A stretch of 64,000 nt of DNA from Bacteroidaceae bacterium. Its GTDB lineage: Bacteria; Bacteroidota; Bacteroidia; Bacteroidales; Bacteroidaceae. The number at the start of each line of letters is the position of its first letter. Position 1 is the stretch's first letter. A program made the translations under genes and the position numbers. Below the pieces are notes generated by a model. That model was not told the DNA's origin. It did no database searches and saw nothing but the letters and a program-made list of their open reading frames with translations. The stretch covers positions 124,001-188,000 of the forward strand of contig JAGAAS010000029.1 of assembly GCA_017615125.1 (NCBI GenBank), read 5' to 3'. Positions 1-64,000 of this stretch are shown here, one piece after another.

Positions 1-1249
1 TCGGATAGAACGAGCGCCGAATGGAAAAGCGGTTGCCTTCGGCAAAGATTTCCCGCCCGATGCCCACAATGCGCTGGATGCCGTGATTCTCGACAAGCTG
101 AGCTACCTTTTTGTAAAGGTTACGCCCGGGCATTCCCGTCTGATCCATATCGGAAAGGATGAGCATGCGCTCTCTTCCTGCCGAATCGGGACGACGTGAC
201 ATGAAATCGAGGGCAATGTCGAGCGAAGCAAGATCGCTATTATAAGAGTCGTTGATAATCGTGCATCCGCGCAGTCCTTCCTTCACCTCCAGGCGCATAG
301 CAACAGACTCCAGACGGGCCATTCGCTCGGCAATGACGTCGGGCTCCATCCGCAGATAGAGGCATACTGCCAGGCAATGGAAGGAGTTCTCGATGGAAGC
401 ATCGTCGATGAAGGGGATGCTATAGGTGTGGCTGATGCCCAAGTATTGATAAGAGATAACGGTACGCTCGGCTTGCTTCTCCACGTTGTTGATAAACAAG
501 GGGCGCTCCTTGTCCTTCCGAGACCAAGCTATCTCATGAACAGAGAGAAGCATTCTGTCGATGCAGTCGGAAATCAGCGGATCATCGCCGTTGTAGATGA
601 CAATCTCGCAACCCTTGAAGAGCATCAGCTTTTCAAGGCACTTCTCCTGCAACGAAGAGAAGTTCTCCTGATGAGCTCCTCCGATGTTGGTAAGCACTCC
701 GATAGTCGGGCGCACCATTGAATGCAGCCGACGCATCTCGCCTGTCTGCGAAATACCTGCCTCAAGCACAGCTATATCGGTATGCTCGTTGATAAGCCAG
801 ACGGAAAGGGGCACGCCTGTCTGCGAGTTGTAACTGCGCGGGGATCTTGTCACAACCTTATCAGGGCTGAGGAGCTGATAGAGCCATTCTTTCACTCCTG
901 TTTTCCCATTAGAGCCCGTGATGCCGACGACAGGTCCCTCGAACGTTTGACGATGATATTCAGCAAGAGTTTGAAGGGCAAGAAGCGTATCCTTTACAAG
1001 CAGGTAGTTTGCATCTTCATGACACTCTGCCGGCATTGTCGAAACAACAAAGTTACGGACACCCCGCGAATAGAGCTCTTCCAAATAAATATGTCCATTA
1101 TTACGCTTACCGACAAGGGCAAAGAAAAGCGTCTCCTCGGGCAGCCAAAGCGAGCGGCTGTCTGTCAAAAGCCAAGTAACATCTGTATCAACTGTTCCCT
1201 TGCGCTTTGCGCCAATGATGGATGTTATCTGTTCAATAGTGTATGACAT
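1..1249 (-). CDS. murF: UDP-N-acetylmuramoyl-tripeptide--D-alanyl-D-alanine ligase, 3' part outside window
   Basis: The minus frame is open from an ATG at 1247-1249 to the window edge, about 416 codons. It starts MSYTIEQITSIIGA and carries the Mur-ligase ATP-binding loop GITGSNGKTG near residue 110, followed by the central-domain sequence TNIGGAHQENF and a C-terminal domain with NDSYNSD. MurF adds D-Ala-D-Ala to UDP-MurNAc-tripeptide in the cytoplasm, the last soluble step of the peptidoglycan precursor pathway. In many Bacteroidetes the MurF domain is fused to an alanine racemase; whether that holds here cannot be seen because the C terminus lies beyond base 1. The start overlaps the end of the upstream GSCFA gene by 25 nt, so the two are probably co-transcribed. 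Confidence 0.93.
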   Translation of the reverse strand, partial: MSYTIEQITSIIGAKRKGTVDTDVTWLLTDSRSLWLPEETLFFALVGKRNNGHIYLEELYSRGVRNFVVSTMPAECHEDANYLLVKDTLLALQTLAEYHRQTFEGPVVGITGSNGKTGVKEWLYQLLSPDKVVTRSPRSYNSQTGVPLSVWLINEHTDIAVLEAGISQTGEMRRLHSMVRPTIGVLTNIGGAHQENFSSLQEKCLEKLMLFKGCEIVIYNGDDPLISDCIDRMLLSVHEIAWSRKDKERPLFINNVEKQAERTVISYQYLGISHTYSIPFIDDASIENSFHCLAVCLYLRMEPDVIAERMARLESVAMRLEVKEGLRGCTIINDSYNSDLASLDIALDFMSRRPDSAGRERMLILSDMDQTGMPGRNLYKKVAQLVENHGIQRIVGIGREIFAEGNRFSIRRSFYP

Positions 1250-2223
1250 TGCTGTATTTCTTTTTGCGTATCAAAGTACGGCATTTTTTCCTTAATAGCC
1301 TCTATCTTTAACAAAGTTTGACGTATAAAACGTTTGTATTCCTCCGATTCGGGATGAAAAGGACGATGATTCAAGGCTCTTCGTATCTCCGTCCATTCTT
1401 CAATGACGCTCCGAGTCTCAGCATCAAAGAATGCTTTTTCAAAACGCTCCCATATATACTGCTCTGCAACCGTTGAGGGATGAGCCATATCATCGGCATA
1501 GAACCGATAATCGCGCAGTTCGTCCATCATTATCTCGTATGCGGGAAAATACATCAAAGGAACTCGATTTCCCATTCTTTTTTCCAGTTCATTGACAGCA
1601 AGCAGCAGAGTAGCCTTTGAGATTTGGTTGGCATGAGCGCCATCACGCAGATGACGCACGGGACTCACAGTAAACAAGATATGCAAACTGGGATTCAACT
1701 CGTGCAAGCGTAGGAGTAGCGGTTCCCATAAGGAGACTATTTCGGGCACCGTCAGCAACACACGTGAAAACAGTCTTTCGGGCTGCTTATGACAATTGGC
1801 AACGACACGACCTGTTTCTTTCAACAGATACACCCATGCCGAGCCAAAGGTAATGATAAGGAAGTCCGCATTGCGAAGCCACTCCGAGGAGGACTGCAGG
1901 CGGCTGTTCATCTGCGCCAACGCCTCTTCGGCAGACATTGCGGAAAAACGGCTGTGATGTCCCCAGCTACACCACCCTATTCCCTCAAACTCCCGAACGT
2001 CCGCTTCTTGGTACATCGTTGCGTCCATCAGACGAGTAAGGCCCTGAGCAATAGACTGAGGATTATAAAGGATTCCAAACGGATTTACATCGCATTGAAA
2101 TTTATTATCCACTAACCGTTGGCCCATGCTCTCAGCAAAGCACGAGCCCATCAGCGTCAAATGATGAGAATGGCGGATTGAAACCCGACTCAAAGGAATC
2201 TGTACCTCGGTTTGGAACTGCAT
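1225..2223 (-). CDS. GSCFA-domain protein
   Basis: The protein is about 332 residues and begins MQFQTEVQIPLSRV. It has the family-defining motif as GSCFAESMG near residue 27, followed by NPFGILYNP, as in GSCFA-domain proteins of Bacteroidetes and Proteobacteria. A longer start 12 codons upstream is possible, but MQFQTEV is the usual kind of N terminus for the family. There is no signal peptide or membrane segment, so it is probably cytoplasmic. The biochemical role of the family is not established. The gene overlaps murF by 25 nt and is likely translationally coupled to it, which hints at a cell-envelope connection by context only. Confidence 0.85.
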   Translation of the reverse strand: MQFQTEVQIPLSRVSIRHSHHLTLMGSCFAESMGQRLVDNKFQCDVNPFGILYNPQSIAQGLTRLMDATMYQEADVREFEGIGWCSWGHHSRFSAMSAEEALAQMNSRLQSSSEWLRNADFLIITFGSAWVYLLKETGRVVANCHKQPERLFSRVLLTVPEIVSLWEPLLLRLHELNPSLHILFTVSPVRHLRDGAHANQISKATLLLAVNELEKRMGNRVPLMYFPAYEIMMDELRDYRFYADDMAHPSTVAEQYIWERFEKAFFDAETRSVIEEWTEIRRALNHRPFHPESEEYKRFIRQTLLKIEAIKEKMPYFDTQKEIQQCHTLLNR

Positions 2224-2299
2224 AACAAAGATTTTTTGCAAAAATAACACATATCCCAAAGAAAATCCCTATTTTTGCCCGATAAATGCTTAAAATGGT

Positions 2300-4219
2300 T
2301 TGTCAAGAACCGCGAAAGTGAAAAAAAAGGAACAACAAGACATCAGCATATTACAGACGATCAATTCGCCTGAGACGCTGAGACATCTTAAGATGAATCA
2401 GCTACCTGGGCTTTGCGAGGAGTTACGGCAGTTTATCATTGATGAGCTGTCGCACAATCCTGGGCACTTGGGCTCAAGTCTTGGAGCTGTTGAACTGTCG
2501 GTAGCCCTTCACTATGTATATAACACGCCGAACGACCGGCTTGTTTGGGATGTAGGACATCAAGCCTATGCCCACAAAATACTTACAGGACGCAGGGAAG
2601 CTTTCCACACCAATCGCAAGCTGCACGGGTTGGCACCTTTCCCATCGCCAAGCGAAAGTCCTTACGATACGTTTACAGCAGGACATGCCTCCAACTCCAT
2701 TTCCGCAGCTTTGGGTATGGCTATCGCCGCAAAGAAACAGGGCGATGAAAAACGTCATGTTGTGGCTATTATCGGCGATGGAGCCATGAGCGGAGGACTT
2801 GCCTTCGAGGGACTCAACAACGTGAGCGAGGTTGACAACAATCTTCTCATCATCCTCAACGACAACAACATGTCCATCTCGAGAAGCGTAGGCGGTATGA
2901 AGCGCTACTTGCTTGGGCTGAGTACGAGCATAGGATATAATAACATCCGCAATCAATTAGCCAAGTTGCTTCGCAAGCTAGGATTCCTCAGCGAGCGGAA
3001 GCGCGACTCTTACATCCGTTTCGGAAATAGCATGAAGGCTCTGCTTGCCCGTCAGCAAAACGTCTTTGAGGGCATGAACATCCGCTACTTCGGGCCCATC
3101 GACGGCAATAACGTCAACGAGCTTGTGCGTGCATTACGCGTCATCAAGGATATGAAAGGACCTAAGCTTCTCCATATCCGCACGGTAAAGGGGAAGGGCT
3201 ATGCTCCTGCCGAGGAAGACGCTATCGAGTGGCATGCTCCCGGGCTGTTTGACAAAGAAACCGGCGAAAGAGTGAGCGGAATTACTGAAGGGAAACCTCT
3301 ACGGTTCCAGGATGTCTTCGGCAACACGTTGCTTGAGTTGGCAAAACAAAACAAGAAGATAGTCGGCGTCACTCCAGCGATGCCCACAGGCTGCTCGATG
3401 GATGTTATGATGAAGGTTTTCCCTTGTCGCTGCTTCGACGTAGGTATTGCCGAAGGGCATGCTGTCACGTTCTCCGGCGGAATGGCGAAAGAAGGACTTC
3501 TTCCTTTCTGCAACATCTACTCCAGCTTCCTGCAGCGCGCCTACGACAATGTCATTCACGACATTGCTATCCAACGGCTAAACGTCGTCCTCTGCATCGA
3601 CAGAGCTGGACTTGTCGGAGAAGACGGCCCCACTCATCATGGAGCCTTCGACCTTGCCTTCCTGCGCCCTATTCCGAACCTCACCATCAGCGCACCTTAC
3701 GACGAGCAAGAGCTGCGCCGTCTTATGTATACGGCACAACTGCCCGACATGGGACCATTTGTCATCCGTTACCCGCGCGGACGAGGCAGGCTTGCTGAAT
3801 GGCAATGTCCTCTCGAAGCTGTTCCTATGGGCAAAGGGCGACAGATGAGCGAAGGAACTGATGTCGCCATCCTCAGCCTGGGAGCTATCGGCAATCTGGC
3901 AGCAGAAGCTGCAAAGATGGCTCAAAGTCATGGAGTAAGTGTTGCCCACTATGACATGCGTTTCCTAAAACCCATCGACACCGAGATACTACATTCCGTA
4001 GGAAAACGTTTTAAAAAGGTAGTGACATTGGAAAATGGTGTTATCACAGGAGGATTGGGAAGTGCAGTAGTAGAATTCTTTGCAGACAATGGCTATACGC
4101 CTAAAGTCGTTCGTTTGGGATTACCCGATTCCTTTATTGAACATGGAACCATCCCTGAACTGCTGGCAGAATGTCACCTCGATGTGGCATCGATATGTGA
4201 GACGTTGCTAACTATTTAA
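2300..4219 (+). CDS. dxs: 1-deoxy-D-xylulose-5-phosphate synthase
   Basis: The 639-residue product has normal DXS length. It condenses pyruvate and glyceraldehyde 3-phosphate, the first step of the MEP isoprenoid pathway, using thiamine diphosphate. Visible motifs are [11 protein letters not shown] near residue 53, the ThDP motif GDGAMSGGL to NDNNMSIS around residues 160-196, and the pyrimidine-domain sequence [18 protein letters not shown] followed by [15 protein letters not shown]. No in-frame ATG precedes the conserved region; a TTG at 2300 or a GTG at 2318 must start it. A -7-like box, TATTTTTG at 2270-2277, puts the transcript start just upstream of the TTG. Only 9 nt separate it from trkA. 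IspD of the same pathway lies at 28420. Confidence 0.95.
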
Positions 4220-4228
4220 GAAACATCT

Positions 4229-5566
4229 ATGAGAATCATTATCGTAGGCGCTGGTGCCGTAGGAACCCATCTGGCAAAACTGCTTTCGAACGAGAAGCAA
4301 GATATCACCCTCATTGACGATAGTGCCGAGAAGCTCAGCAAGCTGGAGTCGAACTTCGACTTGCTCACTATCGAAGGGGTTCCTACCTCTATCAAGACAC
4401 TCAAGGATGCTGGAGTGAACGGAGCCGATCTGTTCGTAGCTGTCACACCCGAAGAAGGGCGCAACATTACGGCTTGTATCATTGCTCATAGCTTAGGAGC
4501 CAAGAAGACGCTGGCGCGCGTTGACAACTATGAATATATCCAGCCCCGCAACCGCGACTTTTTCAAGGGCTTGGGCATCGACTCCCTCATCTATCCTGAG
4601 ATGCTGGCAGCCAGAGAAATCGCTGACAGCCTGCGGCTGAGTTGGATTCGTCAATGGGCAGAGCTCTGCAACGGTGCTTTGGTTATGCTGGGAGTAAAGG
4701 TACGCGAGGGATGCATGATTGTTAACCACGCTATCAAAGATCTACCCAAGGAACAGCCCTATCATGTAGTTGCCATCAAGCGCGGAGAGGAAACGCTCAT
4801 TCCACGCGGAAGCGACGAGATACTTCCTAACGACCTTGTCTACTTCATGGCGTTGCGGAAGACCATCAACTACCTAAGTGTCATTTGCGGCAAAGAAGCC
4901 TACCAAAAGGTGAAAAACGTGATGATAATGGGCGGAAGCCGTATTGCCGTTCGTGCCGCAGAACTCGTAAGCGACGAAATGTCGGTAAAAATCATCGAGA
5001 GCAACCGTGATCGTTGCGAATGGCTCACAGCTCATCTTCCCAGCAACGTCATGATTATCAATGGTGACGGGCGCGACAAAGACCTTCTCTTGCAAGAAGG
5101 TATCGACAACACGCAAGCTTTCGTAGCGCTTACGGGCAATGCCGAGACAAACATCCTTACTTGCCTTTCAACAAAGCAGTATGGAACGTTCAAGACCATT
5201 GCCGAAGTAGAGAACATCGACTTCATAGGAATGGCGGAGAACCTCGACATCGGCAGCGTCATCAACAAGAAGAAGATTGCTGCTTCATACATCTACCAGA
5301 TGCTCCTCGATGCCGACGTAGACAACGTGAAGAGCCTTACGCTGGCAAATGCTGACGTTGCCGAGTTCACTGTTGCCGAGAAGGCAAGAGTTACACGAGG
5401 GCTGGTGCGAGACATCGATCTTCCGCGAGGAGCCACCTTTGGAGGGCTGGTGCGGGACGGAGTCGGCATGCTTGTCAACGGCGATACGCAGATTATGGCA
5501 GGAGATCATGTCGTTGTCTTCTGTCTCGACTCCATGATTCAACGGCTGGAAAAATACTTTAACTAA
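4229..5566 (+). CDS. trkA: Trk potassium uptake regulatory subunit TrkA
   Basis: The 445-residue protein has two tandem RCK units. The first begins MRIIIVGAGAVGTHLA, a classic glycine-rich NAD-binding Rossmann loop; the second begins near residue 230 with VMIMGGSRIAVRAAEL. Each RCK-N half is followed by a TrkA-C (RCK-C) region. TrkA is the cytoplasmic NAD(H)/nucleotide-sensing partner that gates the TrkH channel. The length fits the usual double-RCK TrkA. It starts 9 nt after dxs and is followed 5 nt later by trkH, so all three genes probably form one transcript. Confidence 0.96.
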   Translation: MRIIIVGAGAVGTHLAKLLSNEKQDITLIDDSAEKLSKLESNFDLLTIEGVPTSIKTLKDAGVNGADLFVAVTPEEGRNITACIIAHSLGAKKTLARVDNYEYIQPRNRDFFKGLGIDSLIYPEMLAAREIADSLRLSWIRQWAELCNGALVMLGVKVREGCMIVNHAIKDLPKEQPYHVVAIKRGEETLIPRGSDEILPNDLVYFMALRKTINYLSVICGKEAYQKVKNVMIMGGSRIAVRAAELVSDEMSVKIIESNRDRCEWLTAHLPSNVMIINGDGRDKDLLLQEGIDNTQAFVALTGNAETNILTCLSTKQYGTFKTIAEVENIDFIGMAENLDIGSVINKKKIAASYIYQMLLDADVDNVKSLTLANADVAEFTVAEKARVTRGLVRDIDLPRGATFGGLVRDGVGMLVNGDTQIMAGDHVVVFCLDSMIQRLEKYFN

Positions 5567-5571
5567 TACGT

Positions 5572-7017
5572 ATGCACTGGAAAATCATCTTCCGCATCAT
5601 AGGAGCCCTGCTCATGCTGTTAGCAACAGTCATGTTAGGCTGTTCTGCCGTAGCTTTGTTCTTCGACGGGCATGATTTCTTCGCATTTCTGGCTTCTGCG
5701 CTCATCACGCTGCTTGTTTCCCTATGGCTACTCTTCTTCGGCAAGGGAGCCACCAACAAATACTCCCGTCGCGACGGCTATCTCACGCTCACTCTCTCGT
5801 GGATCTCCTTTGCATTAGTAGGCACGCTGCCGCTATTGTTGAGCGGAACTATTCATAACTTCTCCGACGCTTTCTTTGAAAGCATGTCCTACTTCACAAC
5901 TACGGGCTGCAGCGTCATCGACAATACGGAAGCGCTTCCACATGCCCTACTCTTCTGGCGCAGTATAAGCCAGTGGTTTGGAGGACTTGGTATTGTGTTC
6001 TTCACCGTTGCCGTGCTGCCTATGTTCGGGTTCAGCGGTGTCCAGCTCTTTGCTGCCGAGACTACTGGCTATGCCAAGAAGAAATCCAGCCCTCGCGTCG
6101 CTATCACAGCACGCTGGATTCTCACCGTCTATGTTGTCCTTACCTTAGGATGTGCCGTAGCCCTTTGGTTTAGCGGCATGCAGCCCTTCGAGGCTATCTG
6201 TCACGGGCTCACGACGATTTCCACGGGAGGCTTGTCAACCCGCAATGAAAACATTGCTGCCTTCCAGTCGGCACGCATCGAATGGGTTCTTATCATCTTC
6301 ATGTTTATCGCGGGTATCAACTACACGCTGCTCTTCCTATGCGTGCTGCGAGGCAAGTTCCGCAGCCTTTTCCGCAGCAGCGAGTTCCATTGGTACCTGT
6401 TCACGGTTGGGATTTTCACCCTTATCCTTACCGTTGGAATGATTTTAGGAAATCATCTGCCCGCAGGAGCCTCGTTTACCGATGCCCTCTTTATGACTAT
6501 TTCCGTACAGACAACTACCGGGTTCACCTGCGGCGGGTATCCCACATGGCCCGTTTGGGTTTGGATGATTCTCTCTTTCGTCATGTATTTCGGAGCAATG
6601 GGCGGCTCGTCGAGTGGAGCCATGAAGAGTAGCCGAATAGCCATTTTTGCCAAGAGTATTCAGGCAGAGCTACGCCGCATTCTCCATCCCAACGCCGTAC
6701 TTCCCGTACGTATGGACGGGGAAGTCATCAGCAGCACGACGAGGACTACGGTGCTCACGTTCGTTTGCCTCTACATGTTGCTTATCTTCTTCGGATGGCT
6801 GATGATGATTATCTGCGGCGTTAACTTCGCCGACTCTTACGGGCTCACGCTCTGCTGCGTGGGAAACGTAGGCATCATCATGCCGGGAATTTCCTGCGCG
6901 TCGCTCCCCCTGCTTGCCAAGTGGGTAACCAGTTTCCTGATGCTTGTCGGGCGCTTGGAGCTCTTCTCGGTACTCCTTATCCTCACCCCCTCGTTCTGGC
7001 GCGAAGGGAACTTCTAA
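5572..7017 (+). CDS. trkH: Trk potassium uptake transporter, membrane subunit TrkH
   Basis: The 481-residue integral inner-membrane protein has many hydrophobic segments. Four pore-loop selectivity-filter-like sequences appear in order: TTTGCS near residue 112, TISTGGLS near 220, TTTGFTCG near 316 and CCVGNVG near 430, as expected for the fourfold repeat of TrkH/KtrB channels. It carries out potassium uptake together with TrkA, encoded 5 nt upstream. The gene ends the dxs-trkA-trkH unit. Downstream is a strong promoter that makes a short terminated transcript. Confidence 0.96.
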   Translation: MHWKIIFRIIGALLMLLATVMLGCSAVALFFDGHDFFAFLASALITLLVSLWLLFFGKGATNKYSRRDGYLTLTLSWISFALVGTLPLLLSGTIHNFSDAFFESMSYFTTTGCSVIDNTEALPHALLFWRSISQWFGGLGIVFFTVAVLPMFGFSGVQLFAAETTGYAKKKSSPRVAITARWILTVYVVLTLGCAVALWFSGMQPFEAICHGLTTISTGGLSTRNENIAAFQSARIEWVLIIFMFIAGINYTLLFLCVLRGKFRSLFRSSEFHWYLFTVGIFTLILTVGMILGNHLPAGASFTDALFMTISVQTTTGFTCGGYPTWPVWVWMILSFVMYFGAMGGSSSGAMKSSRIAIFAKSIQAELRRILHPNAVLPVRMDGEVISSTTRTTVLTFVCLYMLLIFFGWLMMIICGVNFADSYGLTLCCVGNVGIIMPGISCASLPLLAKWVTSFLMLVGRLELFSVLLILTPSFWREGNF

Positions 7018-7069
7018 GGCCTTCTATCGTTAAATAAGTTTAAACGGAAGCAAAAAAAGTGCCACACCC

Positions 7070-7100
7070 CTTGCAGGTTTCGCAAAAAGCCGTACCTTTG
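7070..7100 (+). promoter_or_regulatory. Bacteroidetes-type promoter for a short RNA
   Basis: A CTTG (-33 half) at 7070-7073 is followed after 19 nt by TACCTTTG at 7093-7100, a close match to TTTG-N19-21-TAnnTTTG. Transcription is expected to start near 7107. No reading frame begins here; a terminator follows at 7144. Confidence 0.65.
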
Positions 7101-7106
7101 CAACGT

Positions 7107-7174
7107 GTTTTTCATGGTATTAGATTTTTAAAGTAGAAAGATTGGTCGTCGAGAGGACGGCCTTCTTTTTTTTT
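7107..7174 (+). ncRNA. Candidate small RNA or attenuated leader, about 65 nt
   Basis: Downstream of the promoter at 7070-7100 is a U-rich 5' part (TTTTTCATGGTATTAGATTTT), then a hairpin with stem GGTCGTC (7144-7150), loop GAGAG and GACGGCC (7156-7162), then a T-rich tract to 7174. Promoter plus short body plus intrinsic terminator is the layout of a free-standing small RNA; several Bacteroidales RNA motifs are defined this way. It could also be a leader that attenuates the WYL gene at 7300. Expression is not shown by sequence. Confidence 0.5.
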
Positions 7175-7271
7175 ATACCAAATTTCCAACCGAAAAAAAG
7201 TACGACTTATAGTAAATCAAAAAATACCAACATAAAGAGTGACAAATAAGATATTATTGCCAAAAGTTCCA

Positions 7272-7279
7272 TATATTTG
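7272..7279 (+). promoter_or_regulatory. -7 box of the first WYL gene
   Basis: TATATTTG lies 21 nt before the ATG. The stretch TATATTTGTAACTGAAATC is nearly repeated before the second WYL gene (TATATTTGTGACTGAAATC from 47600), so promoter and coding region were duplicated together. No clear -33 box is seen at the usual distance. Confidence 0.55.
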
Positions 7280-7299
7280 TAACTGAAATCTAGTCGCCC

Positions 7300-8265
7300 A
7301 TGAAAACGTACACAAAATTCAAGGAATACATTTGGCTTGTAAACACCATCCGCAAGGCAGGAAAAATCTCTTTTGCTGAGATTAACGAGCGTTGGCTTGA
7401 AACTGAGATGAGTGAGGGTGTGGAACTAGCACGAGCTACCTTTAACCGCCACAAAGATGCTATTGAGGACATTTTCGGCATTTACATTGATTGTGACCGT
7501 CAAGACGGATACAAGTATTACATTGGCAATGAAGATGTTTTGAATGAAGATACTATTCAGAACTGGATGCTCTCAACGCTGAGCGTCGGCAACGTTATTA
7601 GCGAAGGCTTGTCGTTGCAAGACAGGATTTTGTTGGAAACAGCCTCTTCAGGCGGGGAGTATTTACCACATGTGATTGAGGCGATGAAGAAGAGTGTAAG
7701 AGTGAAGGTAAGTTATCAACGATATGGAGCAGATGAGCCCAAGCTACTGGACTTTGAGCCTTATTGCATAAAGCTTTTCAACAAGCGTTGGTATATTTTA
7801 GGTCATTTTCATCGTGATGATACTGGAAACAGGAAGGCGGATGACTACTTCGGCATGTTTGCCTTCGACCGAATCAGAAATCTAGAACTGACGAATGTGA
7901 AGTTTCAGATTGATCCAGACTTTGATGCCACAACTTATTTCAGCGAAAATTTCGGTGTATTGGTGCATGATGGCACTTCTATGGAGCGTATCGTCATCCG
8001 TGCATACGGCCAAGAGCGTTTTTACTTGCAAGACCTTCCCATCCATCACAGTCAGAGAATAATTGAAGAGGGCGAGGACTATGCCGACTTCGAACTGACC
8101 TTGCGTCCTACTATTGACCTTACTCGGCATTTGTTGGGATTAGGTAGTACCGTTCAAGTCCTCACTCCTGATTGGCTTGCCGATGAGGTTCGCAACATGC
8201 ATTTGGATGCTGCAATGCTCTATGGAACTCGGTCGATAGAGAAAGCATTGATTAATAGGAATTGA
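7300..8265 (+). CDS. WYL-domain transcriptional regulator, island 1
   Basis: The 321-residue protein has an N-terminal DNA-binding-like region (about residues 1-100, with TFNRHKDAIEDIFG) and a C-terminal WYL domain. The WYL signature appears as RWYILGH near residue 162, and DFEPYCIKLFNKRWY matches the usual approach to the motif. WYL regulators sense ligands, often nucleic acids or nucleotides, and control DNA-repair, CRISPR or defence genes in many bacteria. It is homologous along its whole length to the protein at 47628; the first 17 residues are identical. It is followed 37 nt later by a GIY-YIG-like gene. Its target is unknown; the palindromes at 9014, 10615 and 48555 are candidates by position only. 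Confidence 0.85.
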   Translation: MKTYTKFKEYIWLVNTIRKAGKISFAEINERWLETEMSEGVELARATFNRHKDAIEDIFGIYIDCDRQDGYKYYIGNEDVLNEDTIQNWMLSTLSVGNVISEGLSLQDRILLETASSGGEYLPHVIEAMKKSVRVKVSYQRYGADEPKLLDFEPYCIKLFNKRWYILGHFHRDDTGNRKADDYFGMFAFDRIRNLELTNVKFQIDPDFDATTYFSENFGVLVHDGTSMERIVIRAYGQERFYLQDLPIHHSQRIIEEGEDYADFELTLRPTIDLTRHLLGLGSTVQVLTPDWLADEVRNMHLDAAMLYGTRSIEKALINRN

Positions 8266-8302
8266 TATTTTTCCAACAATAACAACCAAAACATTTTATA
8301 AT

Positions 8303-8995
8303 ATGAGCAGAAAAAACAGAACGACAAAAGACAACATTGGTATTGTTTACCTTTTCACAAATGAACTTTACGAACGGGAGAATCTGTATAAATATGGAAT
8401 TACCATTAATCCTTTTCAAAGAAAAAGGGTGCAAAGCAATTCCACTCCCCCGAATTATCGGTTTTATGACAGAATAATAATATTCTCAAAATCATATAAG
8501 GAAATTGAAAAGCAATTGACAAAGATTTTTAAAGAAAAGGACATTCTTCAACGAGGCGAGGATGAAGGCCCTTCTGGAACAAGAGGCGGACAAGAATGGA
8601 TTAAAGCTGACTTATCTTTAATTGTTGTTATTTTTAAAGATATTCTTAAGATCTATCCTGATGCTGAAATGTGCTATAAAGGAAAAAGATATATATACGA
8701 AAATGGAATCGAAAGAGAATTAAAACTGCCTCCTTGCCGCTTAGACTTATTGGGAATACTAAATGGCGATACCATCAAATACATTGAGAATGGTAAATAT
8801 TATCAAGTACAGAATAATAAAATAATTGTTGGTGGAGTAGAGATGACTTTATCTGGATTTGTGAAAACACAGAAAAAGCGGGAAGGAAACACAAATGAAT
8901 ATAACGGTTACATGTACTTTACATATAAAGGACATAAAACGACTCTTTATGACATGTGGCAAAGCCTAGTAATAGGAAAAGAAAAAAGGCAATAA
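8303..8995 (+). CDS. GIY-YIG-like (T5orf172-type) protein with C-terminal RAMA-like domain
   Basis: The protein is 230 residues. Residues 12-75 read like the T5orf172/GIY-YIG fold: GIVYLFTN, then KYGIT, then a helix ending near IEKQLTKIF. Residues 150-225 (GDTIKYIENGKYYQV, NNKIIVGGVEMTLSGF, then NGYMYFTYKGH) resemble the RAMA domain found with adenine methylases and DNA-modification-linked enzymes, though that call is made by eye. Such proteins are expected to bind or cut nucleic acid in the cytoplasm. The gene is AT-rich, lies 37 nt after the WYL gene and ends just before a strong terminator. Horizontal origin is likely. Confidence 0.6.
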   Translation: MSRKNRTTKDNIGIVYLFTNELYERENLYKYGITINPFQRKRVQSNSTPPNYRFYDRIIIFSKSYKEIEKQLTKIFKEKDILQRGEDEGPSGTRGGQEWIKADLSLIVVIFKDILKIYPDAEMCYKGKRYIYENGIERELKLPPCRLDLLGILNGDTIKYIENGKYYQVQNNKIIVGGVEMTLSGFVKTQKKREGNTNEYNGYMYFTYKGHKTTLYDMWQSLVIGKEKRQ

Positions 8996-9001
8996 TGAAA
9001 G

Positions 9002-9044
9002 AAAAATAGAGGTTGTCCCACATTTTGAGACAACCTCTATTTTT
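9002..9044. terminator. Bidirectional intrinsic terminator after the GIY-YIG-like gene
   Basis: A stem of 16 pairs is formed by AAAAATAGAGGTTGTC (9002-9017) and GACAACCTCTATTTTT (9029-9044), with loop CCACATTTTGA. The run of T after the stem and A before it allows termination on both strands. Its centre coincides with the palindrome described in the next entry. Confidence 0.8.
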
Positions 9045-9049
9045 CTTTG
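9014..9049 (+). promoter_or_regulatory. Promoter of the ASCH gene with palindromic operator
   Basis: Palindrome TGTCCCA-CATTT-TGAGACA spans 9014-9032; a -7-like box TTTCTTTG is at 9042-9049, exactly 9 nt after it. The same palindrome, with the same 9-nt spacer to a -7 box, occurs at 10615 and 48555. No TTTG -33 element at normal distance is present apart from the palindrome itself, which occupies that position. Confidence 0.55.
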
Positions 9050-9088
9050 CATCGTGATTCGTAAGTTTAACTAAAAAAAGAATGCAAA

Positions 9089-9613
9089 ATGAGTAAGTTC
9101 ACCGAGATGACAGACGAGCAGTATTTCGCTGCACATGACGAATTTATGAAAAAGTTTGGTGCTCCTAAGTGCGAGCCCATTGAGGTTTTGGACTTGATTA
9201 TGCGCAGGGAGTTTGCGGAAGAAATTCTTAGCGGCAAGAAGAAAGTAGAGGTTCGCAATGGAACAGACTTTTATATGAATCGCCTTACTGACAAAAAAGT
9301 TGACAAGTGGATGACAGAACATCGTGATGACACAGAAATGGATATTGATGCTTTCAATGAGTTCATGTGTGCTACCCGCCCAGTATTGAATATACACTTT
9401 CATGACTATAACAAATCATGGTTCTTAGATGTAGAATGTTTAGAGAATGCATTGATTGATTTGACAAGGCAGAATATAGAGGCTTTGCAGCAGCGCTTCG
9501 ACTGTCATGAGTTTGACGAGCTTCTTGCTGACTTTGAAAGTCGTAACGACGATAATCGTCCGCTTTTCTATTACTTTGTCTTGGGAGATGTATTGGGAAC
9601 AGATTTGCACTAA
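9089..9613 (+). CDS. ASCH-domain protein
   Basis: The protein is 174 residues. Residues 33-55 contain [23 protein letters not shown], split here as [16 protein letters not shown] then GKKKVEVR, matching the ASCH signature GxKxxExR. ASCH domains have a PUA-like RNA-binding beta-barrel; some members are amidohydrolases acting on modified nucleosides. A conserved beta-strand region VLNIHFHDY follows near residue 108. No signal peptide is seen. It is transcribed from its own promoter that overlaps the upstream terminator and is followed 41 nt later by an unknown gene, probably co-transcribed. The exact role is unknown. Confidence 0.65.
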
Positions 9614-9654
9614 TTTGTAAAATTGCTGATATTTTAAATAATAGAACTATAGCT

Positions 9655-10455
9655 ATGGGTTGGGATGTTGTAGAAATTGGCTTAAGGCATAACTTGCCAG
9701 TTAAGGATCCTTTTGCAACAGCACAAGAAGTTGCAAAAAGAATGAAAAGGAATATCAGGCTCGGATATAGTAATGATTACGAGTATGACATTGCGAATAA
9801 CGTCGTAAGCGGAGTGAAAGATTATGAATTTATTGAACTTGGGAGGTATGAGGAAAATGAATCTGAAGACTTCCTGCGGATGACAATCTCTAATTATCAA
9901 GCACATCAAATACTGGAATCTGTAGGTATAGACAAACTGCGCCAAGCAACCTTTGTCGATGATATTGCTGAGTTTATACTTAGTGATATCGAAGAACCTT
10001 TCGAGTTATACGAGATAGAAGATGCTGATACTTATATAAGAATTTTCAAAGAGAATGTAGACCTTGATGTTTATGTAGAAGGAAGATGGCGCGTTTGGGA
10101 AGATGCATTTCTTCCTTCAAGTCCACATCGAGAATGGTTGCGCAATTATCGGATGCAAATATATAATCGAGCGAAATTATTTGGCTGCCAAGAGGTGATT
10201 ATCTGTTCTGACCAAGGCCCAACAGAAGAGATTTACGATAAAATGAACTTTTCGGCAGATAAACTCAAGGAATATGCCCATTCTTTCCAGTATCTAAAAG
10301 ATTCCAATTGGGTGGAAGAATGGGAGAAAGAAGAGTGGAAAAAGAATGCAAAGCATATTATGTTCTCATCGTATTTCCAAAATCAACTTGATTTGTCTGG
10401 GGAAGATTTCGTAGAAGTTATCTATGATGACTTTAGCGATATTGATACCCCATGA
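9655..10455 (+). CDS. Hypothetical protein, 266 aa, acidic
   Basis: I do not recognise the family. The product begins MGWDVVEIGLRHNLPV, is rich in acidic and aromatic residues (DYEYDIANNVVSG, RWRVWEDAFLP, NWVEEWEKEEWKKN), and has no transmembrane segment or signal peptide, so it is probably cytoplasmic. It reads as an intact, AT-rich gene with a normal ATG and ends in a clear stop 41 nt after the ASCH gene pattern began. The central sequence GCQEVIICSDQGPTEEIYDKM suggests an alpha/beta fold strand-helix unit. Its neighbours are ASCH, GIY-YIG-like and WYL genes, suggesting an island function linked to nucleic acid, which is context only. Confidence 0.6.
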   Translation: MGWDVVEIGLRHNLPVKDPFATAQEVAKRMKRNIRLGYSNDYEYDIANNVVSGVKDYEFIELGRYEENESEDFLRMTISNYQAHQILESVGIDKLRQATFVDDIAEFILSDIEEPFELYEIEDADTYIRIFKENVDLDVYVEGRWRVWEDAFLPSSPHREWLRNYRMQIYNRAKLFGCQEVIICSDQGPTEEIYDKMNFSADKLKEYAHSFQYLKDSNWVEEWEKEEWKKNAKHIMFSSYFQNQLDLSGEDFVEVIYDDFSDIDTP

Positions 10456-10614
10456 ACAGAGTTTTTTGCTGATGTTCAGAACGTTCAATATGCGGGGGGA
10501 TGTACCACGAAAGTGGAGCCTCCCATCTCATTTTTAGGAAGATGTTCCACGAATTAACCGCGTTGAACGGTCATTACGGTCGGAAAACGAACTTTTTTAC
10601 ATTTTTCTCTTGCT
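10456..10614. other. Gene-free spacer before the structured RNA locus
   Basis: AT-rich spacer after the 266-aa gene. It contains a short hairpin near 10494-10530 (GGGGGGATGTACCAC to GTGGAGCCTCCC) without a clear T run and no coding frame I can support. Confidence 0.4.
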
Positions 10615-10650
10615 TGTCCCACGATTTGAGACAACATTCAACTAATTTTG
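10615..10650 (+). promoter_or_regulatory. Promoter of the structured RNA with palindromic operator
   Basis: Palindrome TGTCCCA-CGATT-TGAGACA (10615-10633) is followed, after a 9-nt spacer, by the -7 box TAATTTTG (10643-10650). This is the same geometry as at 9014-9049 and 48555-48590. Start of transcription is expected near 10657. Confidence 0.6.
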
Positions 10651-10656
10651 CAGCGT

Positions 10657-11055
10657 CAATTGGTCATAAACGGGCGCGATAAATTCAAGCTGCACCAATC
10701 TGATATGCCAGGATGTCGGCGAGACGGCGCGAGAATTTCAAGCTGCCCTTCTTGGCATTGGTTGAAGACTTGCAAGTCCCTGTAAGTTTCCTACCGCCCC
10801 AGTAATTCATAGGACATCTATAGGTAAACGACCTACCGTCTTATGATGTCTGGTTGGATGGCGCGAGTAGAACTACGATATATGGTAACGGAAAAACCCT
10901 AATAGGGATAGTGGAACAGTTCGAATCTGTCGCTCGCGTCATCCTTTTAAGAAACAAAAACGCCATCGACGCTGGTGGGCGATAACTACCAGACAGGGAG
11001 GTTCTTGTCCTACCGCCTAAATCAGCTCTGCTTCGGCAGGGCTGATTTGATTTAG
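10657..11055 (+). ncRNA. Candidate structured non-coding RNA, about 400 nt
   Basis: Downstream of a good promoter is a stretch with no supported reading frame but many helices. ACCAAT and TGCCA (10694-10711 region) pair with TGGCATTGGT near 10753. GGACATC (10812-10818) pairs with GATGTCT (10845-10851), enclosing TAGGT-AAACG-ACCTA. GGATGGCGCGAG (10856-10867) pairs with CTCGCGTCATCC (10933-10944) around a tRNA-like T-arm ACAG-TTCGAAT-CTGT (10916-10930). A 13-bp stem with a TTCG loop (11019-11048) closes the locus but lacks a strong T run. A block around GGCGCGA and TTCAAGCTGC is present twice (10673-10693, 10726-10746). It matches neither tmRNA, RNase P RNA nor SRP RNA that I can recall. Confidence 0.4.
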
Positions 11056-11093
11056 AATCTATGAATTTCACTTTTCCTGTCTGAATAGAAGTA

Positions 11094-11288
11094 TCATCCA
11101 TGAACTCCGTACTTTCTCGTTAATTCTTTCCATTTTTCCGTTATTTCCTCTGTGTCATTGTCAAACTGAAAAACCACCTTTCTCGCTCCTTGATGTTCTA
11201 TCGCGTACTTTCCGTAATTTACTATATTGTTATGACTTTTTGTTACCTTCGTTTTGTTGGTAAATCTAAAGCCCAAAACTATCTGCAC
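11094..11288 (-). CDS. Small hypothetical ORF, possibly decayed
   Basis: A 64-codon frame starts at GTG (11286-11288) and ends VHG-stop. The part ARKVVFQFDNDTEEITEKWKE looks like real protein. The same frame continues upstream to an ATG near 11334 (MIKPKTV), but an in-frame TGA lies between. A good minus-strand promoter precedes that ATG: TATCTTTG on the complement of 11343-11350 with TTG about 20 nt before it. The leader can fold into a long hairpin (AAGCCCAA with TTGGGCTT). It may be a pseudogene, a GTG-started small protein, or chance. Confidence 0.25.
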   Translation of the reverse strand: MQIVLGFRFTNKTKVTKSHNNIVNYGKYAIEHQGARKVVFQFDNDTEEITEKWKELTRKYGVHG

Positions 11289-11554
11289 CTCGCCGCTCCG
11301 ATTGCGGCAGCCTCAGACAGTCTTGGGCTTAATCATGACTCTGCAAAGATAATAAAAGAATTAAAAAACAACAAATAATTAAGAAGATTTAGCAAAAAAT
11401 GGCGCAGGAAATAACAGTTGCGAGAGAAGGCGGAGCCACCTGTTGCAACAAGAAAGCCTCTAAATAAACAGGTTTTTGAAAAAAATACTACACACTACAC
11501 GATTTCATACGTATGTTGCTGAAAGGCAACGGCTTTTCTTTTGACAGCCTTGAA

Positions 11555-11598
11555 ATTACTACACGATTACTACACAATTATTACACGATTACTACACG
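11555..11598. repeat. Tandem 11-bp array (4 units)
   Basis: Units ATTACTACACG, ATTACTACACA, ATTATTACACG and ATTACTACACG start at 11555, 11566, 11577 and 11588, so the period is exactly 11 bp. It lies at the head of a stack of phased arrays. Confidence 0.85.
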
Positions 11599-11721
11599 AT
11601 TTAGACAATGACGATATGGCTCTTCGAGCCTACGATAGCTATAGCGATAGCAAAGGCGGGAAAAAAACGATAACAATGACGTTACGGCACTTTGTGCATA
11701 CGATGACAAAAAGGAACCTAC

Positions 11722-11814
11722 GTACAAGGCATTTGTACCATGAGTACAGTCCTTTTGTACTGCGAGTACAGGGCTTTTGTACTGAGAGTACAAAGCATCT
11801 GTATTGTCGGTACA
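11722..11814. repeat. GTACA palindrome array, 22-bp period
   Basis: GTACA occurs at 11722, 11744, 11766, 11788 and 11810; TTTGTAC occurs at 11732, 11754 and 11776 with a degenerate copy at 11798. Each unit reads TTTTGTACTGCGAGTACAGG, an imperfect palindrome. The same array type is found at 55680-55750, and both are preceded by related GACGATA(C/T)GGC leader sequence. Confidence 0.85.
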
Positions 11815-11876
11815 GATTGCGTATGACTCGCGTTTTCTTTTGTTCCTGGGAGTTTAATTTTTCAATGGGAGTTTAT

Positions 11877-11974
11877 CAACGCGTTGGGACACCTTTATCA
11901 ACGCGTTGGGACACCTTTATCAACGCGTTGGGACACCTTTATCAACGCGTTGGGACACCTTTATCAACGCGTTG
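11877..11974 (-). repeat. CAACGCGTTG array, 22-bp period, locus A (5 units)
   Basis: The 10-bp palindrome CAACGCGTTG occurs at 11877, 11899, 11921, 11943 and 11965. Linkers are GGGACACCTTTAT. Outer ends GGGAGTTTAT and ATAAACCC are inverted. On the lower-numbered strand direction it has the tail CGAAGTAAAAG, related to CGAAGTCAAAG at the other three loci (20852, 31285, 47486). Confidence 0.9.
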
Positions 11975-12044
11975 ATAAACCCACGAAGTAAAAGAATAAT
12001 AACGAATGGAGAAGAAGGTGCATCGTTTCCTTTCAGAGGATGCC

Positions 12045-12086
12045 TGAAAAAGAAAGCGCCACGCTCGGACAGGAGCGCGGCGCTTA
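12045..12086 (-). terminator. Intrinsic terminator of the ruvA-sprA-thioredoxin unit
   Basis: AAGCGCC (12054-12060) pairs with GGCGCTT (12079-12085), extended inside by CGCTC/GAGCG. Read on the minus strand the stem is followed by TTTCTTTTTC. It sits just after the thioredoxin stop codon. Confidence 0.8.
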
Positions 12087-12098
12087 TCAGTTCGCCTT

Positions 12099-12590
12099 TC
12101 AAGGCACGAGGAGCACTTCGTGGATGGCTTCCTCGTAGGAGTCCTTGGGCATTGCGCCTACGGCCTTCTTCGGCAGTCCTTTCATCGGGATGAAGAGGAC
12201 TGTGGGAATGCTTCGGACGCCGAAGAGCGCTGCCAGCTCGGGCTGTCGATCGATGTCTATTTTATATACATCCACCTTGCCTGCATACTCGGAAGCAAGC
12301 TGTTGAAAGATGGGAGCCACTTGTTTGCAAGGCCCGCACCAGGTAGCGTAGAAATCGATGACGGCTGGTTTGTCGCCCGCATACACCCATTCCTTCGGAT
12401 GTGCTTCGAAGTCCATCACCCGCTGACGGAACGTCTCTTTCGTCAGTTCAACGGGAAGGACTTTCTGTGCCTTCTTTGCCGTCAAAGCAGGCACAGAATC
12501 GGAAACGGAAGTAACTTCCTGTGCCTCAGCAAGGAAGGGAAGCAACGACATCAGCACAACGAGGAATAGGGTGAAAAACGTAGATTTCAT
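12099..12590 (-). CDS. Secreted thioredoxin-family protein
   Basis: The 163-residue protein starts with a Sec signal peptide (MKSTFFTLFLVVLMSLLPFLAEAQ). The thioredoxin active site WCGPCK lies near residue 85 within VIDFYATWCGPCK, and the cis-proline strand SIPTVLFI follows near residue 128. It probably acts in the periplasm as a disulfide reductase or isomerase. It is encoded 12 nt after sprA on the same strand and followed by a terminator. The pairing with SprA suggests a role in disulfide handling for exported or type IX secreted proteins, which is inference from position. Confidence 0.9.
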   Translation of the reverse strand: MKSTFFTLFLVVLMSLLPFLAEAQEVTSVSDSVPALTAKKAQKVLPVELTKETFRQRVMDFEAHPKEWVYAGDKPAVIDFYATWCGPCKQVAPIFQQLASEYAGKVDVYKIDIDRQPELAALFGVRSIPTVLFIPMKGLPKKAVGAMPKDSYEEAIHEVLLVP

Positions 12591-12602
12591 ATCTGGGAGA
12601 TG

Positions 12603-15600
12603 TTACTTTGTGAGCGAGAATTTAAGGGACATTCCGAAGTCGTTAGTGGAAGTGGGATAGCTGGAGGTACTTACGACGGGGATGTTTGTCTGGTGATCGA
12701 AATAGGCGCTGAGGGTGAGCATGCGGCTGTAGGCGTAGTCGGCCGAGAGGCTCAGCTTGATAGCGCGGTTGCCGCTCGTTGCCTGCGTGGTAAGGTCCTG
12801 AATGCTGCGGCAAAGGGCGCTCTGATCGCGGAAGGAGAAGTCGGCACGCAGGTTCATGTCGTTGCTCGTCTTCCCGCGCCCCACGGTACGCCCGGCGCCT
12901 AAGATCTTGAGGTTGGTAATCTTGTAGCCGAACCCGACAACGATGTCGTCGGAGCATGTTTCTACCAGCTGAACGGCAGTCATCGAGAGGTTCATGACGC
13001 GAGTCTTCTTGTACTCGAGCTTGGTAGTGAGGTTGTTGAGCATAGTGACGTCAACGCCGATGAGAGGCGAGAACTGCTCGTTGATGCTGACGGAGCCGAT
13101 GTCGAACATGCTGCTGGGGATGGGGTTCCCGCTGATGACATCCTCCACAAAGCCCAAGTCGCCCATATAGGACATGAACGAGCTGTAGGTTCCGAAGGAG
13201 CCGACGGAGTAGACACTCTTGTAGGAGTGATTGATATTCACCGACTTGAAGTATTTCTGGAACAGTTCCAGCTTTGAGAGCCCTCCGTAGGTTATCTTCC
13301 AGTTAGGCAGCATGCTCAGCAACGATGGGAACAACGAGAGGGAAGAGCCCGAGGCGTCCCTACCGCTATATACCGCGAGGAAGGCAGGAATCATCACATC
13401 GGGAGAATACGACGAGACAGTTCCGTTAGATGGATCGAACGTCTGTCCCGACAGGTTGCTGGAAGCCGGATAAGAGGCTCCCGCATACTGCGACTGCACG
13501 CGCTGCTGCATAGCATTAAGGCTGGCGATGAAACGGTCGAAGTACTTCGAAGCATAGCCCTCGCTGCTTCGGCGCGGCTCAAAGGCGCTTCCAATAGTAA
13601 TAGTGGTCATATTGAACTGCCCCGTGCGCGTTTCGGGCATACCTGCATACATGAACTGTACCGTGCGCGAATCGTTCTTCATCCAGTTGCCGTTCACATC
13701 GATCTTGAAGTCCTTCACAGGCTCGAGAGTCACCTTCAGCTGCAACTCTTCGACGGCACTTGACGAAGACGAATAGGCTACAGAGTCGTTCTGCAGGAGC
13801 CATCCGTTGGAGCGTGCGCGGGAAAGGTAGCTGTCGTCCGTCAAGCCGAAAGCGAAATCCCATCCAGGAGCAGCGCCTGCGCCGAGAGTACTCTGCCCGA
13901 AGGCTTTTCCCATCTCGGGCATGAATCCCGGAAGAGCCATCGAGTAGGTATTCTTATACGTGAAGGAAGCGTTGCGCACCATCATAGCAAAGCGCGAAGT
14001 GTACTGCGCTGCTTTGTACCATCCCTGCTCCGACAGCTCGGGCCCAGGAACAACAGTAACCTTAACGGCAGTACTGTCCTTTGCCTTGATGCGGATAGTA
14101 TTCTCGTCCACAACCTTGAACTTAACCTTGTAGGAACGCCCTTCCATCGTACGCACCGATACTTCGGGGCGCTTGCTCTTCAGGCTGTGCTTGATTTCGA
14201 AGGTACTGTCGGGAACGAATTTATATTCCTGCGAGAATTTCTTTGCTTTCTTCTCCTCTTCTTTTCCGTTATTCTTATCGGCTTGCTTGTTGTTCTTATT
14301 TGCCTGATTGTTGGAGGTTGTGGAGGAACGACGCGTGCTTCCGCCAGAAGAAGCAAACTTCTTGTTTACCTCCTTGAGGAAGGGAACATGATTGTAGAGC
14401 GTCTCCAGGTTAGCCTTTCCGTTGATGGTAACAGCACGCTGATTGGAGATATTGTTTCCGTAGGTATGCCCGTTGCTGAGCGTCGCGCCGCGCTTCCAGT
14501 TATATGAGGAGTTGTAGTTTCCGTCAGCTGTGAGCCAGTCAAGGACGGGAATCTTGTCAATCGGCGCCGAGTACGTGGCGCTGAAGGTCTGCTGATGGGT
14601 AAGCGGGCGTCCCATCTGCAGGAGGCTGTAGCGCACGCTGTCTTTCCATATCTCATACTCGTTCGGGTACATAGCGCTGTTGACAGGAGCATAGGGCTCC
14701 TCAATCTCGGCATTCGTGCCCGAGGAGAAGTTGGTCTTCAGATTCTTCGTCATATCCCAGCGGAGCGTCATAGAACGATTCCACAGGAACTCTTGCGAGA
14801 AGCTGACAGGAATACCCGACGAGCCGTAGGAACCTTCCAAATCGCGCATCTGCAGTTCGTAATAGACACGGTTGAGGTCTGTATTGAGGGCTATGCTCTG
14901 AGGAAGCGGGCTGATACCTATCTCGCGCAGAATGTTGAACCAATCCGACTTGCTCTTGATGTTCTTGAAGGGCTCCCAAGGCTTCATCGCTGGCGCATAG
15001 GCATAGGAACCCTGAGCCTTCCAGTTGAGATTATGCTGATAGTCAATAGTGCTTCCTCCGTTATCCTTTGTGCTGCGCGAGTATCCGAAGGAGAAGTTGG
15101 AAGGATCCCAAGGCATCGGCACCTTGGAGGTGATATTCATCTTAATATTTGAAAGAGAGAAGTTGCGGGTTCTCGTCACCTTGTTCGCAATGTTAAGCAA
15201 CGAATCGCGCTCTCTATCGTCTGCCAACGTTTCCATCATCTCGTCCAGATAAAGATCCGTCTCGAAAGGACTATACCGAGGAGAGAGCTTCTCCTGAGAA
15301 ACGGAATAGTAAAGTGGAAGGGAAACCTTGAGCTTTTCCGGGAAGAAGCGTCCCAGATCGAAATTAGTGGTGAAGGAATACTGGTAGAGATTGTCGTCGC
15401 GACGCTGCGAGACGCCCTGCTCCAATCCTCCGAAGCCTGCCGTCTCAGCATGTCCGTTGACATTGACGCTGCCCACATCGGCAAGCTGGACATTCAGCGT
15501 GCTTTGCGCAGCCCATCCTCCTTCGTTCTCAAAGCCCGTAAGGCGGAGCTCATTCACCCAAACTTCGGCAGAACGAGTAGAACGGCTGTTGTTACGAACA

Positions 15601-18600
15601 CCAATCATTACCGTTTTTACCTTCCCGATGGTTGGATTACCAATAACGCTGATACGATTCTTCGGGTTGTCTTCATCAAAGACGCTATATAATGACGTCT
15701 TTGACACGCTGGAAGAACTGTTTGCTTCGGTGTTACGAAGACGTTTCAAGTCGGTAAACTTAGAGAAGTCGATATCCAGCATGTTTTCTTCGGGCCAGAC
15801 AGCTTCTCGCCCGCTTGTTGTATTCCCATCGTAGTATCCTTCGGGAGTAACCTTCAGAGGTATCTCGTACTCATAATAGTTACTCTTATAATCAGAACCG
15901 ATACGGATAAACAGACTTATCTGATCGTCCTCGAGAGGAATATCACTATCGACGAGCTGCTCTGCATGAACAAACATCTGAATGTGCTGATAACGGCGCA
16001 AATCCAGATTGGATTTCTTGTCGTAAACAGCTCGGGCTTCGTTGGGTTCCAATCCGCTCACCTTGATACTCATTGCCTGCTCGTTGTCCTGCCTGAGCTG
16101 CGGCTGACTGGGGTCAAGGATACGAGTAATACCGGGAGGCATCGTGTAGTTAATAGGAGAACGGTCTCCGTTTTCTTCAATATTGACTGAGCTTACCACC
16201 ATCTGGCCACTCACCTTTGGAGAGGTGTTGTTAGCGGAATAGATAGGTTGGTCATAATTGCGCCAAGTACCCTTTATCAGTTCAAACGAAGCCAACCTTA
16301 CAACAACCGGCTCTGCAAAGTGCGTCATATAAAGACGCATAAAGCGAATGGAAGTAAAATCGCGAATGCTTCCTACTACAGATTCATAATTATCAATAGG
16401 TACACGGAACTTATACCAATTCACGCTTTCGTAATTCCCGTTGCGAAGTTTCGTCTTGACCGTACGCACATCCGTGATGTGATTGCGCCCCATAACCATA
16501 TCCTTTGGACGCAACGAAACATGATACTCAAAGTATTTCTCGTACTCATCAAGTGTGTAATCCTGATTGATATCCTCGACATCGGGAGTTGTCTTTGCCG
16601 ATTTGTCATAGCTCTCTGTGTTTGTAGTAGAAAGAGAATTACCTTCCGTACCGTTGTAGTGCTTATATCTATCAAGGATTGGCTTTTGGGCAATATCGTA
16701 ATCATCACCCCGATAATAATGGAAAGAATCATTGGCAGGATCGGCACGGAACTCCGCTAACGTCTGTGCATCTACCTTTCCTTCAATAGCACTAAGCCAA
16801 GAAGCATAGGTGGGGAAAGTCTGTTCTTCCGAACTGCTCAAGCCATTCAGTCCTACATCCTGGCGATTACGGTTGTTGCTATTGTTGTCAAAAGCATATA
16901 CAAGGCTTGTTGCTTTGGGCACACGTCCCCACACAGTTTCGGTATAGGGAACAGAGTCAGTGGTAAAGGTAGCCGAAGTCATTCCGTTCTCATAGAATTT
17001 CTTTCCATCCTTCAGCACATCTTCCGAAACCTCGCCTAAATCCAGATAGAAATCACCTCCTTCTGCATCAGGATTGTAAATGAATGGATCCAACATCCAG
17101 AACTCTATATACTCGATGTTGCTTGTCTCGAAATCGGTTGTGGTGAGCTGGCGCATGATTCCTCCCCAGCGCTCTCGGGGATTCGTCAACTTACCATCAT
17201 GCGTAAGATCTGTATCAAGATTGTATGGTCCTCGTTCATCGGGATAATAAGCCAGGTTGAGGATGTTTAGCGTAGAAGACTCTCCGTATGTACTCTCCTT
17301 ATTAGGATAAAGTTCCCTTTCGTATACCTCGCGCACATAATGATTGGACAATTGCTCCAAGTCGCTTTTCAAGTGTGCAGGCGTAAGGGAACTGTTACGA
17401 CGCGTAAACAGCGGGTCAATAGTAAACCAGTTGAACAGAGCACGCCCCATTCCCGTGCGGATATCATTCGTCAGCGAAGCATAAGGCTGAGAAGACGGGA
17501 TACTGGCAAGCATCCATTCGCTTGGAGTATTGATTCTTATTCCTGTCTCACTACTCTCAAAGTCATCAAGATAGCTGGCGCTTCCCTGCACTTGATCGCT
17601 CACGCCAGCTACCAGCTGCGCAAATTCTGCCGTAAAGTTGATGTTTGAAGGCTGCGTCACATGCAATCCGGGCAAATAGTCGAGCATATTCGTGAGCCAT
17701 TGGCTCTCGCGCTTGTACGACATATTCAATCCCCACAAGGTATTCTTAAGGGGTTCATCGCCCATCGTCACCTTACTCGTAAGAGGCTTTTCGCTAAGGT
17801 ACATCATCGTTCCGCCCAGTTTGAAGTCCTTGCTGAAATCGTATGCCCAATTCATGCCGAGCATTGTCTTGCGCTGCATGTTGAAGGTAGTATTGCTCTC
17901 AAGGCTGACGTTAACAGACGTTCCTGCATCGATAATACTCTGGTTGATAATCGTGACTTCGCCGTTTGCGTAGTCAACCGTATAGTCGCTGTTTTCCGTA
18001 AGTGTGACTCCTCCTGCCGTAACGACAACAGATCCTCGCGGAATATTGTATGCTCCCAACGAAATGACGCTTCCTCCCGAACCTGAATACTGTCCCGTTA
18101 AGATAAACTTGTTTTTCTCTGCAATCTGCTTGGCTGTTGTCTTCGTGCTGTCGTAAAGTTCCTCGAAGACGTATTTGTCGGCAATAGCGTCGTTGCCGAT
18201 GACCTTACGCAGCCAAGCGCCGAAAGGCTCGGCAACAGGAAAGATAATACGCCCTCGACTTGACTGAACCGTGTAGCCCTCGATATAATCGAAGAAACCG
18301 TTGGGATTAGAGTTTTGCTTGATATCCAACCTGTCGAGGTTGAGGAGCTGAAGGAGGGTGCGGTCCTTCAGCTTAGCTTCAGGAAGATACGTGAGGTTCG
18401 TGCCCGTGCTGTCGCTCTCGTACTCGATGTTAAGAATGAAATCCGTGCTGCTCAGCGAGCGGGCTCCCAGATTATACACGTTCTTCATCATCAAGTCCCA
18501 CGTGCCGTTTCCGGGCGACATGCTGTTGGACTTCAGCAACTTCACATACAGCGCCGTCCCTGATGCTTTCTGATCGGAAGAGAACTCTCCCACTTGGTAG

Positions 18601-19997
18601 GTTCGTCCTCCGAAGGTGTATTCGAAGGCAACGCCTAAGACCTCATCGCTCTTCAGCGTCGTAGTCAGCGAAACGTAGCCCAACGTGCTGTTGAGCGTAT
18701 ATTCCGAAGAAGAAAGCAGACGCGCATTGGAAATCTTCTCGTAGTCGGAGCTTCCGCTGAGGAAATCGCTGAAAACAGCGCCTACCTGATCGATATCCCT
18801 CACGGCGCTGTAGTCGTTCACCATCTGGTAATAGAGGTTGTTGGCATTATTCGAAGGCAGGGAAGTCGTGCCCGTAGGGCTCCAGATGGGATTGCTGATG
18901 TGGCTTGCTTCGCCCAAGTCGGTAAAGGCGATTACGTTGCGGGGGTTGTTGTAGTTGCTGGTTTTGTTGGTAACCCAAAGCTCAATGCGCGTTATCTTGA
19001 TGCCCGAGACAATCGTCGGGAGCTGAGCCATACTCTGGTCGTAGGTATCGTGGAAATAGTGGGCGAGGAAGAAGTGCCTGTTTTCGTCGTAGTCGGTAGC
19101 GTCAATCTCAAACTCCGTAGCCACGCTGCCTCCCTTGCTGCTCACGGATGTTGACTCCGAGGTTTTCTGCGAGACAACCGTCTGCAGCGAGAGCTTGCCG
19201 AACTGCAGGTCGGCGCGGATACCGAAGAGCTGGGTGCTTCCCGTGATGAGCGAGCTGTTTGTGGGGAAGCTCACGTTTCCTGCCTCGAGCAGCTTGATTA
19301 TCTCGTCCTCCTTTCCCTCGTACTTCAGCTTCAGCTTCTTGGTGTCGTAGTTGAAGGTAGCCTCTGTGTCGTAGTTCATGTTAAGGTTTACCTTGTCGCC
19401 CACCTTGCCGTTGACGCTCAGCTTAATTTTCTCGTCGAAGTCAAATCCGAAGGTGTTTCGGCTCCTTTGGGGCAGCGTAGGATTGTCAATACTCTTCTGG
19501 TTGAAGCCGAATTTCAGCTCAGCGGTTCCCTGTGTCTTGATCTGGACGCCTCCCGGGCCGAAAATCTTCTCTGCAGGCCCAAGGTCGAAGTGCATATCTG
19601 AGAAGTCGAACTTTTCTTTCTTGCCCTCCTTCTCAAACTCCTCCTCGTTCTTGCTTCGGAAGTAGGCGTTGAGCGACTGCCGCATGCTCCACTCTGCATA
19701 CTGCTCAGGCGTCATCAGCAAAGGAACGTTCAGGTATGAGTCTCCCAGCTTCTTGCCTACCGTATAGGTATTGGAGTTTTCGTCGTAGACGGTGGTAGTT
19801 ACCACATTCTCAGGGTCTTTCAAGTCTGCCGTCTTCTTCTGCAGGTCTTCCTCGCTGTCGGGAGAAGTCTTGGCTACCTCGTAGCGAGGCTTCGTCTCTA
19901 TCGTATCGCCAAGTACGACAACAGGCTCTGCCTTTCCCTTCGTGGGAAACGCAAGGCTGCCGAGCAGCAGAAGGAGGAGAAGACGACGATACCTCAA
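12603..19997 (-). CDS. sprA: SprA/Sov, outer-membrane translocon of the type IX secretion system
   Basis: The 2464-residue protein has a signal peptide (MRYRRLLLLLLLGSLAFP) and the length and features of SprA (called Sov in Porphyromonas). This is the giant beta-barrel through which type IX substrates cross the outer membrane, also needed for gliding in flavobacteria. Recognisable N-terminal SprA text includes FGPGGVQIKTQGTAELKFG and LKLKYEGKEDEIIKLLEAG; the C terminus ends with barrel-strand-like FGMSLKFSLTK. The start is TTG, as no ATG lies between it and the ruvA stop 23 nt upstream. Its presence predicts that the organism has a type IX system; other T9SS genes are not in the window. Confidence 0.95.
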   Translation of the reverse strand: MRYRRLLLLLLLGSLAFPTKGKAEPVVVLGDTIETKPRYEVAKTSPDSEEDLQKKTADLKDPENVVTTTVYDENSNTYTVGKKLGDSYLNVPLLMTPEQYAEWSMRQSLNAYFRSKNEEEFEKEGKKEKFDFSDMHFDLGPAEKIFGPGGVQIKTQGTAELKFGFNQKSIDNPTLPQRSRNTFGFDFDEKIKLSVNGKVGDKVNLNMNYDTEATFNYDTKKLKLKYEGKEDEIIKLLEAGNVSFPTNSSLITGSTQLFGIRADLQFGKLSLQTVVSQKTSESTSVSSKGGSVATEFEIDATDYDENRHFFLAHYFHDTYDQSMAQLPTIVSGIKITRIELWVTNKTSNYNNPRNVIAFTDLGEASHISNPIWSPTGTTSLPSNNANNLYYQMVNDYSAVRDIDQVGAVFSDFLSGSSDYEKISNARLLSSSEYTLNSTLGYVSLTTTLKSDEVLGVAFEYTFGGRTYQVGEFSSDQKASGTALYVKLLKSNSMSPGNGTWDLMMKNVYNLGARSLSSTDFILNIEYESDSTGTNLTYLPEAKLKDRTLLQLLNLDRLDIKQNSNPNGFFDYIEGYTVQSSRGRIIFPVAEPFGAWLRKVIGNDAIADKYVFEELYDSTKTTAKQIAEKNKFILTGQYSGSGGSVISLGAYNIPRGSVVVTAGGVTLTENSDYTVDYANGEVTIINQSIIDAGTSVNVSLESNTTFNMQRKTMLGMNWAYDFSKDFKLGGTMMYLSEKPLTSKVTMGDEPLKNTLWGLNMSYKRESQWLTNMLDYLPGLHVTQPSNINFTAEFAQLVAGVSDQVQGSASYLDDFESSETGIRINTPSEWMLASIPSSQPYASLTNDIRTGMGRALFNWFTIDPLFTRRNSSLTPAHLKSDLEQLSNHYVREVYERELYPNKESTYGESSTLNILNLAYYPDERGPYNLDTDLTHDGKLTNPRERWGGIMRQLTTTDFETSNIEYIEFWMLDPFIYNPDAEGGDFYLDLGEVSEDVLKDGKKFYENGMTSATFTTDSVPYTETVWGRVPKATSLVYAFDNNSNNRNRQDVGLNGLSSSEEQTFPTYASWLSAIEGKVDAQTLAEFRADPANDSFHYYRGDDYDIAQKPILDRYKHYNGTEGNSLSTTNTESYDKSAKTTPDVEDINQDYTLDEYEKYFEYHVSLRPKDMVMGRNHITDVRTVKTKLRNGNYESVNWYKFRVPIDNYESVVGSIRDFTSIRFMRLYMTHFAEPVVVRLASFELIKGTWRNYDQPIYSANNTSPKVSGQMVVSSVNIEENGDRSPINYTMPPGITRILDPSQPQLRQDNEQAMSIKVSGLEPNEARAVYDKKSNLDLRRYQHIQMFVHAEQLVDSDIPLEDDQISLFIRIGSDYKSNYYEYEIPLKVTPEGYYDGNTTSGREAVWPEENMLDIDFSKFTDLKRLRNTEANSSSSVSKTSLYSVFDEDNPKNRISVIGNPTIGKVKTVMIGVRNNSRSTRSAEVWVNELRLTGFENEGGWAAQSTLNVQLADVGSVNVNGHAETAGFGGLEQGVSQRRDDNLYQYSFTTNFDLGRFFPEKLKVSLPLYYSVSQEKLSPRYSPFETDLYLDEMMETLADDRERDSLLNIANKVTRTRNFSLSNIKMNITSKVPMPWDPSNFSFGYSRSTKDNGGSTIDYQHNLNWKAQGSYAYAPAMKPWEPFKNIKSKSDWFNILREIGISPLPQSIALNTDLNRVYYELQMRDLEGSYGSSGIPVSFSQEFLWNRSMTLRWDMTKNLKTNFSSGTNAEIEEPYAPVNSAMYPNEYEIWKDSVRYSLLQMGRPLTHQQTFSATYSAPIDKIPVLDWLTADGNYNSSYNWKRGATLSNGHTYGNNISNQRAVTINGKANLETLYNHVPFLKEVNKKFASSGGSTRRSSTTSNNQANKNNKQADKNNGKEEEKKAKKFSQEYKFVPDSTFEIKHSLKSKRPEVSVRTMEGRSYKVKFKVVDENTIRIKAKDSTAVKVTVVPGPELSEQGWYKAAQYTSRFAMMVRNASFTYKNTYSMALPGFMPEMGKAFGQSTLGAGAAPGWDFAFGLTDDSYLSRARSNGWLLQNDSVAYSSSSSAVEELQLKVTLEPVKDFKIDVNGNWMKNDSRTVQFMYAGMPETRTGQFNMTTITIGSAFEPRRSSEGYASKYFDRFIASLNAMQQRVQSQYAGASYPASSNLSGQTFDPSNGTVSSYSPDVMIPAFLAVYSGRDASGSSLSLFPSLLSMLPNWKITYGGLSKLELFQKYFKSVNINHSYKSVYSVGSFGTYSSFMSYMGDLGFVEDVISGNPIPSSMFDIGSVSINEQFSPLIGVDVTMLNNLTTKLEYKKTRVMNLSMTAVQLVETCSDDIVVGFGYKITNLKILGAGRTVGRGKTSNDMNLRADFSFRDQSALCRSIQDLTTQATSGNRAIKLSLSADYAYSRMLTLSAYFDHQTNIPVVSTSSYPTSTNDFGMSLKFSLTK

Positions 19998-20020
19998 GGG
20001 AAACCGAAATGATGAGTGAT

Positions 20021-20632
20021 TTAGAGCCGCTTGAGCCCTTCCTTGATTACCTGCTCAACCGTGAGGGAGGGATTTTCCTTCAGTATGGCCGAAACGACTT
20101 TCTGCGATGCTGCCGACTGGAATCCGAGCATCGTGAGGGCGCTTACCGCCTCGTCGAACACTTCCGCAGAAGGAACGGCTGTTGCCGACTGGGACACGCC
20201 TCCTACTCCCGTCGGGCTATACGAGCCGGAAATGCCGCCAATCTTGTCCTTCAGGTCGACGATGATTCGCTGGGCAGTCTTCAAGCCTATTCCCTTCACC
20301 GATTTCAGCAGGCGCTCGTTCCCCGTGCTTATCACCGTGCAGAGCTCGGCAGGAGTGAACGACGAGATAATCACGCGCGCCGTTCCGCCCCCTACGCCGC
20401 TCACGCTGAGCAGCTGCATGAAGAGCTCGCGCTCGTGCTTGTCGGCAAAGCCGTAAAGGATGTGAGCATCCTCGCTAATCGCCTCATACACATATAGCTT
20501 GATCTCTTTCTTCCCTTGAATAGCGCTATACGCATTCAGCGAGATATTGAGCATATACCCTACGCCCGCACACTCTACGACAGCTGTCGCCGGCGTCAGT
20601 TCTGTAAGTTCTCCTTTGATGTATTCTATCAT
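20021..20632 (-). CDS. ruvA: Holliday junction branch migration protein RuvA
   Basis: The 203-residue protein starts [14 protein letters not shown], the normal RuvA N terminus. It has the OB fold, two helix-hairpin-helix motifs ([15 protein letters not shown] and [15 protein letters not shown]), and a C-terminal domain (residues about 155-203) that contacts RuvB. RuvA tetramers bind four-way junctions and load RuvB during recombination. A longer frame upstream exists, but the conserved start is the ATG at 20630-20632. It is the first gene of ruvA-sprA-thioredoxin. Confidence 0.96.
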
Positions 20633-20851
20633 TGTTGCAAGACAGGTGGAAACCGCGCGTGAGCGCACACCCGTGTTTAAAAAACGTAGGGGAAACGCTT
20701 TTATTGTTGCCTTCCCGAGATTTTTCCTTCATCATCGCGCAACGGGAGGTAAGAAAAAGCGTTTGCTTCTCCTTCACTTGGCACTAAAAGCAGTCGTTGC
20801 CGAACGGTTTTTTTGGCCATACGTTTTTTTTCTTTGACTTCGGGGGTTTAT

Positions 20852-20905
20852 CAACGCGTTGAGACACCTTTATCAACGCGTTGGGTAACCTTGCTCAACG
20901 CGTTG
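20852..20905 (+). repeat. CAACGCGTTG array, 22-bp period, locus B (3 units)
   Basis: Copies of CAACGCGTTG lie at 20852, 20874 and 20896. Leader CTTTGACTTCGGGGG (20832-20846) and tail CCCCCCTTGAAAAACACC then CGCTCAGAAG (to about 20940) recur at locus C in inverted orientation. The spacer between ruvA and the ABC exporter (20633-21091) otherwise holds only the exporter promoter. Confidence 0.9.
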
Positions 20906-21063
20906 AGCAACCCCCCTTGAAAAACACCCGCTCAGAAGTATCTGAGGATAAAGCTCCCACTACGCTTGACGTCAAAGAGCCGTTTGTTACCAAAAAGCGT
21001 TCGTTTCTCTTTCCCTCTATCTGTTTTTTCCGCTTCTTTTTTCGCATTCTCGAACGAATTCCT

Positions 21064-21071
21064 TATTTTTG
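21064..21071 (+). promoter_or_regulatory. -7 box of the ABC exporter
   Basis: TATTTTTG lies 20 nt before the GTG start of the exporter. It argues that the gene starts at 21092 and not further upstream. Confidence 0.45.
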
Positions 21072-21091
21072 TCCCCACAATCCGAAATGAA

Positions 21092-22750
21092 GTGAAAGAG
21101 AAGCAACCATACAAGATTTCGTCCATTGCCCGCTGGATGTGGAAAGCTTCCGCAGGCTCGCGCAAGATGATTGCCTTCGCCACGCTGATAGGTATTGTCG
21201 ACGTGGCCCTGGGGCTGCTCTTCGTCTGGCTCTGCAAGCAAACCATCGATGTGGCGACAGGAAACGTAAGCGGCAGCTTGACGACATATGGCATCTGGAT
21301 GTGTGTGGTGATGCTGTGCGAAATCGGCATGAGAGCCCTCTCAAGCTGGATAGCCAACACGATGGGGGTGCGCAACCGCAACCAGCTCCGCATGCGCCTG
21401 TTCTCCCGACTTATGCAAGGGGAATGGCACGGATTGGAACAGCATCATTCGGGAGACGTCCTCAACAGGCTTATCAACGACATCAATACAGTCTCCGGAC
21501 TCATCACAGATACGTCTTCCCAGCTGATAATCACTATCGTCCAGCTGGTTGCCTCCTTCATCTTCCTCTTTTCGATGGATCCGTCGCTGGCAATTATTTC
21601 CGTGCTCATCATGCCCGTTTTCCTGCTGTTCAGCCGCTTCTATGTGAAGCACATGCGGCGAATGACGAAGGACGTGCGCGAAAGCGACAGCCGCATACAC
21701 GCCACGATGCAGGAAAGCCTGCAGAACAAGATGGTTATCAAGACACTGGAGCACGATCAGGAGATTCTGAACAAGCTCGACGGGCTTCAGGATGTGCTTG
21801 AAAAACAGGTGCTTCGCCGCACGCGCTTCAGCATCGGCTCGCGCACGTTTGTCTCCGTCGGCTTCTCGGCAGGATATCTTACTGCCTTCCTTTGGGGAGC
21901 CTATCATATCGCTATTGGAAAAATCACGTTCGGCATCATGACAGCCTTCCTTCAGTTAGTGGGACGCGTGCAAAGGCCTATCACCGAGCTGGCTCGGATG
22001 ATTCCCGGCATCGTGGGAGCCTTGACATCAAGCGAAAGGCTTATGGAGCTGGAAGAAATGCCGTTGGAAGAAACGGGAGAGCCTCTCACCACACAGGGAG
22101 TAGCAGGAGTACGGCTCGAGCACGTCACCTTCCAGTACGACGACGGAACGAAAAACATCCTTCAAGACTTCTCTGCCGATTTTCCGCCGCACTCCACAAC
22201 TGCTATTCTGGGCGAGACAGGCGCTGGAAAGACAACGCTCATCCGACTGTTCCTGGCGCTCATCAAACCTCAGGCGGGAACCGTCACTATCTACGACAAC
22301 GAGGGACATTCCTTCTCCGCATCGCCCAGCACCCGAAGCAACTTCGTGTATGTTCCTCAGGGAAACACGCTATTTAGCGGAACCATTCGCGACAACCTTC
22401 TCCTGGGGCGCGCCAACGCTACCGACGACGAGATGTGGGAAGCACTTTCTTCCGCGTGTGCCGACTTTGTGCGTGAATTGCCAGAAGGGCTGGACACTCC
22501 GTGCGGAGAAAACGGAGGGGGACTTAGCGAAGGACAGGCTCAGCGCATAGCGATAGCACGCGCTCTTTTGCGCCCGGGCTCCATTCTGCTGCTCGACGAG
22601 GCTACGTCGGCTCTCGACGCCGAGACGGAGCAAATGCTCCTCGAGCGCATCACAGCAAGCGAAACGGGGAAGACTCTCGTCTTCATCACACATCGAGCAA
22701 GCGTCATCGACTTCTGCTCGAATGTCCTTCGCATAGAAACACTCGCTTGA
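21092..22750 (+). CDS. ABC exporter, fused permease and ATPase (MsbA-like)
   Basis: The product is about 552 residues: a six-helix transmembrane domain (residues about 20-300) followed by an ATPase domain. Walker A is GETGAGKTT, the signature is LSEGQAQRIAIARALL, Walker B is ILLLDEATSALD, and the switch histidine is in ITHRAS. This is the half-transporter type that homodimerises, exporting lipids, drugs or peptides; the substrate cannot be told. The GTG at 21092 is chosen because the upstream extension is low-complexity and lies before the -7 box at 21064. The gene converges on the LytTR gene. Confidence 0.88.
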   Translation: MKEKQPYKISSIARWMWKASAGSRKMIAFATLIGIVDVALGLLFVWLCKQTIDVATGNVSGSLTTYGIWMCVVMLCEIGMRALSSWIANTMGVRNRNQLRMRLFSRLMQGEWHGLEQHHSGDVLNRLINDINTVSGLITDTSSQLIITIVQLVASFIFLFSMDPSLAIISVLIMPVFLLFSRFYVKHMRRMTKDVRESDSRIHATMQESLQNKMVIKTLEHDQEILNKLDGLQDVLEKQVLRRTRFSIGSRTFVSVGFSAGYLTAFLWGAYHIAIGKITFGIMTAFLQLVGRVQRPITELARMIPGIVGALTSSERLMELEEMPLEETGEPLTTQGVAGVRLEHVTFQYDDGTKNILQDFSADFPPHSTTAILGETGAGKTTLIRLFLALIKPQAGTVTIYDNEGHSFSASPSTRSNFVYVPQGNTLFSGTIRDNLLLGRANATDDEMWEALSSACADFVRELPEGLDTPCGENGGGLSEGQAQRIAIARALLRPGSILLLDEATSALDAETEQMLLERITASETGKTLVFITHRASVIDFCSNVLRIETLA

Positions 22751-22798
22751 TGTTTCCTTCTTGCCGGAAGGAGATGCAGAAATCTGCAGCAAAGCTAC

Positions 22799-23722
22799 TT
22801 ACATCGCCAGCCAGGCTGTTACCGCATCTGAATAGGTGCGCGAAACGGGCAAGTCGGGAACGCCCTCCAGCCCCAGCTCTGCAAAGAATCCATCCTTGTC
22901 GCGACGAAGCACCTTCACCCGATCCATATTGACAATATAGGATCGATGACAACGCAGGGCAGATGTTCCCTCCAACTGCTCTTCCATATGCCCCATCGTC
23001 ATACGAAGCATAAGCTTACGAGGTTGTTCGTTCTTGAGATACCACACAACCACATAGTTGTCAGCCGATTCAACATACAGGAAGTTCTCTTTGGCTATCG
23101 AAAGCTGCATTTCCCCCTTCTCGTCGAAGAATGATATCGAGTCCTTCGACGCTACTTTCTCCGTAACGGTATTTGCCAGTTTTCCCTTGAGGTATTCTAT
23201 CTCTCTTTTCTTCTCATAATTAGCCATATACAGCACGCAGAGGAAGAAGGAGACGAGATAAATGAAGGAGGTGTAGGCAAGCGAAACGAGCAGCGCATGC
23301 ATGAAATCTCTGTCGAGACGGATGCAAAAGATGCACACAGCGAAGACTACCGACATCACCAGCAGCTCTCCCAGCACCCACGCGCTGTAACCCAAGATGG
23401 AAACCGTCCTTCGGCGCCACACCAGATACTGCAGGAAATGGCTCAGAACCATTATCAGCACGCCAAAGACAACTATCACCAACGACCAGACGAAGTGCAT
23501 GAAGGGCGTATTCCCCATACTCCTCGGAAGGGGCCCGTCTGCCACAACGCCGAGCTTGTCGATGTAGTCGGGCAGCGAAGGATAAATGAAGCAATTGACT
23601 ACCAACAAGGCAAAAAGCACCATGAAAATGAGCGTGCTCACTTGACGGCGTCTTAAAAAAAGGTATTGAGGAGCCGGCTGGCTTAGGATATCATTCAGGT
23701 CAACGTGTTCTTTTTCGCTCAT
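22799..23722 (-). CDS. Membrane-anchored LytTR-domain transcriptional regulator
   Basis: The 307-residue protein has four hydrophobic helices in residues about 25-175 (for example STLIFMVLFALLVVNCFIY and FVWSLVIVVFGVLIMVL) and a LytTR DNA-binding domain in residues about 205-305, with ADNYVVVWYL and RCHRSYIVNMDRVKVL. LytTR proteins bind direct repeats in promoters. There is no receiver domain, so the input would come through the membrane part. A Shine-Dalgarno-like AGGAGA precedes the ATG. Just upstream lies a 21-bp module array. Confidence 0.88.
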   Translation of the reverse strand: MSEKEHVDLNDILSQPAPQYLFLRRRQVSTLIFMVLFALLVVNCFIYPSLPDYIDKLGVVADGPLPRSMGNTPFMHFVWSLVIVVFGVLIMVLSHFLQYLVWRRRTVSILGYSAWVLGELLVMSVVFAVCIFCIRLDRDFMHALLVSLAYTSFIYLVSFFLCVLYMANYEKKREIEYLKGKLANTVTEKVASKDSISFFDEKGEMQLSIAKENFLYVESADNYVVVWYLKNEQPRKLMLRMTMGHMEEQLEGTSALRCHRSYIVNMDRVKVLRRDKDGFFAELGLEGVPDLPVSRTYSDAVTAWLAM

Positions 23723-23786
23723 TGAGACTATCTCCTATGTTTAATTATTTCAAACTAGTTTTTATTGACAAAGAAAAAAGGATTAT

Positions 23787-23910
23787 GAAGAAGGGAAAAA
23801 AATTATGAAGAAAGAAGCGCGCCGTATGAAGAAAGAATCTCGCCGTATGAAGAAAGAAAAAAATTTTTTCGAGAAAGAATAATTTCTTTTCGAGAAGGGA
23901 AAAATTCGTA
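23787..23910 (-). repeat. 21-bp CYTTCT module array, locus 1
   Basis: Reverse-strand modules of the type CYTTCTNC (seen here as GAAGAAGG, GAAGAAAG, CGAGAAAG) start at 23787, 23807, 23828, 23849, 23870 and 23891: spacing 20 then 21 bp. Linkers include TCTCGCCGTAT and AAAATTTTTT, the same as at loci 2-5. Confidence 0.85.
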
Positions 23911-23946
23911 TTCAAAAACATCTTCATCTGCCGGGCTGGGAAAGGT

Positions 23947-24771
23947 TCACCGATGGCTCACTCCCCACATCATCTTTTCCTGAAGCGTCTTGAAATAGGT
24001 ATTTCCCTCTTGCTTGACTACCTTAATGCGGAAGGGAGCTTTCTTGACTGACACGCTGGTGCCTACGGGATAGCTTTTGCTCTCTCCATCGACGGCGATG
24101 AGGAAACTTCCCGTACGGCTCTCCACGTTGAGAACTATTTCTTTGTCGTCCGAGAGGATAATCGGGCGCATGTTCAGGCTGTGGGGAGCAACTGCCGTCA
24201 GCACGAAGACTGCCGACTGAGGATGGATGATAGGTCCTCCGGCGCTTAGCGAGTAGGCTGTGGAACCGGTAGGCGTAGCTACCAGCAGGCCGTCGGCTTG
24301 ATACGATATCAGCTCTTCTCCATTGACTGAGGTGTGGACACAGATAACCGAAGCGCTGTCGTGCTTCATCACCGAAAGTTCGTTGAGCGCGTAGAAACTC
24401 TCTCCCTTCGGAGCCTCAGCAGAAGTCTCCTCAACGGGAGAAACGATGTCTATTTCGAGCACGCTTCGCTCACGCACTTCGTACCTTCCTTCGTGCACTT
24501 TTTTCAAAAAAACCTCGATTTCATCGGCAGAAACGTCGGCAAGGAAACCCAGATGCCCCAGGTTGATTCCTACAATAGGAATGCCCGAAGAACCCACTTT
24601 GTGGGCTGCGCGCATAAACGTTCCGTCTCCTCCAAGGCTGATGACCATATCGACGCTTTTGTCTACCTCAAAGACAATCTCATCGCCGTACTGTTCCAGC
24701 AAGCGAAGCAGATTCTTTGCCTGCGCCGACTGCATCGTTTCGGAAGATGTCCCTATCAAAGCAAACCGCAT
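23947..24771 (-). CDS. nadK: NAD kinase
   Basis: The product from MRFALIG is 274 residues, normal for NAD kinase, which phosphorylates NAD to NADP. It shows the diagnostic GGDGT motif (VISLGGDGTFMRA near residue 47), then GINLGHLGFLAD, the NE/D site YALNELSVMK, and the glycine-rich VATPTGSTAYSLSAGGP. The frame is open upstream, but the ATG at 24769-24771 gives the conserved N terminus. It is divergently transcribed from pdxJ with a -7-like TAATTTTG on the complement of 24798-24805. Confidence 0.95.
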   Translation of the reverse strand: MRFALIGTSSETMQSAQAKNLLRLLEQYGDEIVFEVDKSVDMVISLGGDGTFMRAAHKVGSSGIPIVGINLGHLGFLADVSADEIEVFLKKVHEGRYEVRERSVLEIDIVSPVEETSAEAPKGESFYALNELSVMKHDSASVICVHTSVNGEELISYQADGLLVATPTGSTAYSLSAGGPIIHPQSAVFVLTAVAPHSLNMRPIILSDDKEIVLNVESRTGSFLIAVDGESKSYPVGTSVSVKKAPFRIKVVKQEGNTYFKTLQEKMMWGVSHR

Positions 24772-24869
24772 ATTCTTTCTTTTTGGACGTTTGGACGACA
24801 AAATTAGAGAATATTCTTTAAATAAAGTATAATTCATCCGAAAAAGATACAACATTTGGCTTTTTAGAT

Positions 24870-24877
24870 TAACTTTG
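24870..24877 (+). promoter_or_regulatory. -7 box of pdxJ
   Basis: TAACTTTG lies 46 nt before the pdxJ ATG. No well-spaced -33 box is evident. An inverted repeat TGCCC...GGGCA (24896-24909) lies in the leader. Confidence 0.45.
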
Positions 24878-24922
24878 CGCAGTTATTATCATTCCTGCCC
24901 CTTCGGGCAAGAACTTTTGAAT

Positions 24923-25636
24923 ATGACGAAGCTAAGTGTAAACATCAATAAAGTAGCCACCCTGCGCAATGCGCGCGGAGGCAACAACCCGAATGTGCTG
25001 TCGTTCGCCCTTGACTGCGAGTCGTACGGCGCAGACGGAATCACCGTGCATCCCCGTCCCGACGAGCGGCATATCCGCCGAAGCGACGTGCTGGAGCTTT
25101 CTCCGCGCCTTCGCACGGAACTAAACATTGAGGGATATCCCGACGAGCGGTTTATGGAGCTGGTTCTGAGCGTCCGACCCAATCAAGTGACGCTGGTTCC
25201 CGACTCTCCCGATCAGATTACTTCCAATCACGGATGGGACGTCAAGGGCCGTTTCGACGAACTCTGCCCTATCATCGACACGCTCCGCGGGGCAAACATC
25301 CGCACTTCGATTTTCGTCGATGCCGACAATGAGGCTGTCGAGTGGGCTGCCAAAACAGGCACCGACAGAATTGAACTCTACACAGAACCCTATGCAGCCC
25401 TCTATCCCGAAGACAGGGAAGAGGCTATCAAGCCTTACCTCGAAGCTGCAAAGAAAGCCCGCACTTTGGGTCTGGGATTAAATGCCGGGCACGACTTGAG
25501 CCTGCAGAACCTCCGCTATTTTCACGAGCAGATTCCCTGGACCGACGAGGTTTCCATAGGGCATGCTCTCATCTGCGATGCTCTCTACCTCGGAATCGCG
25601 GAAACAATCAACCGATACAAGCAATGTCTCCTATAA
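24923..25636 (+). CDS. pdxJ: Pyridoxine 5'-phosphate synthase
   Basis: The 237-residue protein begins [20 protein letters not shown], the typical PdxJ start. It has [13 protein letters not shown] near residue 40, ELYTEPYA near 150 and [15 protein letters not shown] near 188. PdxJ condenses 3-amino-2-oxopropyl phosphate with deoxyxylulose 5-phosphate to give pyridoxine 5'-phosphate, so it uses the product of the Dxs encoded at 2300. The gene precedes the ExbB/ExbD/TonB unit by 50 nt and may share its transcript. Confidence 0.96.
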
Positions 25637-25686
25637 AAGAACTCACCAAACAATCAGAATACTAACAACAAGAATCACATATCCTT

Positions 25687-26388
25687 ATGATTTTCCTTCA
25701 AGTAGAATCCGCAGCCAACATTGCCGAAGACATGATGGCCAGTCCCGTACTCACCGAAGTCGTTGAGACAAGTAACAAAATGAATCTTTGGAGCATGACG
25801 CTCAAAGGCGGATGGATAATGGTAGTCCTTGCCGTGCTTTCCATCATCTGCTTTTATATCTTCTTCGAAAGACTTGCCGTGCTCAACAAGGCAAAAAAGA
25901 TTGACGCCTCCTTCATGGACCGCATCCGCGATTACGTTCAGGGGGGCGAGACAAAATCAGCCATCAACTACTGCCGCGTAGTGGGAAATCCCATCGCCAA
26001 CATGATTGAGAAGGGCCTCGAGCGTCTTGGGCGCCCCGTCTCGGACATTCGCGCCGCTATCGACAACGCAGGAAACCTGGAAGTAGCCAAACTCGAGAAG
26101 GGACTTCCCATTATGGCAACGATTGCGAGCGGAGCCCCGATGATCGGATTCCTCGGCACCGTACTGGGAATGGTTCGCGCCTTCTGGGAAATGGCAAACG
26201 CAGGCAACAACATTGACATCACGCTGCTGTCGAGCGGCATCTACGAGGCAATGATTACCACCGTAGGCGGCTTGATAGTCGGCATCATCGCCATGTTTGC
26301 CTATAACTATCTCGTATCCCGCGTCGACAGCATCACCAACTGGCTCGAGGCGCAGACACTTTCGTTTATGGATATCATAAAAGACTAA
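25687..26388 (+). CDS. exbB: MotA/TolQ/ExbB-family proton channel protein
   Basis: The 233-residue inner-membrane protein has a first helix in residues about 40-60 (WIMVVLAVLSIICFYIFF) and two more in the conserved TolQ/ExbB block (IASGAPMIGFLGTVLGMVRAF and ITTVGGLIVGIIAMFAYNYL). With ExbD it converts proton-motive force into mechanical energy for TonB at the outer membrane. It is followed 2 nt later by exbD. The N-terminal 30 residues are longer than in the shortest family members; an internal start is possible. Confidence 0.92.
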   Translation: MIFLQVESAANIAEDMMASPVLTEVVETSNKMNLWSMTLKGGWIMVVLAVLSIICFYIFFERLAVLNKAKKIDASFMDRIRDYVQGGETKSAINYCRVVGNPIANMIEKGLERLGRPVSDIRAAIDNAGNLEVAKLEKGLPIMATIASGAPMIGFLGTVLGMVRAFWEMANAGNNIDITLLSSGIYEAMITTVGGLIVGIIAMFAYNYLVSRVDSITNWLEAQTLSFMDIIKD

Positions 26389-26390
26389 CT

Positions 26391-26807
26391 ATGAGCCTGA
26401 AGAGAAAAACTAAGATCAATCCTTCCTTCAGCATGGCGTCGATGACGGATATCATCTTCCTTTTGTTGATATTCTTCATGATTACCTCCACTATGGTATC
26501 GCCGAATGCCATCAAGGTGCTGCTGCCGCAAGGAAAGACGCAGACCTCCGCCAAGCCCCTCACGCGCGTCATCATCGACAAGGACCTCCAGTATTATGCC
26601 GCCTACGGGAACCAGGACGAGAAGCCCATCACCCTTGACGAGCTACCCGCCTTCCTTCAGCAGCGCGCTCAGGAAGAGCCCGAAATGTATGTCGCGCTTT
26701 ATGCCGACGAGCGCGTTCCCTACCGAGAGATTGTAAACGTGCTCAACATAGCCAACGACAATAACTTCAAAATGGTATTAGCCACACGTAAACCAGACAA
26801 GAAGTGA
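26391..26807 (+). CDS. exbD: ExbD/TolR-family biopolymer transport protein
   Basis: The 138-residue protein has one N-terminal transmembrane helix with the conserved aspartate (MTDIIFLLLIFFMITST) followed by a periplasmic TolR-type domain. It pairs with ExbB, encoded 2 nt upstream, in the proton channel that powers TonB. Its stop codon overlaps the GTG start of the tonB-like gene by 4 nt, showing translational coupling. Confidence 0.93.
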   Translation: MSLKRKTKINPSFSMASMTDIIFLLLIFFMITSTMVSPNAIKVLLPQGKTQTSAKPLTRVIIDKDLQYYAAYGNQDEKPITLDELPAFLQQRAQEEPEMYVALYADERVPYREIVNVLNIANDNNFKMVLATRKPDKK

Positions 26808-27580
26808 AACTCGATAAATCAAAGACAACAGGCATCGTAGGCACAGCCGTCGTCCACGCGATAGTCCTTCTCCTCCTGCTGGTGCTCTGCTTCCGCGTTC
26901 CTGCCCGGCAAGAGGAAAGCGGAATGGAGGTAATGCTGGGCAATACCGACAACGCGCAGGGAGCCAACGAAGCGTACAACTACACGCCCGTCGAAACCCT
27001 CCAGCCCGAGGTGACTCCCCAGAAGCCTGCCACAGAAAACGTGGCGCCTCCCGTGAAAAAGGAGCCCATCATCACCCAGAAGGACGAACCTTCAGCCCCC
27101 ATCGAGACAGCCGAGGAGATAGAGGCGCGGAAAAAGGCCGAAGCAGAAAAGAAAGCCGCCCAGACAGCCTCGTCGCAGATAGCTAGCGCCTTCGGCAAGA
27201 GCAGCAACATGTCGGCAGCCAAAGGAAACGAAGGGGATAACACGACAGGCACTCAAGGCTCGCCCGAAGGGAATCCCAACTCGCCGAGCACCAAGGGGAA
27301 CGGCATCGTAGGAAGCTACGACCTAGGAGGAAGAAGTATTGTCGGAAGCCTTCCCGTGCCCACCGAGAGCATTCAGGAAGAAGGCAACGTCGTTGTCAAC
27401 ATTACCGTCGACCCTGCCGGCAACGTCGTAGCGACAAGCATCAACCTGCAATACACCAACACCTCGAACGAGCGGATGAGGAGCATAGCCGAGAAAGCAG
27501 CCAAGCGAGCCCGGTTCCAGCCCACCAACCAGACGGAGAACCAGAAGGGAACCATCACCTATTCCTTCAAGCTCCGATAG
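26804..27580 (+). CDS. TonB-family energy transducer
   Basis: The 258-residue protein has an N-terminal membrane anchor (VVHAIVLLLLLVLCF), a long Pro/Glu/Ala/Lys-rich periplasm-spanning middle (residues about 60-150), and a C-terminal TonB domain (residues about 190-258) with VNITVDPAGNVVATSI and ARFQP. It transmits energy from ExbB/ExbD to TonB-dependent outer-membrane receptors. It starts at GTG in a GTGA overlap with exbD. It ends this unit; an array of 21-bp modules follows. Confidence 0.92.
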   Translation: MKLDKSKTTGIVGTAVVHAIVLLLLLVLCFRVPARQEESGMEVMLGNTDNAQGANEAYNYTPVETLQPEVTPQKPATENVAPPVKKEPIITQKDEPSAPIETAEEIEARKKAEAEKKAAQTASSQIASAFGKSSNMSAAKGNEGDNTTGTQGSPEGNPNSPSTKGNGIVGSYDLGGRSIVGSLPVPTESIQEEGNVVVNITVDPAGNVVATSINLQYTNTSNERMRSIAEKAAKRARFQPTNQTENQKGTITYSFKLR

Positions 27581-27663
27581 ACAATCGGCACAGCACCCTT
27601 CAGAACCTCGAGCGATGCATTCCTAAGTCAAAAAGAATTTTTCTTAACCCATACGGATTTTTT

Positions 27664-27768
27664 CTTTCTTCTAAAAAATTTATTCCTTCTCCAAAATAAT
27701 TTTTTCTTTCTACATCTCGCGAGATTCTTTCTTCATACGGCGAGATTCCTTCTCCAAAAAATCAAGCC
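27664..27768 (+). repeat. 21-bp CYTTCT module array, locus 2
   Basis: CTTTCTTC, CCTTCTCC, CTTTCTAC, CTTTCTTC and CCTTCTCC start at 27664, 27685, 27706, 27727 and 27748, a strict 21-bp period. Linkers are AT-only (AAAATTT type) or of the ATACGGCGAGA/ATCTCGCGAGA type. It fills the spacer between tonB and the DJ-1 gene. Confidence 0.9.
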
Positions 27769-27834
27769 CCTCAGACATACGTTTCAATCCTTTTAAATTA
27801 TCATCCCGCTAACAAACAAAATCCCGAAAATACC

Positions 27835-28407
27835 ATGAAAAGAGTCTACGTTTTTTTCGCAAACGGCTTTGAGGAAATCGAAGCCCTCGCTCCCGTTGAC
27901 ATCCTGCGCCGCGCGGGCGTAGAAGTAACCACCGTTTCGATTTATGAAGATATGACGGTGGTGGGAGCCCACGACATCACGGTTATGGCCGACACCATCT
28001 TCAGTCTTTGCGACTACGACGACGCCAGCGTCATCTTCCTCCCGGGAGGAATGCCCGGCGCCGCTAACCTGCTGGCTTGCGACGACTTGTGCAAACTGCT
28101 CGAAGAGAAATCGAGAGAGGGAGTTACGTTGGCAGCCATTTGCGCTGCTCCCTCCGTTCTGGGCGAACTCGGGCTCCTCAAGGGAAGGAAGGCAACGTGC
28201 TATCCCGGCTTCGAAGAACATCTGCGCGAAGCCGTTGTCGACACCGAAGCCCTCCTTGTCAAGGATGGCGAGAGCCTTTTTACCGCCTGCGGGCCGGCAG
28301 CTGCCTGTGAGCTGGGCTTTGCCCTCGTGGAACTCCTCTGCGGAAAAGAAAAAGCCGACGAGGTGCGCGCGGGAATGATGTTCAACAGAACGAAGATTAC
28401 CGACTAA
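27835..28407 (+). CDS. DJ-1/PfpI-family protein
   Basis: The 190-residue protein begins MKRVYVFFANGFEEIEALAPVD and contains the nucleophile elbow AAICAAPS near residue 104, and CYPGFEEHL after it, as in the DJ-1/YajL/ThiJ branch. Members are small cytoplasmic proteins linked to glyoxalase or deglycase-type chemistry and oxidative stress; which activity applies here is not clear. It is followed 12 nt later by ispD, so the two are likely co-transcribed, then recG. Confidence 0.9.
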   Translation: MKRVYVFFANGFEEIEALAPVDILRRAGVEVTTVSIYEDMTVVGAHDITVMADTIFSLCDYDDASVIFLPGGMPGAANLLACDDLCKLLEEKSREGVTLAAICAAPSVLGELGLLKGRKATCYPGFEEHLREAVVDTEALLVKDGESLFTACGPAAACELGFALVELLCGKEKADEVRAGMMFNRTKITD

Positions 28408-28419
28408 CACCCTCCTCCT

Positions 28420-29094
28420 TTGGAACGATTCGTCATCATAGTTGCAGGAGGAAGCGGCTCGCGCATGGGCTCAAAGACTCCCAAGCAGTTCCTTCTCGTT
28501 CGGGGGAAGCCTTTGCTCATGTGGACTTTCAAGCGATTCTACCAGTTCGACCCACAGATAAAAATCATTCTTGCTCTTCCACAAGATAAAATAGGATACT
28601 GGGAGACGCTTTGCCGTAAATACTCCTTCGACATCCCTCATTCGATAGCTGTCGGAGGGAAAACGCGCTTCGAGTCCGTACGAAACGCATTGGAGCAGAT
28701 TGAAGCCGACGATAACGCCTTAGTTGCCGTACACGATGGAGTGCGCCCCCTTGTGAGCGAAGAAGTCATCAAGAACTGTTTCCTTACGGCATCCACGAAA
28801 GGAGCCGCTATCCCCGTTTGTCCCATCGTGGAAACCATCCGTGAAGTAAGCAAGGACCTTACTTCGAGCCGCACCGTCGACAGAGATGAATACAGAATCG
28901 TGCAGACTCCTCAGACGTTTCAGTTAGGACTCTTGCGCAAGGCCTACGCCCAACCTTACAACGATTCTTTTACCGACGACGCCTCCGTTGTAGAAGCCCT
29001 TGGGGTAGATGTCTTCTTGCTGGAAGGCAACCGCGAGAACATCAAAGTCACAACTCCCGTCGACCTGAAAATAGCCAAAGCACTCCTGTCGTGA
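28420..29094 (+). CDS. ispD: 2-C-methyl-D-erythritol 4-phosphate cytidylyltransferase
   Basis: The 224-residue protein carries the nucleotidyltransferase loop GGSGSRMGSKTPKQF at residues 10-25, DGVRPLVS near 108 and the DEYRIVQTPQTF block near 155. It activates MEP with CTP in the isoprenoid pathway that starts with Dxs at 2300. The gene starts at TTG, as no suitable ATG is near and the frame begins exactly at the conserved N terminus. Its TGA overlaps the GTG of recG by 4 nt. Confidence 0.95.
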   Translation: MERFVIIVAGGSGSRMGSKTPKQFLLVRGKPLLMWTFKRFYQFDPQIKIILALPQDKIGYWETLCRKYSFDIPHSIAVGGKTRFESVRNALEQIEADDNALVAVHDGVRPLVSEEVIKNCFLTASTKGAAIPVCPIVETIREVSKDLTSSRTVDRDEYRIVQTPQTFQLGLLRKAYAQPYNDSFTDDASVVEALGVDVFLLEGNRENIKVTTPVDLKIAKALLS

Positions 29095-31187
29095 AAGATC
29101 TTCGTCTGATAGATATCCAATATCTTGCAGGCGTCGGACCAAGCCGTGCTGCAGTACTGAGCAAGGAATTGAACATCAATACTCTGCACGACTTGCTCTA
29201 TTACTTCCCTTACAAGCATATCGACAGAAGCCGGCTCTACTACATCAGCGAAATCGATGGCAATATGCCTTATATCCAGCTCAAGGGGCGCATTCTGAGC
29301 TACGAGACGGTTGGAACGGGGCGTAAGATGCGTCTTGTGGGACATTTCAGCGATGGAACAGGACTTATCGACTTGGTCTGGTTCCAGTATGGAGCATACA
29401 TACAAAAGCGGTATAAGCTCAACACGGACTACATCGTTTTCGGCAAGCCAACCGTCTTTAACGGGCGCATCAACCTAGCGCATCCCGACATTGAATCGGC
29501 AGAGGATCTGACGCTATCGGAAATGGGTCTTCGTCCCTACTACAACACCACCGAGCGGATGAAAAGGATGAACCTCACGTCAAGCGCTATGCAGAAGCTG
29601 GTTACCACTCTTTTCGCCTCGCTCAAAGAACCTATTCCCGAGACTCTTCCTGCATACTTCATCGAGCAGAACCATCTTATCTCACTCGACAAAGCCCTGC
29701 ACGACATTCACTTCCCGAAAAATCCCGAGCAGCTGCGCCAGGCTGAGTTCAGGCTCAAGTTCGAGGAGCTCTTCTACATTCAGCTCAATATCCTCCGCTA
29801 TGCTCACGCGCGTCAGCTCCGCAGCAAAGGGCTTCGTTTTCCCATCGTGGGGCAGCTCTTCCACGATTTCTACGCACAGAAGCTACCCTTCCCCCTCACC
29901 AACGCCCAGAAACGCGTCATCCGCGAAATGCGCGACGACATGAACAGCGGGCGCCAGATGAACCGCCTTCTGCAGGGCGATGTAGGAAGCGGAAAGACGC
30001 TTGTAGCAATGCTAACGATGCTGATAGCCATCAGCAACGGCTATCAAGCCTGCATTATGGCGCCTACGGAAATACTTGCCGAGCAGCACTTTGCCACCAT
30101 TTCATCAATGCTTGAGGGGCTGCCCGTCAACGTTGCCCTCCTCACGGGAAGCATCAAGGGGAAGAAGCGCGAGCCTATCCTTAGTGGGCTGCGCGACGGG
30201 AACGTCAACCTGCTCATTGCGACGCACGCCGTGCTCGAGGACACCGTCTCGTTCCACGCTCTCGGCCTTGTCGTCGTCGACGAGCAGCACCGCTTCGGCG
30301 TTGCCCAGCGCGCGAAGCTCTGGAGCAAGAACGACTTCCTCCCTCACGTACTCGTGATGACGGCAACTCCCATCCCACGCACCCTTGCGATGACGCTCTA
30401 CGGGGACCTCGACGTCTCCGTCATCGACGAGCTCCCTCCCGGCAGAAGGCCTGTCGTCACCGAGCATCGCTACGATAAGGAAAAAGCATCTCTCTACCAG
30501 TTCATCCGCACCCAGATCAACGAAGGGAGGCAAGCCTACATCGTCTACCCCCTTATCAAGGAGAGCGAGAAGATGGACCTCAAGAACCTGGAGGAAGGCT
30601 ACAAGATCATCACAGAAGTCTTCCCCGAGTTTAACATCAGTATGGTTCACGGGCAGATGAAGCCTGCCGACAAGGAGAGGGAGATGCAGCGCTTCGTGGC
30701 AGGAGAGACGCAGATAATGGTTGCCACAACCGTCATCGAGGTAGGTGTCAACGTGCCGAACGCAAGCGTTATGATCATCGAGAATGCCGAGCGGTTCGGG
30801 CTCTCCCAGCTCCACCAGCTGCGCGGAAGGGTGGGAAGAGGCGCAAGCCAGTCCTACTGCATACTTGTAACCTCCTTCAAGCTGACTGACGAGAGCCGCA
30901 AGCGCATCGAAATCATGACGCGCACGAACGACGGCTTCGAGATAGCGGAGGCAGACATGAAGCTGCGCGGACCTGGCGATCTGGAAGGCACGCAGCAGAG
31001 CGGCATCGCCTTCGACCTCCACATTGCCAACTTGGCTCGCGACGGGCAACTCCTGCAGCACGTACGCCAGCTGGCAGAGAAAATCCTCAACGACGACCCA
31101 GACGAATCGCGCCCCGAGAACGCCATCCTTTGGCAGCAGCTTCGCCTGCTGAAGAAGGAGAACGTCAACTGGTCCGCCATCAGCTGA
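29091..31187 (+). CDS. recG: ATP-dependent DNA helicase RecG
   Basis: The 698-residue protein has an N-terminal wedge/OB domain (residues about 1-160) and superfamily 2 helicase motifs: Walker A GDVGSGKTLVA near 301, DEQHRFG near 401 and MTATPIPRTL near 428. The C-terminal part has LHQLRGRVGRG and GPGDLEGTQQSG, typical of RecG. It regresses stalled forks and processes Holliday junctions. GTG start, overlapping ispD by 4 nt. Terminator at 31204. Confidence 0.96.
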   Translation: MKDLRLIDIQYLAGVGPSRAAVLSKELNINTLHDLLYYFPYKHIDRSRLYYISEIDGNMPYIQLKGRILSYETVGTGRKMRLVGHFSDGTGLIDLVWFQYGAYIQKRYKLNTDYIVFGKPTVFNGRINLAHPDIESAEDLTLSEMGLRPYYNTTERMKRMNLTSSAMQKLVTTLFASLKEPIPETLPAYFIEQNHLISLDKALHDIHFPKNPEQLRQAEFRLKFEELFYIQLNILRYAHARQLRSKGLRFPIVGQLFHDFYAQKLPFPLTNAQKRVIREMRDDMNSGRQMNRLLQGDVGSGKTLVAMLTMLIAISNGYQACIMAPTEILAEQHFATISSMLEGLPVNVALLTGSIKGKKREPILSGLRDGNVNLLIATHAVLEDTVSFHALGLVVVDEQHRFGVAQRAKLWSKNDFLPHVLVMTATPIPRTLAMTLYGDLDVSVIDELPPGRRPVVTEHRYDKEKASLYQFIRTQINEGRQAYIVYPLIKESEKMDLKNLEEGYKIITEVFPEFNISMVHGQMKPADKEREMQRFVAGETQIMVATTVIEVGVNVPNASVMIIENAERFGLSQLHQLRGRVGRGASQSYCILVTSFKLTDESRKRIEIMTRTNDGFEIAEADMKLRGPGDLEGTQQSGIAFDLHIANLARDGQLLQHVRQLAEKILNDDPDESRPENAILWQQLRLLKKENVNWSAIS

Positions 31188-31203
31188 CACCCCACGCAGA
31201 AAT

Positions 31204-31233
31204 GCTTCTCCACCGACGAAAGGAGAAGCTTTT
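31204..31233 (+). terminator. Intrinsic terminator after recG
   Basis: GCTTCTCC (31204-31211) pairs with GGAGAAGC (31222-31229), followed by TTTT and more pyrimidines. Confidence 0.75.
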
Positions 31234-31284
31234 CCCTCCTTTCCACAGACACTTCTGAGCGGATGTTTTTCAAGGGGGGTCTAA

Positions 31285-31338
31285 CAACGCGTTGATCGAG
31301 GTCTAACAACGCGTTGTCACACGTCGATCAACGCGTTG
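31285..31338 (-). repeat. CAACGCGTTG array, 22-bp period, locus C (3 units)
   Basis: CAACGCGTTG at 31285, 31307 and 31329. It is inverted relative to locus B: the CAGAAGTG/GCTC and TTTTTCAAGGGGGG flank is at 31247-31279, and CCCCCGAAGTCAAAGG is at 31345-31360. The rest of the 31234-31516 spacer shows no gene. Confidence 0.9.
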
Positions 31339-31516
31339 AGCAACCCCCGAAGTCAAAGGAAAAAAACGAATAGAAAAAGTATCGTCTCGGAAAGGAATAT
31401 TATTGCAACCGGATGAAGGGAAAACACCTTTGAACAAGAAAGGCGGAGGGCGGAAGATTTCGCGTTGCGTTAAAAAAGGTTGACAAATAGCACTTTTTTA
31501 TTAAAAGTGACAGCAT

Positions 31517-31551
31517 TTTGTTGCTCGTTCAGCCCGTTTGCAGTAACTTTG
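31517..31551 (+). promoter_or_regulatory. Upstream of two similar promoters before the M23 gene
   Basis: TTTG (31517-31520) and TAACTTTG (31544-31551), 23 nt apart. The box is enclosed by an inverted repeat CGTTCAGC/GCTGAACG (about 31526-31563). The core TTTGCAGTAACTTTG is repeated in the second promoter 84 bp downstream. Confidence 0.5.
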
Positions 31552-31604
31552 GCGTTGCTGAACGAACTTCAGCCCCGAAAAGGAAAAGAAAAACAAGTTT
31601 TCTT

Positions 31605-31635
31605 TTTGCTTTTCGCTCATTTTGCAGTAACTTTG
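31605..31635 (+). promoter_or_regulatory. Promoter of the M23/LysM gene
   Basis: TTTG (31605-31608), 19-nt spacer, TAACTTTG (31628-31635). The ATG of the gene is 28 nt further. Confidence 0.65.
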
Positions 31636-31662
31636 TTCCGTTTTAACGGTTCCGTATCGAAT

Positions 31663-32523
31663 ATGCGCATAAGAACATTGTCCACAATCCTCTTCACCCT
31701 GCTTCTGGCCTTCTTCTTGCCAGGAAGAGCCCAAGATGTGCGGACTGAACAGGCAATGCCCGACACGCCGATGCCTACCGTTGAGAACCTGGAGCTAAGC
31801 TATCTGGCCATCAGCAGCGACGAGGAAGGCGAGGACTATGACGACCTGTCGGAGGACTTCTATCCCGACTGGAACACGGAAAGTCTCTTCGGCTACTCAG
31901 GCGTCGCTCTGCCCGACACCTTTGTCATCAACCTCAAGGGATACTGCATGCCGACGACGCACACCCAGATAACCGACGTCTTCGGCTACCGCCCCCGCCG
32001 TCGGCGCTTCCACTACGGGCTGGACGTGAATGTAAACCTAGGCGATACTATCTATGCTGCCTTCGACGGCAAAGTGCGCGTAAACGCTTTTAACCGACGC
32101 GGCTACGGATACTACGTCGTCATCCGCCACAACAACGGGCTGGAGACGCTCTACGGACACCTCTCGCGTAGCCTCGTCAAGGAGAACGACGTCGTGAAAG
32201 CAGGCGAGCCCATCGGGCTGGGCGGCAGCACGGGAAGGAGCACGGGCCCCCACCTTCATTTCGAGACACGCCTGCTCGGCTCTGCTATCAACCCCGCGCT
32301 CCTGTTTGACTTCCCTCATCAGAGAGTAACGGGCGATACCTATACATACCGCAAGGCCAAGCAAGTGAAAACCAGCAGTGTGGCCTACTATAAAGTGCGG
32401 CAAGGTGACACGCTCTCGAAGATTGCTTCGCGCAACGGAACAACGGTCAAGCAGCTCTGCAAGCTCAACCAGATAACCCAGAAGAGCATCCTGCGTCCCG
32501 GGCAAGTGCTCCGAGTAAAATAA
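31663..32523 (+). CDS. M23 metalloendopeptidase with C-terminal LysM domain
   Basis: The 286-residue protein starts with a signal peptide (MRIRTLSTILFTLLLAFFL) and has an acidic linker (SSDEEGEDYDDLSED), an M23 domain and a LysM domain. The zinc motif is visible as HYGLDVNV (first His and Asp) and GPHLHFE (HxH), with LYGHLSR between. LysM is the last 45 residues (YKVRQGDTLSKIA to ILRPGQVLRVK). It is expected to cut or regulate peptidoglycan in the periplasm. The ATG at 31663 is chosen for the signal peptide and its place after the promoter; the open frame upstream carries promoter sequence. Confidence 0.92.
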   Translation: MRIRTLSTILFTLLLAFFLPGRAQDVRTEQAMPDTPMPTVENLELSYLAISSDEEGEDYDDLSEDFYPDWNTESLFGYSGVALPDTFVINLKGYCMPTTHTQITDVFGYRPRRRRFHYGLDVNVNLGDTIYAAFDGKVRVNAFNRRGYGYYVVIRHNNGLETLYGHLSRSLVKENDVVKAGEPIGLGGSTGRSTGPHLHFETRLLGSAINPALLFDFPHQRVTGDTYTYRKAKQVKTSSVAYYKVRQGDTLSKIASRNGTTVKQLCKLNQITQKSILRPGQVLRVK

Positions 32524-32545
32524 CGACTTCCCTTATCTCCCACCC

Positions 32546-33091
32546 ATGAAACCTGACACCAATCAACAGTTTGAGCAAACGATAGCTCTTTGTCGGGACC
32601 TCTTCGCCAAAAAGCTGAAAGACTACGGAGCAGCCTGGCGCATCCTGCGCATTCCCTCCGTCACCGACCAGATATACATAAAGGCCAAGCGCATACGCAC
32701 CCTTGAGACAACGGGCGTCGCCCTCGTCGACGAAGGCATACGCCCCGAGCTGATAGGCATCATCAACTACGGCATCATAGGCCTCATCCAGCTGGAGCAC
32801 GGCCCTGCCGACGGCTGCGACATGACTGCCGAAGAGGCGCTGGCGGAGTACGACAAATTCGCCCGCAAAGCGCTGGAGCTCATGAAGGCCAAGAACCACG
32901 ACTACGGGGAAGCGTGGCGCGAGATGAGAGTAAGTTCCTACACCGACCTTATTCTGATGAAGCTCAACCGCACAAAGGAAATCGAAGACAACAACGGGCA
33001 TACTCTTGTGTCGGAAGGCATCGACGCCAACTATATGGATATGATCAACTACTCCGTCTTCGGCCTCATCAAGACAAGCGAGGAAAAATAG
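32546..33091 (+). CDS. DUF1599-domain protein with internal duplication
   Basis: The 181-residue protein has two related halves. LFAKKLKDYGAAWRILRIPS and TDQIYIKAKRIRTLE in the first match LMKAKNHDYGEAWREMRVSS and TDLILMKLNRTKEIE in the second, as in DUF1599 proteins common in Bacteroidetes. It is cytoplasmic by sequence. The function is not established; a link to nucleotide metabolism has been proposed for related domains. It lies 22 nt after the M23 gene and 28 nt before the DoxX-like gene, probably in one transcript. Confidence 0.85.
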   Translation: MKPDTNQQFEQTIALCRDLFAKKLKDYGAAWRILRIPSVTDQIYIKAKRIRTLETTGVALVDEGIRPELIGIINYGIIGLIQLEHGPADGCDMTAEEALAEYDKFARKALELMKAKNHDYGEAWREMRVSSYTDLILMKLNRTKEIEDNNGHTLVSEGIDANYMDMINYSVFGLIKTSEEK

Positions 33092-33119
33092 CTAAGCAAC
33101 ACTTCGTTCTCATTCTGCA

Positions 33120-34433
33120 ATGCCCTCCGCCAAACGACAGCAATCAAGCAGCAAGGCTCTCAGCATCATCGCCAACGTCTTGCGATTCATCCTGGGAAGC
33201 GTCTTTATCTTCTCGGGATTCGTCAAGGCTATCGACCCGTGGGGCGTTGTGTATAAGCTGACGGACTATGCCGAAGCCTTCGGCCTGACGGTTTCGCAGA
33301 CAGGCCCCCTTTGGCTCTGGCTCGCTATGCTGCTCTGCCTCTTCGAGTTCGTGCTGGGCATCTGCATCTTCTTTGCCGCGTGGCGCAAGACAGCGCTCTC
33401 GACAGCCCTCTCCTTCCTGCTCGTAATGACGCCGCTGACGCTCTACCTGGCTATCGCCAACCCTATCTCCGACTGCGGGTGCTTTGGCGAAGCCATCAAA
33501 CTCACCAACTGGCAGACTTTCGGGAAGAACGTTGTCTTGCTTGCTATAACCATTTTTCTGCTGTTTAACTGCAAGAAACTCTTCCATCTCATCAGCCGCA
33601 CGTGGCAATGGATGGTGATAGGCTTTGCCATCGTGTCGCTCTACCTATTTATGAACGGCAACCTCCGCCATCTTCCCGCCGTCGACTTCCGTCCCTACCA
33701 CATAGGCGCAGACATCGAGACGTCGATGGAGGTGCCCGACAGCGTCCCACAGCCTGTCTACGAGACTAAGTTCATCCTCGAGAAGGAAGGGAAAAAGCGG
33801 GAGTTCACGCTGGAAGACTATCCCGACAGCACTTGGACGTTCGTCACCTCCCGCACGACACTCAAGAAGGCAGGATACATTCCGCCTATCCACGACTTTG
33901 AGCTCATCGACACCGAAGGGAACGATTTGACAGAGACGCTTTTCGAGCCAGGCTACTGCTTCCTTATGGTCATCAGGGAACTTTGGGCAGAAGATATGCA
34001 CGACATCATCAATGACCTGTATGACTACGCCCAAACGAATGGCTACCCCTTTTTCGCCCTGACGTCAAGCAACGATGCCGACGTATCCCGATGGAAGGAG
34101 CAGACAGGAGCCTTGTACGACTTCTGCCTCCTTGACGACATCACGCTGAAGACAATGATTCGCTCCAATCCCGGAGTTCTCCTCGTGAAAGACGGCATCA
34201 TCGTCAACAAGTGGAGCCGTCACGACATTCCCCGAGACGAACTGCTTACCGCCTCGCTGGATCAGGAGCCTTGGGCAGAGCGCACAAAGGAAGAATTGCA
34301 CAATCGCTTCCTGAAGATTCTCTGCCTGATGTTCATCCCTTACTTCCTCCTTGTAGGCATCTCTTATCTTGCCCATCGCAACAGGAAAGAAAAACGAACA
34401 GAAAAGAACGAAACAAACAATACGTCTAACTAA
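33120..34433 (+). CDS. DoxX-like membrane protein with thioredoxin-like domain (BT_3928-type)
   Basis: The 437-residue protein has DoxX/MauE-like helices (residues about 15-165), including the motif NPISDCGCFGEA, one further helix near 170, a soluble domain of about 200 residues, and a C-terminal helix (MFIPYFLLVGISYL). The soluble part looks thioredoxin-like (FLMVIRELW, then NPGVLLVKDGIIVNKW), yet no CxxC redox pair is visible in it. The CGC near residue 118 could be the redox site. It may take part in envelope redox or quinone-linked chemistry; the function is unproven. It precedes tpiA by 15 nt. Confidence 0.8.
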   Translation: MPSAKRQQSSSKALSIIANVLRFILGSVFIFSGFVKAIDPWGVVYKLTDYAEAFGLTVSQTGPLWLWLAMLLCLFEFVLGICIFFAAWRKTALSTALSFLLVMTPLTLYLAIANPISDCGCFGEAIKLTNWQTFGKNVVLLAITIFLLFNCKKLFHLISRTWQWMVIGFAIVSLYLFMNGNLRHLPAVDFRPYHIGADIETSMEVPDSVPQPVYETKFILEKEGKKREFTLEDYPDSTWTFVTSRTTLKKAGYIPPIHDFELIDTEGNDLTETLFEPGYCFLMVIRELWAEDMHDIINDLYDYAQTNGYPFFALTSSNDADVSRWKEQTGALYDFCLLDDITLKTMIRSNPGVLLVKDGIIVNKWSRHDIPRDELLTASLDQEPWAERTKEELHNRFLKILCLMFIPYFLLVGISYLAHRNRKEKRTEKNETNNTSN

Positions 34434-34448
34434 TTTATTATTGAAGAA

Positions 34449-35204
34449 ATGAGAAAGAAAATTGTAGCAGGAAACTGGAAAATGAACAAAACCCTCCAAG
34501 AGGGTATTGAACTTGCAAAAGAGTTGAACGAAGTCCTTTCCGCCGACAAGCCCCATTGCGACGTCGTTATCTGCACTCCTTTCATCCACCTTGCTTCTGT
34601 AGTGCCTGTTGTCAACAAAGACATTATTGGAGTAGGTGCTGAAAACTGCGCCGACAAGGCATCTGGCGCTTACACAGGCGAAGTATCAGCTGCAATGGTA
34701 GCCTCGACAGGTGCGCAGTACGTTATTCTCGGCCATTCCGAGCGTCGCGCCTACTATCACGAGACAGTTGCCATCCTTGAGGAGAAAGTCAAGCTGGCTC
34801 TAGCAAATGGTCTGAAGCCCATCTTCTGCATCGGCGAGGTGCTCGAAGAGCGCGAAGCCAACAAGCAGAACGAAGTGGTGAAGGCACAGCTTGAATCAGT
34901 CTTCAGCCTTTCTGCCGAGGAGTTCGGACAAATCGTTCTGGCCTACGAGCCCGTCTGGGCAATCGGCACGGGCAAGACTGCTACGCCCGAGCAGGCTCAG
35001 GAAATCCACGCCTACATCCGTTCGCTGGTTGCTGAGAAATACGGCAAGCAGGTGGCTGACGACACCTCCATCCTTTACGGAGGAAGCTGCAAGCCATCCA
35101 ACGCAAAAGAGCTGTTTGCCAACCCCGACGTTGACGGAGGCCTTATCGGAGGCGCTGCACTCAAAGCAGCCGACTTCAAAGGCATCATCGACGCTTTCAA
35201 ATAA
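34449..35204 (+). CDS. tpiA: Triosephosphate isomerase
   Basis: The 251-residue glycolytic enzyme interconverts DHAP and glyceraldehyde 3-phosphate. Active-site residues are visible: GNWKMNKT (Asn, Lys), the histidine in ILGHSERR near residue 98, the catalytic glutamate in [11 protein letters not shown] near 170, and the phosphate-binding GGSCKP and GGLIGGAAL near the C terminus. The length is standard. A hairpin terminator follows. Confidence 0.98.
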
Positions 35205-35214
35205 ACCATTTCCC

Positions 35215-35255
35215 ATGTGGCAATCTCTCGGGATTGCCACATCCCTTTCTTTTAA
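35215..35255 (+). terminator. Intrinsic terminator or attenuator between tpiA and the SPOR gene
   Basis: ATGTGGCAATC (35215-35225) pairs with GATTGCCACAT (35232-35242), followed by CCCTTTCTTTT. Confidence 0.75.
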
Positions 35256-35265
35256 CCATTTCGCC

Positions 35266-35724
35266 ATGAATAAGAAAGTTGTTCTTTCCGTTCTTCTCCT
35301 TTCTGTGACGCTCGGATTATCTGCGCAGCAGAAGATTACCGACAGGCTCGAGCGCAACGAATGGGGCGCAGGAAAAGTCACTGTCCATCAAGACAGCCGA
35401 CTCTACAAGCTTCTCGGCAATATCTACGATCCGACAAACACGCAAAAGCTACAAACCAAAGGATATCGCATCCAGGTTTATGCAGGCAACAACACTCGTG
35501 CTGCACGCGAGGGTGCCATCCGAGCTGCAGAAAAGGTTCGCTCCAACTGGCCTCAGCTCTCAGTATATACTGAGTTTATCTCTCCTCGCTGGGTATGCCG
35601 CGTAGGAGACTACCGCTCGTTGGAAGAAGCAGACCAGATGCTGCGTGAAATGAAGAAGACAGGACTCTTCCGCGACATCATCCTCCTGCCAAACCAAACT
35701 ATCAACGTGAGCCTGAGCTACTAA
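35266..35724 (+). CDS. SPOR-domain protein, secreted
   Basis: The 152-residue protein has a signal peptide ([21 protein letters not shown]) and a C-terminal SPOR domain (residues about 68-145: [44 protein letters not shown]). SPOR domains bind denuded glycan strands of peptidoglycan, often at division sites. The ATG at 35266 is set by the signal peptide. It lies between tpiA and folE, after a possible terminator. Confidence 0.9.
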
Positions 35725-35767
35725 TGCTTCTTTGTCTCCGAGATATAGAGTTCAAACTATTAGCAGT

Positions 35768-36355
35768 ATGACAGAAACAACATACGAAGATCCCCAGATT
35801 ACCGAGCAACTCAAAGAGCACACGAAAGCCGTTCTTCAGTTGATAGGCGAAGATGCCCAGCGCGAAGGGCTTGCCAAGACGCCTGAACGCGTAGCTAAAG
35901 CCTTGCAGATGCTGACACGCGGATACCGCCAAGATCCTGCCGCAGTACTTCGCTCAGCTATGTTCAAGGAAGACTACCAGCAGATGGTCATCGTCCGCGA
36001 CATCGATTTCTATTCGCTCTGCGAACATCACCTACTGCCGTTTTTCGGCAAAGTGCACGTTGCCTATATTCCTAACGGCTACATCACAGGGCTGAGCAAA
36101 ATTGCGCGTGTAGTTGATATCTTCAGCCATCGGCTACAAGTACAAGAGCGCATGACGCTTCAAATCAAAGAGTGCATCCAGAAAACGCTCAATCCGCTTG
36201 GAGTTATGGTAGTTGTCGAAGCGCAACACATGTGCATGCAAATGAGAGGAGTGGAAAAGCAAAACTCTATCACCACAACTTCCGACTTCACGGGTGCTTT
36301 CAATCAGGCCAAGACGCGCGAGGAGTTCATGAACCTGATAAAGAATAAGCTTTAA
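35768..36355 (+). CDS. folE: GTP cyclohydrolase I
   Basis: The 195-residue enzyme makes dihydroneopterin triphosphate from GTP, the first step of folate and pterin synthesis. The zinc ligands are visible in [20 protein letters not shown] (Cys and His) and the later Cys in [31 protein letters not shown] is the usual conserved block. The ATG at 35768 gives MTETTYED; a 12-codon extension exists but is less likely. A terminator follows. Confidence 0.97.
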
Positions 36356-36388
36356 AACAGAATCTTTGGCGAAAGGTTTTTATGGGAA

Positions 36389-36424
36389 GGGGACGTCTTC
36401 GGATGTCCCTTTCTCTTTCTTTTA
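36389..36424. terminator. Terminator between convergent folE and dnaG
   Basis: GGGACGTC (36390-36397), loop TTCG, GATGTCCC (36402-36409), then TTTCTCTTTCTTTT. Confidence 0.8.
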
Positions 36425-38500
36425 TCAAGAGGCAATAACTCTGTTTCCCAGCTGCTTAGCCAGCTCTCGTTTGATAGCAAGCAACTCATTGTAGTTCTCC
36501 ATAACACTTTGCATCTGCTCCGGATTGTTTCGCAGCTCGGGTGATTTCAGCTGCGACTTCACCTGCTTGATTTCCTCTTCCACAAATACCATTTTATAAT
36601 CGTTGAGCAGATGAGGAATGACTTCCTTCAGAGCCAATTCGTCCGAAGAGGATTTTCCCGGCTCCTCCTTCCCAGATGACGAATCGGATTTCGCCGAAAA
36701 AGACTGGCTCAGTTCGTATTTGTCCGTCAGCAAGTCTATTGCCAGCCCGCTAACGGCAGGATCAGCATGATTGCGGAAGAAACGGGAAGCCTCGAAGCCC
36801 TCTTCGTGAACGTGCTGCACCAGCTCCTCCGTCATCCGCTGCATCAAAGGCTCGGAAAAGGAGAGTTCGTCGTTCTTCATATCATAATAGATGCATTCGG
36901 CTACCGTCAGAGGCCTCTCCTGCCCCTGTTCGTCATCCACAACATCGATAACCCTTTCCCCGTGACGCACCATCTCGCTCATCAGGAGCAGCTCCTTTTT
37001 ATAAAGAATGCTTCCCTGAGTCTGCGCATTGAAATGAAGAGCCAATGAAGACATTTCCTCTGGCTGGGTGACATCGGCCTCAGCCGTTTTCGTCTCAGGT
37101 AAGTCCACAGGCACGTCTGAACCAGGATTTGACGCGGAAATATTTGCCTGCCGCTCCTGTTCCCTTTCGCGCGCTCGCTGCTTTTCTTCTCGTTTTGCCT
37201 TGCGGATGCTATTTACTTCGTTTACGATGATCTTTTCATCCATCTGGAGCAACTGACTGCAAATGGATATATTCGTGGAACGCGACAGTTCATCGGGAAT
37301 CACACAGATGCTGTTGACGATATCCTTAATAAGGTTCGACCTTTTGAACGGATCGTTCCCCACATCCTTCAGTAGCAGGTTTGTCTTGAAGCGGATGAAG
37401 TCCACCTCGTTGTCTTCAATGAACTGCTGGAATTCCGTCGCATTGTGCTTCTGCGCAAAGCTGTCGGGGTCATCCCCATCGGGAAGCAGCACCACTTTTA
37501 CCGCCATTCCCTCCTCGAGAAGCATGTCGATACCCCGAAGCGAGGCATGAATACCGGCGCTGTCTCCGTCGTAAATGAGCGTGATATTGTTCGTAAAGCG
37601 GTGTATCTTCCGAATCTGCCCCGTTGTGAGCGACGTGCCGCACGAAGCAACTACGTTCTCCACGCCTGCCTGATGCATCGAAACGACATCCGTATTTCCC
37701 TCCACGAGGAAGCACTTGTCGTTCTTCACGATAGCACTCTTCGCAAGCCATATTCCGTAGAGCTCTTCGCTTTTCAGATAGACCTCCGTCTGGGGAGTAT
37801 TGACATACTTGGCTGCTTTGGCTTCCTTGGTGAGAACACGCCCGCTGAACCCCACAACCTTTCCAGAAAGCGAATGAATGGGGAACATCACACGCCCGCG
37901 AAAACGGTCGAAGACATGTCCGTCGCTCTCGCTTCGGATACAAACGCCCGCGTCAACCAGATTTTCCTCCTTGTAACCCTTCGCCGAAGCTTCCTTCGCC
38001 AGAGCGTCAGAGATGTCGGGGCTATATCCGAGCTGGAACTTCTCAATAATGTCGTCGCGGAAGCCGCGCTTGCGGAAGTAGGCCAGTCCTATGCTGCGCC
38101 CCGCATCGGTGTCGCGAAGCTGGTGCTGAAACCAGTCGCGCGCGAACTGATTGATAATGAACAGGCTCTCGCGCTTGTTCTGCGACTGCCGTTCCTCGTC
38201 GGTCATCTCCTTTTCCTCAATCTGGATGCCGTATTTGTTGGCAAGCCAGCGAAGCGCCTCGGGGAACGTCATCTGCTCGTGCTCCATCAGGAAGCGCGCA
38301 GCATCGCCCGACTTGCCACATCCGAAGCACTTGAAAATTCCCCTCGCGGGATTCACGTTAAAAGAAGGCGTACGCTCGTTGTGAAAAGGGCAAAGACCGA
38401 TGTAGTTGACGCCTCGCCGGCGCAACTGTACGAATTCCGACACTACGTCAACGATCTGTGCCGTATCGAGAATCCTGTTCTTTGTGCTCTCGTCAATCAT
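36425..38500 (-). CDS. dnaG: DNA primase
   Basis: The 691-residue protein starts MIDESTKNRILDTAQIVDVV. The zinc-binding domain has CPFHNERTPSF and CFGCGKSGD; the TOPRIM core has FLVEGNTDVVSMHQAG and IYDGDSAGIHA; the C-terminal third (after residue 440) is the helicase-binding region. It makes RNA primers at the replication fork. The frame is open for 23 codons further, but the ATG at 38498-38500 gives the conserved start. Confidence 0.97.
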   Translation of the reverse strand: MIDESTKNRILDTAQIVDVVSEFVQLRRRGVNYIGLCPFHNERTPSFNVNPARGIFKCFGCGKSGDAARFLMEHEQMTFPEALRWLANKYGIQIEEKEMTDEERQSQNKRESLFIINQFARDWFQHQLRDTDAGRSIGLAYFRKRGFRDDIIEKFQLGYSPDISDALAKEASAKGYKEENLVDAGVCIRSESDGHVFDRFRGRVMFPIHSLSGKVVGFSGRVLTKEAKAAKYVNTPQTEVYLKSEELYGIWLAKSAIVKNDKCFLVEGNTDVVSMHQAGVENVVASCGTSLTTGQIRKIHRFTNNITLIYDGDSAGIHASLRGIDMLLEEGMAVKVVLLPDGDDPDSFAQKHNATEFQQFIEDNEVDFIRFKTNLLLKDVGNDPFKRSNLIKDIVNSICVIPDELSRSTNISICSQLLQMDEKIIVNEVNSIRKAKREEKQRAREREQERQANISASNPGSDVPVDLPETKTAEADVTQPEEMSSLALHFNAQTQGSILYKKELLLMSEMVRHGERVIDVVDDEQGQERPLTVAECIYYDMKNDELSFSEPLMQRMTEELVQHVHEEGFEASRFFRNHADPAVSGLAIDLLTDKYELSQSFSAKSDSSSGKEEPGKSSSDELALKEVIPHLLNDYKMVFVEEEIKQVKSQLKSPELRNNPEQMQSVMENYNELLAIKRELAKQLGNRVIAS

Positions 38501-38635
38501 CACGGCAAAAGTAATGAAAAAGGCGCAATTTTCATAGGATAATCCGAAATAATTTTCAGTTCCGCGCAAGAAATTTTTCCTTCGTGCCCAAAGACAAAAT
38601 CAGAAGCCGAAATGTATTCTCAAAAAACGAATATT

Positions 38636-38761
38636 CTTTCTTCATACAAAATTTTACTTTCTCCATAAAAATTTTTCGAGAAGGGAAAAATTTTTTTTCT
38701 TTCTTCATACGGCGAGATTCCTTCTCGAAAAATCTTTTTTCTTTCTTCAAAAAAAATCCTG
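38636..38761 (+). repeat. 21-bp CYTTCT module array, locus 3
   Basis: CTTTCTTC at 38636, CTTTCTCC at 38657, an inverted module (CGAGAAGG) over 38678, CTTTCTTC at 38699, CCTTCTCG at 38720 and CTTTCTTC at 38741: all on one 21-bp grid. The array lies between divergent dnaG and DUF5715 genes in a 373-nt gene-free spacer. Confidence 0.9.
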
Positions 38762-38833
38762 CCCAGAAAGCCTTGTGACGCACGGAAAAAACGGTAGCAA
38801 ATTTGCCCGAAAATGAATTTTCTTGCGCCTGCT

Positions 38834-38865
38834 CTTGCGGGTTTGCATAAAAAACCGTATCTTTG
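38834..38865 (+). promoter_or_regulatory. Promoter of the DUF5715 gene
   Basis: CTTG (38834-38837), 20-nt spacer, TATCTTTG (38858-38865), and the ATG 9 nt later. Confidence 0.6.
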
Positions 38866-38873
38866 CCTTCCGA

Positions 38874-39590
38874 ATGGACAACAGACTCTCAAGGAAGCAA
38901 AAAACGCTTGCTATCGCCCACACGGTAGTGATAGGCATCTTCGTCGTGTGCCTTCTCGCCTGTCTCTGGCAGGCAGTTTCCTGTCGCGGGAACAAATCCA
39001 CAGACAAGGAGGACATTTACAATCCCAACAACAAGGACCATCGGGAGCCTACGCGGAGCTACTCAAAGCTGCTCAACGACTTGCAGGAGACGCAGATTGT
39101 GGCAGCACAAAAGAACGGCATCAAGGAAGATTTTACGCGCGAAGACCTTGCCTCGGGCAAGTACGACGTTACGCGCATCGAGACTTGCAAGCGCTACGTC
39201 GTCGACAAGCTTACGCACTCTTCCCCCTATCTTGTGCCTAAGGCCGCGCGCCTTCTCGACGATATGGGAAAGGCGTTCCAGGATTCCATCTATCGACGAG
39301 GATACAATCGCAATCACCGCTTCATTGTCACAAGCGTTACACGCACACGGGAGGATGTAAAAAACCTTTCGGGCAGGAATGTCAACGCTACCGAGAACTC
39401 CTGTCATTGCTACGCTACTACTTTCGACATTACCTACACGCGTTTCGACTGCCCCGCTTCTCACGCTATTGAGGACACGAACAAACTCTACGATATCCTC
39501 ATGCAAGTGGCCTATGACTTCCGTCAAGACAAGCGTTGCTATGTAAAATGGGAGCGCAGACAGAAGTGCCTGCACATTACCGTCAGATAA
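38874..39590 (+). CDS. DUF5715-family membrane-anchored protein
   Basis: The protein from MDNRLSRKQK is 238 residues. One hydrophobic segment (residues about 12-35: VVIGIFVVCLLACLWQAV) anchors it, with the rest periplasmic. The C-terminal half has VTSVTRTREDVKNL and then NSCHCYATTFDITY, a SxHxxxxxxD arrangement like M15-type D-Ala-D-Ala peptidases. A murein-related role is therefore plausible but not shown. Family members are common in Bacteroidales. Confidence 0.75.
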   Translation: MDNRLSRKQKTLAIAHTVVIGIFVVCLLACLWQAVSCRGNKSTDKEDIYNPNNKDHREPTRSYSKLLNDLQETQIVAAQKNGIKEDFTREDLASGKYDVTRIETCKRYVVDKLTHSSPYLVPKAARLLDDMGKAFQDSIYRRGYNRNHRFIVTSVTRTREDVKNLSGRNVNATENSCHCYATTFDITYTRFDCPASHAIEDTNKLYDILMQVAYDFRQDKRCYVKWERRQKCLHITVR

Positions 39591-39630
39591 AAACGGCTCC
39601 TTCTCTACTCAACCCGACAGAAGAAGAAGC

Positions 39631-39807
39631 CTACTCTTCCAGCAGTTTCTTTACCTCCTCGTCGGTTTTGTAAAGCGTATCCTTGCAGAACTTTATCAGC
39701 TCCTGCGCCTTCTTCATCTGCGATGTCAGTTCATCGATGTCCAGCTCGCCGTTCTCAATCTTTGTGACAATCTCGTCGAGCTGCTTCATTGCCTCTTCGT
39801 ATTTCAT
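39631..39807 (-). CDS. xseB: Exodeoxyribonuclease VII small subunit
   Basis: A 58-codon gene starting MKYEEAMKQLDEIVTKIENG, with the standard XseB helical pattern (GELDIDELTSQMKKAQEL) and ending KKLLEE. XseB binds the large subunit XseA to form the exonuclease that degrades single-stranded DNA to oligonucleotides. Its ATG begins 1 nt after the xseA stop on the minus strand. Third gene of mnmA-xseA-xseB. Confidence 0.95.
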   Translation of the reverse strand: MKYEEAMKQLDEIVTKIENGELDIDELTSQMKKAQELIKFCKDTLYKTDEEVKKLLEE

Positions 39808-39808
39808 A

Positions 39809-41059
39809 TCAATCTTCTTTATCCGTTTTCAAAATCACCTTGCTCTGCACCGAGCCCAAAGCAAGTCGCGTGCTGAGGATATCGCCCTCGCGTATCTCGG
39901 AAGCATCGCGCAGGACCTTTCCGTTTAGAAGCGTGATGCTATACCCGCGTCGGAGAATGTTCTCGGGAGCCGCGCCTGCCAGCACTTTTTCCACAAGGGC
40001 GACTTTATGTCTCTGCTCCGAGAGGAAGGCTCCCGCTCCTGTCGACATCCTCTGTCGTAGGCGTTCCAGAAGATGCTCCTCCCGCGCCTTACTCAGCGCA
40101 TACGCTGAAGGGATACGCTGCGACAGATATTGCAGGCGCTGATTCTCGCGGGAAATCTTCTCGCGAATGCCGCTACTAATTGCGGCAATATACTCGTCCA
40201 AGCACATCGCCGTCGTCATCGCCGCGTCTATCAGGAACGAGGCTGCTGCCGTAGGTGTTTTCACCCGCGTGTGGGCAACAGCATCCACTACCGTATCGTC
40301 TCTCTCGTGCCCGATACCCGTAATGATGGGCAGCGGGAACTGCGCGCAGTTGGAAGCAAGCGCATAGGTGTCGAAGCCAGCCAAGTCGCTCGTGGCTCCT
40401 CCGCCTCTTATTATTACTACGACATCCCAGCATCCTTCGCTAGAAGCAATAGCGTCGAGCGCCGCGATAATGGATTCTTCCACCTTGTCTCCCTGCATCA
40501 CAGCGGGGAAAAGGCGCGTGTAGAAAACGAGCCCGTAGGTGTTGTTATGCAACTGGTTGCAGAAATCGCCGTAGCCTGCGGCAGTCTCCGAGGAAATGAT
40601 GGCTACCCGCTGAGGAAGCAAGGGCATCGGGAGCTCCTTGTTCATAGTGAGCGTGCCCTCCTCCTCCAGTTGCCGCAGAATCTCCCTTCTCCTGCGGGCC
40701 ATATCCCCCAGCGTATAGGTAGGGTCTATATCCTGCACGAGAAACGACATCCCGTAGAGTTCGTGGAACTGTACCGTCACGAGCAGCTGCACGCTGATGC
40801 CCGCAACGAAGGCCTGCCCCGTCTCCTGCTCGAAGTATCCTTTTATTATCGGTAGCCGATTGGCCCAAACTGTAGCGCGTGCTTTCGCAAGGAGGCTGTT
40901 GTTCTTCTCGTTCTTCTGCACCAGCTCGATGTAGCAATGCCCCGCTGCGTTGACATTCACGCTGCTCATCTCTGCGCGCACCCAGTACTCCTCGTTTAGC
41001 TGCCCCTCGACAACTTTGCGTACTTTGCTGTTTAGCTCGTATAGACTGAATACTTCCAT
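39809..41059 (-). CDS. xseA: Exodeoxyribonuclease VII large subunit
   Basis: The 416-residue protein starts MEVFSLYELNSKVRKVVEG, with the N-terminal OB fold (residues about 1-100) and the catalytic region containing VVVIIRGGGATSDLAGFD and PIITGIGHERDDTVVDAVAHTRVKTPTAAA, diagnostic for XseA. Acts with XseB in DNA repair. It lies 19 nt after mnmA and 1 nt before xseB. Confidence 0.97.
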   Translation of the reverse strand: MEVFSLYELNSKVRKVVEGQLNEEYWVRAEMSSVNVNAAGHCYIELVQKNEKNNSLLAKARATVWANRLPIIKGYFEQETGQAFVAGISVQLLVTVQFHELYGMSFLVQDIDPTYTLGDMARRRREILRQLEEEGTLTMNKELPMPLLPQRVAIISSETAAGYGDFCNQLHNNTYGLVFYTRLFPAVMQGDKVEESIIAALDAIASSEGCWDVVVIIRGGGATSDLAGFDTYALASNCAQFPLPIITGIGHERDDTVVDAVAHTRVKTPTAAASFLIDAAMTTAMCLDEYIAAISSGIREKISRENQRLQYLSQRIPSAYALSKAREEHLLERLRQRMSTGAGAFLSEQRHKVALVEKVLAGAAPENILRRGYSITLLNGKVLRDASEIREGDILSTRLALGSVQSKVILKTDKED

Positions 41060-41078
41060 CGATAATGTCTTTTCGTTT

Positions 41079-42197
41079 CTATTGCTTCAGGCCTTCATGC
41101 TCCACGTATTGTCCTAATCCCTTCTGCGAAGCGATGAAAGCGCCTCCCACGAGGGTTTCTCCCCGATAAAACACCGCTGACTGCCCGGGAGTGACGCCTG
41201 AGGCTTCTCCCAGGAAATGAACCAACGAGAGCCCGGGGGCTACCTCCTTCATCAGCTCGCACGGAATGGGCTTGCTGCGGTAACGTATCCTCACCGTCAG
41301 GGGAGCCTTCTCGCTGCCGTTATCAAGACGAAAGATATCTTCGGGCGTGCCCTCAACCAGCATGTATTCCGTCCTGAGGTCTTGCTCTTCGCCCAGCACC
41401 ACCGTGTTTTTGTCTGCGTTAATGCGGAGAACGAAAGCGGGCTTGCCCAGAGCAATGCCCAGCCCCTTGCGCTGACCTATCGTGTAGAAGGGAAATCCCT
41501 GATGCGTACCCAGCACTCGGCCTTCCTTGTCGACAAACTTCCCTTCGCCGACAGCGGAGTCAATGTCGGGGCGTTGTGCGCGGAGGAAACTGCGGTAATC
41601 CTTCTCGATGAAGCATACTTCCATACTCTCCCCCTCGCGAGCCTTTGCCGTGAAGCCTTTCTTCTCCAGATAGGCTCGGACATCCTTTTTCGTCCATTCG
41701 CCCAGAGGAAACAGGCAGCGCGCAAGCACCTCCTGCGGCAAGCGCCAGAGGAAGTAGCTCTGATCCTTCGTGACATCCGCTCCGCAGACGATGCGCCAGA
41801 TGCCGTTATCCTCGGAGAGCCGCACGTAGTGCCCTGTGGCAATGTGCTCGCAGCCAAGCCTGTCGGCCCAGTCGAGGAGTAAGCGGAACTTGAAGAGCGG
41901 GTTGCACACCACGCACGGATTGGGCGTGCGCCCTTTCAGGTACTCCCCGCAGAAATAGTCAACCACCCTCTCGCGGAACATTTCCCGCCCGTCAGCCACA
42001 TGATGCTCGATGCCTAGGAAGAGGGCACACTCGCGAGCCTCGACAACGCTGAGCGGCTCGTCGCCCGTCATCTGCGAGGGGACGTCAAACATGCGCATCG
42101 TAAGTCCAACGACTTCGAAGCCCTGTTCCTGCAGCAGCATGCACGTTGCCGTGCTGTCGATGCCGCCGCTCATTCCTACCAACACTTTTCTTTTCAT
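41079..42197 (-). CDS. mnmA: tRNA-specific 2-thiouridylase MnmA
   Basis: The 372-residue enzyme makes 2-thiouridine at the wobble position of tRNA Lys, Glu and Gln. The PP-loop is GMSGGIDST near residue 8; the catalytic cysteines lie in [13 protein letters not shown] and MEVCFIEKD. The ATG at 42197 is preferred to the one at 42212 because a minus-strand -7 box (complement of 42214-42221, TACCTTTG) lies so close that the longer start would be nearly leaderless. Confidence 0.95.
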
Positions 42198-42251
42198 CTT
42201 GCGAGTGTTCATGCAAAGGTAATCCTTTTTCTTTATTCTTGAAAGTTTTTT

Positions 42252-42335
42252 CCTTCTCGAAAAAAATTTTTTCTTTCTACATCTCGCCGGCTTCTTTCTT
42301 CATACGGCGAGATTCCTTCTCCATAATTTTTTCCC
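42252..42335 (+). repeat. 21-bp CYTTCT module array, locus 4
   Basis: CCTTCTCG, CTTTCTAC, CTTTCTTC and CCTTCTCC start at 42252, 42273, 42294 and 42315, exact 21-bp spacing. Linkers ATCTCGCCGGC and ATACGGCGAGA are partly complementary to each other. Between the divergent mnmA and MATE genes. Confidence 0.9.
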
Positions 42336-42409
42336 CTCCTTGCACGATGTTTTTCGCCCGGAAGAAAATTTTCCTTCGTGCAGTCGTCTCGCAAAACGAC
42401 GAAAATTAC

Positions 42410-42417
42410 TACCTTTG
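42410..42417 (+). promoter_or_regulatory. -7 box of the MATE gene
   Basis: TACCTTTG, 42 nt before the ATG. The leader holds a small hairpin CCCC-TTCG-GGGG followed by A residues. Confidence 0.5.
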
Positions 42418-42459
42418 CACCCAAACAAGCCCCCTTCGGGGAAAAAAGACCTGAGGACA

Positions 42460-43848
42460 ATGTCAGAGAAACATATACCCACCGAGCTCGGCACCGAGAA
42501 AATCAGCAAGTTGCTGAAGAAATACGCTATCCCCTCCATCGTGGCGATGATTGCCTCGTCGATATACAACATCGTCGACAGCGCCTACATCGGGCACGGA
42601 ATCGGGCCTATGGCCCTGAGCGGCTTGGCGCCCACGTTCCCGCTGATGAACATCTCTGCAGCCTTCGGGGCGATGGTAGGCGTGGGAGCATCGACAATGA
42701 TCTCGGTACGCTTGGGGCAGAAAAACTACGAGTCGGCGCAGCGCTTCCTGGGCAACGCCTTCGTGCTCAACATCTTGGTTGGCATCATCATCGCCGTCGT
42801 CACCCTCTCGTTCCTCAACCCTATCCTCCTCTTCTTCGGAGCTTCGGAAAACACGCTGCAGTTTGCCCGCGAATACATGTTCTGGATACTTCTCGGCAAC
42901 GTTATCACGCATCTGTACTTCGGCTTTAACGCCATTCTGCGGAGCACAGGGCATCCCGACGTCGCGATGAAAGCCACCATCCTGACGGTTGTCGTCAACT
43001 GCATCTTGGATCCGATTTTCATCTTCCATTGGGGACTTAACCTAGGCATTAAAGGCGCCGCTATCGCCACTATTCTCAGCCAGAGCATCTCCCTCTGCTG
43101 GCAGCTGCGCGTGCTGACTGACAAGCGCGAGCTCCTTCACCTCCATCGGGGCATCTACCGTCTTGAAGGGCGCATCGTAAAGGAGATTCTCTCCATCGGC
43201 ATCTCCCCGTGCCTCATGAACCTCGCTGCCTGCATCGTCGTTATCTTCGTGAACCGCGCCCTTCTTACCTACGGCGACGACTATGCTGTGGGCGCCTTCA
43301 GCGTTATCCACAAGGTGACGTTCGTCTTCGCCACACTCGTGTTCGGCATGAATCAAGGCATGCAGCCTATCGCGGGATACAACTACGGAGCGCAGCGCTA
43401 CGACAGGGTGATGGGCGTGCTGAGGCTGACTCTCCTGTGGGCGACAGCGGCAATGACGCTCGGATGGATTGTCTGCGAGTTCCTGCCGCGCTATGCCGCC
43501 CTCATCTTCACTACCGACGAGCAGATGCTCACGGAAATCGTCCGAGGCATGCGCATCAACGCCCTCGTCTTCCCCCTTATCGGCTCACAGATGGTTATAG
43601 GCAACTTCTTCCAGGCTATTGCCAAGCCTTGGACGTCTATTTTCCTCTCCCTCTCGCGGCAGTTCCTGTTCCTGCTTCCGTTCCTCCTCTGGTTCCCGAC
43701 ATTCTGGAAGCCAGCCCTCAACGGAGTCTGGTACGCGCTCCCCGCTTCCGACCTTGTCTCGTGCATCACGGGCTTCATCCTGCTGGCTCGTCAGATGAGA
43801 ATATTCAGAAAGCACGTCAACAGCAACCCCGTAACCCCTGCGGCATAA
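42460..43848 (+). CDS. MATE-family efflux transporter
   Basis: The 462-residue protein from MSEKHIPTELG has about twelve transmembrane helices arranged as two bundles. MATE features include the conserved N-terminal IVDSAYIGHGIG near residue 43 and GMNQGMQPIAGYNYGAQ at the start of the second half. These transporters export cationic drugs or metabolites using ion gradients. The frame is open for 40 codons upstream, but that part overlaps the promoter. No specific substrate can be inferred. Confidence 0.93.
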   Translation: MSEKHIPTELGTEKISKLLKKYAIPSIVAMIASSIYNIVDSAYIGHGIGPMALSGLAPTFPLMNISAAFGAMVGVGASTMISVRLGQKNYESAQRFLGNAFVLNILVGIIIAVVTLSFLNPILLFFGASENTLQFAREYMFWILLGNVITHLYFGFNAILRSTGHPDVAMKATILTVVVNCILDPIFIFHWGLNLGIKGAAIATILSQSISLCWQLRVLTDKRELLHLHRGIYRLEGRIVKEILSIGISPCLMNLAACIVVIFVNRALLTYGDDYAVGAFSVIHKVTFVFATLVFGMNQGMQPIAGYNYGAQRYDRVMGVLRLTLLWATAAMTLGWIVCEFLPRYAALIFTTDEQMLTEIVRGMRINALVFPLIGSQMVIGNFFQAIAKPWTSIFLSLSRQFLFLLPFLLWFPTFWKPALNGVWYALPASDLVSCITGFILLARQMRIFRKHVNSNPVTPAA

Positions 43849-43929
43849 CCCATCCACACTTCCCAAATAATAAGTTAACCTAAGAGATACAACCACATCC
43901 TCTCCATATTTATAATAAAGGACATCTTC

Positions 43930-44541
43930 ATGAAAAACCTCATCATCACCATCGGACGCCAGCTGGGCAGCGGAGGACGCTCCGTAGGCAAGCTCCTTGC
44001 CGAGCATTACGGCATCAGCCTCTACGACAAGGCGCTCATCAATCTTGCTGCCGAGCAGAGCGGGCTCGGGAAAGAATTCTTCACGAATGCCGACGAGCAT
44101 GTCTCGCGCTCATCGCTACGCTCGCTCATTACCAGCAGGGGACTCGTCTCCAGCCATTCCAACAGCCCTCTCTCCAACGATGCCCTTTTTCAGGTGCAGA
44201 GCGACGTTATCCGCGAGCTTGCAAGCAAGGAGTCGTGCATCATCCTGGGACGTTGCGCCGACTATATCCTGCGCGACAATCCCGGGCTCATAAGCATCTT
44301 CCTCTCTGCCGACAAGGAAGACCGCCTGAAACGTATTGCCGAGCACGACAACATCAGCATCGAGAAGGCGCGCACTCTTATGGAGCAAGGCGACAAGAAG
44401 CGCGCTACCTATTATAATTACTATACCGACGGCGTTTGGGGAAGTGCTTCCACGTATCATCTTTGCATCAACACCAGCGTGCTGGGCATCAAGGGAACAA
44501 CGCAGTTCCTCATCCAGTATATCGACTCGCGTAACAAGTAA
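43930..44541 (+). CDS. Cytidylate-kinase-like protein
   Basis: The 203-residue protein begins MKNLIITIGRQLGSGGRSVG, a P-loop-like nucleotide-binding start, and matches the cytidylate-kinase-like family (IILGRCADYIL, then FLSADKEDRLKRI and a tyrosine-rich YYNYYTDGVWG). Members resemble CMP kinase but often lie beside transporters and are not the housekeeping enzyme; the substrate is uncertain. It is 81 nt after the MATE gene and 23 nt before a phosphoesterase gene. Confidence 0.85.
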   Translation: MKNLIITIGRQLGSGGRSVGKLLAEHYGISLYDKALINLAAEQSGLGKEFFTNADEHVSRSSLRSLITSRGLVSSHSNSPLSNDALFQVQSDVIRELASKESCIILGRCADYILRDNPGLISIFLSADKEDRLKRIAEHDNISIEKARTLMEQGDKKRATYYNYYTDGVWGSASTYHLCINTSVLGIKGTTQFLIQYIDSRNK

Positions 44542-44564
44542 TCCCAAACGCCCCGCCTTCCAAT

Positions 44565-45068
44565 ATGAAGCGCATAGGTTTAATCAGCGACACGCATGCC
44601 TACTGGGACGAGCGCTACGCCCAGTATTTTCGCGACTGCGATGAGGTCTGGCATGCTGGCGACATCGGCTCCCTGGAGGTTGCCGAGAAGTTTGAAGCCT
44701 TGCCCGTCACGTTTCGTGCCGTATACGGCAACATTGACGGCTACGACATCCGCCTACGCTATCCCGAGATAAGACGCTTCACCGTCGAGGGTGTCGAAGT
44801 GCTGCTCAAGCACATCGGAGGCTATCCCGGCAAGTACGACGCCTCCGTGCGCGGCTTGCTTTTCACGCAGCCTCCCAAGCTTTTCGTCTGCGGGCACAGC
44901 CACATCCTGCGCGTCAAATTCGATCCTACGCTCGACATGCTCCACATCAATCCCGGCGCAGCAGGCGTCTACGGCATCCAAGCTGTGCGCACCCTTATCC
45001 GCTTCAATATCGACAAGAGCGACATCAAAGATCTTGAAGTCATCGAGCTGGGAAACAGGAAAAGCTGA
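44565..45068 (+). CDS. YfcE/MJ0936-type metallophosphoesterase
   Basis: The 167-residue protein has the metallophosphoesterase motifs in order: SDTHAYWD (residues 8-15), HAGDIGS near 35, GNIDG near 55 and CGHSH near 110, with HINPGAAG after it. Small enzymes of this group hydrolyse phosphodiesters in vitro; the natural substrate is generally unknown. Cytoplasmic. It is probably co-transcribed with the cytidylate-kinase-like gene. Confidence 0.92.
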   Translation: MKRIGLISDTHAYWDERYAQYFRDCDEVWHAGDIGSLEVAEKFEALPVTFRAVYGNIDGYDIRLRYPEIRRFTVEGVEVLLKHIGGYPGKYDASVRGLLFTQPPKLFVCGHSHILRVKFDPTLDMLHINPGAAGVYGIQAVRTLIRFNIDKSDIKDLEVIELGNRKS

Positions 45069-45211
45069 TTTCTCTTCCTTCTCATTACGGCGTTTTTGAA
45101 AAATAACTTTTTTTCAGAAACCGTCTTTAAACTTTTCCTTCGTACACGAGTCTTAAGTATGTCGTGATTATGCTGAACGACTTGTTTAACCCCTTAAATA
45201 TCTACAACGTT

Positions 45212-45616
45212 ATGAAGAAAATTCTTTTAGCCCTTGTAGCAATGACATTGACTCTTGGAGTCTATGCACAAGGCCCGCAGCGCGGGGAACGCCGTGAGTT
45301 CAAACCTGAAGAGATGGCTACCCGCCAAGCTCAGCGCATCAAGGAAGCTTGCAACGTCAGCGACAAGCAGTACGAGCAGCTCTACAACCTGTTCATCGAG
45401 CAGGGAAAGGCTATGCAGAAGCAAATGCAGGCTGGCGAAGGCCAGAGAATGAGCCGCGAAGAGATGCAGAAACAGTTTGCAGAACGCGAAAAAGCCATCA
45501 AGGCTATCCTTACCGAAGAGCAGTGGACTGCTTACGAGAAAATGCAGCAGGAACAGCGCCAGCGTCGCGGCGGTGGCCCGGGACGACAAGGTGGACAGCG
45601 CCCTCCGCGTCAGTAA
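45212..45616 (+). CDS. Small periplasmic protein, DUF4890/Spy-like
   Basis: The 134-residue protein has a signal peptide (MKKILLALVAMTLTLGVYAQ) and a charged helical body with Gln/Glu/Met-rich helices (MATRQAQRIKEACNVSDKQ, ILTEEQWTAYEKMQQE) and a basic, Gly/Pro-rich tail (RRGGGPGRQGG). This is the make-up of DUF4890 and of Spy/CpxP-type chaperone-like proteins. Role in envelope stress is inference. The ATG at 45212 is set by the signal peptide. Strong terminator downstream. Confidence 0.8.
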   Translation: MKKILLALVAMTLTLGVYAQGPQRGERREFKPEEMATRQAQRIKEACNVSDKQYEQLYNLFIEQGKAMQKQMQAGEGQRMSREEMQKQFAEREKAIKAILTEEQWTAYEKMQQEQRQRRGGGPGRQGGQRPPRQ

Positions 45617-45623
45617 GAAATCA

Positions 45624-45669
45624 GAAGAACGCACTCAGCCGAACAAGCGAGTGCGTTCTTCTCTTTTTT
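45624..45669 (+). terminator. Strong intrinsic terminator
   Basis: GAAGAACGCACTC (45624-45636) pairs perfectly with GAGTGCGTTCTTC (45649-45661), then TCTTTTTT. Confidence 0.9.
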
Positions 45670-45716
45670 ATCGGAACAAGAATCTGCCTATGCGTTTTCC
45701 ATAAGCAGATTTCTTT

Positions 45717-47333
45717 TTATCTGCCCGTAAACTGCAGGTAATGGAAATCGCAGAGCGAGGTGTCAGGCTCGCTTGCCGTGAAGCGGAGATAAAGGGCGTG
45801 CTTCCCCTTCAGCTTGCGTGCCTTGCGTACTCTCACCTTCAGCTCCGTCATCTCCTGATGCTTGCGCTTGCTTATCTTCACACGCCCGAGAAGAATGCCT
45901 CCCTTCTCCTTCCAAGGGCTGTCGGCAAAGACTTCGATGCGCCCGCTCACGCCCTTCGGCACAACCTGCAGACGAAGCTTTATCCACCGTTTATGGGATA
46001 AAGCGTCGAAGTTGAAGTACTTGTAGCCGACGACAGAGCCGCTGGTGTTGTTGACGACAGGATTGTGATTGATACTCAAGTCATAGACATCTTCCAGAGA
46101 AGTCGGCTCCACGCCGTCTTCAAGGTATTGTGCCTGCACATAGGAACCCGTATAGAGGAAGTTAGGATAGTCGTTCGTAGCTCCTCCGGGACCCGTGTAG
46201 TAGCAAGCGATGCCTGCCGAATAGCGTTGCAGAGGATCAAGCCCCCCGAGCTGAAATCCCTCCGACGTGTACTCTCCTTCCGAGATTACCACTTTTCCTC
46301 CAGGCCCTTCCGTCACATCCACCGTGATGGGAGCCACCATAGCCTGTCGGGCAAACTCATCGGTACCCGACTGCCGATGATAGAACACATACCATTGCCC
46401 TTCTATCTCCGCAATGCTTCCGTGCGTGTTGCCCGTAGGCGTAGCCGTGAAGATAGTTTTTCCCTGCAAGTCGGTATCTCTGGCACGCGCGTCGATAATC
46501 GTTCCGCCGTAGACGAACGGACCGAGAGGAAAGTCGCTGTAGGCGTAGGCAAGCGTGTAGTTCGTATCTTTCAGCCCGAATTCTCCGTCGTAGGTCCAGC
46601 GGCTGTAGATGAACACATACTTATCCTTTATCTTCCGTATGGAAGAAGCCTCGAAGAAGCGGAAGTCCCCCTCCTCGTGCAGATGTGAAATCATCCCCTT
46701 CACGATTTGCGTGCCGGGCTTCACGGTAGCCATCGTCTCGGGATCGAGTTCAGCTCCGAACGACTCCTGGAATCCCCAGTAGCCGTAGACTCGACCGTCG
46801 TCGTCGACGAATACAGCCGGATCGAAGCGGAGCACGCCTTCCGTCTCCTGCGGATTCGTCTTGCTCCAGTTGCAGATGCTGAAAGGCCCGTCGGGACGGT
46901 CTGACTTCGCTACCGTTCCCTGCCTTCCGCCGTTCTGAGTGTTCGGATAGAGGTAGTACGTCTTCTTGCCCGTCTGCGGATCGGTCCTGACAGCCACATC
47001 GGGCGCATACAGCAAGTCGCCTTTCCCTTCGGCGTTGAGCAGATTGCCGTTGGCATCCGTCCTTGACTCAAAGATAACGCCGTCGTAACGCCAGCGGCTC
47101 AGGTCTTCCACAGGAGCCGACCAGACGACTTGATCCAGCCCGCAGTAAGCCGTGCGAAGATTGTCGTGCGAGCCGTAGACGTACACTCGGTACTTCCCCG
47201 GATTGTCGGGATCTTCAAACACATAGGGTTCTCCGTCAGGAATATGCTCCCACAACGGAAGGTAGGGATTCTGCGCACCCAGCGACAGCCCCGTGAGGGC
47301 AAGCAACAAGCAAGCGGTTCTTCTTTTCTTCAT
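45717..47333 (-). CDS. Glycoside hydrolase family 43 protein with C-terminal CBM6-like domain
   Basis: The 538-residue secreted enzyme starts with a signal peptide (MKKRRTACLLLALTGLSLGA). The five-bladed propeller region has GEPYVFEDPDNPG and VYGSHD near residue 40, LYAPDVAV near 110 and RFFEASSIRKI near 220, matching the GH43 aspartate/glutamate sites. Residues after 400 form a jelly-roll-like domain of CBM6 type. Expected to act on arabinose- or xylose-containing plant glycans in the periplasm or at the surface. The ATG at 47331-47333 is set by the signal peptide. Confidence 0.9.
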   Translation of the reverse strand: MKKRRTACLLLALTGLSLGAQNPYLPLWEHIPDGEPYVFEDPDNPGKYRVYVYGSHDNLRTAYCGLDQVVWSAPVEDLSRWRYDGVIFESRTDANGNLLNAEGKGDLLYAPDVAVRTDPQTGKKTYYLYPNTQNGGRQGTVAKSDRPDGPFSICNWSKTNPQETEGVLRFDPAVFVDDDGRVYGYWGFQESFGAELDPETMATVKPGTQIVKGMISHLHEEGDFRFFEASSIRKIKDKYVFIYSRWTYDGEFGLKDTNYTLAYAYSDFPLGPFVYGGTIIDARARDTDLQGKTIFTATPTGNTHGSIAEIEGQWYVFYHRQSGTDEFARQAMVAPITVDVTEGPGGKVVISEGEYTSEGFQLGGLDPLQRYSAGIACYYTGPGGATNDYPNFLYTGSYVQAQYLEDGVEPTSLEDVYDLSINHNPVVNNTSGSVVGYKYFNFDALSHKRWIKLRLQVVPKGVSGRIEVFADSPWKEKGGILLGRVKISKRKHQEMTELKVRVRKARKLKGKHALYLRFTASEPDTSLCDFHYLQFTGR

Positions 47334-47366
47334 GTCGATACTTTTTCGTTTCAGATAATGACGATG

Positions 47367-47397
47367 CAAATATACGATATTCCCAGAACTTTGCAAG
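47367..47397 (-). promoter_or_regulatory. Promoter of the GH43 gene
   Basis: On the minus strand, CTTG (complement of 47394-47397), a 19-nt spacer and TATATTTG (complement of 47367-47374), 33 nt before the ATG. Confidence 0.6.
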
Positions 47398-47485
47398 TTT
47401 TTCAGCCACATTATCTCATCGCCAAGCAGAATCCGGCCCTTCGCTACAGACTCTTCTGGATGGCTGTTTCCGAAGAGGGGTTGCT

Positions 47486-47539
47486 CAACGCGTTGAGCAA
47501 GGTTACCCAACGCGTTGTGCAACGTTACCCAACGCGTTG
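47486..47539 (-). repeat. CAACGCGTTG array, 22-bp period, locus D (3 units)
   Basis: CAACGCGTTG at 47486, 47508 and 47530. Flank CCCCCGAAGTCAAAG at 47545-47559 is identical to locus C; the other flank (CTTCTGGATGGCTGTTTCC, 47452-47470) is a diverged form of the locus B/C tail. It sits 67 nt upstream of the second WYL promoter. Confidence 0.9.
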
Positions 47540-47599
47540 AGCAACCCCCGAAGTCAAAGAAAAAAACTGTATTATTCGTTGTTTTTCATAAAAAAGCCC

Positions 47600-47607
47600 T
47601 ATATTTG
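47600..47607 (+). promoter_or_regulatory. -7 box of the second WYL gene
   Basis: TATATTTG, 20 nt before the ATG, in the sequence context shared with the first WYL gene at 7272. Confidence 0.55.
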
Positions 47608-47627
47608 TGACTGAAATCATACCGCCT

Positions 47628-48536
47628 ATGAAAACGTACACGAAGTTCAAGGAATACATCTGGCTTGTCAACACCATTCACGAAGCCAAATCTATCACGC
47701 TGGCTGAAATAAACCGGAAATGGGTGCTGACGGAGATGAGCGAAGGGGAAAAGATGCCCCGCACCACTTTCTACCGCCACAAGTGCGCTATAGAGGATAT
47801 CTTCGGCATCATCATCGACTGCGACAAGAAGAACGGCAACAAGTATTTCATCAACAACGACGAGGTTTTGGACGAAGAGACGGTACAGAACTGGATGATT
47901 TCCACGCTGAGCGTAGGCAACCTCGTTGAGGAGAGCCAAAGCCTGCACCATCGGATTCTTCTCGAGCACACGCCCTCGGGCGGAGAAAAGCTTCGTCAGG
48001 TCCTCAAGGCGATGAAGGAGAGCCGATGCTTGATGATTACTTACCGACGCTACAGCGCTCCCGCAGGAAGCAGCTTCACGATAGAGCCCTATTGCGTAAA
48101 GCTATTCAGCCAAAGGTGGTATCTGCTGGGAAAGCTCTCCAACGGCTTCTTGGCTACTTTCTCTTTCGACAGAATAGAAAGCATCGATTTGTTGGATTTG
48201 ACGTTTGAGCTGCCGGAAGACTTTGATGCGGCTTTTTATTTCAAGGATAGTTACGGCATTGTGGTAGACAACAAAGCCAAGCTGGAGCGCATCGTTCTTC
48301 GGGCTCATGGATTGGAGAAATACTATCTGCGCGACTTGCCCTTGCACCCTTCTCAACAGGAAATAAACACAAAAGAAGAATATGCCGACTTCGAGCTGAG
48401 ACTTCGTCCTACCACAGAATTCAAGGCAGCCCTGTTGTCGCGAGGACAATGGATAGAGGTTCTTGAGCCCCAGACGCTTGCCGACGAAATCGTCGAATGG
48501 CATCAGAAATCCATCGAACGTTACCAGAAAAAATAG
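47628..48536 (+). CDS. WYL-domain transcriptional regulator, island 2
   Basis: The protein from MKTYTKFKEYIWL is 302 residues. Its N-terminal DNA-binding-like region and the WYL domain (QRWYLLGKL near residue 160) align over the whole length with the protein at 7300; the first 17 residues are identical and so is ALEDIFG-type text (CAIEDIFG). Seven extra codons upstream belong to the promoter region. It heads the second accessory island and is followed 94 nt later by a HIRAN gene whose promoter carries the shared palindrome. It may be autoregulated or cross-regulate island 1, which is inference. Confidence 0.87.
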   Translation: MKTYTKFKEYIWLVNTIHEAKSITLAEINRKWVLTEMSEGEKMPRTTFYRHKCAIEDIFGIIIDCDKKNGNKYFINNDEVLDEETVQNWMISTLSVGNLVEESQSLHHRILLEHTPSGGEKLRQVLKAMKESRCLMITYRRYSAPAGSSFTIEPYCVKLFSQRWYLLGKLSNGFLATFSFDRIESIDLLDLTFELPEDFDAAFYFKDSYGIVVDNKAKLERIVLRAHGLEKYYLRDLPLHPSQQEINTKEEYADFELRLRPTTEFKAALLSRGQWIEVLEPQTLADEIVEWHQKSIERYQKK

Positions 48537-48554
48537 GTAAAAAAATCCTTCATC

Positions 48555-48590
48555 TGTTCCATGATTTGAAACATCCCCTCCTTTACTTTG
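48555..48590 (+). promoter_or_regulatory. Promoter of the HIRAN gene with palindromic operator
   Basis: Palindrome TGTTCCA-TGATT-TGAAACA (48555-48573), a 9-nt spacer, then the -7-like box TTACTTTG (48583-48590). Same design and spacing as 9014-9049 and 10615-10650. Confidence 0.6.
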
Positions 48591-48630
48591 CACTCGAAAC
48601 AGTTTTATTAACCAAACAAAGTAAAGAATT

Positions 48631-48978
48631 ATGGAAACAAAGAAGAAGTTTTTTATGTCTTGCTGTGTGGCAGGAAAGAAGTATCACGATGCAGACGAAG
48701 TGTGGGATAAGCTGAAAGTAGGAACCTTGCTCCAACTGCAGCGCGATCTTGACAACCGTTTTGACCCCGATGCTGTAGCGGTAATGTTTCACGACGAAGA
48801 AACAAACGAAGACTATTGCTTAGGCTACATTCCTCAAGAAGTCAATAAGCATTTCTCCGCAATCCTTGAAATGGGCTGGACAGATGTTTTCGAGTGCCGC
48901 ATCAGCAGAACAAGACTTGATATTCTTCCCGAGGCTCAAATTCAAATGACTATCAAGATAAAAAGAAACGTTGCGTAA
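48631..48978 (+). CDS. HIRAN-domain protein
   Basis: The 115-residue protein is almost only a HIRAN domain: FMSCCVAGKKYHDADEVWDKL, then LDNRFDPDAVAVMF and YCLGYIPQEVNKHFSAIL, the usual core. HIRAN domains recognise 3' DNA ends or damaged DNA and are fused to helicases such as HLTF; free-standing forms occur in bacterial islands. It is cytoplasmic. Its promoter carries the palindrome shared with island 1. Confidence 0.85.
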   Translation: METKKKFFMSCCVAGKKYHDADEVWDKLKVGTLLQLQRDLDNRFDPDAVAVMFHDEETNEDYCLGYIPQEVNKHFSAILEMGWTDVFECRISRTRLDILPEAQIQMTIKIKRNVA

Positions 48979-49057
48979 CTATCTCAATAGCACCTATCTT
49001 GCAATCAACCCACAAACGAACAAGATAGGCTCCAAAAACCGCAAGGTGATAGGCAAA

Positions 49058-49348
49058 ATGAACTACGAATTGAACTACGACAAGCTGCGCGGGATGATTG
49101 CTCGCTGCCAATGGACATTTGCCAAAACGATGCCCTTTGCGCCACATGAGTACATCGTCAGAGGCAAATGCCCGCTTACAGAAGAAGAATTTCTATACTT
49201 CGTAGATATGCAGCGCCGCTTTGGGAAAGAAGAGAGGTGGGGAAGATACAACTTTCCCTACCTCTATATCGATGACTATAAATACTGGACGATGGGAGCA
49301 CCATACGAGGAAACAACCGTTATCAATCGGGCAAGAGTAAATACGTAA
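49058..49348 (+). CDS. Conserved hypothetical protein, 96 aa
   Basis: The product begins MNYELNYDKLRGMIARCQW and is rich in aromatic residues (APHEYIVRGKCPLTEEEF, YNFPYLYIDDYKYWTMG). The ATG at 49058 fits this conserved-looking start; a 29-codon upstream extension would overlap the HIRAN gene end. I recall similar proteins in Bacteroidales accessory regions but no function. No membrane segment. It lies 79 nt after the HIRAN gene and may share its transcript. Confidence 0.7.
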   Translation: MNYELNYDKLRGMIARCQWTFAKTMPFAPHEYIVRGKCPLTEEEFLYFVDMQRRFGKEERWGRYNFPYLYIDDYKYWTMGAPYEETTVINRARVNT

Positions 49349-49388
49349 AGAAAAAGAAGATAACCATATAACTATTGAAAAAAATCAC

Positions 49389-49396
49389 TATCTTTG
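49389..49396 (+). promoter_or_regulatory. -7 box of the Sel1-repeat gene
   Basis: TATCTTTG, 43 nt before the ATG. No well-spaced -33 box. Confidence 0.45.
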
Positions 49397-49437
49397 TAGG
49401 TAGAAATACCACATTAAAACCATAAAAACAAAAAAGC

Positions 49438-49983
49438 ATGAAAAAAGAAACAACCACTCTAAATATAGTTAAAGGGAAAACAATTGAAATTCCCGTCAAT
49501 TATCAGCACTTTATCCTTGATTATTCTTCTACTCCTGAAGGACACGGATATGCGAAAGAAGATGTTATTTACATCCTTGATTGCCTCAAAAACGGAAATC
49601 TTGAAGACTTGGATTTAGATGGCAATCTAATGAACGACATTGGAACGTTCTTCGATGATGGTGTGTGCGTGCAACCAGACATTGAAAAAGCCGTTTATTG
49701 GTACGAGCAAGCTATAGAAAATGGCAACGACCTTGCCCGAAGCAATCTCGCAGACATACTGCGCAAAGGAAGTCAAGGCTATCCCAAGGACTTGCGACGC
49801 GCATTTGACTTGTACAAAGAGTGCGGATTACCTTATGCCCACTATCGCGTAGGAGAATTCTACGAACACGGCTGGGGAGTAGAACAAGACTTGGAAGCAG
49901 CCAAAGCCTACTATAGGCAGGCTTATAAAGAAGGACACGGATTAGCAAGGAAGAAACTGAACGAGTGGAACTTCTTGGAATAG
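49438..49983 (+). CDS. Sel1-repeat protein
   Basis: The 181-residue protein has an N-terminal part without known fold (residues 1-60) followed by Sel1-like (TPR-related) helical repeats: GVCVQPDIEKAVYWYEQAIENG, split as GVCVQPDIEKAVYWYE and QAIENG, then FDLYKECGLPYAHYRVGEF and GWGVEQDLEAAKAYYRQA. Sel1 repeats mediate protein-protein contacts. No signal peptide, so cytoplasmic. It is the gene before the ADP-ribosylglycohydrolase operon, separated by 84 nt. Confidence 0.85.
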   Translation: MKKETTTLNIVKGKTIEIPVNYQHFILDYSSTPEGHGYAKEDVIYILDCLKNGNLEDLDLDGNLMNDIGTFFDDGVCVQPDIEKAVYWYEQAIENGNDLARSNLADILRKGSQGYPKDLRRAFDLYKECGLPYAHYRVGEFYEHGWGVEQDLEAAKAYYRQAYKEGHGLARKKLNEWNFLE

Positions 49984-50067
49984 AGTCTTGTTTTTCCAAC
50001 AATCGCATAAGCTATTCGTCAAAGACGTAGAATCATTTCGTGAACATCGAAAGAGTTTTTTATAAAC

Positions 50068-51312
50068 ATGGATGAAACAAATAGGAAACAAGACCTCGTT
50101 CGTGGCTCATTGATAGGAGGCGCAGCTGGGGATGCTCTGGGTTATCCCGTAGAGTTTATGTCTTGGCAAGAGATAAAGAACAGATATGGGAACAAAGGTA
50201 TTACCAAATACGAACTCACCAATGGTGTGGCACAGATTAGTGACGACACTCAGATGACTCTTTTCACAGCAAATGGTATGATGATGGGGTTGACACGAGG
50301 GTATTTGCGGGGAATTGGTGGAGAACCTCAGTTTTATGTACAATACGCATATCAAGATTGGTATAATACTCAAACAGACAGTTACCATAATCATATTGAC
50401 AAGGAAGGCAAGTATAAGCCTTTTGGTTATTCTTGGCTAAATGGAATACCTGAACTATATTCCCGCCGAGCACCAGGAAACACTTGTTTGTCGGCCATCA
50501 AAGAATTCATCACTAATCATCAGACACCTCAGAACAACAGCAAAGGATGTGGAGGAGTGATGCGAGTAGCACCTTGGCCTCTGTTCTGCGCTTGTCATGA
50601 AATCAGATATTCTATAGAGGAAATAGATGTTGCAGGAGGCGAAATAGCCCGTCTGACACACAAGCATCCTTTGGGCTGGATGCCGGCAATTGTTCTATCA
50701 CACATTCTCTATCGTCTCGTGAAGGAAGAAAGGCTTTCTTCTTTCTCTACAGAAGCCTTGAGAAACACTTTTGCAGAAATCGTTGAAGAAGCATTAATGA
50801 TGTTGCCCAAGTTAATAGTGCTAAACAATGTGTCAGAATTGACTTGGGATAAGCAGCAAACATTGGATGAAGCTTTCCATAAAGACATCAACTATTTCAT
50901 CAAACTAATTATTAAAGCGCTCTCGCTCGCTAAAAACGAATCGAGTGATTTGGAAAACATTAGACTGCTTGGTGAGGGCTGGGTTGGCGAAGAAGCTTTG
51001 GCTATAGCCATTTATGCCGTTGCCCGCCATATAGATAGCTTTGAAGACGCGCTGATTGCTGCTGTCAATCATGATGGGGATAGCGACTCAACAGGATCAA
51101 TAGCAGGAAACATTATTGGAGCTGTTGTGGGATACGAAGCCATTCCTATACATTTCAAGCGGCATCTCGAAATCCGCGAAGTCATTCTCTCTTTAGCAGA
51201 CGACCTTCACCAAGGTTGCATCATTAGTGAATACAGGCCTATAGAGACTCCAGAACAAAAACAATGGTTAGAACGCTATTATGAGATGATGCCTGCATTT
51301 GAGATTTCCTAA
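50068..51312 (+). CDS. ADP-ribosylglycohydrolase-family protein
   Basis: The 414-residue protein has the ADP-ribosylglycohydrolase signatures: GAAGDALGYPVEF at residues 17-29, ISDDTQMTLF near 67 and NHDGDSDSTGSIAGNIIGA near 330, which supply the acidic metal ligands. Family members remove ADP-ribose from proteins or nucleic acids (DraG, ARH types). Residues appear complete, so it is likely active. It heads a run of five genes on the same strand with 4-29 nt gaps. In this setting it may reverse ADP-ribosylation by a toxin or regulator, not seen in the window; the Fic protein at 54506 is an AMPylator family, not an ADP-ribosyltransferase. Confidence 0.88.
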   Translation: MDETNRKQDLVRGSLIGGAAGDALGYPVEFMSWQEIKNRYGNKGITKYELTNGVAQISDDTQMTLFTANGMMMGLTRGYLRGIGGEPQFYVQYAYQDWYNTQTDSYHNHIDKEGKYKPFGYSWLNGIPELYSRRAPGNTCLSAIKEFITNHQTPQNNSKGCGGVMRVAPWPLFCACHEIRYSIEEIDVAGGEIARLTHKHPLGWMPAIVLSHILYRLVKEERLSSFSTEALRNTFAEIVEEALMMLPKLIVLNNVSELTWDKQQTLDEAFHKDINYFIKLIIKALSLAKNESSDLENIRLLGEGWVGEEALAIAIYAVARHIDSFEDALIAAVNHDGDSDSTGSIAGNIIGAVVGYEAIPIHFKRHLEIREVILSLADDLHQGCIISEYRPIETPEQKQWLERYYEMMPAFEIS

Positions 51313-51334
51313 CAATTAACACCCACATCGTTTT

Positions 51335-51967
51335 ATGGCAAAGAAAAAATATCTTCCTGATTTTTATGTTCCCACAGCAGAAGAAGTTAAAAAATTCATT
51401 GTTCGTCCGTATAGCGATAATCCATTAGTAGGTAACAAGAAGGACGACGCTCTTTTCAAGTTGTTTAGAGATTTAATCCCCGAAAACAAGAATATTCAGG
51501 ACATCATTATCAAATGCTCTACCTTAAACGCATTGGCTAGTACAAATGTAATTGAGATTCAGTATATAGCCGAGCATATTCTGATGCTCAACATTGATGA
51601 AAGATTAAAAAGGGGAGATCTATCATTAGTGGACGATATCGGCAAAAAGATTAATGTAGGAAACTCAAAACAAAGGTCTCATTATTCATTTGCCTCAAAG
51701 TATTGTTGCTTTCATCAACCCCAATTATATTCCATCTATGATCATTACGTTGCTTTGGTCTTAATGGAATTACAAGAGAGAGATAAATTTGGCGATTTTA
51801 AACATGGGGGCTTGAAAAAGTATGAATGCTATATGAAAGCTCTCGAAGATTTTCGCAAGCATTATGGTCTCCCTGAAAATGAGTTCAGCAAAAAAGACTT
51901 AGATAAGTATCTTTGGTTGTTTGGTAAAGAGTGCGTTAGTGAGTATAACATAAGAATAAATAAATAG
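51335..51967 (+). CDS. Hypothetical protein, paralogue A1 (210 aa)
   Basis: I do not recognise a named family. It is related to residues 1-205 of the protein at 52336: IIIKCSTLNALASTNVIEI matches ILIKCSSLNDFYSTNIFDI; LNIDERLKRGDLSLVDDI matches LNIDERLERGDYSLVDEI; and SFASKYCCFHQPQLYSIYDHYV matches SFATKYCSHHQPEKYAIYDNYV (shown split in shorter motifs: SFASKYCCFHQP, YSIYDHYV). It is helical, with no membrane segment. The all-helical layout with a KYC...HQP...IYD motif recalls helix-hairpin-helix glycosylase-like folds but I would not assign that. Second gene of the ADP-ribosylglycohydrolase operon. Confidence 0.65.
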   Translation: MAKKKYLPDFYVPTAEEVKKFIVRPYSDNPLVGNKKDDALFKLFRDLIPENKNIQDIIIKCSTLNALASTNVIEIQYIAEHILMLNIDERLKRGDLSLVDDIGKKINVGNSKQRSHYSFASKYCCFHQPQLYSIYDHYVALVLMELQERDKFGDFKHGGLKKYECYMKALEDFRKHYGLPENEFSKKDLDKYLWLFGKECVSEYNIRINK

Positions 51968-51996
51968 TAGTCCCTTGAGGATCAAAGAAACAGAAG

Positions 51997-52320
51997 ATGA
52001 TTATTGAGCAACGCTATTTAGGACAGGAAGAACTTAAGTATGTTTATGAATCTGCTACAAAACGGATGGAGTGTCACCCTGAAATAGCAGAGAAATATAG
52101 AAGGATAATAGAACAATCGCCTTTCTATAATGATAGGGATGAAGCAATAAAAGTTGCCGAGGCTATATGTAAAAGCGATGGTTCTAGGTGCCAAGTGTGG
52201 GCAAAGGTTGGCAAAGATAAAGAGCACTACTACATTGAAGATTATTATATCGTATCAAATGACTACAAGATAATTATAGCAGCGGAATACATAGGGATGG
52301 AACAAATTTTCATTGATTAG
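51997..52320 (+). CDS. Hypothetical protein, 107 aa
   Basis: A short, AT-rich gene between the two paralogues. It begins MIIEQRYLGQEELKYVYESA and ends in beta-strand-like YYIEDYYIVSNDYKIIIAAEYIG (written in parts: YYIEDYYIVS, KIIIAAEYIG). No known domain, signal peptide or membrane helix. Size and setting are like an immunity or antitoxin protein, but there is no direct support. Gaps of 29 and 15 nt to its neighbours indicate the same transcript. Confidence 0.55.
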   Translation: MIIEQRYLGQEELKYVYESATKRMECHPEIAEKYRRIIEQSPFYNDRDEAIKVAEAICKSDGSRCQVWAKVGKDKEHYYIEDYYIVSNDYKIIIAAEYIGMEQIFID

Positions 52321-52335
52321 AATAGTGCAAAAGAC

Positions 52336-53235
52336 ATGAAAGTGTATATGAATAAGAAAGATTTGCCACAGGGTTATATACCATCTGTTAAGGAGGCGGA
52401 ATGGTTCCTAAATTATTGGAAAGAACTTCTTAGTTATTCCAATCATGAAAGTTCTTTGAATAAACTTTTCAAAAAGTTATGTGCAAAGAATGACAATATT
52501 GAAGATATCCTCATCAAATGCTCTTCTTTAAATGACTTCTATAGTACGAATATCTTTGACATTCATACTGTTGCTCAGCATATTTTGTCGCTAAATATTG
52601 ACGAACGATTAGAGAGAGGTGACTATTCTTTGGTGGATGAAATTGCACATGTTGAAGTTAATGGAAAAGATCATTTCTTCTATTCCTTTGCAACAAAGTA
52701 TTGCAGTCACCATCAGCCAGAGAAATATGCTATTTATGACAATTATGTTGAAAAAGTCCTCATCTCGATGAATAAAAGGAAACCTTTTACAAATTTTAAG
52801 CGAGAAGACCTGAAAGATTATAGCAAATACATGAGTGTGATCAGAGCGTTTCAGCAACGTTTTGGGTTGGTGCAATACACCATTAAGCAATTAGACCAGT
52901 ATCTCTGGCAATTAGGAAAATGGTACTTCAACAACTATGGCCTGATTTATAAGTACTACAATAGAGAAGACGAAAATCCATACCCTGTGGACGACGTTCG
53001 CAATAAGTTTTGGTATGGAGAGATGATGTTTGTAACCAATGTTGTCAAAAGTCCTCACCAATCTGTTGGCTATTGGAAAGAAGAAGGCAAGAAATGTCTT
53101 AAAGATGCGAATGATGATATTCGTAAACTAGCAGCAAGGCTTACTCCAGAACAATTCGGGGTTGTTGTCTACATCTCTTCTTTATTTGGCAAAGGGTGCC
53201 CTTATGATGGCCAAGAATGGATTTTAGAATATTAA
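52336..53235 (+). CDS. Hypothetical protein, paralogue A2 with extra C-terminal domain (299 aa)
   Basis: Residues about 10-205 are homologous to the 210-aa protein at 51335 (shared motifs LNIDERL, SFA[ST]KYC, HQP, IYD, LDQYLW/LDKYLW). The additional 95 residues (DVRNKFWYGEMMFVTNVV, then ARLTPEQFGVVVYISSLFGKG) form a separate domain I do not recognise. A duplicated gene in which one copy has lost or gained a domain suggests partner proteins of one function. It is 15 nt after the 107-aa gene and 4 nt before the next gene. Confidence 0.65.
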   Translation: MKVYMNKKDLPQGYIPSVKEAEWFLNYWKELLSYSNHESSLNKLFKKLCAKNDNIEDILIKCSSLNDFYSTNIFDIHTVAQHILSLNIDERLERGDYSLVDEIAHVEVNGKDHFFYSFATKYCSHHQPEKYAIYDNYVEKVLISMNKRKPFTNFKREDLKDYSKYMSVIRAFQQRFGLVQYTIKQLDQYLWQLGKWYFNNYGLIYKYYNREDENPYPVDDVRNKFWYGEMMFVTNVVKSPHQSVGYWKEEGKKCLKDANDDIRKLAARLTPEQFGVVVYISSLFGKGCPYDGQEWILEY

Positions 53236-53239
53236 TGAT

Positions 53240-53767
53240 ATGGGCGTTTGTGTTGAAGGTTTGATAAGAAACGACTTCTATGATTTTGACAACATAGAAG
53301 TTGTAGAGGCAGAGCTAAATCGAGCCTCGAAATGTCTCAATGACTACTTCCACTTAGAGGGTGAAGATGTATATTATCCTGAAGGCTTAGATTGTAACGA
53401 CTATCAAGTGTATAGTGACACTCACCATATGTTTCGTATGATCTTGAAAAAAGGCTATTGGCATGTAAGCCCTGCCTACAGGTATCACCAGCTTTTTTCT
53501 CCACCTCTCTTCGTAAGAAAAGGTTTTTACGATGTTGCAAAGGCTTTAGGGAAAAAAGAAATATGGTATTGCGACGAATTCCGTTTGGATAATTCTGGAG
53601 ATAAAAATTGGGATTATGATACGCAATCGTTTGAAGAGTGGCTTGATTATATTCATTCCACCTATGGTATAATAAAAGAGTTTCCTGTTGATGAAATTAT
53701 GTCGTTTAAAGAAATGTGGTTCCCTGCTGATCCTGTTTATCATGACAGCTTCATGGACTTGGAATGA
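53240..53767 (+). CDS. Hypothetical protein, 175 aa, immunity-like
   Basis: Begins MGVCVEGLIRNDFYDFDN; acidic and aromatic (YYPEGLDCNDYQVYSDTHHMF, in parts YYPEGLDCNDY and SDTHHMF; GYWHVSPAYRYHQLF; EEWLDYIHSTYG). Small acidic single-domain proteins with this composition are typical of polymorphic-toxin immunity proteins, but no family is recognised and no toxin is adjacent. It starts 4 nt after the previous stop and is followed by the terminator at 53810, ending the five-gene operon. Confidence 0.55.
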   Translation: MGVCVEGLIRNDFYDFDNIEVVEAELNRASKCLNDYFHLEGEDVYYPEGLDCNDYQVYSDTHHMFRMILKKGYWHVSPAYRYHQLFSPPLFVRKGFYDVAKALGKKEIWYCDEFRLDNSGDKNWDYDTQSFEEWLDYIHSTYGIIKEFPVDEIMSFKEMWFPADPVYHDSFMDLE

Positions 53768-53809
53768 TAGGAAAAAGAAGCTCTATGCAATGAGACGACT
53801 ATTAAAAGG

Positions 53810-53857
53810 AACACCTCCGAAATCGAAAGCAAGCTTTCACTTCGGAGGTGTTCTTAT
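53810..53857. terminator. Hairpin terminator, first of a repeated set
   Basis: AACACCTCCGAA (53810-53821) pairs with TTCGGAGGTGTT (53841-53852) around GAAAGC/GCTTTC, then CTTATT. The same hairpin follows the 3' end of tRNA-Arg at about 56005-56040 (minus-strand direction) and recurs at 54051-54090. Confidence 0.75.
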
Positions 53858-53861
53858 TGTG

Positions 53862-54146
53862 ATCCCGTTGGGATTGACTTTGCCGTCTTTCCCGTAGGCT
53901 GGCGCCAGCCATCCTACAAAAAGGGAAGAGCCTCGAAGATTGAAAGCTCGTTTTCATCGTTCGTGACTCTTTCCCTTTTTGTGATCCCGTTGGGATTCAG
54001 ATGCTATGCATCTAGATCCCTTCCCCTGCCACGGGCCGATCTTCAACAAGAACACCTCCGAAATCGAAAGCAAGCTTTCTCTTCGGAGGTATTCTTATTG
54101 TGATCCCGTTGGGATTCAAACCCAAGACCTTCGGAACTAGAATCTG
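53862..54146. repeat. Left copy of a 285-bp direct repeat with the tRNA-Arg 3' part (att-like)
   Basis: This stretch matches 55810-56092 closely along its whole length. It contains TGATCCCGTTGGGATT at 53860, 53982 and 54101 (the 3' end of tRNA-Arg), two hairpin terminators, and at 54101-54146 about 46 bp of the tRNA including T-arm and a decayed anticodon arm. The 5' half of the tRNA is missing. This is the picture left by integration into, or duplication of, the tRNA 3' end. The rest of the spacer to 54384 shows no gene I can support. Confidence 0.8.
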
Positions 54147-54384
54147 TCAGTTGATTCTTTCCCTATCATCTGTATAAATGGGCTTCTTCTGCTTGCCTCA
54201 AAAACGTATTTGTTCCCGATTTGTCATGCATTACTCCCTATGTCGTTTGCAAAGGAAATAGAAGTGCGGCGAACGATGCAATCCATAAATGTTCTATTTT
54301 TGACGATGCTCATTACTCATGTATCGTCATCTTCCTAGGCCACCTTGACAGCATGAACTATTTTGCAGAAATAACAGAAAGTGT

Positions 54385-54416
54385 TTTGTTTTTTCTAAAA
54401 AGGATTTGTATATTTG
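54385..54416 (+). promoter_or_regulatory. Promoter of the Fic gene
   Basis: TTTG (54385-54388), 20-nt spacer, TATATTTG (54409-54416): a near-ideal Bacteroidetes promoter, 90 nt before the ATG. Confidence 0.7.
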
Positions 54417-54505
54417 TAGCAAAATAATCACAAATATGAGGTGTATTGGCAGATGCGATAATAATGCAAAGAATAAAAACGTTATAGAAATAAAGAAGAC
54501 GAGAT

Positions 54506-55498
54506 ATGGACAATTTACAAAAGAAATACAGCCAGGCAGACGAAAATAACCGAAGACTCTCGGCATATCGTCCACTACCGACTGAGACGTTGAAATCGCT
54601 GCGCGAATACTACCGCGTGGGCTTGACTTACTCCAGTAATGCCCTGGAAGGCAACAGCCTGACAGAGTCGGAGACCAAGGTGGTTATTGAGGATGGTCTG
54701 ACGATAGAAGGCAAGCCTTTGCGTGACCACTACGAGGCCGTTGGGCATGCGAAGGCCTACGACTATATCTACAGCATCACCGAGAAAGATAGGCTGGAAG
54801 AAGAAGACATCCTCAGCCTGCATCGTCTGTTCTATCAGCAGATTGATGCCGAGAAGGCCGGACACTACCGAAACGTGAAGGTGTATATCAGCGGCAGTCG
54901 CTATGCCGTTGCTGCCGTATCGAAGATTTCTGCTGAAATGCAGAAACTCGTCAAGTGGTACAACGAAAACGAGAAAAAGATACATCCTGTGGAATTGGCC
55001 GCCACATTGCATCAGCGGTTCGTGTTCATTCACCCCTTTGTGGATGGTAATGGCCGTGTAGCACGTCTGCTAATGAACCTTGCCCTGTTGCGAAATGGCT
55101 ACACCATCGCCATCATTCCGGCTATCCTTCGACACGAGTATATCTATTCGCTTGAAACAGCCCATACCCGTCCAGAAGTTTTTACAGATTTCATTGCTGA
55201 CCGCGTAATAGCTACCCAGCTCGACCTGCTCCGACTGATGAAGGACGAGAATGATACTGTAAATGATACTGTAAATGATACTGTAAAGCGCGCTGACGCT
55301 ACTCTGCTATCCAAGACTGAACAAGCGGTACTGGATGCCGTCAGAATGCATCCAGACTTCTCCTATGAACAGCTGGCAGCAACATGCGGTGTGTCGCGCC
55401 CCACCATTGCCAGAACAGTCAAGACCTTGCAAAGCCATAACATCATACAACGTGTAGGCTCTGATAAGACTGGTCATTGGAAGATTGTTGAAGAGTGA
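54506..55498 (+). CDS. Fic-family protein with C-terminal winged helix
   Basis: The 330-residue protein has the Fic active-site motif HPFVDGNGRVAR near residue 175. It also has an N-terminal inhibitory helix SNALEGN near residue 45, which matches (S/T)xxxE(G/N) of class II Fic proteins. The last 65 residues form a winged helix-turn-helix (TEQAVLDAVRMHPDFSYEQL, in parts AVRMHPDFSY and CGVSRPTIARTVKTL). Fic enzymes transfer AMP from ATP to protein hydroxyl groups; this layout usually works without a separate antitoxin. Between the two domains is NDTV three times, from a 12-bp tandem repeat. The gene lies alone between two 285-bp repeats. Confidence 0.9.
   Translation: MDNLQKKYSQADENNRRLSAYRPLPTETLKSLREYYRVGLTYSSNALEGNSLTESETKVVIEDGLTIEGKPLRDHYEAVGHAKAYDYIYSITEKDRLEEEDILSLHRLFYQQIDAEKAGHYRNVKVYISGSRYAVAAVSKISAEMQKLVKWYNENEKKIHPVELAATLHQRFVFIHPFVDGNGRVARLLMNLALLRNGYTIAIIPAILRHEYIYSLETAHTRPEVFTDFIADRVIATQLDLLRLMKDENDTVNDTVNDTVKRADATLLSKTEQAVLDAVRMHPDFSYEQLAATCGVSRPTIARTVKTLQSHNIIQRVGSDKTGHWKIVEE
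55250..55285 (+). repeat. In-frame 12-bp tandem repeat in the Fic gene
   Basis: AATGATACTGTA occurs three times in a row, coding NDTV-NDTV-NDTV in the linker. Copy-number change would keep the frame and alter linker length by four residues. Confidence 0.9.
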
Positions 55499-55523
55499 TG
55501 GCATACTCTACCTATACAATTAG

Positions 55524-55580
55524 GGTTCAAGGTTAATGGTTCAAGATGTTCAAGGGTTCAAGGTGTTTAAGAGTTCAAGA
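55524..55580 (+). repeat. Degenerate GTTCAAG short repeats
   Basis: GTTCAAG or GTTTAAG begins at 55525, 55539, 55548, 55556, 55565 and 55573, spacing mostly 8-9 nt. No gene is present. Confidence 0.7.
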
Positions 55581-55679
55581 ATAAAAAGATGACGATACGG
55601 CATTTTCATGCCTTCGGTAGCGATAGCGAATAGGGCTCCAAGCAGGAAACGAAATTCGTTTATCAAGAAGGAGCCATAA

Positions 55680-55750
55680 GTACAAAGCTTTTGTACTCCT
55701 AATACAGAGCATTTGTACTATGTGTACAGGGCATATGTACTCTCAGTACA
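55680..55750. repeat. GTACA palindrome array, 22-bp period, second locus
   Basis: GTACA or ATACA at 55680, 55702, 55724 and 55746; (T/A)TGTAC at 55690, 55712 and 55734: a strict 22-bp period, as at 11722-11814. Preceded by GACGATACGGC leader text related to that at 11605. Confidence 0.85.
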
Positions 55751-55809
55751 ACTTTGTTGGACTATCGTAAAAAAAGTGTCGCAGGCTTTTGAAGGTCTGA
55801 GATACCTTT

Positions 55810-56092
55810 ATCCCGTTGGGATTGACTTTGCCGTCTTTCCCGTAGGCTGGCGCCAGCCATCCTACGAAAAGGGAAGAGCCTCGAAGATTGAAAGCTCGTT
55901 TTCATCGTTCGTGACTCTTTCCCGTTTTGTGATCCCGTTGGGATTCAGATGCAATGCATCTAGATCCCTTCCCCTGCCACGGGCTTATCTGCAATAAGAA
56001 CACCTCCGAATTTGAAAGAGCTTTCACTTCGGAGGTATTCTTATTGTGATCCCGTTGGGATTCAAACCCAAGACCTTCAGAACCGGAATCTG
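55810..56092. repeat. Right copy of the 285-bp direct repeat, ending inside tRNA-Arg
   Basis: Matches 53862-54146. It contains TGATCCCGTTGGGATT at 55930 and 56047 and a truncated copy at 55810, with the same two hairpins between. Its right end lies in the intact tRNA-Arg gene. Confidence 0.8.
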
Positions 56093-56120
56093 ACGCTCTA
56101 TTCAGCTAAGCTACGGGACC
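56047..56120 (-). tRNA. tRNA-Arg, anticodon CCG
   Basis: On the minus strand, acceptor GGTCCCG pairs with CGGGATC plus discriminator A. D-arm AGCTTAGCTGAATAGAGC, anticodon stem TCAGA/TCTGA with loop TTCCGGT giving CCG, and T-arm with loop TTTGAAT are all present. CCA is not encoded. Anticodon CCG reads CGG arginine codons. Its 3' half is duplicated at 54101-54146. Confidence 0.95.
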
Positions 56121-56227
56121 AATGACGTTGCAAAGGTACAAAAAACTTTGATTGGGCTGCTGTTTTGCCGGAAAATATGCCCTCCTTTTAAAAAAATATT
56201 CCGCGGGGAGCTGCTTTTTTTCTGATT

Positions 56228-56260
56228 TTTGTTGCTTTCACAAAAAAAAACGTATCTTTG
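56228..56260 (+). promoter_or_regulatory. Promoter of tatA
   Basis: TTTG (56228-56231), 21-nt spacer, TATCTTTG (56253-56260), 61 nt before the tatA ATG. Confidence 0.7.
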
Positions 56261-56321
56261 CAGATGTTGCCGATTAGTGGCAACAAGGATTAAAAACGTC
56301 ATTATTTCAAAGCATACTATT

Positions 56322-56534
56322 ATGAAATTACCACTATTAATCGGAAACCTCGGTACAACCGAGATCATCATCATCGCGCTTGTTGTACTGCTCCTCTTCG
56401 GAGGCAAGAAAATCCCCGAGCTCATGAAGGGCATCGGAAAGGGCGTGAAGAGCTTCAAGCAGGGCATGAACGAAGTTGAAAAGGAAATCAACGACATCGA
56501 CATGACTGCCGACGACAAGAACGAAAAGAAGTAA
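56322..56534 (+). CDS. tatA: Sec-independent translocase protein TatA/E
   Basis: The 70-residue protein begins [22 protein letters not shown] with one N-terminal helix, then [20 protein letters not shown], the amphipathic helix with the conserved FGGKK(I/L)PEL motif, and a charged tail (ADDKNEKK). TatA oligomers form the pore of the twin-arginine system that exports folded proteins. A longer upstream frame is excluded because it would cover the promoter. The next gene codes for a twin-arginine substrate, and tatC lies at 60161. Confidence 0.95.
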
Positions 56535-56571
56535 AACGATCATTATTCCCCAACTTTTAATCTAATCCATT

Positions 56572-58056
56572 ATGTCAGAAGAAATCTCAAGAAGACAATT
56601 TCTGAAGCAGGGCACAGCCGCTGCTATCGGTCTGACCATTGTCCCCAACGTTGTTCTGGGTAAGGACTTCGGTCATATCGCACCAAGTGACAAACTCAAC
56701 ATCGCCGGCGTGGGCGTCGGAGGTATGGGTAATGCTAACCTCCGCAACATGGAGACGACGGAGAACATCGTTGCCCTCTGCGACGTTGACTTCGACTATG
56801 CAAAGGATGCCTTCAACCGTCATCCCAAGGCTAAGAAGTACAGAGACTTCCGCCAGATGTACGATGAGATGGGCAAGAGCATCGACGCCGTTCTCGTAGC
56901 TACTCCTGACCACACGCACGCTATCGTTGCTGCCAACGCTATCGCTATGGGCAAGCACGTGTATGTGCAGAAGCCCCTCACCCACACCGTTTATGAATCG
57001 CGTCTGCTCACCAAGCTTGCCAAAGAGTATAAGGTAGCTACCCAGATGGGCAACCAGGGTGCTTCCTCCGAAGACAGCGACCTGGTATGCGAATGGATCT
57101 GGAACGGCGAGATCGGCGAGGTAACCCGCGTTGACTGCGCTACCGACCGTCCTCTCTGGCCTCAAGGCCTGAACACGCCTACCGAGAAGATGCCTATTCC
57201 CTGGGGACTTGGCGGTCCTGAAGGCTGGGATCTCTTCCTCGGCCCGGCTAAGTATCGCCCCTACAACCGTGCATACCATCCTTGGGACTGGCGCGGATGG
57301 TGGGACTACGGTACCGGCGCCCTCGGCGATATGGCCTGCCACATCATGCAGGTTGCCTTCAAGTCGCTGAACCTGCTCTATCCTATCAGCGCTGAAGGCT
57401 CGTCTACTCCGCTCTTCCCCGACTGCGCTCCCAACGCCCAGCACGTGAAGATCACCTATCCCGCACGCAAGAAGTTCCGCAAGATCAACATGCCTCAGGT
57501 GGAGATCCACTGGTACGACGGCGGACTGCTGCCCGAGTTCCCTAAGGGCTGGGAAGCTGGCAAGAGCCTCATGCGCGAAGGCGGCGGCGTCACCATCTTC
57601 CACGGAACGAAGGACACCCTCGTCTGCGGATGCTACGGACAGAAGCCGTTCCTCGTATCAGGCCGCGTGCCTAACGCTCCGAAGGTTGAACGCCGCGTAG
57701 GCACCAGCCATGAACAGGACTGGATTCGTGCCTGCAAGGAGAGCCCCGAGAACCGCATCCTCACGAAGAGCGACTTCTCGTTCTCAGGCCCGTTCAACGA
57801 AATGGTTGTGATGGGTGTGCTCGCAGTACGTCTGCAGGGCCTCAACCGCCCGCTCCAGTGGGACGGCCTCAACATGCGCTTCACCAACATCGGCCCCGAC
57901 GAGGAACTCAACCTCAAGCAGACCGAGATGAAGGTTATCGACGGCGACCCGAAGATGACAACCATCGACCATAAGGTCAACGCCCTCGCATACGCATCCG
58001 AGCTCATCAAGCACACCTACCGCGACGGCTGGACGCTGCCCGAAATGCCGAAATAA
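56572..58056 (+). CDS. Gfo/Idh/MocA-family oxidoreductase with Tat signal
   Basis: The 494-residue protein has a twin-arginine signal (SRRQFLKQGTAAAIGLTIVP) at residues 5-25, then a Rossmann domain (AGVGVGGMGNANLRNM near 43) and the family site VQKPLTHTVYE near 136. NAD(P)-dependent sugar or polyol dehydrogenases of this family need cofactor bound before export, which explains the Tat signal. It is 37 nt downstream of tatA and upstream of DUF1080 and sugar-isomerase genes. Gene sets of this composition in Bacteroidetes are linked to oxidation and cleavage of glycosides through 3-keto intermediates; the exact substrate here is unknown. Confidence 0.93.
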   Translation: MSEEISRRQFLKQGTAAAIGLTIVPNVVLGKDFGHIAPSDKLNIAGVGVGGMGNANLRNMETTENIVALCDVDFDYAKDAFNRHPKAKKYRDFRQMYDEMGKSIDAVLVATPDHTHAIVAANAIAMGKHVYVQKPLTHTVYESRLLTKLAKEYKVATQMGNQGASSEDSDLVCEWIWNGEIGEVTRVDCATDRPLWPQGLNTPTEKMPIPWGLGGPEGWDLFLGPAKYRPYNRAYHPWDWRGWWDYGTGALGDMACHIMQVAFKSLNLLYPISAEGSSTPLFPDCAPNAQHVKITYPARKKFRKINMPQVEIHWYDGGLLPEFPKGWEAGKSLMREGGGVTIFHGTKDTLVCGCYGQKPFLVSGRVPNAPKVERRVGTSHEQDWIRACKESPENRILTKSDFSFSGPFNEMVVMGVLAVRLQGLNRPLQWDGLNMRFTNIGPDEELNLKQTEMKVIDGDPKMTTIDHKVNALAYASELIKHTYRDGWTLPEMPK

Positions 58057-58153
58057 ATATGAAGAACCGATTGAGCAGCGAGCGGAGAGCCAAGTTTACT
58101 TGAGTTATCCCGAGTTGCGAAAGAGGAAGAACAAAATTCATTTTATTCAAAGA

Positions 58154-58194
58154 AGCCGGCGAGATTCTTTCTACATCTCGCCGGCTGAAGAAAG
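58154..58194 (+). repeat. 21-bp CYTTCT module pair with perfect hairpin, locus 5
   Basis: AGCCGGCGAGAT (58154-58165) pairs with ATCTCGCCGGCT (58175-58186); the loop is TCTTTCTAC, which is itself a module (CTTTCTAC at 58167). An inverted module GAAGAAAG starts at 58187. It lies inside the Tat/DUF1080 gene cluster and could terminate or stabilise transcripts. Confidence 0.8.
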
Positions 58195-58229
58195 AAAAAA
58201 TTTTTATTCTTAACACATACGAAAAAACA

Positions 58230-59090
58230 ATGAAAAAACTATTTTCAATCGTAGCTGTCGCATCCCTCTGCCTCATCGTGGCATCGTGCGGCAACAAGAA
58301 ACCCGCAGCCCCCGCTGAAGAAGAGGCATCGGCTGTACCCGCATACACCGTAGTGGAAGCTCCCGAGGTAGACCTCGCCGAGTTCCCCGTAGACGAAGAC
58401 GGTTATATCGTTCTGTTCGACGGCACTTCCCTGAAGGGCTGGAGAGGCTATGGAAAAGACCGCGTTCCCTCACGCTGGGTTGTTGAAGACGGCTGCCTGA
58501 CATTCAAGGGCAGCGGCGGAGGCGAAGCCCAGGAAGGCGACGGTGGCGACCTCATCTTCGCACACCAGTTCAAGAACTTCACCCTCGAACTCGAGTGGAA
58601 GGTAGACAAAGGCTCCAACTCCGGTATCTTCTACCTCGCTAAGGAGGTAACCACGAAGGACGAGAACGGCAACGAGCGCTACGAGCCCATCTACATCTCG
58701 TGCCCCGAGTACCAGATCCTTGACAACGCCAACCATCCCGACGCACAGCTGGGCGTAGACGGCAACCGCCAGTCGGCATCCCTCTACGACATGATTCCCG
58801 CCAAGCCGCAGAACTCCAAGCCCTTCGGCGAGTGGAACAAGGCAAAGATTATGGTGTACAAAGGCACCGTCGTTCACGGACAGAACGACCAGAACGTGCT
58901 CGAATATCACCTCTGGACACAGCAGTGGACCGACATGCTCCAGAACAGCAAGTTCAGCGAGAAGAACTGGCCCCTCGCCTTCGAGCTGCTGAACAACTGC
59001 GGCGGTGCAGAGCATCAGGGATACATCGGCGTGCAGGATCACGGTGACAATGTTTGGTATCGTAACATCCGCATCAAGCTGTTCGACTAA
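58230..59090 (+). CDS. DUF1080 (3-keto-disaccharide hydrolase-like) lipoprotein
   Basis: The 286-residue lipoprotein starts MKKLFSIVAVASLCLIVASC (lipobox VASC). It has a DUF1080 concanavalin-like fold: FVLFDGTSLKGWRG-type text (IVLFDGTSLKGWRG) near residue 65, FTLELEWKVDKGSNSGIFY near 115, and a C-terminal NVWYRNIRIKLF. Proteins of this family hydrolyse 3-keto-glycosides or bind sugars. It follows the Gfo/Idh gene by 173 nt and precedes a sugar isomerase. It is probably inserted in the outer or inner membrane facing the periplasm. Confidence 0.9.
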   Translation: MKKLFSIVAVASLCLIVASCGNKKPAAPAEEEASAVPAYTVVEAPEVDLAEFPVDEDGYIVLFDGTSLKGWRGYGKDRVPSRWVVEDGCLTFKGSGGGEAQEGDGGDLIFAHQFKNFTLELEWKVDKGSNSGIFYLAKEVTTKDENGNERYEPIYISCPEYQILDNANHPDAQLGVDGNRQSASLYDMIPAKPQNSKPFGEWNKAKIMVYKGTVVHGQNDQNVLEYHLWTQQWTDMLQNSKFSEKNWPLAFELLNNCGGAEHQGYIGVQDHGDNVWYRNIRIKLFD

Positions 59091-59121
59091 TCCCTTCTAC
59101 CAGTCAAATCAGAAATCCCTT

Positions 59122-59153
59122 TCGTTGGAGGGCCTCGGCTCTCCAACGATTTT
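59122..59153 (+). terminator. Hairpin between the DUF1080 and isomerase genes
   Basis: TCGTTGGAG (59122-59130) pairs with CTCCAACGA (59141-59149), then TTTT; weak T run, so possibly an attenuator. Confidence 0.55.
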
Positions 59154-59170
59154 AAAAAGAACAACCCTCT

Positions 59171-60052
59171 ATGAAACAGACACTATTTACCCTGATACTG
59201 GCATGCATGTTCCCAATGGTGTTCACATCGTGCAACAGTACGAAAGGCAATGCCCTGCCTAAGAAAGAGATGGCCATCCAGCTCTACTCTATGCGCGACA
59301 CCCTGAACCGCTGCGGCACCAACTACATGCCCGTGCTCGAGCAGTTGGCTTCGTGGGGATACACCGCTGTGGAAGCTGCCAACTACAACAACGGACTCTT
59401 CTACGGCACGACTCCAGAGGAGTTCAAGGCCAACGTCGAGAAGGCCGGCATGAAAGTCCTCTCCTCGCACGTAGGACACAACCTCAACGGCGAAGAGACT
59501 GCCAACCACGACTTCACCGCCGCCCTCGAGTGGTGGAAGAAATGCGTTGCCGACCATAAGGCAGCAGGCATGAAGTACATCGTCAATCCAGGTATGGGCG
59601 TGCCCGCTACGCTGGTTGACCTTCAGACCCAATGCGAGTTCCTGAACGAAGTGGGCAAGCTCTGCGCTGCCGAAGGCATCAAGTTCGGCTACCACAGCCA
59701 CTCGCACGAGTTCCGCCGCGTCGAAGGCAAGGTCATGTACGACTACATGCTTGAGAACACCGATCCGCAGTACGTCTTCTTCCAGATGGACGTCTACTGG
59801 GCTGTCGTAGGCGGCGTAGCTCCCGTGGAGTACTTCAAGAAGTATCCCGGACGGTTCACCCTGCTTCACATCAAGGACCTCTGCACCCTGGGCGAGAGCG
59901 GAATGGTGGGCTTTGACGCTATCTTCAACAACGCCGACGTAGCCGGCATGAAGGAATACGTGGTAGAAGTAGAGTGCGACCCCTACCCCAGCGTAGAGGA
60001 GAGCGCCGTCTATCTGCGCAAGGCTCCCTTCGTGAAGGCTTCCTATAAATAA
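59171..60052 (+). CDS. Sugar phosphate isomerase/epimerase-family lipoprotein
   Basis: The 293-residue lipoprotein starts MKQTLFTLILACMFPMVFTSC (lipobox FTSC). The mature part is a TIM barrel of the AP-endonuclease-2/xylose-isomerase-like type: GYTAVEAANYN near residue 58, KFGYHSHSHEF near 176 and FFQMDVYWAVVGG near 204 give metal-binding His, Asp and Glu candidates. It likely epimerises or cleaves sugar intermediates in the periplasm together with the upstream dehydrogenase and DUF1080 protein. Confidence 0.9.
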   Translation: MKQTLFTLILACMFPMVFTSCNSTKGNALPKKEMAIQLYSMRDTLNRCGTNYMPVLEQLASWGYTAVEAANYNNGLFYGTTPEEFKANVEKAGMKVLSSHVGHNLNGEETANHDFTAALEWWKKCVADHKAAGMKYIVNPGMGVPATLVDLQTQCEFLNEVGKLCAAEGIKFGYHSHSHEFRRVEGKVMYDYMLENTDPQYVFFQMDVYWAVVGGVAPVEYFKKYPGRFTLLHIKDLCTLGESGMVGFDAIFNNADVAGMKEYVVEVECDPYPSVEESAVYLRKAPFVKASYK

Positions 60053-60075
60053 CTCATAACAATTTACTTATCAGT

Positions 60076-60109
60076 TTGCATCCCGTTGGCACGTACCAAC
60101 GGGATGCAA
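60076..60109. other. Perfect 14-bp hairpin between the isomerase gene and tatC
   Basis: TTGCATCCCGTTGG (60076-60089) pairs with CCAACGGGATGCAA (60096-60109); loop CACGTA. No T run follows on either strand, so it is not a typical intrinsic terminator. Confidence 0.8.
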
Positions 60110-60160
60110 CGCTGAAAACATATTTCTGTTACCTTCTTCGGGAAAACCTTTTTTACATCG

Positions 60161-61183
60161 ATGACAAGAAATAAGGATGATAACAACATGTCGTTCTGGG
60201 ATCACCTGGAAGTGTTCCGCAGCTCGCTCTTCCGCGTGCTCGGCGTGTTGCTGGTATTTATGATAATCTATTTCTCTATTCTGAGGCTTTTCTTCGACAG
60301 CTTCGTCCTCGGCCCCACCACCTCCGACTTCTTCCTCTATCGATGGATTCCCTACTTCAAGTCCGATTTCCACATCGACATCATCAACATCAACGTGGCG
60401 TCGCAGTTCATGACGCACGTTTCCACCTCGTTCTGGTTCGCGCTCGTCACCGCCTTCCCCTTCGTCATCTGGGAGCTGTGGCGCTTCGTGAGCCCGGCAC
60501 TCTATAACAACGAGAAAGCTCCGATCCGCTTTGCCTTTAGCTTCGGCACAGGGATGTTCTATCTCGGCTGCCTCGTTGGCTACTGCATCGTCTTCCCCTT
60601 CACCTTCCGCTTCCTCACCGAATATGAGCTGAGCGCCGACATCACCAACCAGATATCGCTCAACTCCTACATGGGCACCTTCCTGATGATGATCTTCGTT
60701 ATGGGCATCGTCTTCGAGATGCCTCTCCTCATCTGGGTGCTCTCGCGCATCGGCCTTGTCAACAAGCAGATGCTGCGCAAATACCGTCGTCACGCCATCG
60801 TGGCCCTGCTCATCCTCGCAGCTATCATCACCCCTTCAGGCGACCCGTTCACGCTCACCGTCGTCTTCGTTCCCCTCTACCTGCTCTTCGAGCTGGGCAT
60901 CGTGCTGGCACGCCCGGCAGAAAAAGAGGAGGACGACGATGAAGAGCCAGCTCAGGCAGACAGCAAGCCTGAAGACAACCCTAGTGACGACACTCCTGCA
61001 GAGCCCGACAACGAAACTCCTGCAGAGTCCGAGCCCACGGAGCCGCAGGCAGAATCCGTTCCCGAGCAGCAGGATTTGTTCTCCGGGCAACAAGACCTGT
61101 TCTCCGAGCAGCAGGACTACTCCTACGAGCAGGACATCTTCTCTACCGCACATCCTTCGGAAGACACCTCCGAACAACCATAA
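60161..61183 (+). CDS. tatC: Sec-independent translocase protein TatC with long acidic tail
   Basis: The 340-residue protein has the six TatC helices within residues 20-250 and conserved text MSFWDHLEVFRSSLFRVL at the N terminus and IITPSGDPFTL near residue 226. TatC recognises twin-arginine signals, such as that of the protein at 56572. The last 90 residues are unusual: very acidic (EEDDDEEPAQ), then QQDLFSGQQDLFSEQQD-type repeats. The usual TatC ends soon after the sixth helix. The gene is 13 nt before asnA. Confidence 0.94.
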   Translation: MTRNKDDNNMSFWDHLEVFRSSLFRVLGVLLVFMIIYFSILRLFFDSFVLGPTTSDFFLYRWIPYFKSDFHIDIININVASQFMTHVSTSFWFALVTAFPFVIWELWRFVSPALYNNEKAPIRFAFSFGTGMFYLGCLVGYCIVFPFTFRFLTEYELSADITNQISLNSYMGTFLMMIFVMGIVFEMPLLIWVLSRIGLVNKQMLRKYRRHAIVALLILAAIITPSGDPFTLTVVFVPLYLLFELGIVLARPAEKEEDDDEEPAQADSKPEDNPSDDTPAEPDNETPAESEPTEPQAESVPEQQDLFSGQQDLFSEQQDYSYEQDIFSTAHPSEDTSEQP

Positions 61184-61196
61184 TTCTATCAACCCT

Positions 61197-62234
61197 ATGA
61201 GCCAACTGATCATTCCTAAAGACTACCGCCCGCTGCTCGACATGCAGCAGACCGAACAAGGAATCAAGCAAATAAAGGATTTCTTCCAGCAAAACCTCTC
61301 CACCGAGCTGCGCCTGCACCGCGTCACCGCCCCTCTCTTCGTGCTGAAGGGACTCGGTATCAACGACGACCTCAACGGCGTTGAGCGCCCCGTCAGCTTC
61401 CCCATCAAGGATCTGGGGGATGCCCGCGCCGAAGTGGTTCACTCGCTGGCAAAATGGAAGCGGCTCACCCTCGCCGACTATCGCGTGAAGCCCGGCTACG
61501 GCATCTACACCGACATGAACGCCATCCGCGCCGACGAGGAGCTCGACAACCTCCACAGCCTCTACGTGGACCAATGGGACTGGGAGCGTGTGATGAACCC
61601 CGATGACCGCAACCTCGACTTCCTCAAGCGCACCGTCCGCCGCATCTATGCCGCCATGCTGCGCACCGAGTACATGATTAGCGAAGTCTATCCCGTGCTC
61701 ACCCCCTCGCTGCCCGACGAGATCCACTTCATCCACAGCGAGGAACTGCTGCAACGATACCCCGGGCTCGACGCCAAAGAGCGCGAGAACGCCATCGCCC
61801 GCGAGTACAAGTCGGTGTTCATCATCGGCATCGGAGGCAAGCTCTCCAACGGCGAGCCCCACGACCTGCGTGCCCCCGACTACGACGACTGGTCCACGCC
61901 CAACAGCGAAGGATACAAGGGGCTCAACGGCGACATCATCGTCTGGAACGACACCCTCGGGCGCTCCTTCGAGCTCTCCTCGATGGGCATTCGTGTCAAC
62001 AAGGAGGTCATGCTCCAGCAACTGCAAATCTGCGGGAAGGAAGAGAGAGAAAAACTCTACTTCCACCAGCGCCTGCTCTCCGGCGACCTGCCGCAGACCA
62101 TCGGAGGAGGTATCGGGCAGAGCCGTCTCTGCATGCTCCTGCTCAAGAAAGCACACATCGGCGAGATACAGGCCAGCATCTGGCCCGACGACATGCGACA
62201 GTCCTGCCAGCAAGCCGGCATACCTCTTATCTAA
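61197..62234 (+). CDS. asnA: Aspartate--ammonia ligase
   Basis: The 345-residue enzyme makes asparagine from aspartate, ammonia and ATP. It begins MSQLIIPKDYRPLLDMQQTE and has the AsnA blocks NDDLNGVERPVSF near residue 60, KWKRLTLADY near 88, SSMGIRV near 260 and GGGIGQSRLCMLLL near 303, related to class II tRNA-synthetase folds. The ATG is fixed by the conserved start, as the open frame upstream overlaps tatC. Confidence 0.97.
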   Translation: MSQLIIPKDYRPLLDMQQTEQGIKQIKDFFQQNLSTELRLHRVTAPLFVLKGLGINDDLNGVERPVSFPIKDLGDARAEVVHSLAKWKRLTLADYRVKPGYGIYTDMNAIRADEELDNLHSLYVDQWDWERVMNPDDRNLDFLKRTVRRIYAAMLRTEYMISEVYPVLTPSLPDEIHFIHSEELLQRYPGLDAKERENAIAREYKSVFIIGIGGKLSNGEPHDLRAPDYDDWSTPNSEGYKGLNGDIIVWNDTLGRSFELSSMGIRVNKEVMLQQLQICGKEEREKLYFHQRLLSGDLPQTIGGGIGQSRLCMLLLKKAHIGEIQASIWPDDMRQSCQQAGIPLI

Positions 62235-62290
62235 ATAGACGAAGCCTAGCAAGGAAACCCTACCGTCTACTACCAAAAAACGCTCTGCCT

Positions 62291-62953
62291 ATGAACGTAC
62301 GCATACACCCCAGCTGGCAAGCCGTGCTGCAAGAGGAGTTCGACAAGGACTACTTCGTACGCCTCACCGACTTCGTGCGTCAGGAGTACGCGCGCACGAC
62401 CATCTACCCTCCCGCCCGCCAGATCTTCAGCGCCTTCGACCACTGCCCCTTCGACAAGGTGCGCGTCGTCATCATCGGGCAGGACCCCTATCACGAGCCG
62501 GGACAAGCCAACGGGCTCTGCTTCTCGGTAGCTCCCGGCGTGCAGATGCCCCCCTCGCTCGTCAACATCTTCAAGGAGATCCAGAACGACTTAGGGAAGC
62601 CCTTCCCCCCCGACGGCGACCTCACCCGCTGGGCCGATCAGGGCGTCTTGCTGCTCAACGCCACGCTCACCGTGCAGGAGCACTACGCCGGCTCGCACCA
62701 GCGGCGCGGCTGGGAAGAGTTCACCGATGCCGTCATCCGCCTGTTGGACAGCCGGCGCGAGCATCTCGTCTTCATCCTCTGGGGTGCCTACGCGCAGAAG
62801 AAGGGCGCCTTCATCGACCGCACACGCCACCTCGTGCTACAGTCGCCCCATCCCTCCCCGCTGAGCGCCCATCAGGGCTTCTTCGGCAATCATCACTTCA
62901 GCCTCGCCAACCGCTACCTCACCGAGAACGGAATGGAGCCCATCGACTGGTAA
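62291..62953 (+). CDS. ung: Uracil-DNA glycosylase
   Basis: The 220-residue family 1 enzyme removes uracil from DNA. The catalytic water-activating motif is GQDPYHEPGQANGLCFSV at residues about 60-77, and the DNA-intercalation loop is HPSPLSAH near residue 188. The length is normal. It lies 56 nt after asnA and 19 nt before pyrH. Confidence 0.98.
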   Translation: MNVRIHPSWQAVLQEEFDKDYFVRLTDFVRQEYARTTIYPPARQIFSAFDHCPFDKVRVVIIGQDPYHEPGQANGLCFSVAPGVQMPPSLVNIFKEIQNDLGKPFPPDGDLTRWADQGVLLLNATLTVQEHYAGSHQRRGWEEFTDAVIRLLDSRREHLVFILWGAYAQKKGAFIDRTRHLVLQSPHPSPLSAHQGFFGNHHFSLANRYLTENGMEPIDW

Positions 62954-62972
62954 CTTTTTTATTCTTACATAT

Positions 62973-63680
62973 ATGAAATACAAACGTATACTTCTCAAGT
63001 TGAGCGGCGAAAGCCTGCAAGGAGAACAAGGATATGGCCTCGACGAGAAACGTCTGGCCGAGTACGCACAGCAGATCAAGGAGATCCACGATATGGGCGT
63101 CCAGATCGGCATCGTCATCGGAGGAGGTAACATCTTCCGCGGGCTCAGCGGCGTGGGACGCGGCTTCGACCGCGTCAAGGGCGACCAGATGGGTATGCTC
63201 GCTACCGTCATCAACAGCCTCGCCCTCAGCAGCGCTCTCGTTGGCGCAGGCGTTCCCGCACGCGTGTTCACAGCCATCCGCTTGGAGCCCGTAGGCGAGT
63301 TCTACACCAAGTGGCGCGCCATCGACTCGCTGGAGGCAGGCGAAGTGGCCATCTTCAGCGCCGGAACAGGCAATCCTTACTTCACCACCGACACAGGCTC
63401 ATCGCTGCGCGGCATCGAGATCGAAGCCGACGTCATGCTCAAGGGCACACGCGTCGACGGTGTATACACCGCCGACCCCGAGAAAGACCCCACAGCCACG
63501 AAGTTCTCCGAGATCACCTTCGACGAGGTCTACAACCGCGGGCTCAAGGTCATGGACCTCACCGCTACCACTATGTGCAAGGAAAACAACCTTCCCATCT
63601 ACGTCTTCAACATGGACGTTGTCGGGAACCTGCGCAAGGTCATCGAAGGAGAGCACATCGGCACCCTCGTACACAAGTAA
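62973..63680 (+). CDS. pyrH: UMP kinase
   Basis: The 235-residue enzyme phosphorylates UMP to UDP. It starts MKYKRILLKLSGESLQGEQG and has IGIVIGGGNIFRG near residue 45, FSAGTGNPYFTTDT near 130 and NMDVVGNLRKVIEG at the C terminus, all typical of the amino-acid-kinase-fold bacterial UMP kinase. It ends a tatC-asnA-ung-pyrH run and converges on a DUF1080 gene. Confidence 0.98.
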   Translation: MKYKRILLKLSGESLQGEQGYGLDEKRLAEYAQQIKEIHDMGVQIGIVIGGGNIFRGLSGVGRGFDRVKGDQMGMLATVINSLALSSALVGAGVPARVFTAIRLEPVGEFYTKWRAIDSLEAGEVAIFSAGTGNPYFTTDTGSSLRGIEIEADVMLKGTRVDGVYTADPEKDPTATKFSEITFDEVYNRGLKVMDLTATTMCKENNLPIYVFNMDVVGNLRKVIEGEHIGTLVHK

Positions 63681-63689
63681 TCGCCCTAT

Positions 63690-63719
63690 CCCTTCCAGGG
63701 AGTTGCCGCACGGCACTCC
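63690..63719. terminator. Hairpin between convergent pyrH and DUF1080 genes
   Basis: CAGGGAGT with TGCCG pairs with CGGCA and CTCCCTG (about 63697-63722), one bulged T. No T run; it may still separate the convergent genes. Confidence 0.45.
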
Positions 63720-63737
63720 CTGCAGGGCATAAGGAAG

Positions 63738-64000
63738 CTATAGCTCGCGTATCCAGATGTTGCGGAAACTGATGGGTGCGCTGGGGTCTCCGTGCGACTG
63801 CAGGCGGATGGGCCCTGCCGCGTGCTGCTCCTTGCGGGGAAGACCTATGTACTCGGTTGTTCCCAGTATCTCGACATTGTTCTGCACGAGGACGCCGTTG
63901 TGGAGCACCGTGACGCGCGGATAGTAGAGGTACGTGCCGTCTTTCTTGAATACCGGAGCGGTGTACACGATGTCGTACGTGTTCCACTCTCCCGGCTGGC
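63738..64000 (-). CDS. DUF1080-type protein, C-terminal part only
   Basis: The minus frame is open from the window edge to the stop at 63738-63740. The visible C-terminal part includes WNTYDIVYTAPVFKKDG, VTVLHNGVLVQNN and PISFRNIWIREL, which match the end of DUF1080 domains (compare RNIRIKLF in the gene at 58230). It is probably another secreted sugar-active protein. The N terminus lies beyond base 64000, so signal peptide and full domain cannot be seen. Confidence 0.8.
   Translation of the reverse strand, partial: QPGEWNTYDIVYTAPVFKKDGTYLYYPRVTVLHNGVLVQNNVEILGTTEYIGLPRKEQHAAGPIRLQSHGDPSAPISFRNIWIREL

Follow-up and report, generated by a model that had tools for sequence, protein, structure and literature searches.

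The locus raises the question of what acts on a palindrome that recurs in two islands of a single Bacteroidaceae genome, each time at the same distance from a promoter box. The window, the whole stretch of 64,000 nucleotides that was analysed, contains three palindromes of 19 bp on the forward strand, found by direct reading and by motif scans: site 1, TGTCCCACATTTTGAGACA (9014–9032), site 2, TGTCCCACGATTTGAGACA (10615–10633) and site 3, TGTTCCATGATTTGAAACA (48555–48573). Each ends exactly 9 nt before a box on the same strand, read directly as the -7-like TTTCTTTG at 9042–9049 and as the -7 boxes TAATTTTG at 10643–10650 and TTACTTTG at 48583–48590. The three-site observation, made in the initial annotation, is thus confirmed. 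Site 2 has the consensus form and is the only one in the window with the full TAnnTTTG box; the boxes of sites 1 and 3 are one base off TAnnTTTG, and the site 1 box recurs at one site each in L104, L146 and L147. Site 3 (TGTTCCA..TGAAACA) is a variant of TGTTYC type. No further copy had been seen by eye, and a motif scan of both strands found no other exact copy in the window; there was none elsewhere in its own genome (3,030,049 bases, 87% complete), and the reversed-pattern control gave no exact matches. With up to three mismatches allowed, the window held 25 matches, sites 1–3 being counted on both strands, versus 15.4 ± 4.5 in shuffled windows, of which 2 of 100 reached 25.

Both islands open with a WYL gene, as the initial annotation had it. 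WYL1 (7300–8265, forward strand; Pfam WYL 4.7e-10, WCX 1.1e-9) is a predicted wHTH-WYL-WCX regulator, and the regulator of the second island, WYL2 (47628–48536, forward strand), scores 9.1e-13 for WYL and 3e-7 for WCX. In both proteins these two domains exceed the Pfam cut-off, and an N-terminal HTH is indicated by alignment, Pfam giving no HTH match. The start of WYL2 is likelier ATG 47628 than GTG 47607, since the leader at the former matches that of WYL1. Site 3 begins 22 bp beyond the last sense codon of WYL2, and the first gene after it (48631–48978, forward strand) matches Pfam HIRAN (4.1e-11) and PADLOC PDC-M03B (1.2e-13), so that its earlier HIRAN label holds.

The geometry and the -7 box are directly visible in the sequence. 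TAnnTTTG is the -7 consensus of the Bacteroidota primary sigma factor according to PMC7366714, and the logo of the collected sites has it at this position. The site set comprised 99 candidates, reduced to 93 by dropping identical contexts and the sites of L157, L169, L171, L172 and L173, which were judged chance matches or another type (L175, also listed, had none); one member, L168 1282, is probably in the wrong orientation. In this set the 9-nt gap (N9) is imposed by the search pattern. A relaxed pattern was designed once a PWM scan had revealed the fourth site in the own genome. The spacing can also be read from two other collections. In stretches chosen by their WYL proteins (37, from 34 distinct places), 13 palindromes stood at N9 before exact TANNTTTG boxes and 0–2 at every other spacing from 2 to 25; 23 stretches with distant WYL proteins had no spacing peak and 2 palindromes at N9. 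A palindrome search that ignored the box covered 19 genomes of the genus, the window's own among them, and gave 14 copies spread over 9 of these genomes; every copy had a box with at most one mismatch at N9. Other genera and families yielded 22, of which 1 of the 18 examined had one. The pairing of palindrome and box is therefore above chance in the genus, and a palindrome of about 20 bp that overlaps the -35 region stands at a constant distance from the -7 element, the site centres lying 19 bp before the box. The palindrome had been proposed to replace the -33 element, and this fits: TTTG at 18–22 nt occurs at 0 of the 93 sites, the motif itself excluding it there by construction, versus 28 of the 159 further TAnnTTTGCA promoters that these stretches contain, where it peaks at 19–20. 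The sites thus have a poor -35/-33 element. A/T tracts about 10 bp apart lie upstream of them.

This layout resembles that of DriD of Caulobacter crescentus, a homodimeric WYL activator triggered by single-stranded DNA. DriD likewise uses a pseudo-palindrome (20–21 bp) over a poor -35 element at a constant distance from the -10, and its WYL-WCX half matches by profile (2e-11 to 5e-11). In DriD the single-stranded DNA is bound by the WYL domain, and a linker three-helix bundle contacts polymerase. Its operator letters (ATACGAC-N7-GTCGTAT) differ from those of the window, however, and the sites described here belong to another phylum and another sigma type with a strong -7 box, and occur in many local copies beside defence operons; a single-stranded DNA trigger would here be putative. 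The best profile match is mycobacterial PafBC (1e-12), a WYL activator of DNA-damage genes that works with the housekeeping polymerase; it differs in being a heterodimer, and the likeness is one of profile. SiwR of Mycobacterium smegmatis activates the operon adjacent to its gene under genotoxic stress from a 19-bp imperfect palindrome between the two, but that palindrome spans the -10 to -35 region and the regulon is one local operon of DinB/YfiT-like genes rather than defence. A PDB search with the single WYL1 sequence gave no match, and these structures were reached with the profile.

We propose that WYL activators switch on immune and repair genes through the palindrome at DriD-like promoters, a reading to which we give a probability of about 0.6. 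A clade of wHTH-WYL-WCX regulators in the Bacteroidaceae would have the palindrome as its operator. A WYL dimer would cover the 19 bp at the -33 position, with 9 nt left before the -7 box. Although these promoters have no -33 element, the dimer would recruit RNA polymerase with the primary sigma factor to them, as DriD does in Caulobacter. Each WYL gene would serve the adjacent operon and in some cases act in trans on others as well; for the window this means WYL1 at sites 1 and 2 and WYL2 at site 3. We infer WYL binding, activation and the nucleic-acid trigger.

The strongest competing explanation, which we regard as unlikely though well short of negligible, is that the WYL proteins do bind the palindrome but repress, with release upon phage infection. 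CapW and BrxR are WYL repressors of this sort; they adjoin defence systems and have palindromic operators of 19–27 bp. A dimer over the -33 region would block polymerase too, and two WYL genes (L180, L181) have a site directly upstream, as for an autoregulator. However, CapW sites overlap the -10 and the first BrxR box sits in the interval from the promoter to brxR, whereas the centres of the sites here fall upstream of the -7 box as given above and, of the 39 WYL ORFs that have a site, 26 have their best one after the gene and 13 before it. Repression needs no single exact spacing, yet N9 alone peaks, and promoters that lack a -33 element would be weak unaided. By profile the nearest structures are the activators PafBC and DriD, with weaker matches to CapW (5e-4 to 2e-3) and BrxR (0.02).

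That WYL proteins bind the palindrome had been suggested from position, and linkage now adds to this. WYL1 relatives (E 2.1e-90 or better) were found in 48 of 399 sampled family genomes, the motif in 52 and both in 27 (odds ratio 16.8; Fisher p 4e-15, in a test that, like the shuffles, ignores phylogeny and with a WYL cut-off picked after the table was seen). The linkage is also local. A same-strand site lies 12–165 bp past the last codon in 21 of 67 WYL ORFs; the WYL gene of G012, 83% identical to WYL1, is followed by two sites. PWM scores above 20 bits occurred in 21 of 30 WYL1-selected stretches versus 2 of 23 distant ones, counts that are partly circular since training sites partly lie in the scored stretches. 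A WYL gene with at least 40% identity was present in 26 of 72 motif-fetched stretches. These 72 represent most, not all, matches of the palindrome and motif searches: they omit G026, G081, G117, G133, G238, G331 and one G400 match, all chance-like in appearance, and the other-genus palindromes except one in G021. At the stringency used, the motif was absent from 21 of the 48 WYL genomes; in 12 of these examined near the WYL gene, variants were seen in 7 (G032, G068, G105, G122, G127, G241 and G299) and none in 5 within the stretch examined.

Some genomes hold sites without a close WYL gene, and WYL proteins as binders are correspondingly a probable reading rather than a settled one. Among 12 genomes hand-chosen from 25, G106 has nine motif matches with only a distant WYL gene, and G008, G018 and G237 have convincing sites with no WYL gene found, these four genomes being 72–84% complete. 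They could point to another regulator that binds the palindrome, with WYL genes merely frequent neighbours in defence islands, where BrxR-type WYL genes are known. We consider this improbable, since the N9 peak is found in the stretches with a close WYL gene and is absent from those with a distant one, and since operator letters follow the WYL tree and the HTH. Mapped onto the WYL tree, position 4 of the operator shows 8 changes versus 15.0 in shuffles, of which 0 of 300 were as low; position 5 does not follow the tree (58 of 300 shuffles). The covariation between operator and HTH is statistical: mutual information with position 4 is highest for residues 46, 53 and 49, all part of what is presumed to be the recognition helix, and two residues from outside it, 39 and 71, rank close behind. 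The change to a T operator together with the helix comprises two independent pairs only (p 0.5).

The initial annotation had suggested a single activator or repressor common to both islands. This idea was weakened and is left unsupported, as site 3 and WYL2 make up an operator/HTH type of their own: WYL2 carries Y and C rather than N and D, as seen with all four TGTTYC operators, and site 3 is of that type. A different operator variant for each paralogue is therefore probable, judging from these residues, and cross-talk is possible.

It is very unlikely that the inverted repeats are RNA hairpins (terminators or processing sites) instead of operators. Site 1 does lie inside a perfect inverted repeat of 18 bp with T-rich DNA after it (9000–9046, forward strand, by direct reading), where upstream transcripts may also end and of which G012 has a shorter form (AGAGGT..ACCTCT), and arms are extended at a few other sites. 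Most listed sites have no extended arms, though, and a hairpin has no need of a CGATT centre and an N9 -7 box kept in one orientation, as they are across sites; moreover, the box comes after the hairpin, so transcripts should begin further on. Chance or a functionless repeat element can be practically dismissed: some of the 52 genome matches to TGTCCCACGATTTGRGACA-N9-TAnnTTTGC are chance-like (e.g., G304 and G026), but the reversed pattern has just 8 matches in the 399 genomes (read off the table), and flanks differ from site to site while operator and box stay constant.

The proposed refutation would have been a widespread motif with no relation to promoters or WYL loci, and it did not materialise in the genome scan: the motif is rare, tied to the -7 box and linked to WYL. 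Its strict form returned 40 stretches among 84,980 species genomes, every title being Bacteroidales. Beyond the family, an exact pattern matched three of 295 genomes of the order, one being the window's own and the others G044 and G517, where palindromic variants are present; this pattern is insensitive, catching just one of the three window sites. In G039 a degenerate site separates the WYL gene from HIRAN. In G035 a tRNA follows the WYL gene and no site was seen there. Viral contigs contained no stretch with the strict pattern, which leaves carriage by phages unsupported.

In relatives, sites precede cas9, cas12a and cas3 operons as well as helicase, reverse transcriptase, restriction, repair, HIRAN and ASCH-labelled genes, and homologues of the window's HIRAN gene are among the genes behind them. 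Downstream genes were predicted mechanically, and some are not real genes. A Pfam family was found in 22 of 30 proteins scanned and a PADLOC match in 10 of 10, some to general helicase or restriction models only; both samples were picked from 90 predicted downstream ORFs for size and promise, so the co-location with phage defence systems holds for chosen proteins and implies no enrichment figure. Four further proteins gave one PADLOC match, via a general UvrD helicase. Defence and DNA-repair genes are numerous among the targets, so the probable inducer is phage attack or DNA damage. More tentatively, and with somewhat less than even confidence, this clade of WYL activators may be an immune alarm of the Bacteroidaceae, in which a nucleic-acid signal of infection or DNA damage would bring the dimer to a portable cassette of operator and promoter. 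The cassette would have been placed ahead of CRISPR-Cas operons of types II, V-A and I-C and of DISARM-like, DRT, restriction and repair operons. If so, unrelated defences would share one kind of trigger and be kept low in peace time. Little is known of what turns defence systems on, least of all in Bacteroidota, and among the matches listed in a literature search no title or abstract opening announced such an operator or a Bacteroidota WYL regulon. A defined operator with fixed promoter geometry makes regulon members findable by sequence, even unknown genes like those of the HIRAN and ASCH-labelled modules. It also offers a simple test of whether infection induces CRISPR-Cas in these gut bacteria.

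Lastly, the other neighbours of the window sites were less readily assigned. Past site 2, a candidate structured RNA (10655–10950, forward strand) had been proposed, for which the indications are weak: its fold z is -2.15 (4 of 200 shuffles as stable), and it occurs in 2 of 399 genomes; in G009 the same promoter is followed by a sequence 86% identical to its first 78 nt. A known RNA family is ruled against by Rfam, which gave no family at the gathering score and nothing meaningful at E up to 5. A 230-aa ORF (8303–8995, forward strand), located between WYL1 and site 1, matches PADLOC PDC-S57 (1.5e-13) and no Pfam family. The first gene past site 1 is a 174-aa ORF (9089–9613, forward strand); it does adjoin the site as described, and its ASCH label is the initial annotation's own, with no Pfam or PADLOC match. 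Homologues with 66–81% identity are found in L104, L130 and L168. The same module includes a 266-aa ORF (9655–10455, forward strand), also without Pfam or PADLOC match, whose homologues in L104 and L130 are 70–71% identical and accompanied in both by a WYL gene and sites.

A direct sequence check places three palindromes in the window, as the initial annotation had it, at 9014-9032, 10615-10633 and 48555-48573 (sites 1, 2 and 3), with -7 boxes at 9042, 10643 and 48583, and a motif scan, like its reading by eye, gave no further exact copy in the window. Site 2 has the full TAnnTTTG box; the boxes of site 1 (TTTCTTTG) and site 3 (TTACTTTG) are one base off. In the source genome (3.03 Mb, 87% complete) sites 1-3 are the only exact palindrome copies. 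A relaxed pattern (TGTNYCR-N5-TGRNNCA-N9-TNNYTTTGC), designed once a fourth site was already known, matched these three and the fourth, and its reversed control had no match. The fourth site (contig C53) precedes, by about 0.4 kb, a more distant paralogue (41% identical) of WYL1, the predicted WYL regulator of the first island (7300..8265). The genome contains four WYL genes (Pfam), and sites are found near three of them.

WYL1 and sites 1 and 2 form one predicted unit, with relatives in genomes G012 (83% identity for the WYL protein, 81% for the gene first labelled ASCH and 71% for the 266-aa ORF) and G401 (69, 76 and 70%). WYL2, the regulator of the second island (47628..48536), site 3 and the HIRAN gene form a predicted separate unit of TGTTYC type. 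Site 1 is part of an 18-bp inverted repeat, which is also a possible terminator of upstream transcription. The annotated GTG start of WYL2 (47607) is at most two bases from a TATATTTG box (window 47607-47628); ATG 47628 is the likely start, because the WYL2 leader resembles that of WYL1. Upstream of WYL2 are three CAACGCGTTG(A/T)GCAA units (47480-47550), and upstream of WYL1 an FopS sRNA (Rfam RF04319, 63.3 bits; 7105-7175). A structured RNA downstream of site 2 (10655-10950) is a tentative candidate. GGCGCGA occurs there in three similar units, and TTCAAGCTGC comes within a few bases after two of these. A tRNA-like GTTCGAATC is close to a 3' closing stem; ARAGORN found no tRNA in the region.

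The distance of nine bases (N9) between palindrome and box is more than chance. When the bare palindrome was searched without a box in 61 genomes, the 19 same-genus genomes gave 14 palindromes in nine genomes, all 14 with a -7 box (at most one mismatch) at exactly N9; other genera and families gave 22, and 1 of the 18 examined had a box there. Palindrome plus box with one mismatch matched 52 of 399 family genomes, in 12 of 30 genera, and the reversed control gave 8 matches in the 399 genomes, as read from the results table. Some of the 52 look like chance. The strict exact motif is rare: a search of 84,980 species genomes of bacteria and archaea gave 40 stretches, and the viral contigs searched gave none. 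All 40 record titles are of Bacteroidales (Prevotellaceae, Bacteroidaceae, Muribaculaceae or Bacteroidales); ruminant hosts appear in many of them.

For the anatomy of the promoter, 93 site contexts were kept from 99 candidates. From 5' to 3' they contain A/T-rich tracts spaced by roughly 10 bp, with peaks near -31, -21 and -11 relative to the palindrome, then TGTCCCACGATTTGRGACA, a loosely conserved 9-base spacer and TANNTTTGCA. The -7 consensus equals the Bacteroides consensus given in PMC7366714. The palindrome centre CGATT is kept in one orientation, and the site is therefore polar relative to the promoter. None of the 93 has a -33 TTTG, an absence imposed by the motif itself; among 159 TANNTTTGCA promoters elsewhere in these stretches, 28 carry TTTG at 18-22 nt, with a peak at 19-20. 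Since the search pattern preset N9 in this set, the spacing claim is drawn from the bare-palindrome and WYL-selected searches.

In the latter, 37 stretches (34 distinct places) were picked by WYL protein, and palindromes (6/7 pairs, N5 loop) were counted at spacings 2-25 before exact TANNTTTG boxes. Thirteen were at N9 and zero to two at each other spacing; stretches with distant WYL proteins (n = 23) had two at N9 and no peak. A same-strand site follows the last sense codon by 12-165 bp in 21 of 67 WYL ORFs (18 of 41 close relatives), and of the 39 ORFs that have a site within 3 kb, 26 have the best one downstream of the gene and 13 upstream. Three distant relatives (stretches L041, L042 and L046) have TGTCCCG-N5-TGGGTCA with N9 spacing, 16 bp downstream of the WYL gene, and thus the geometry seems to outlast the operator letters. 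Across the 399 genomes, 48 have a WYL1 relative (E 2.1e-90 or better, a cut-off set after the results table was known), 52 the motif and 27 both (odds ratio 16.8, p 4e-15, kinship ignored). Among 72 motif-fetched stretches (1.09 Mb), 26 contain a WYL gene with 40% identity or more.

Counting against the WYL link, the remaining 25 of the 52 motif genomes lack a close WYL. In 13 of them the match looks like chance or a different operator type. A second search, by profile, of the remaining 12, ten of them less than 90% complete, gave no WYL in G008, G018 and G237, and in G106 (nine motif matches) only a distant one; fragments were among the matches of G011, G193 and G176, and the others had distant members. 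Conversely, the motif is missing at this stringency from 21 of the 48 WYL genomes; of 12 inspected, seven have variants near the WYL gene and five none in the available stretch.

The operator letters also covary with the regulator. A tree of 59 WYL proteins, of which 38 have a site, needs 8 changes at operator position 4 versus 15.0 for shuffled labels (0/300 as low). Positions 7, 15 and 16 also track the tree (1, 2 and 0 of 300 shuffles), unlike position 5 (58 of 300). When WYL residues 1-109 were scanned for mutual information with position 4, residues 46, 53 and 49 ranked highest, all within ARATFNRHKDAI, the presumed recognition helix; residues 39 and 71, which lie elsewhere, were close behind. 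All four TGTT operators pair with the WYL stretch TF(Y/F/H)RH(K/R)(C/M/I)AI; one of them belongs to L190, whose protein is in a different part of the tree from window WYL2, L145 and L150. There are two independent pairs, too few for significance.

Geometry, rarity, the link to WYL genes, the covariation and the list of downstream genes come straight from the data; from these we infer that the WYL proteins bind these sites and, upon a trigger, would act as activators. The nearest solved structures by WYL profile are PafBC (1e-12) and DriD (2e-11 to 5e-11 over WYL + WCX; PDB 7TZV and 9PFQ, named DriD in their source), which are DNA-damage activators. Repression is the main rival, and the defence repressors CapW (5e-4 to 2e-3) and BrxR (0.02) are among the lower-ranked structures. 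CapW sites overlap the -10 and the first BrxR box is between promoter and gene, according to PMC9122588 and PMC9122601. The DriD preprint (PMC12340889) describes a site of about 20 bp that overlaps a poor -35 at constant distance to the -10 in aligned promoters, with DNA-binding domains straddling sigma-4 and the polymerase anchored by the protein, and for SiwR a 19-bp palindrome is located between the regulator gene and its activated operon (PMC10693628). The Bacteroidaceae sites resemble the layout of DriD and SiwR, not that of CapW and BrxR, and activation is therefore favoured. Titles and abstract openings among the literature matches listed describe neither this operator nor a WYL regulon in Bacteroidota; YafY/WYL-EVE gene pairs are reported in PMC7641849, with no operator mentioned at that point of the article.

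The ORFs behind sites include HIRAN and ASCH-labelled genes. Thirty downstream proteins were scanned with Pfam (8 without a family), a hand-picked set that gives a list of targets and not an enrichment for defence. Among the targets are cas9 (L136, 374 nt after the box), cas12a (L145, WYL gene ending 17 bp before the site) and cas3 (L151, 18 bp); the ORFs behind cas9 look like cas1 and cas2, those behind cas12a like cas4, cas1 and cas2, and those behind cas3 like cas5, cas8 and cas7, names assigned from ORF starts and positions, not from tool matches. The 374-nt gap between operator promoter and cas9 (L136:9682-10092) could have room for a tracrRNA. Others are an SNF2 helicase matching DISARM DrmD (L121), an HKD-SNF2 protein (L138), AbiP2 reverse transcriptase (L159), AIPR/AbiU (L119, gap to site 512 nt), GmrSD_N (L118, 361 nt), HsdM_N (L144, 237 nt), AAA_5 (L152, 337 nt), a UvrD helicase with PD-(D/E)XK (L134) and a PD-(D/E)XK protein (L132), the last two looking like AddA and AddB. 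Another element may be present in the long gaps before cas9, AIPR, GmrSD, AAA_5 and HsdM. An ADP-ribosylglycohydrolase (L154), S24 peptidase (L102), T5orf172 protein (L104), serpin (L146), RtcB (L156), and DnaB_C and a metallophosphatase (L155) were also found. By sequence start only, L126, L166, L107, L167, L106, L150, L160 and L147 have ORFs similar to targets.

S24-peptidase-like genes are behind the operator at L102:233-1084, L106:1054-1920 and L150:8611-9504 (Pfam for L102 only), each with a Bro-N antirepressor-like ORF farther along the same strand, possibly an induction pair. The same small MKTYIEIS-like ORF (92-93 aa) is behind four sites (L113:9377-9652, L115, L118 and L170), and a WYL gene is present in three of these four stretches.
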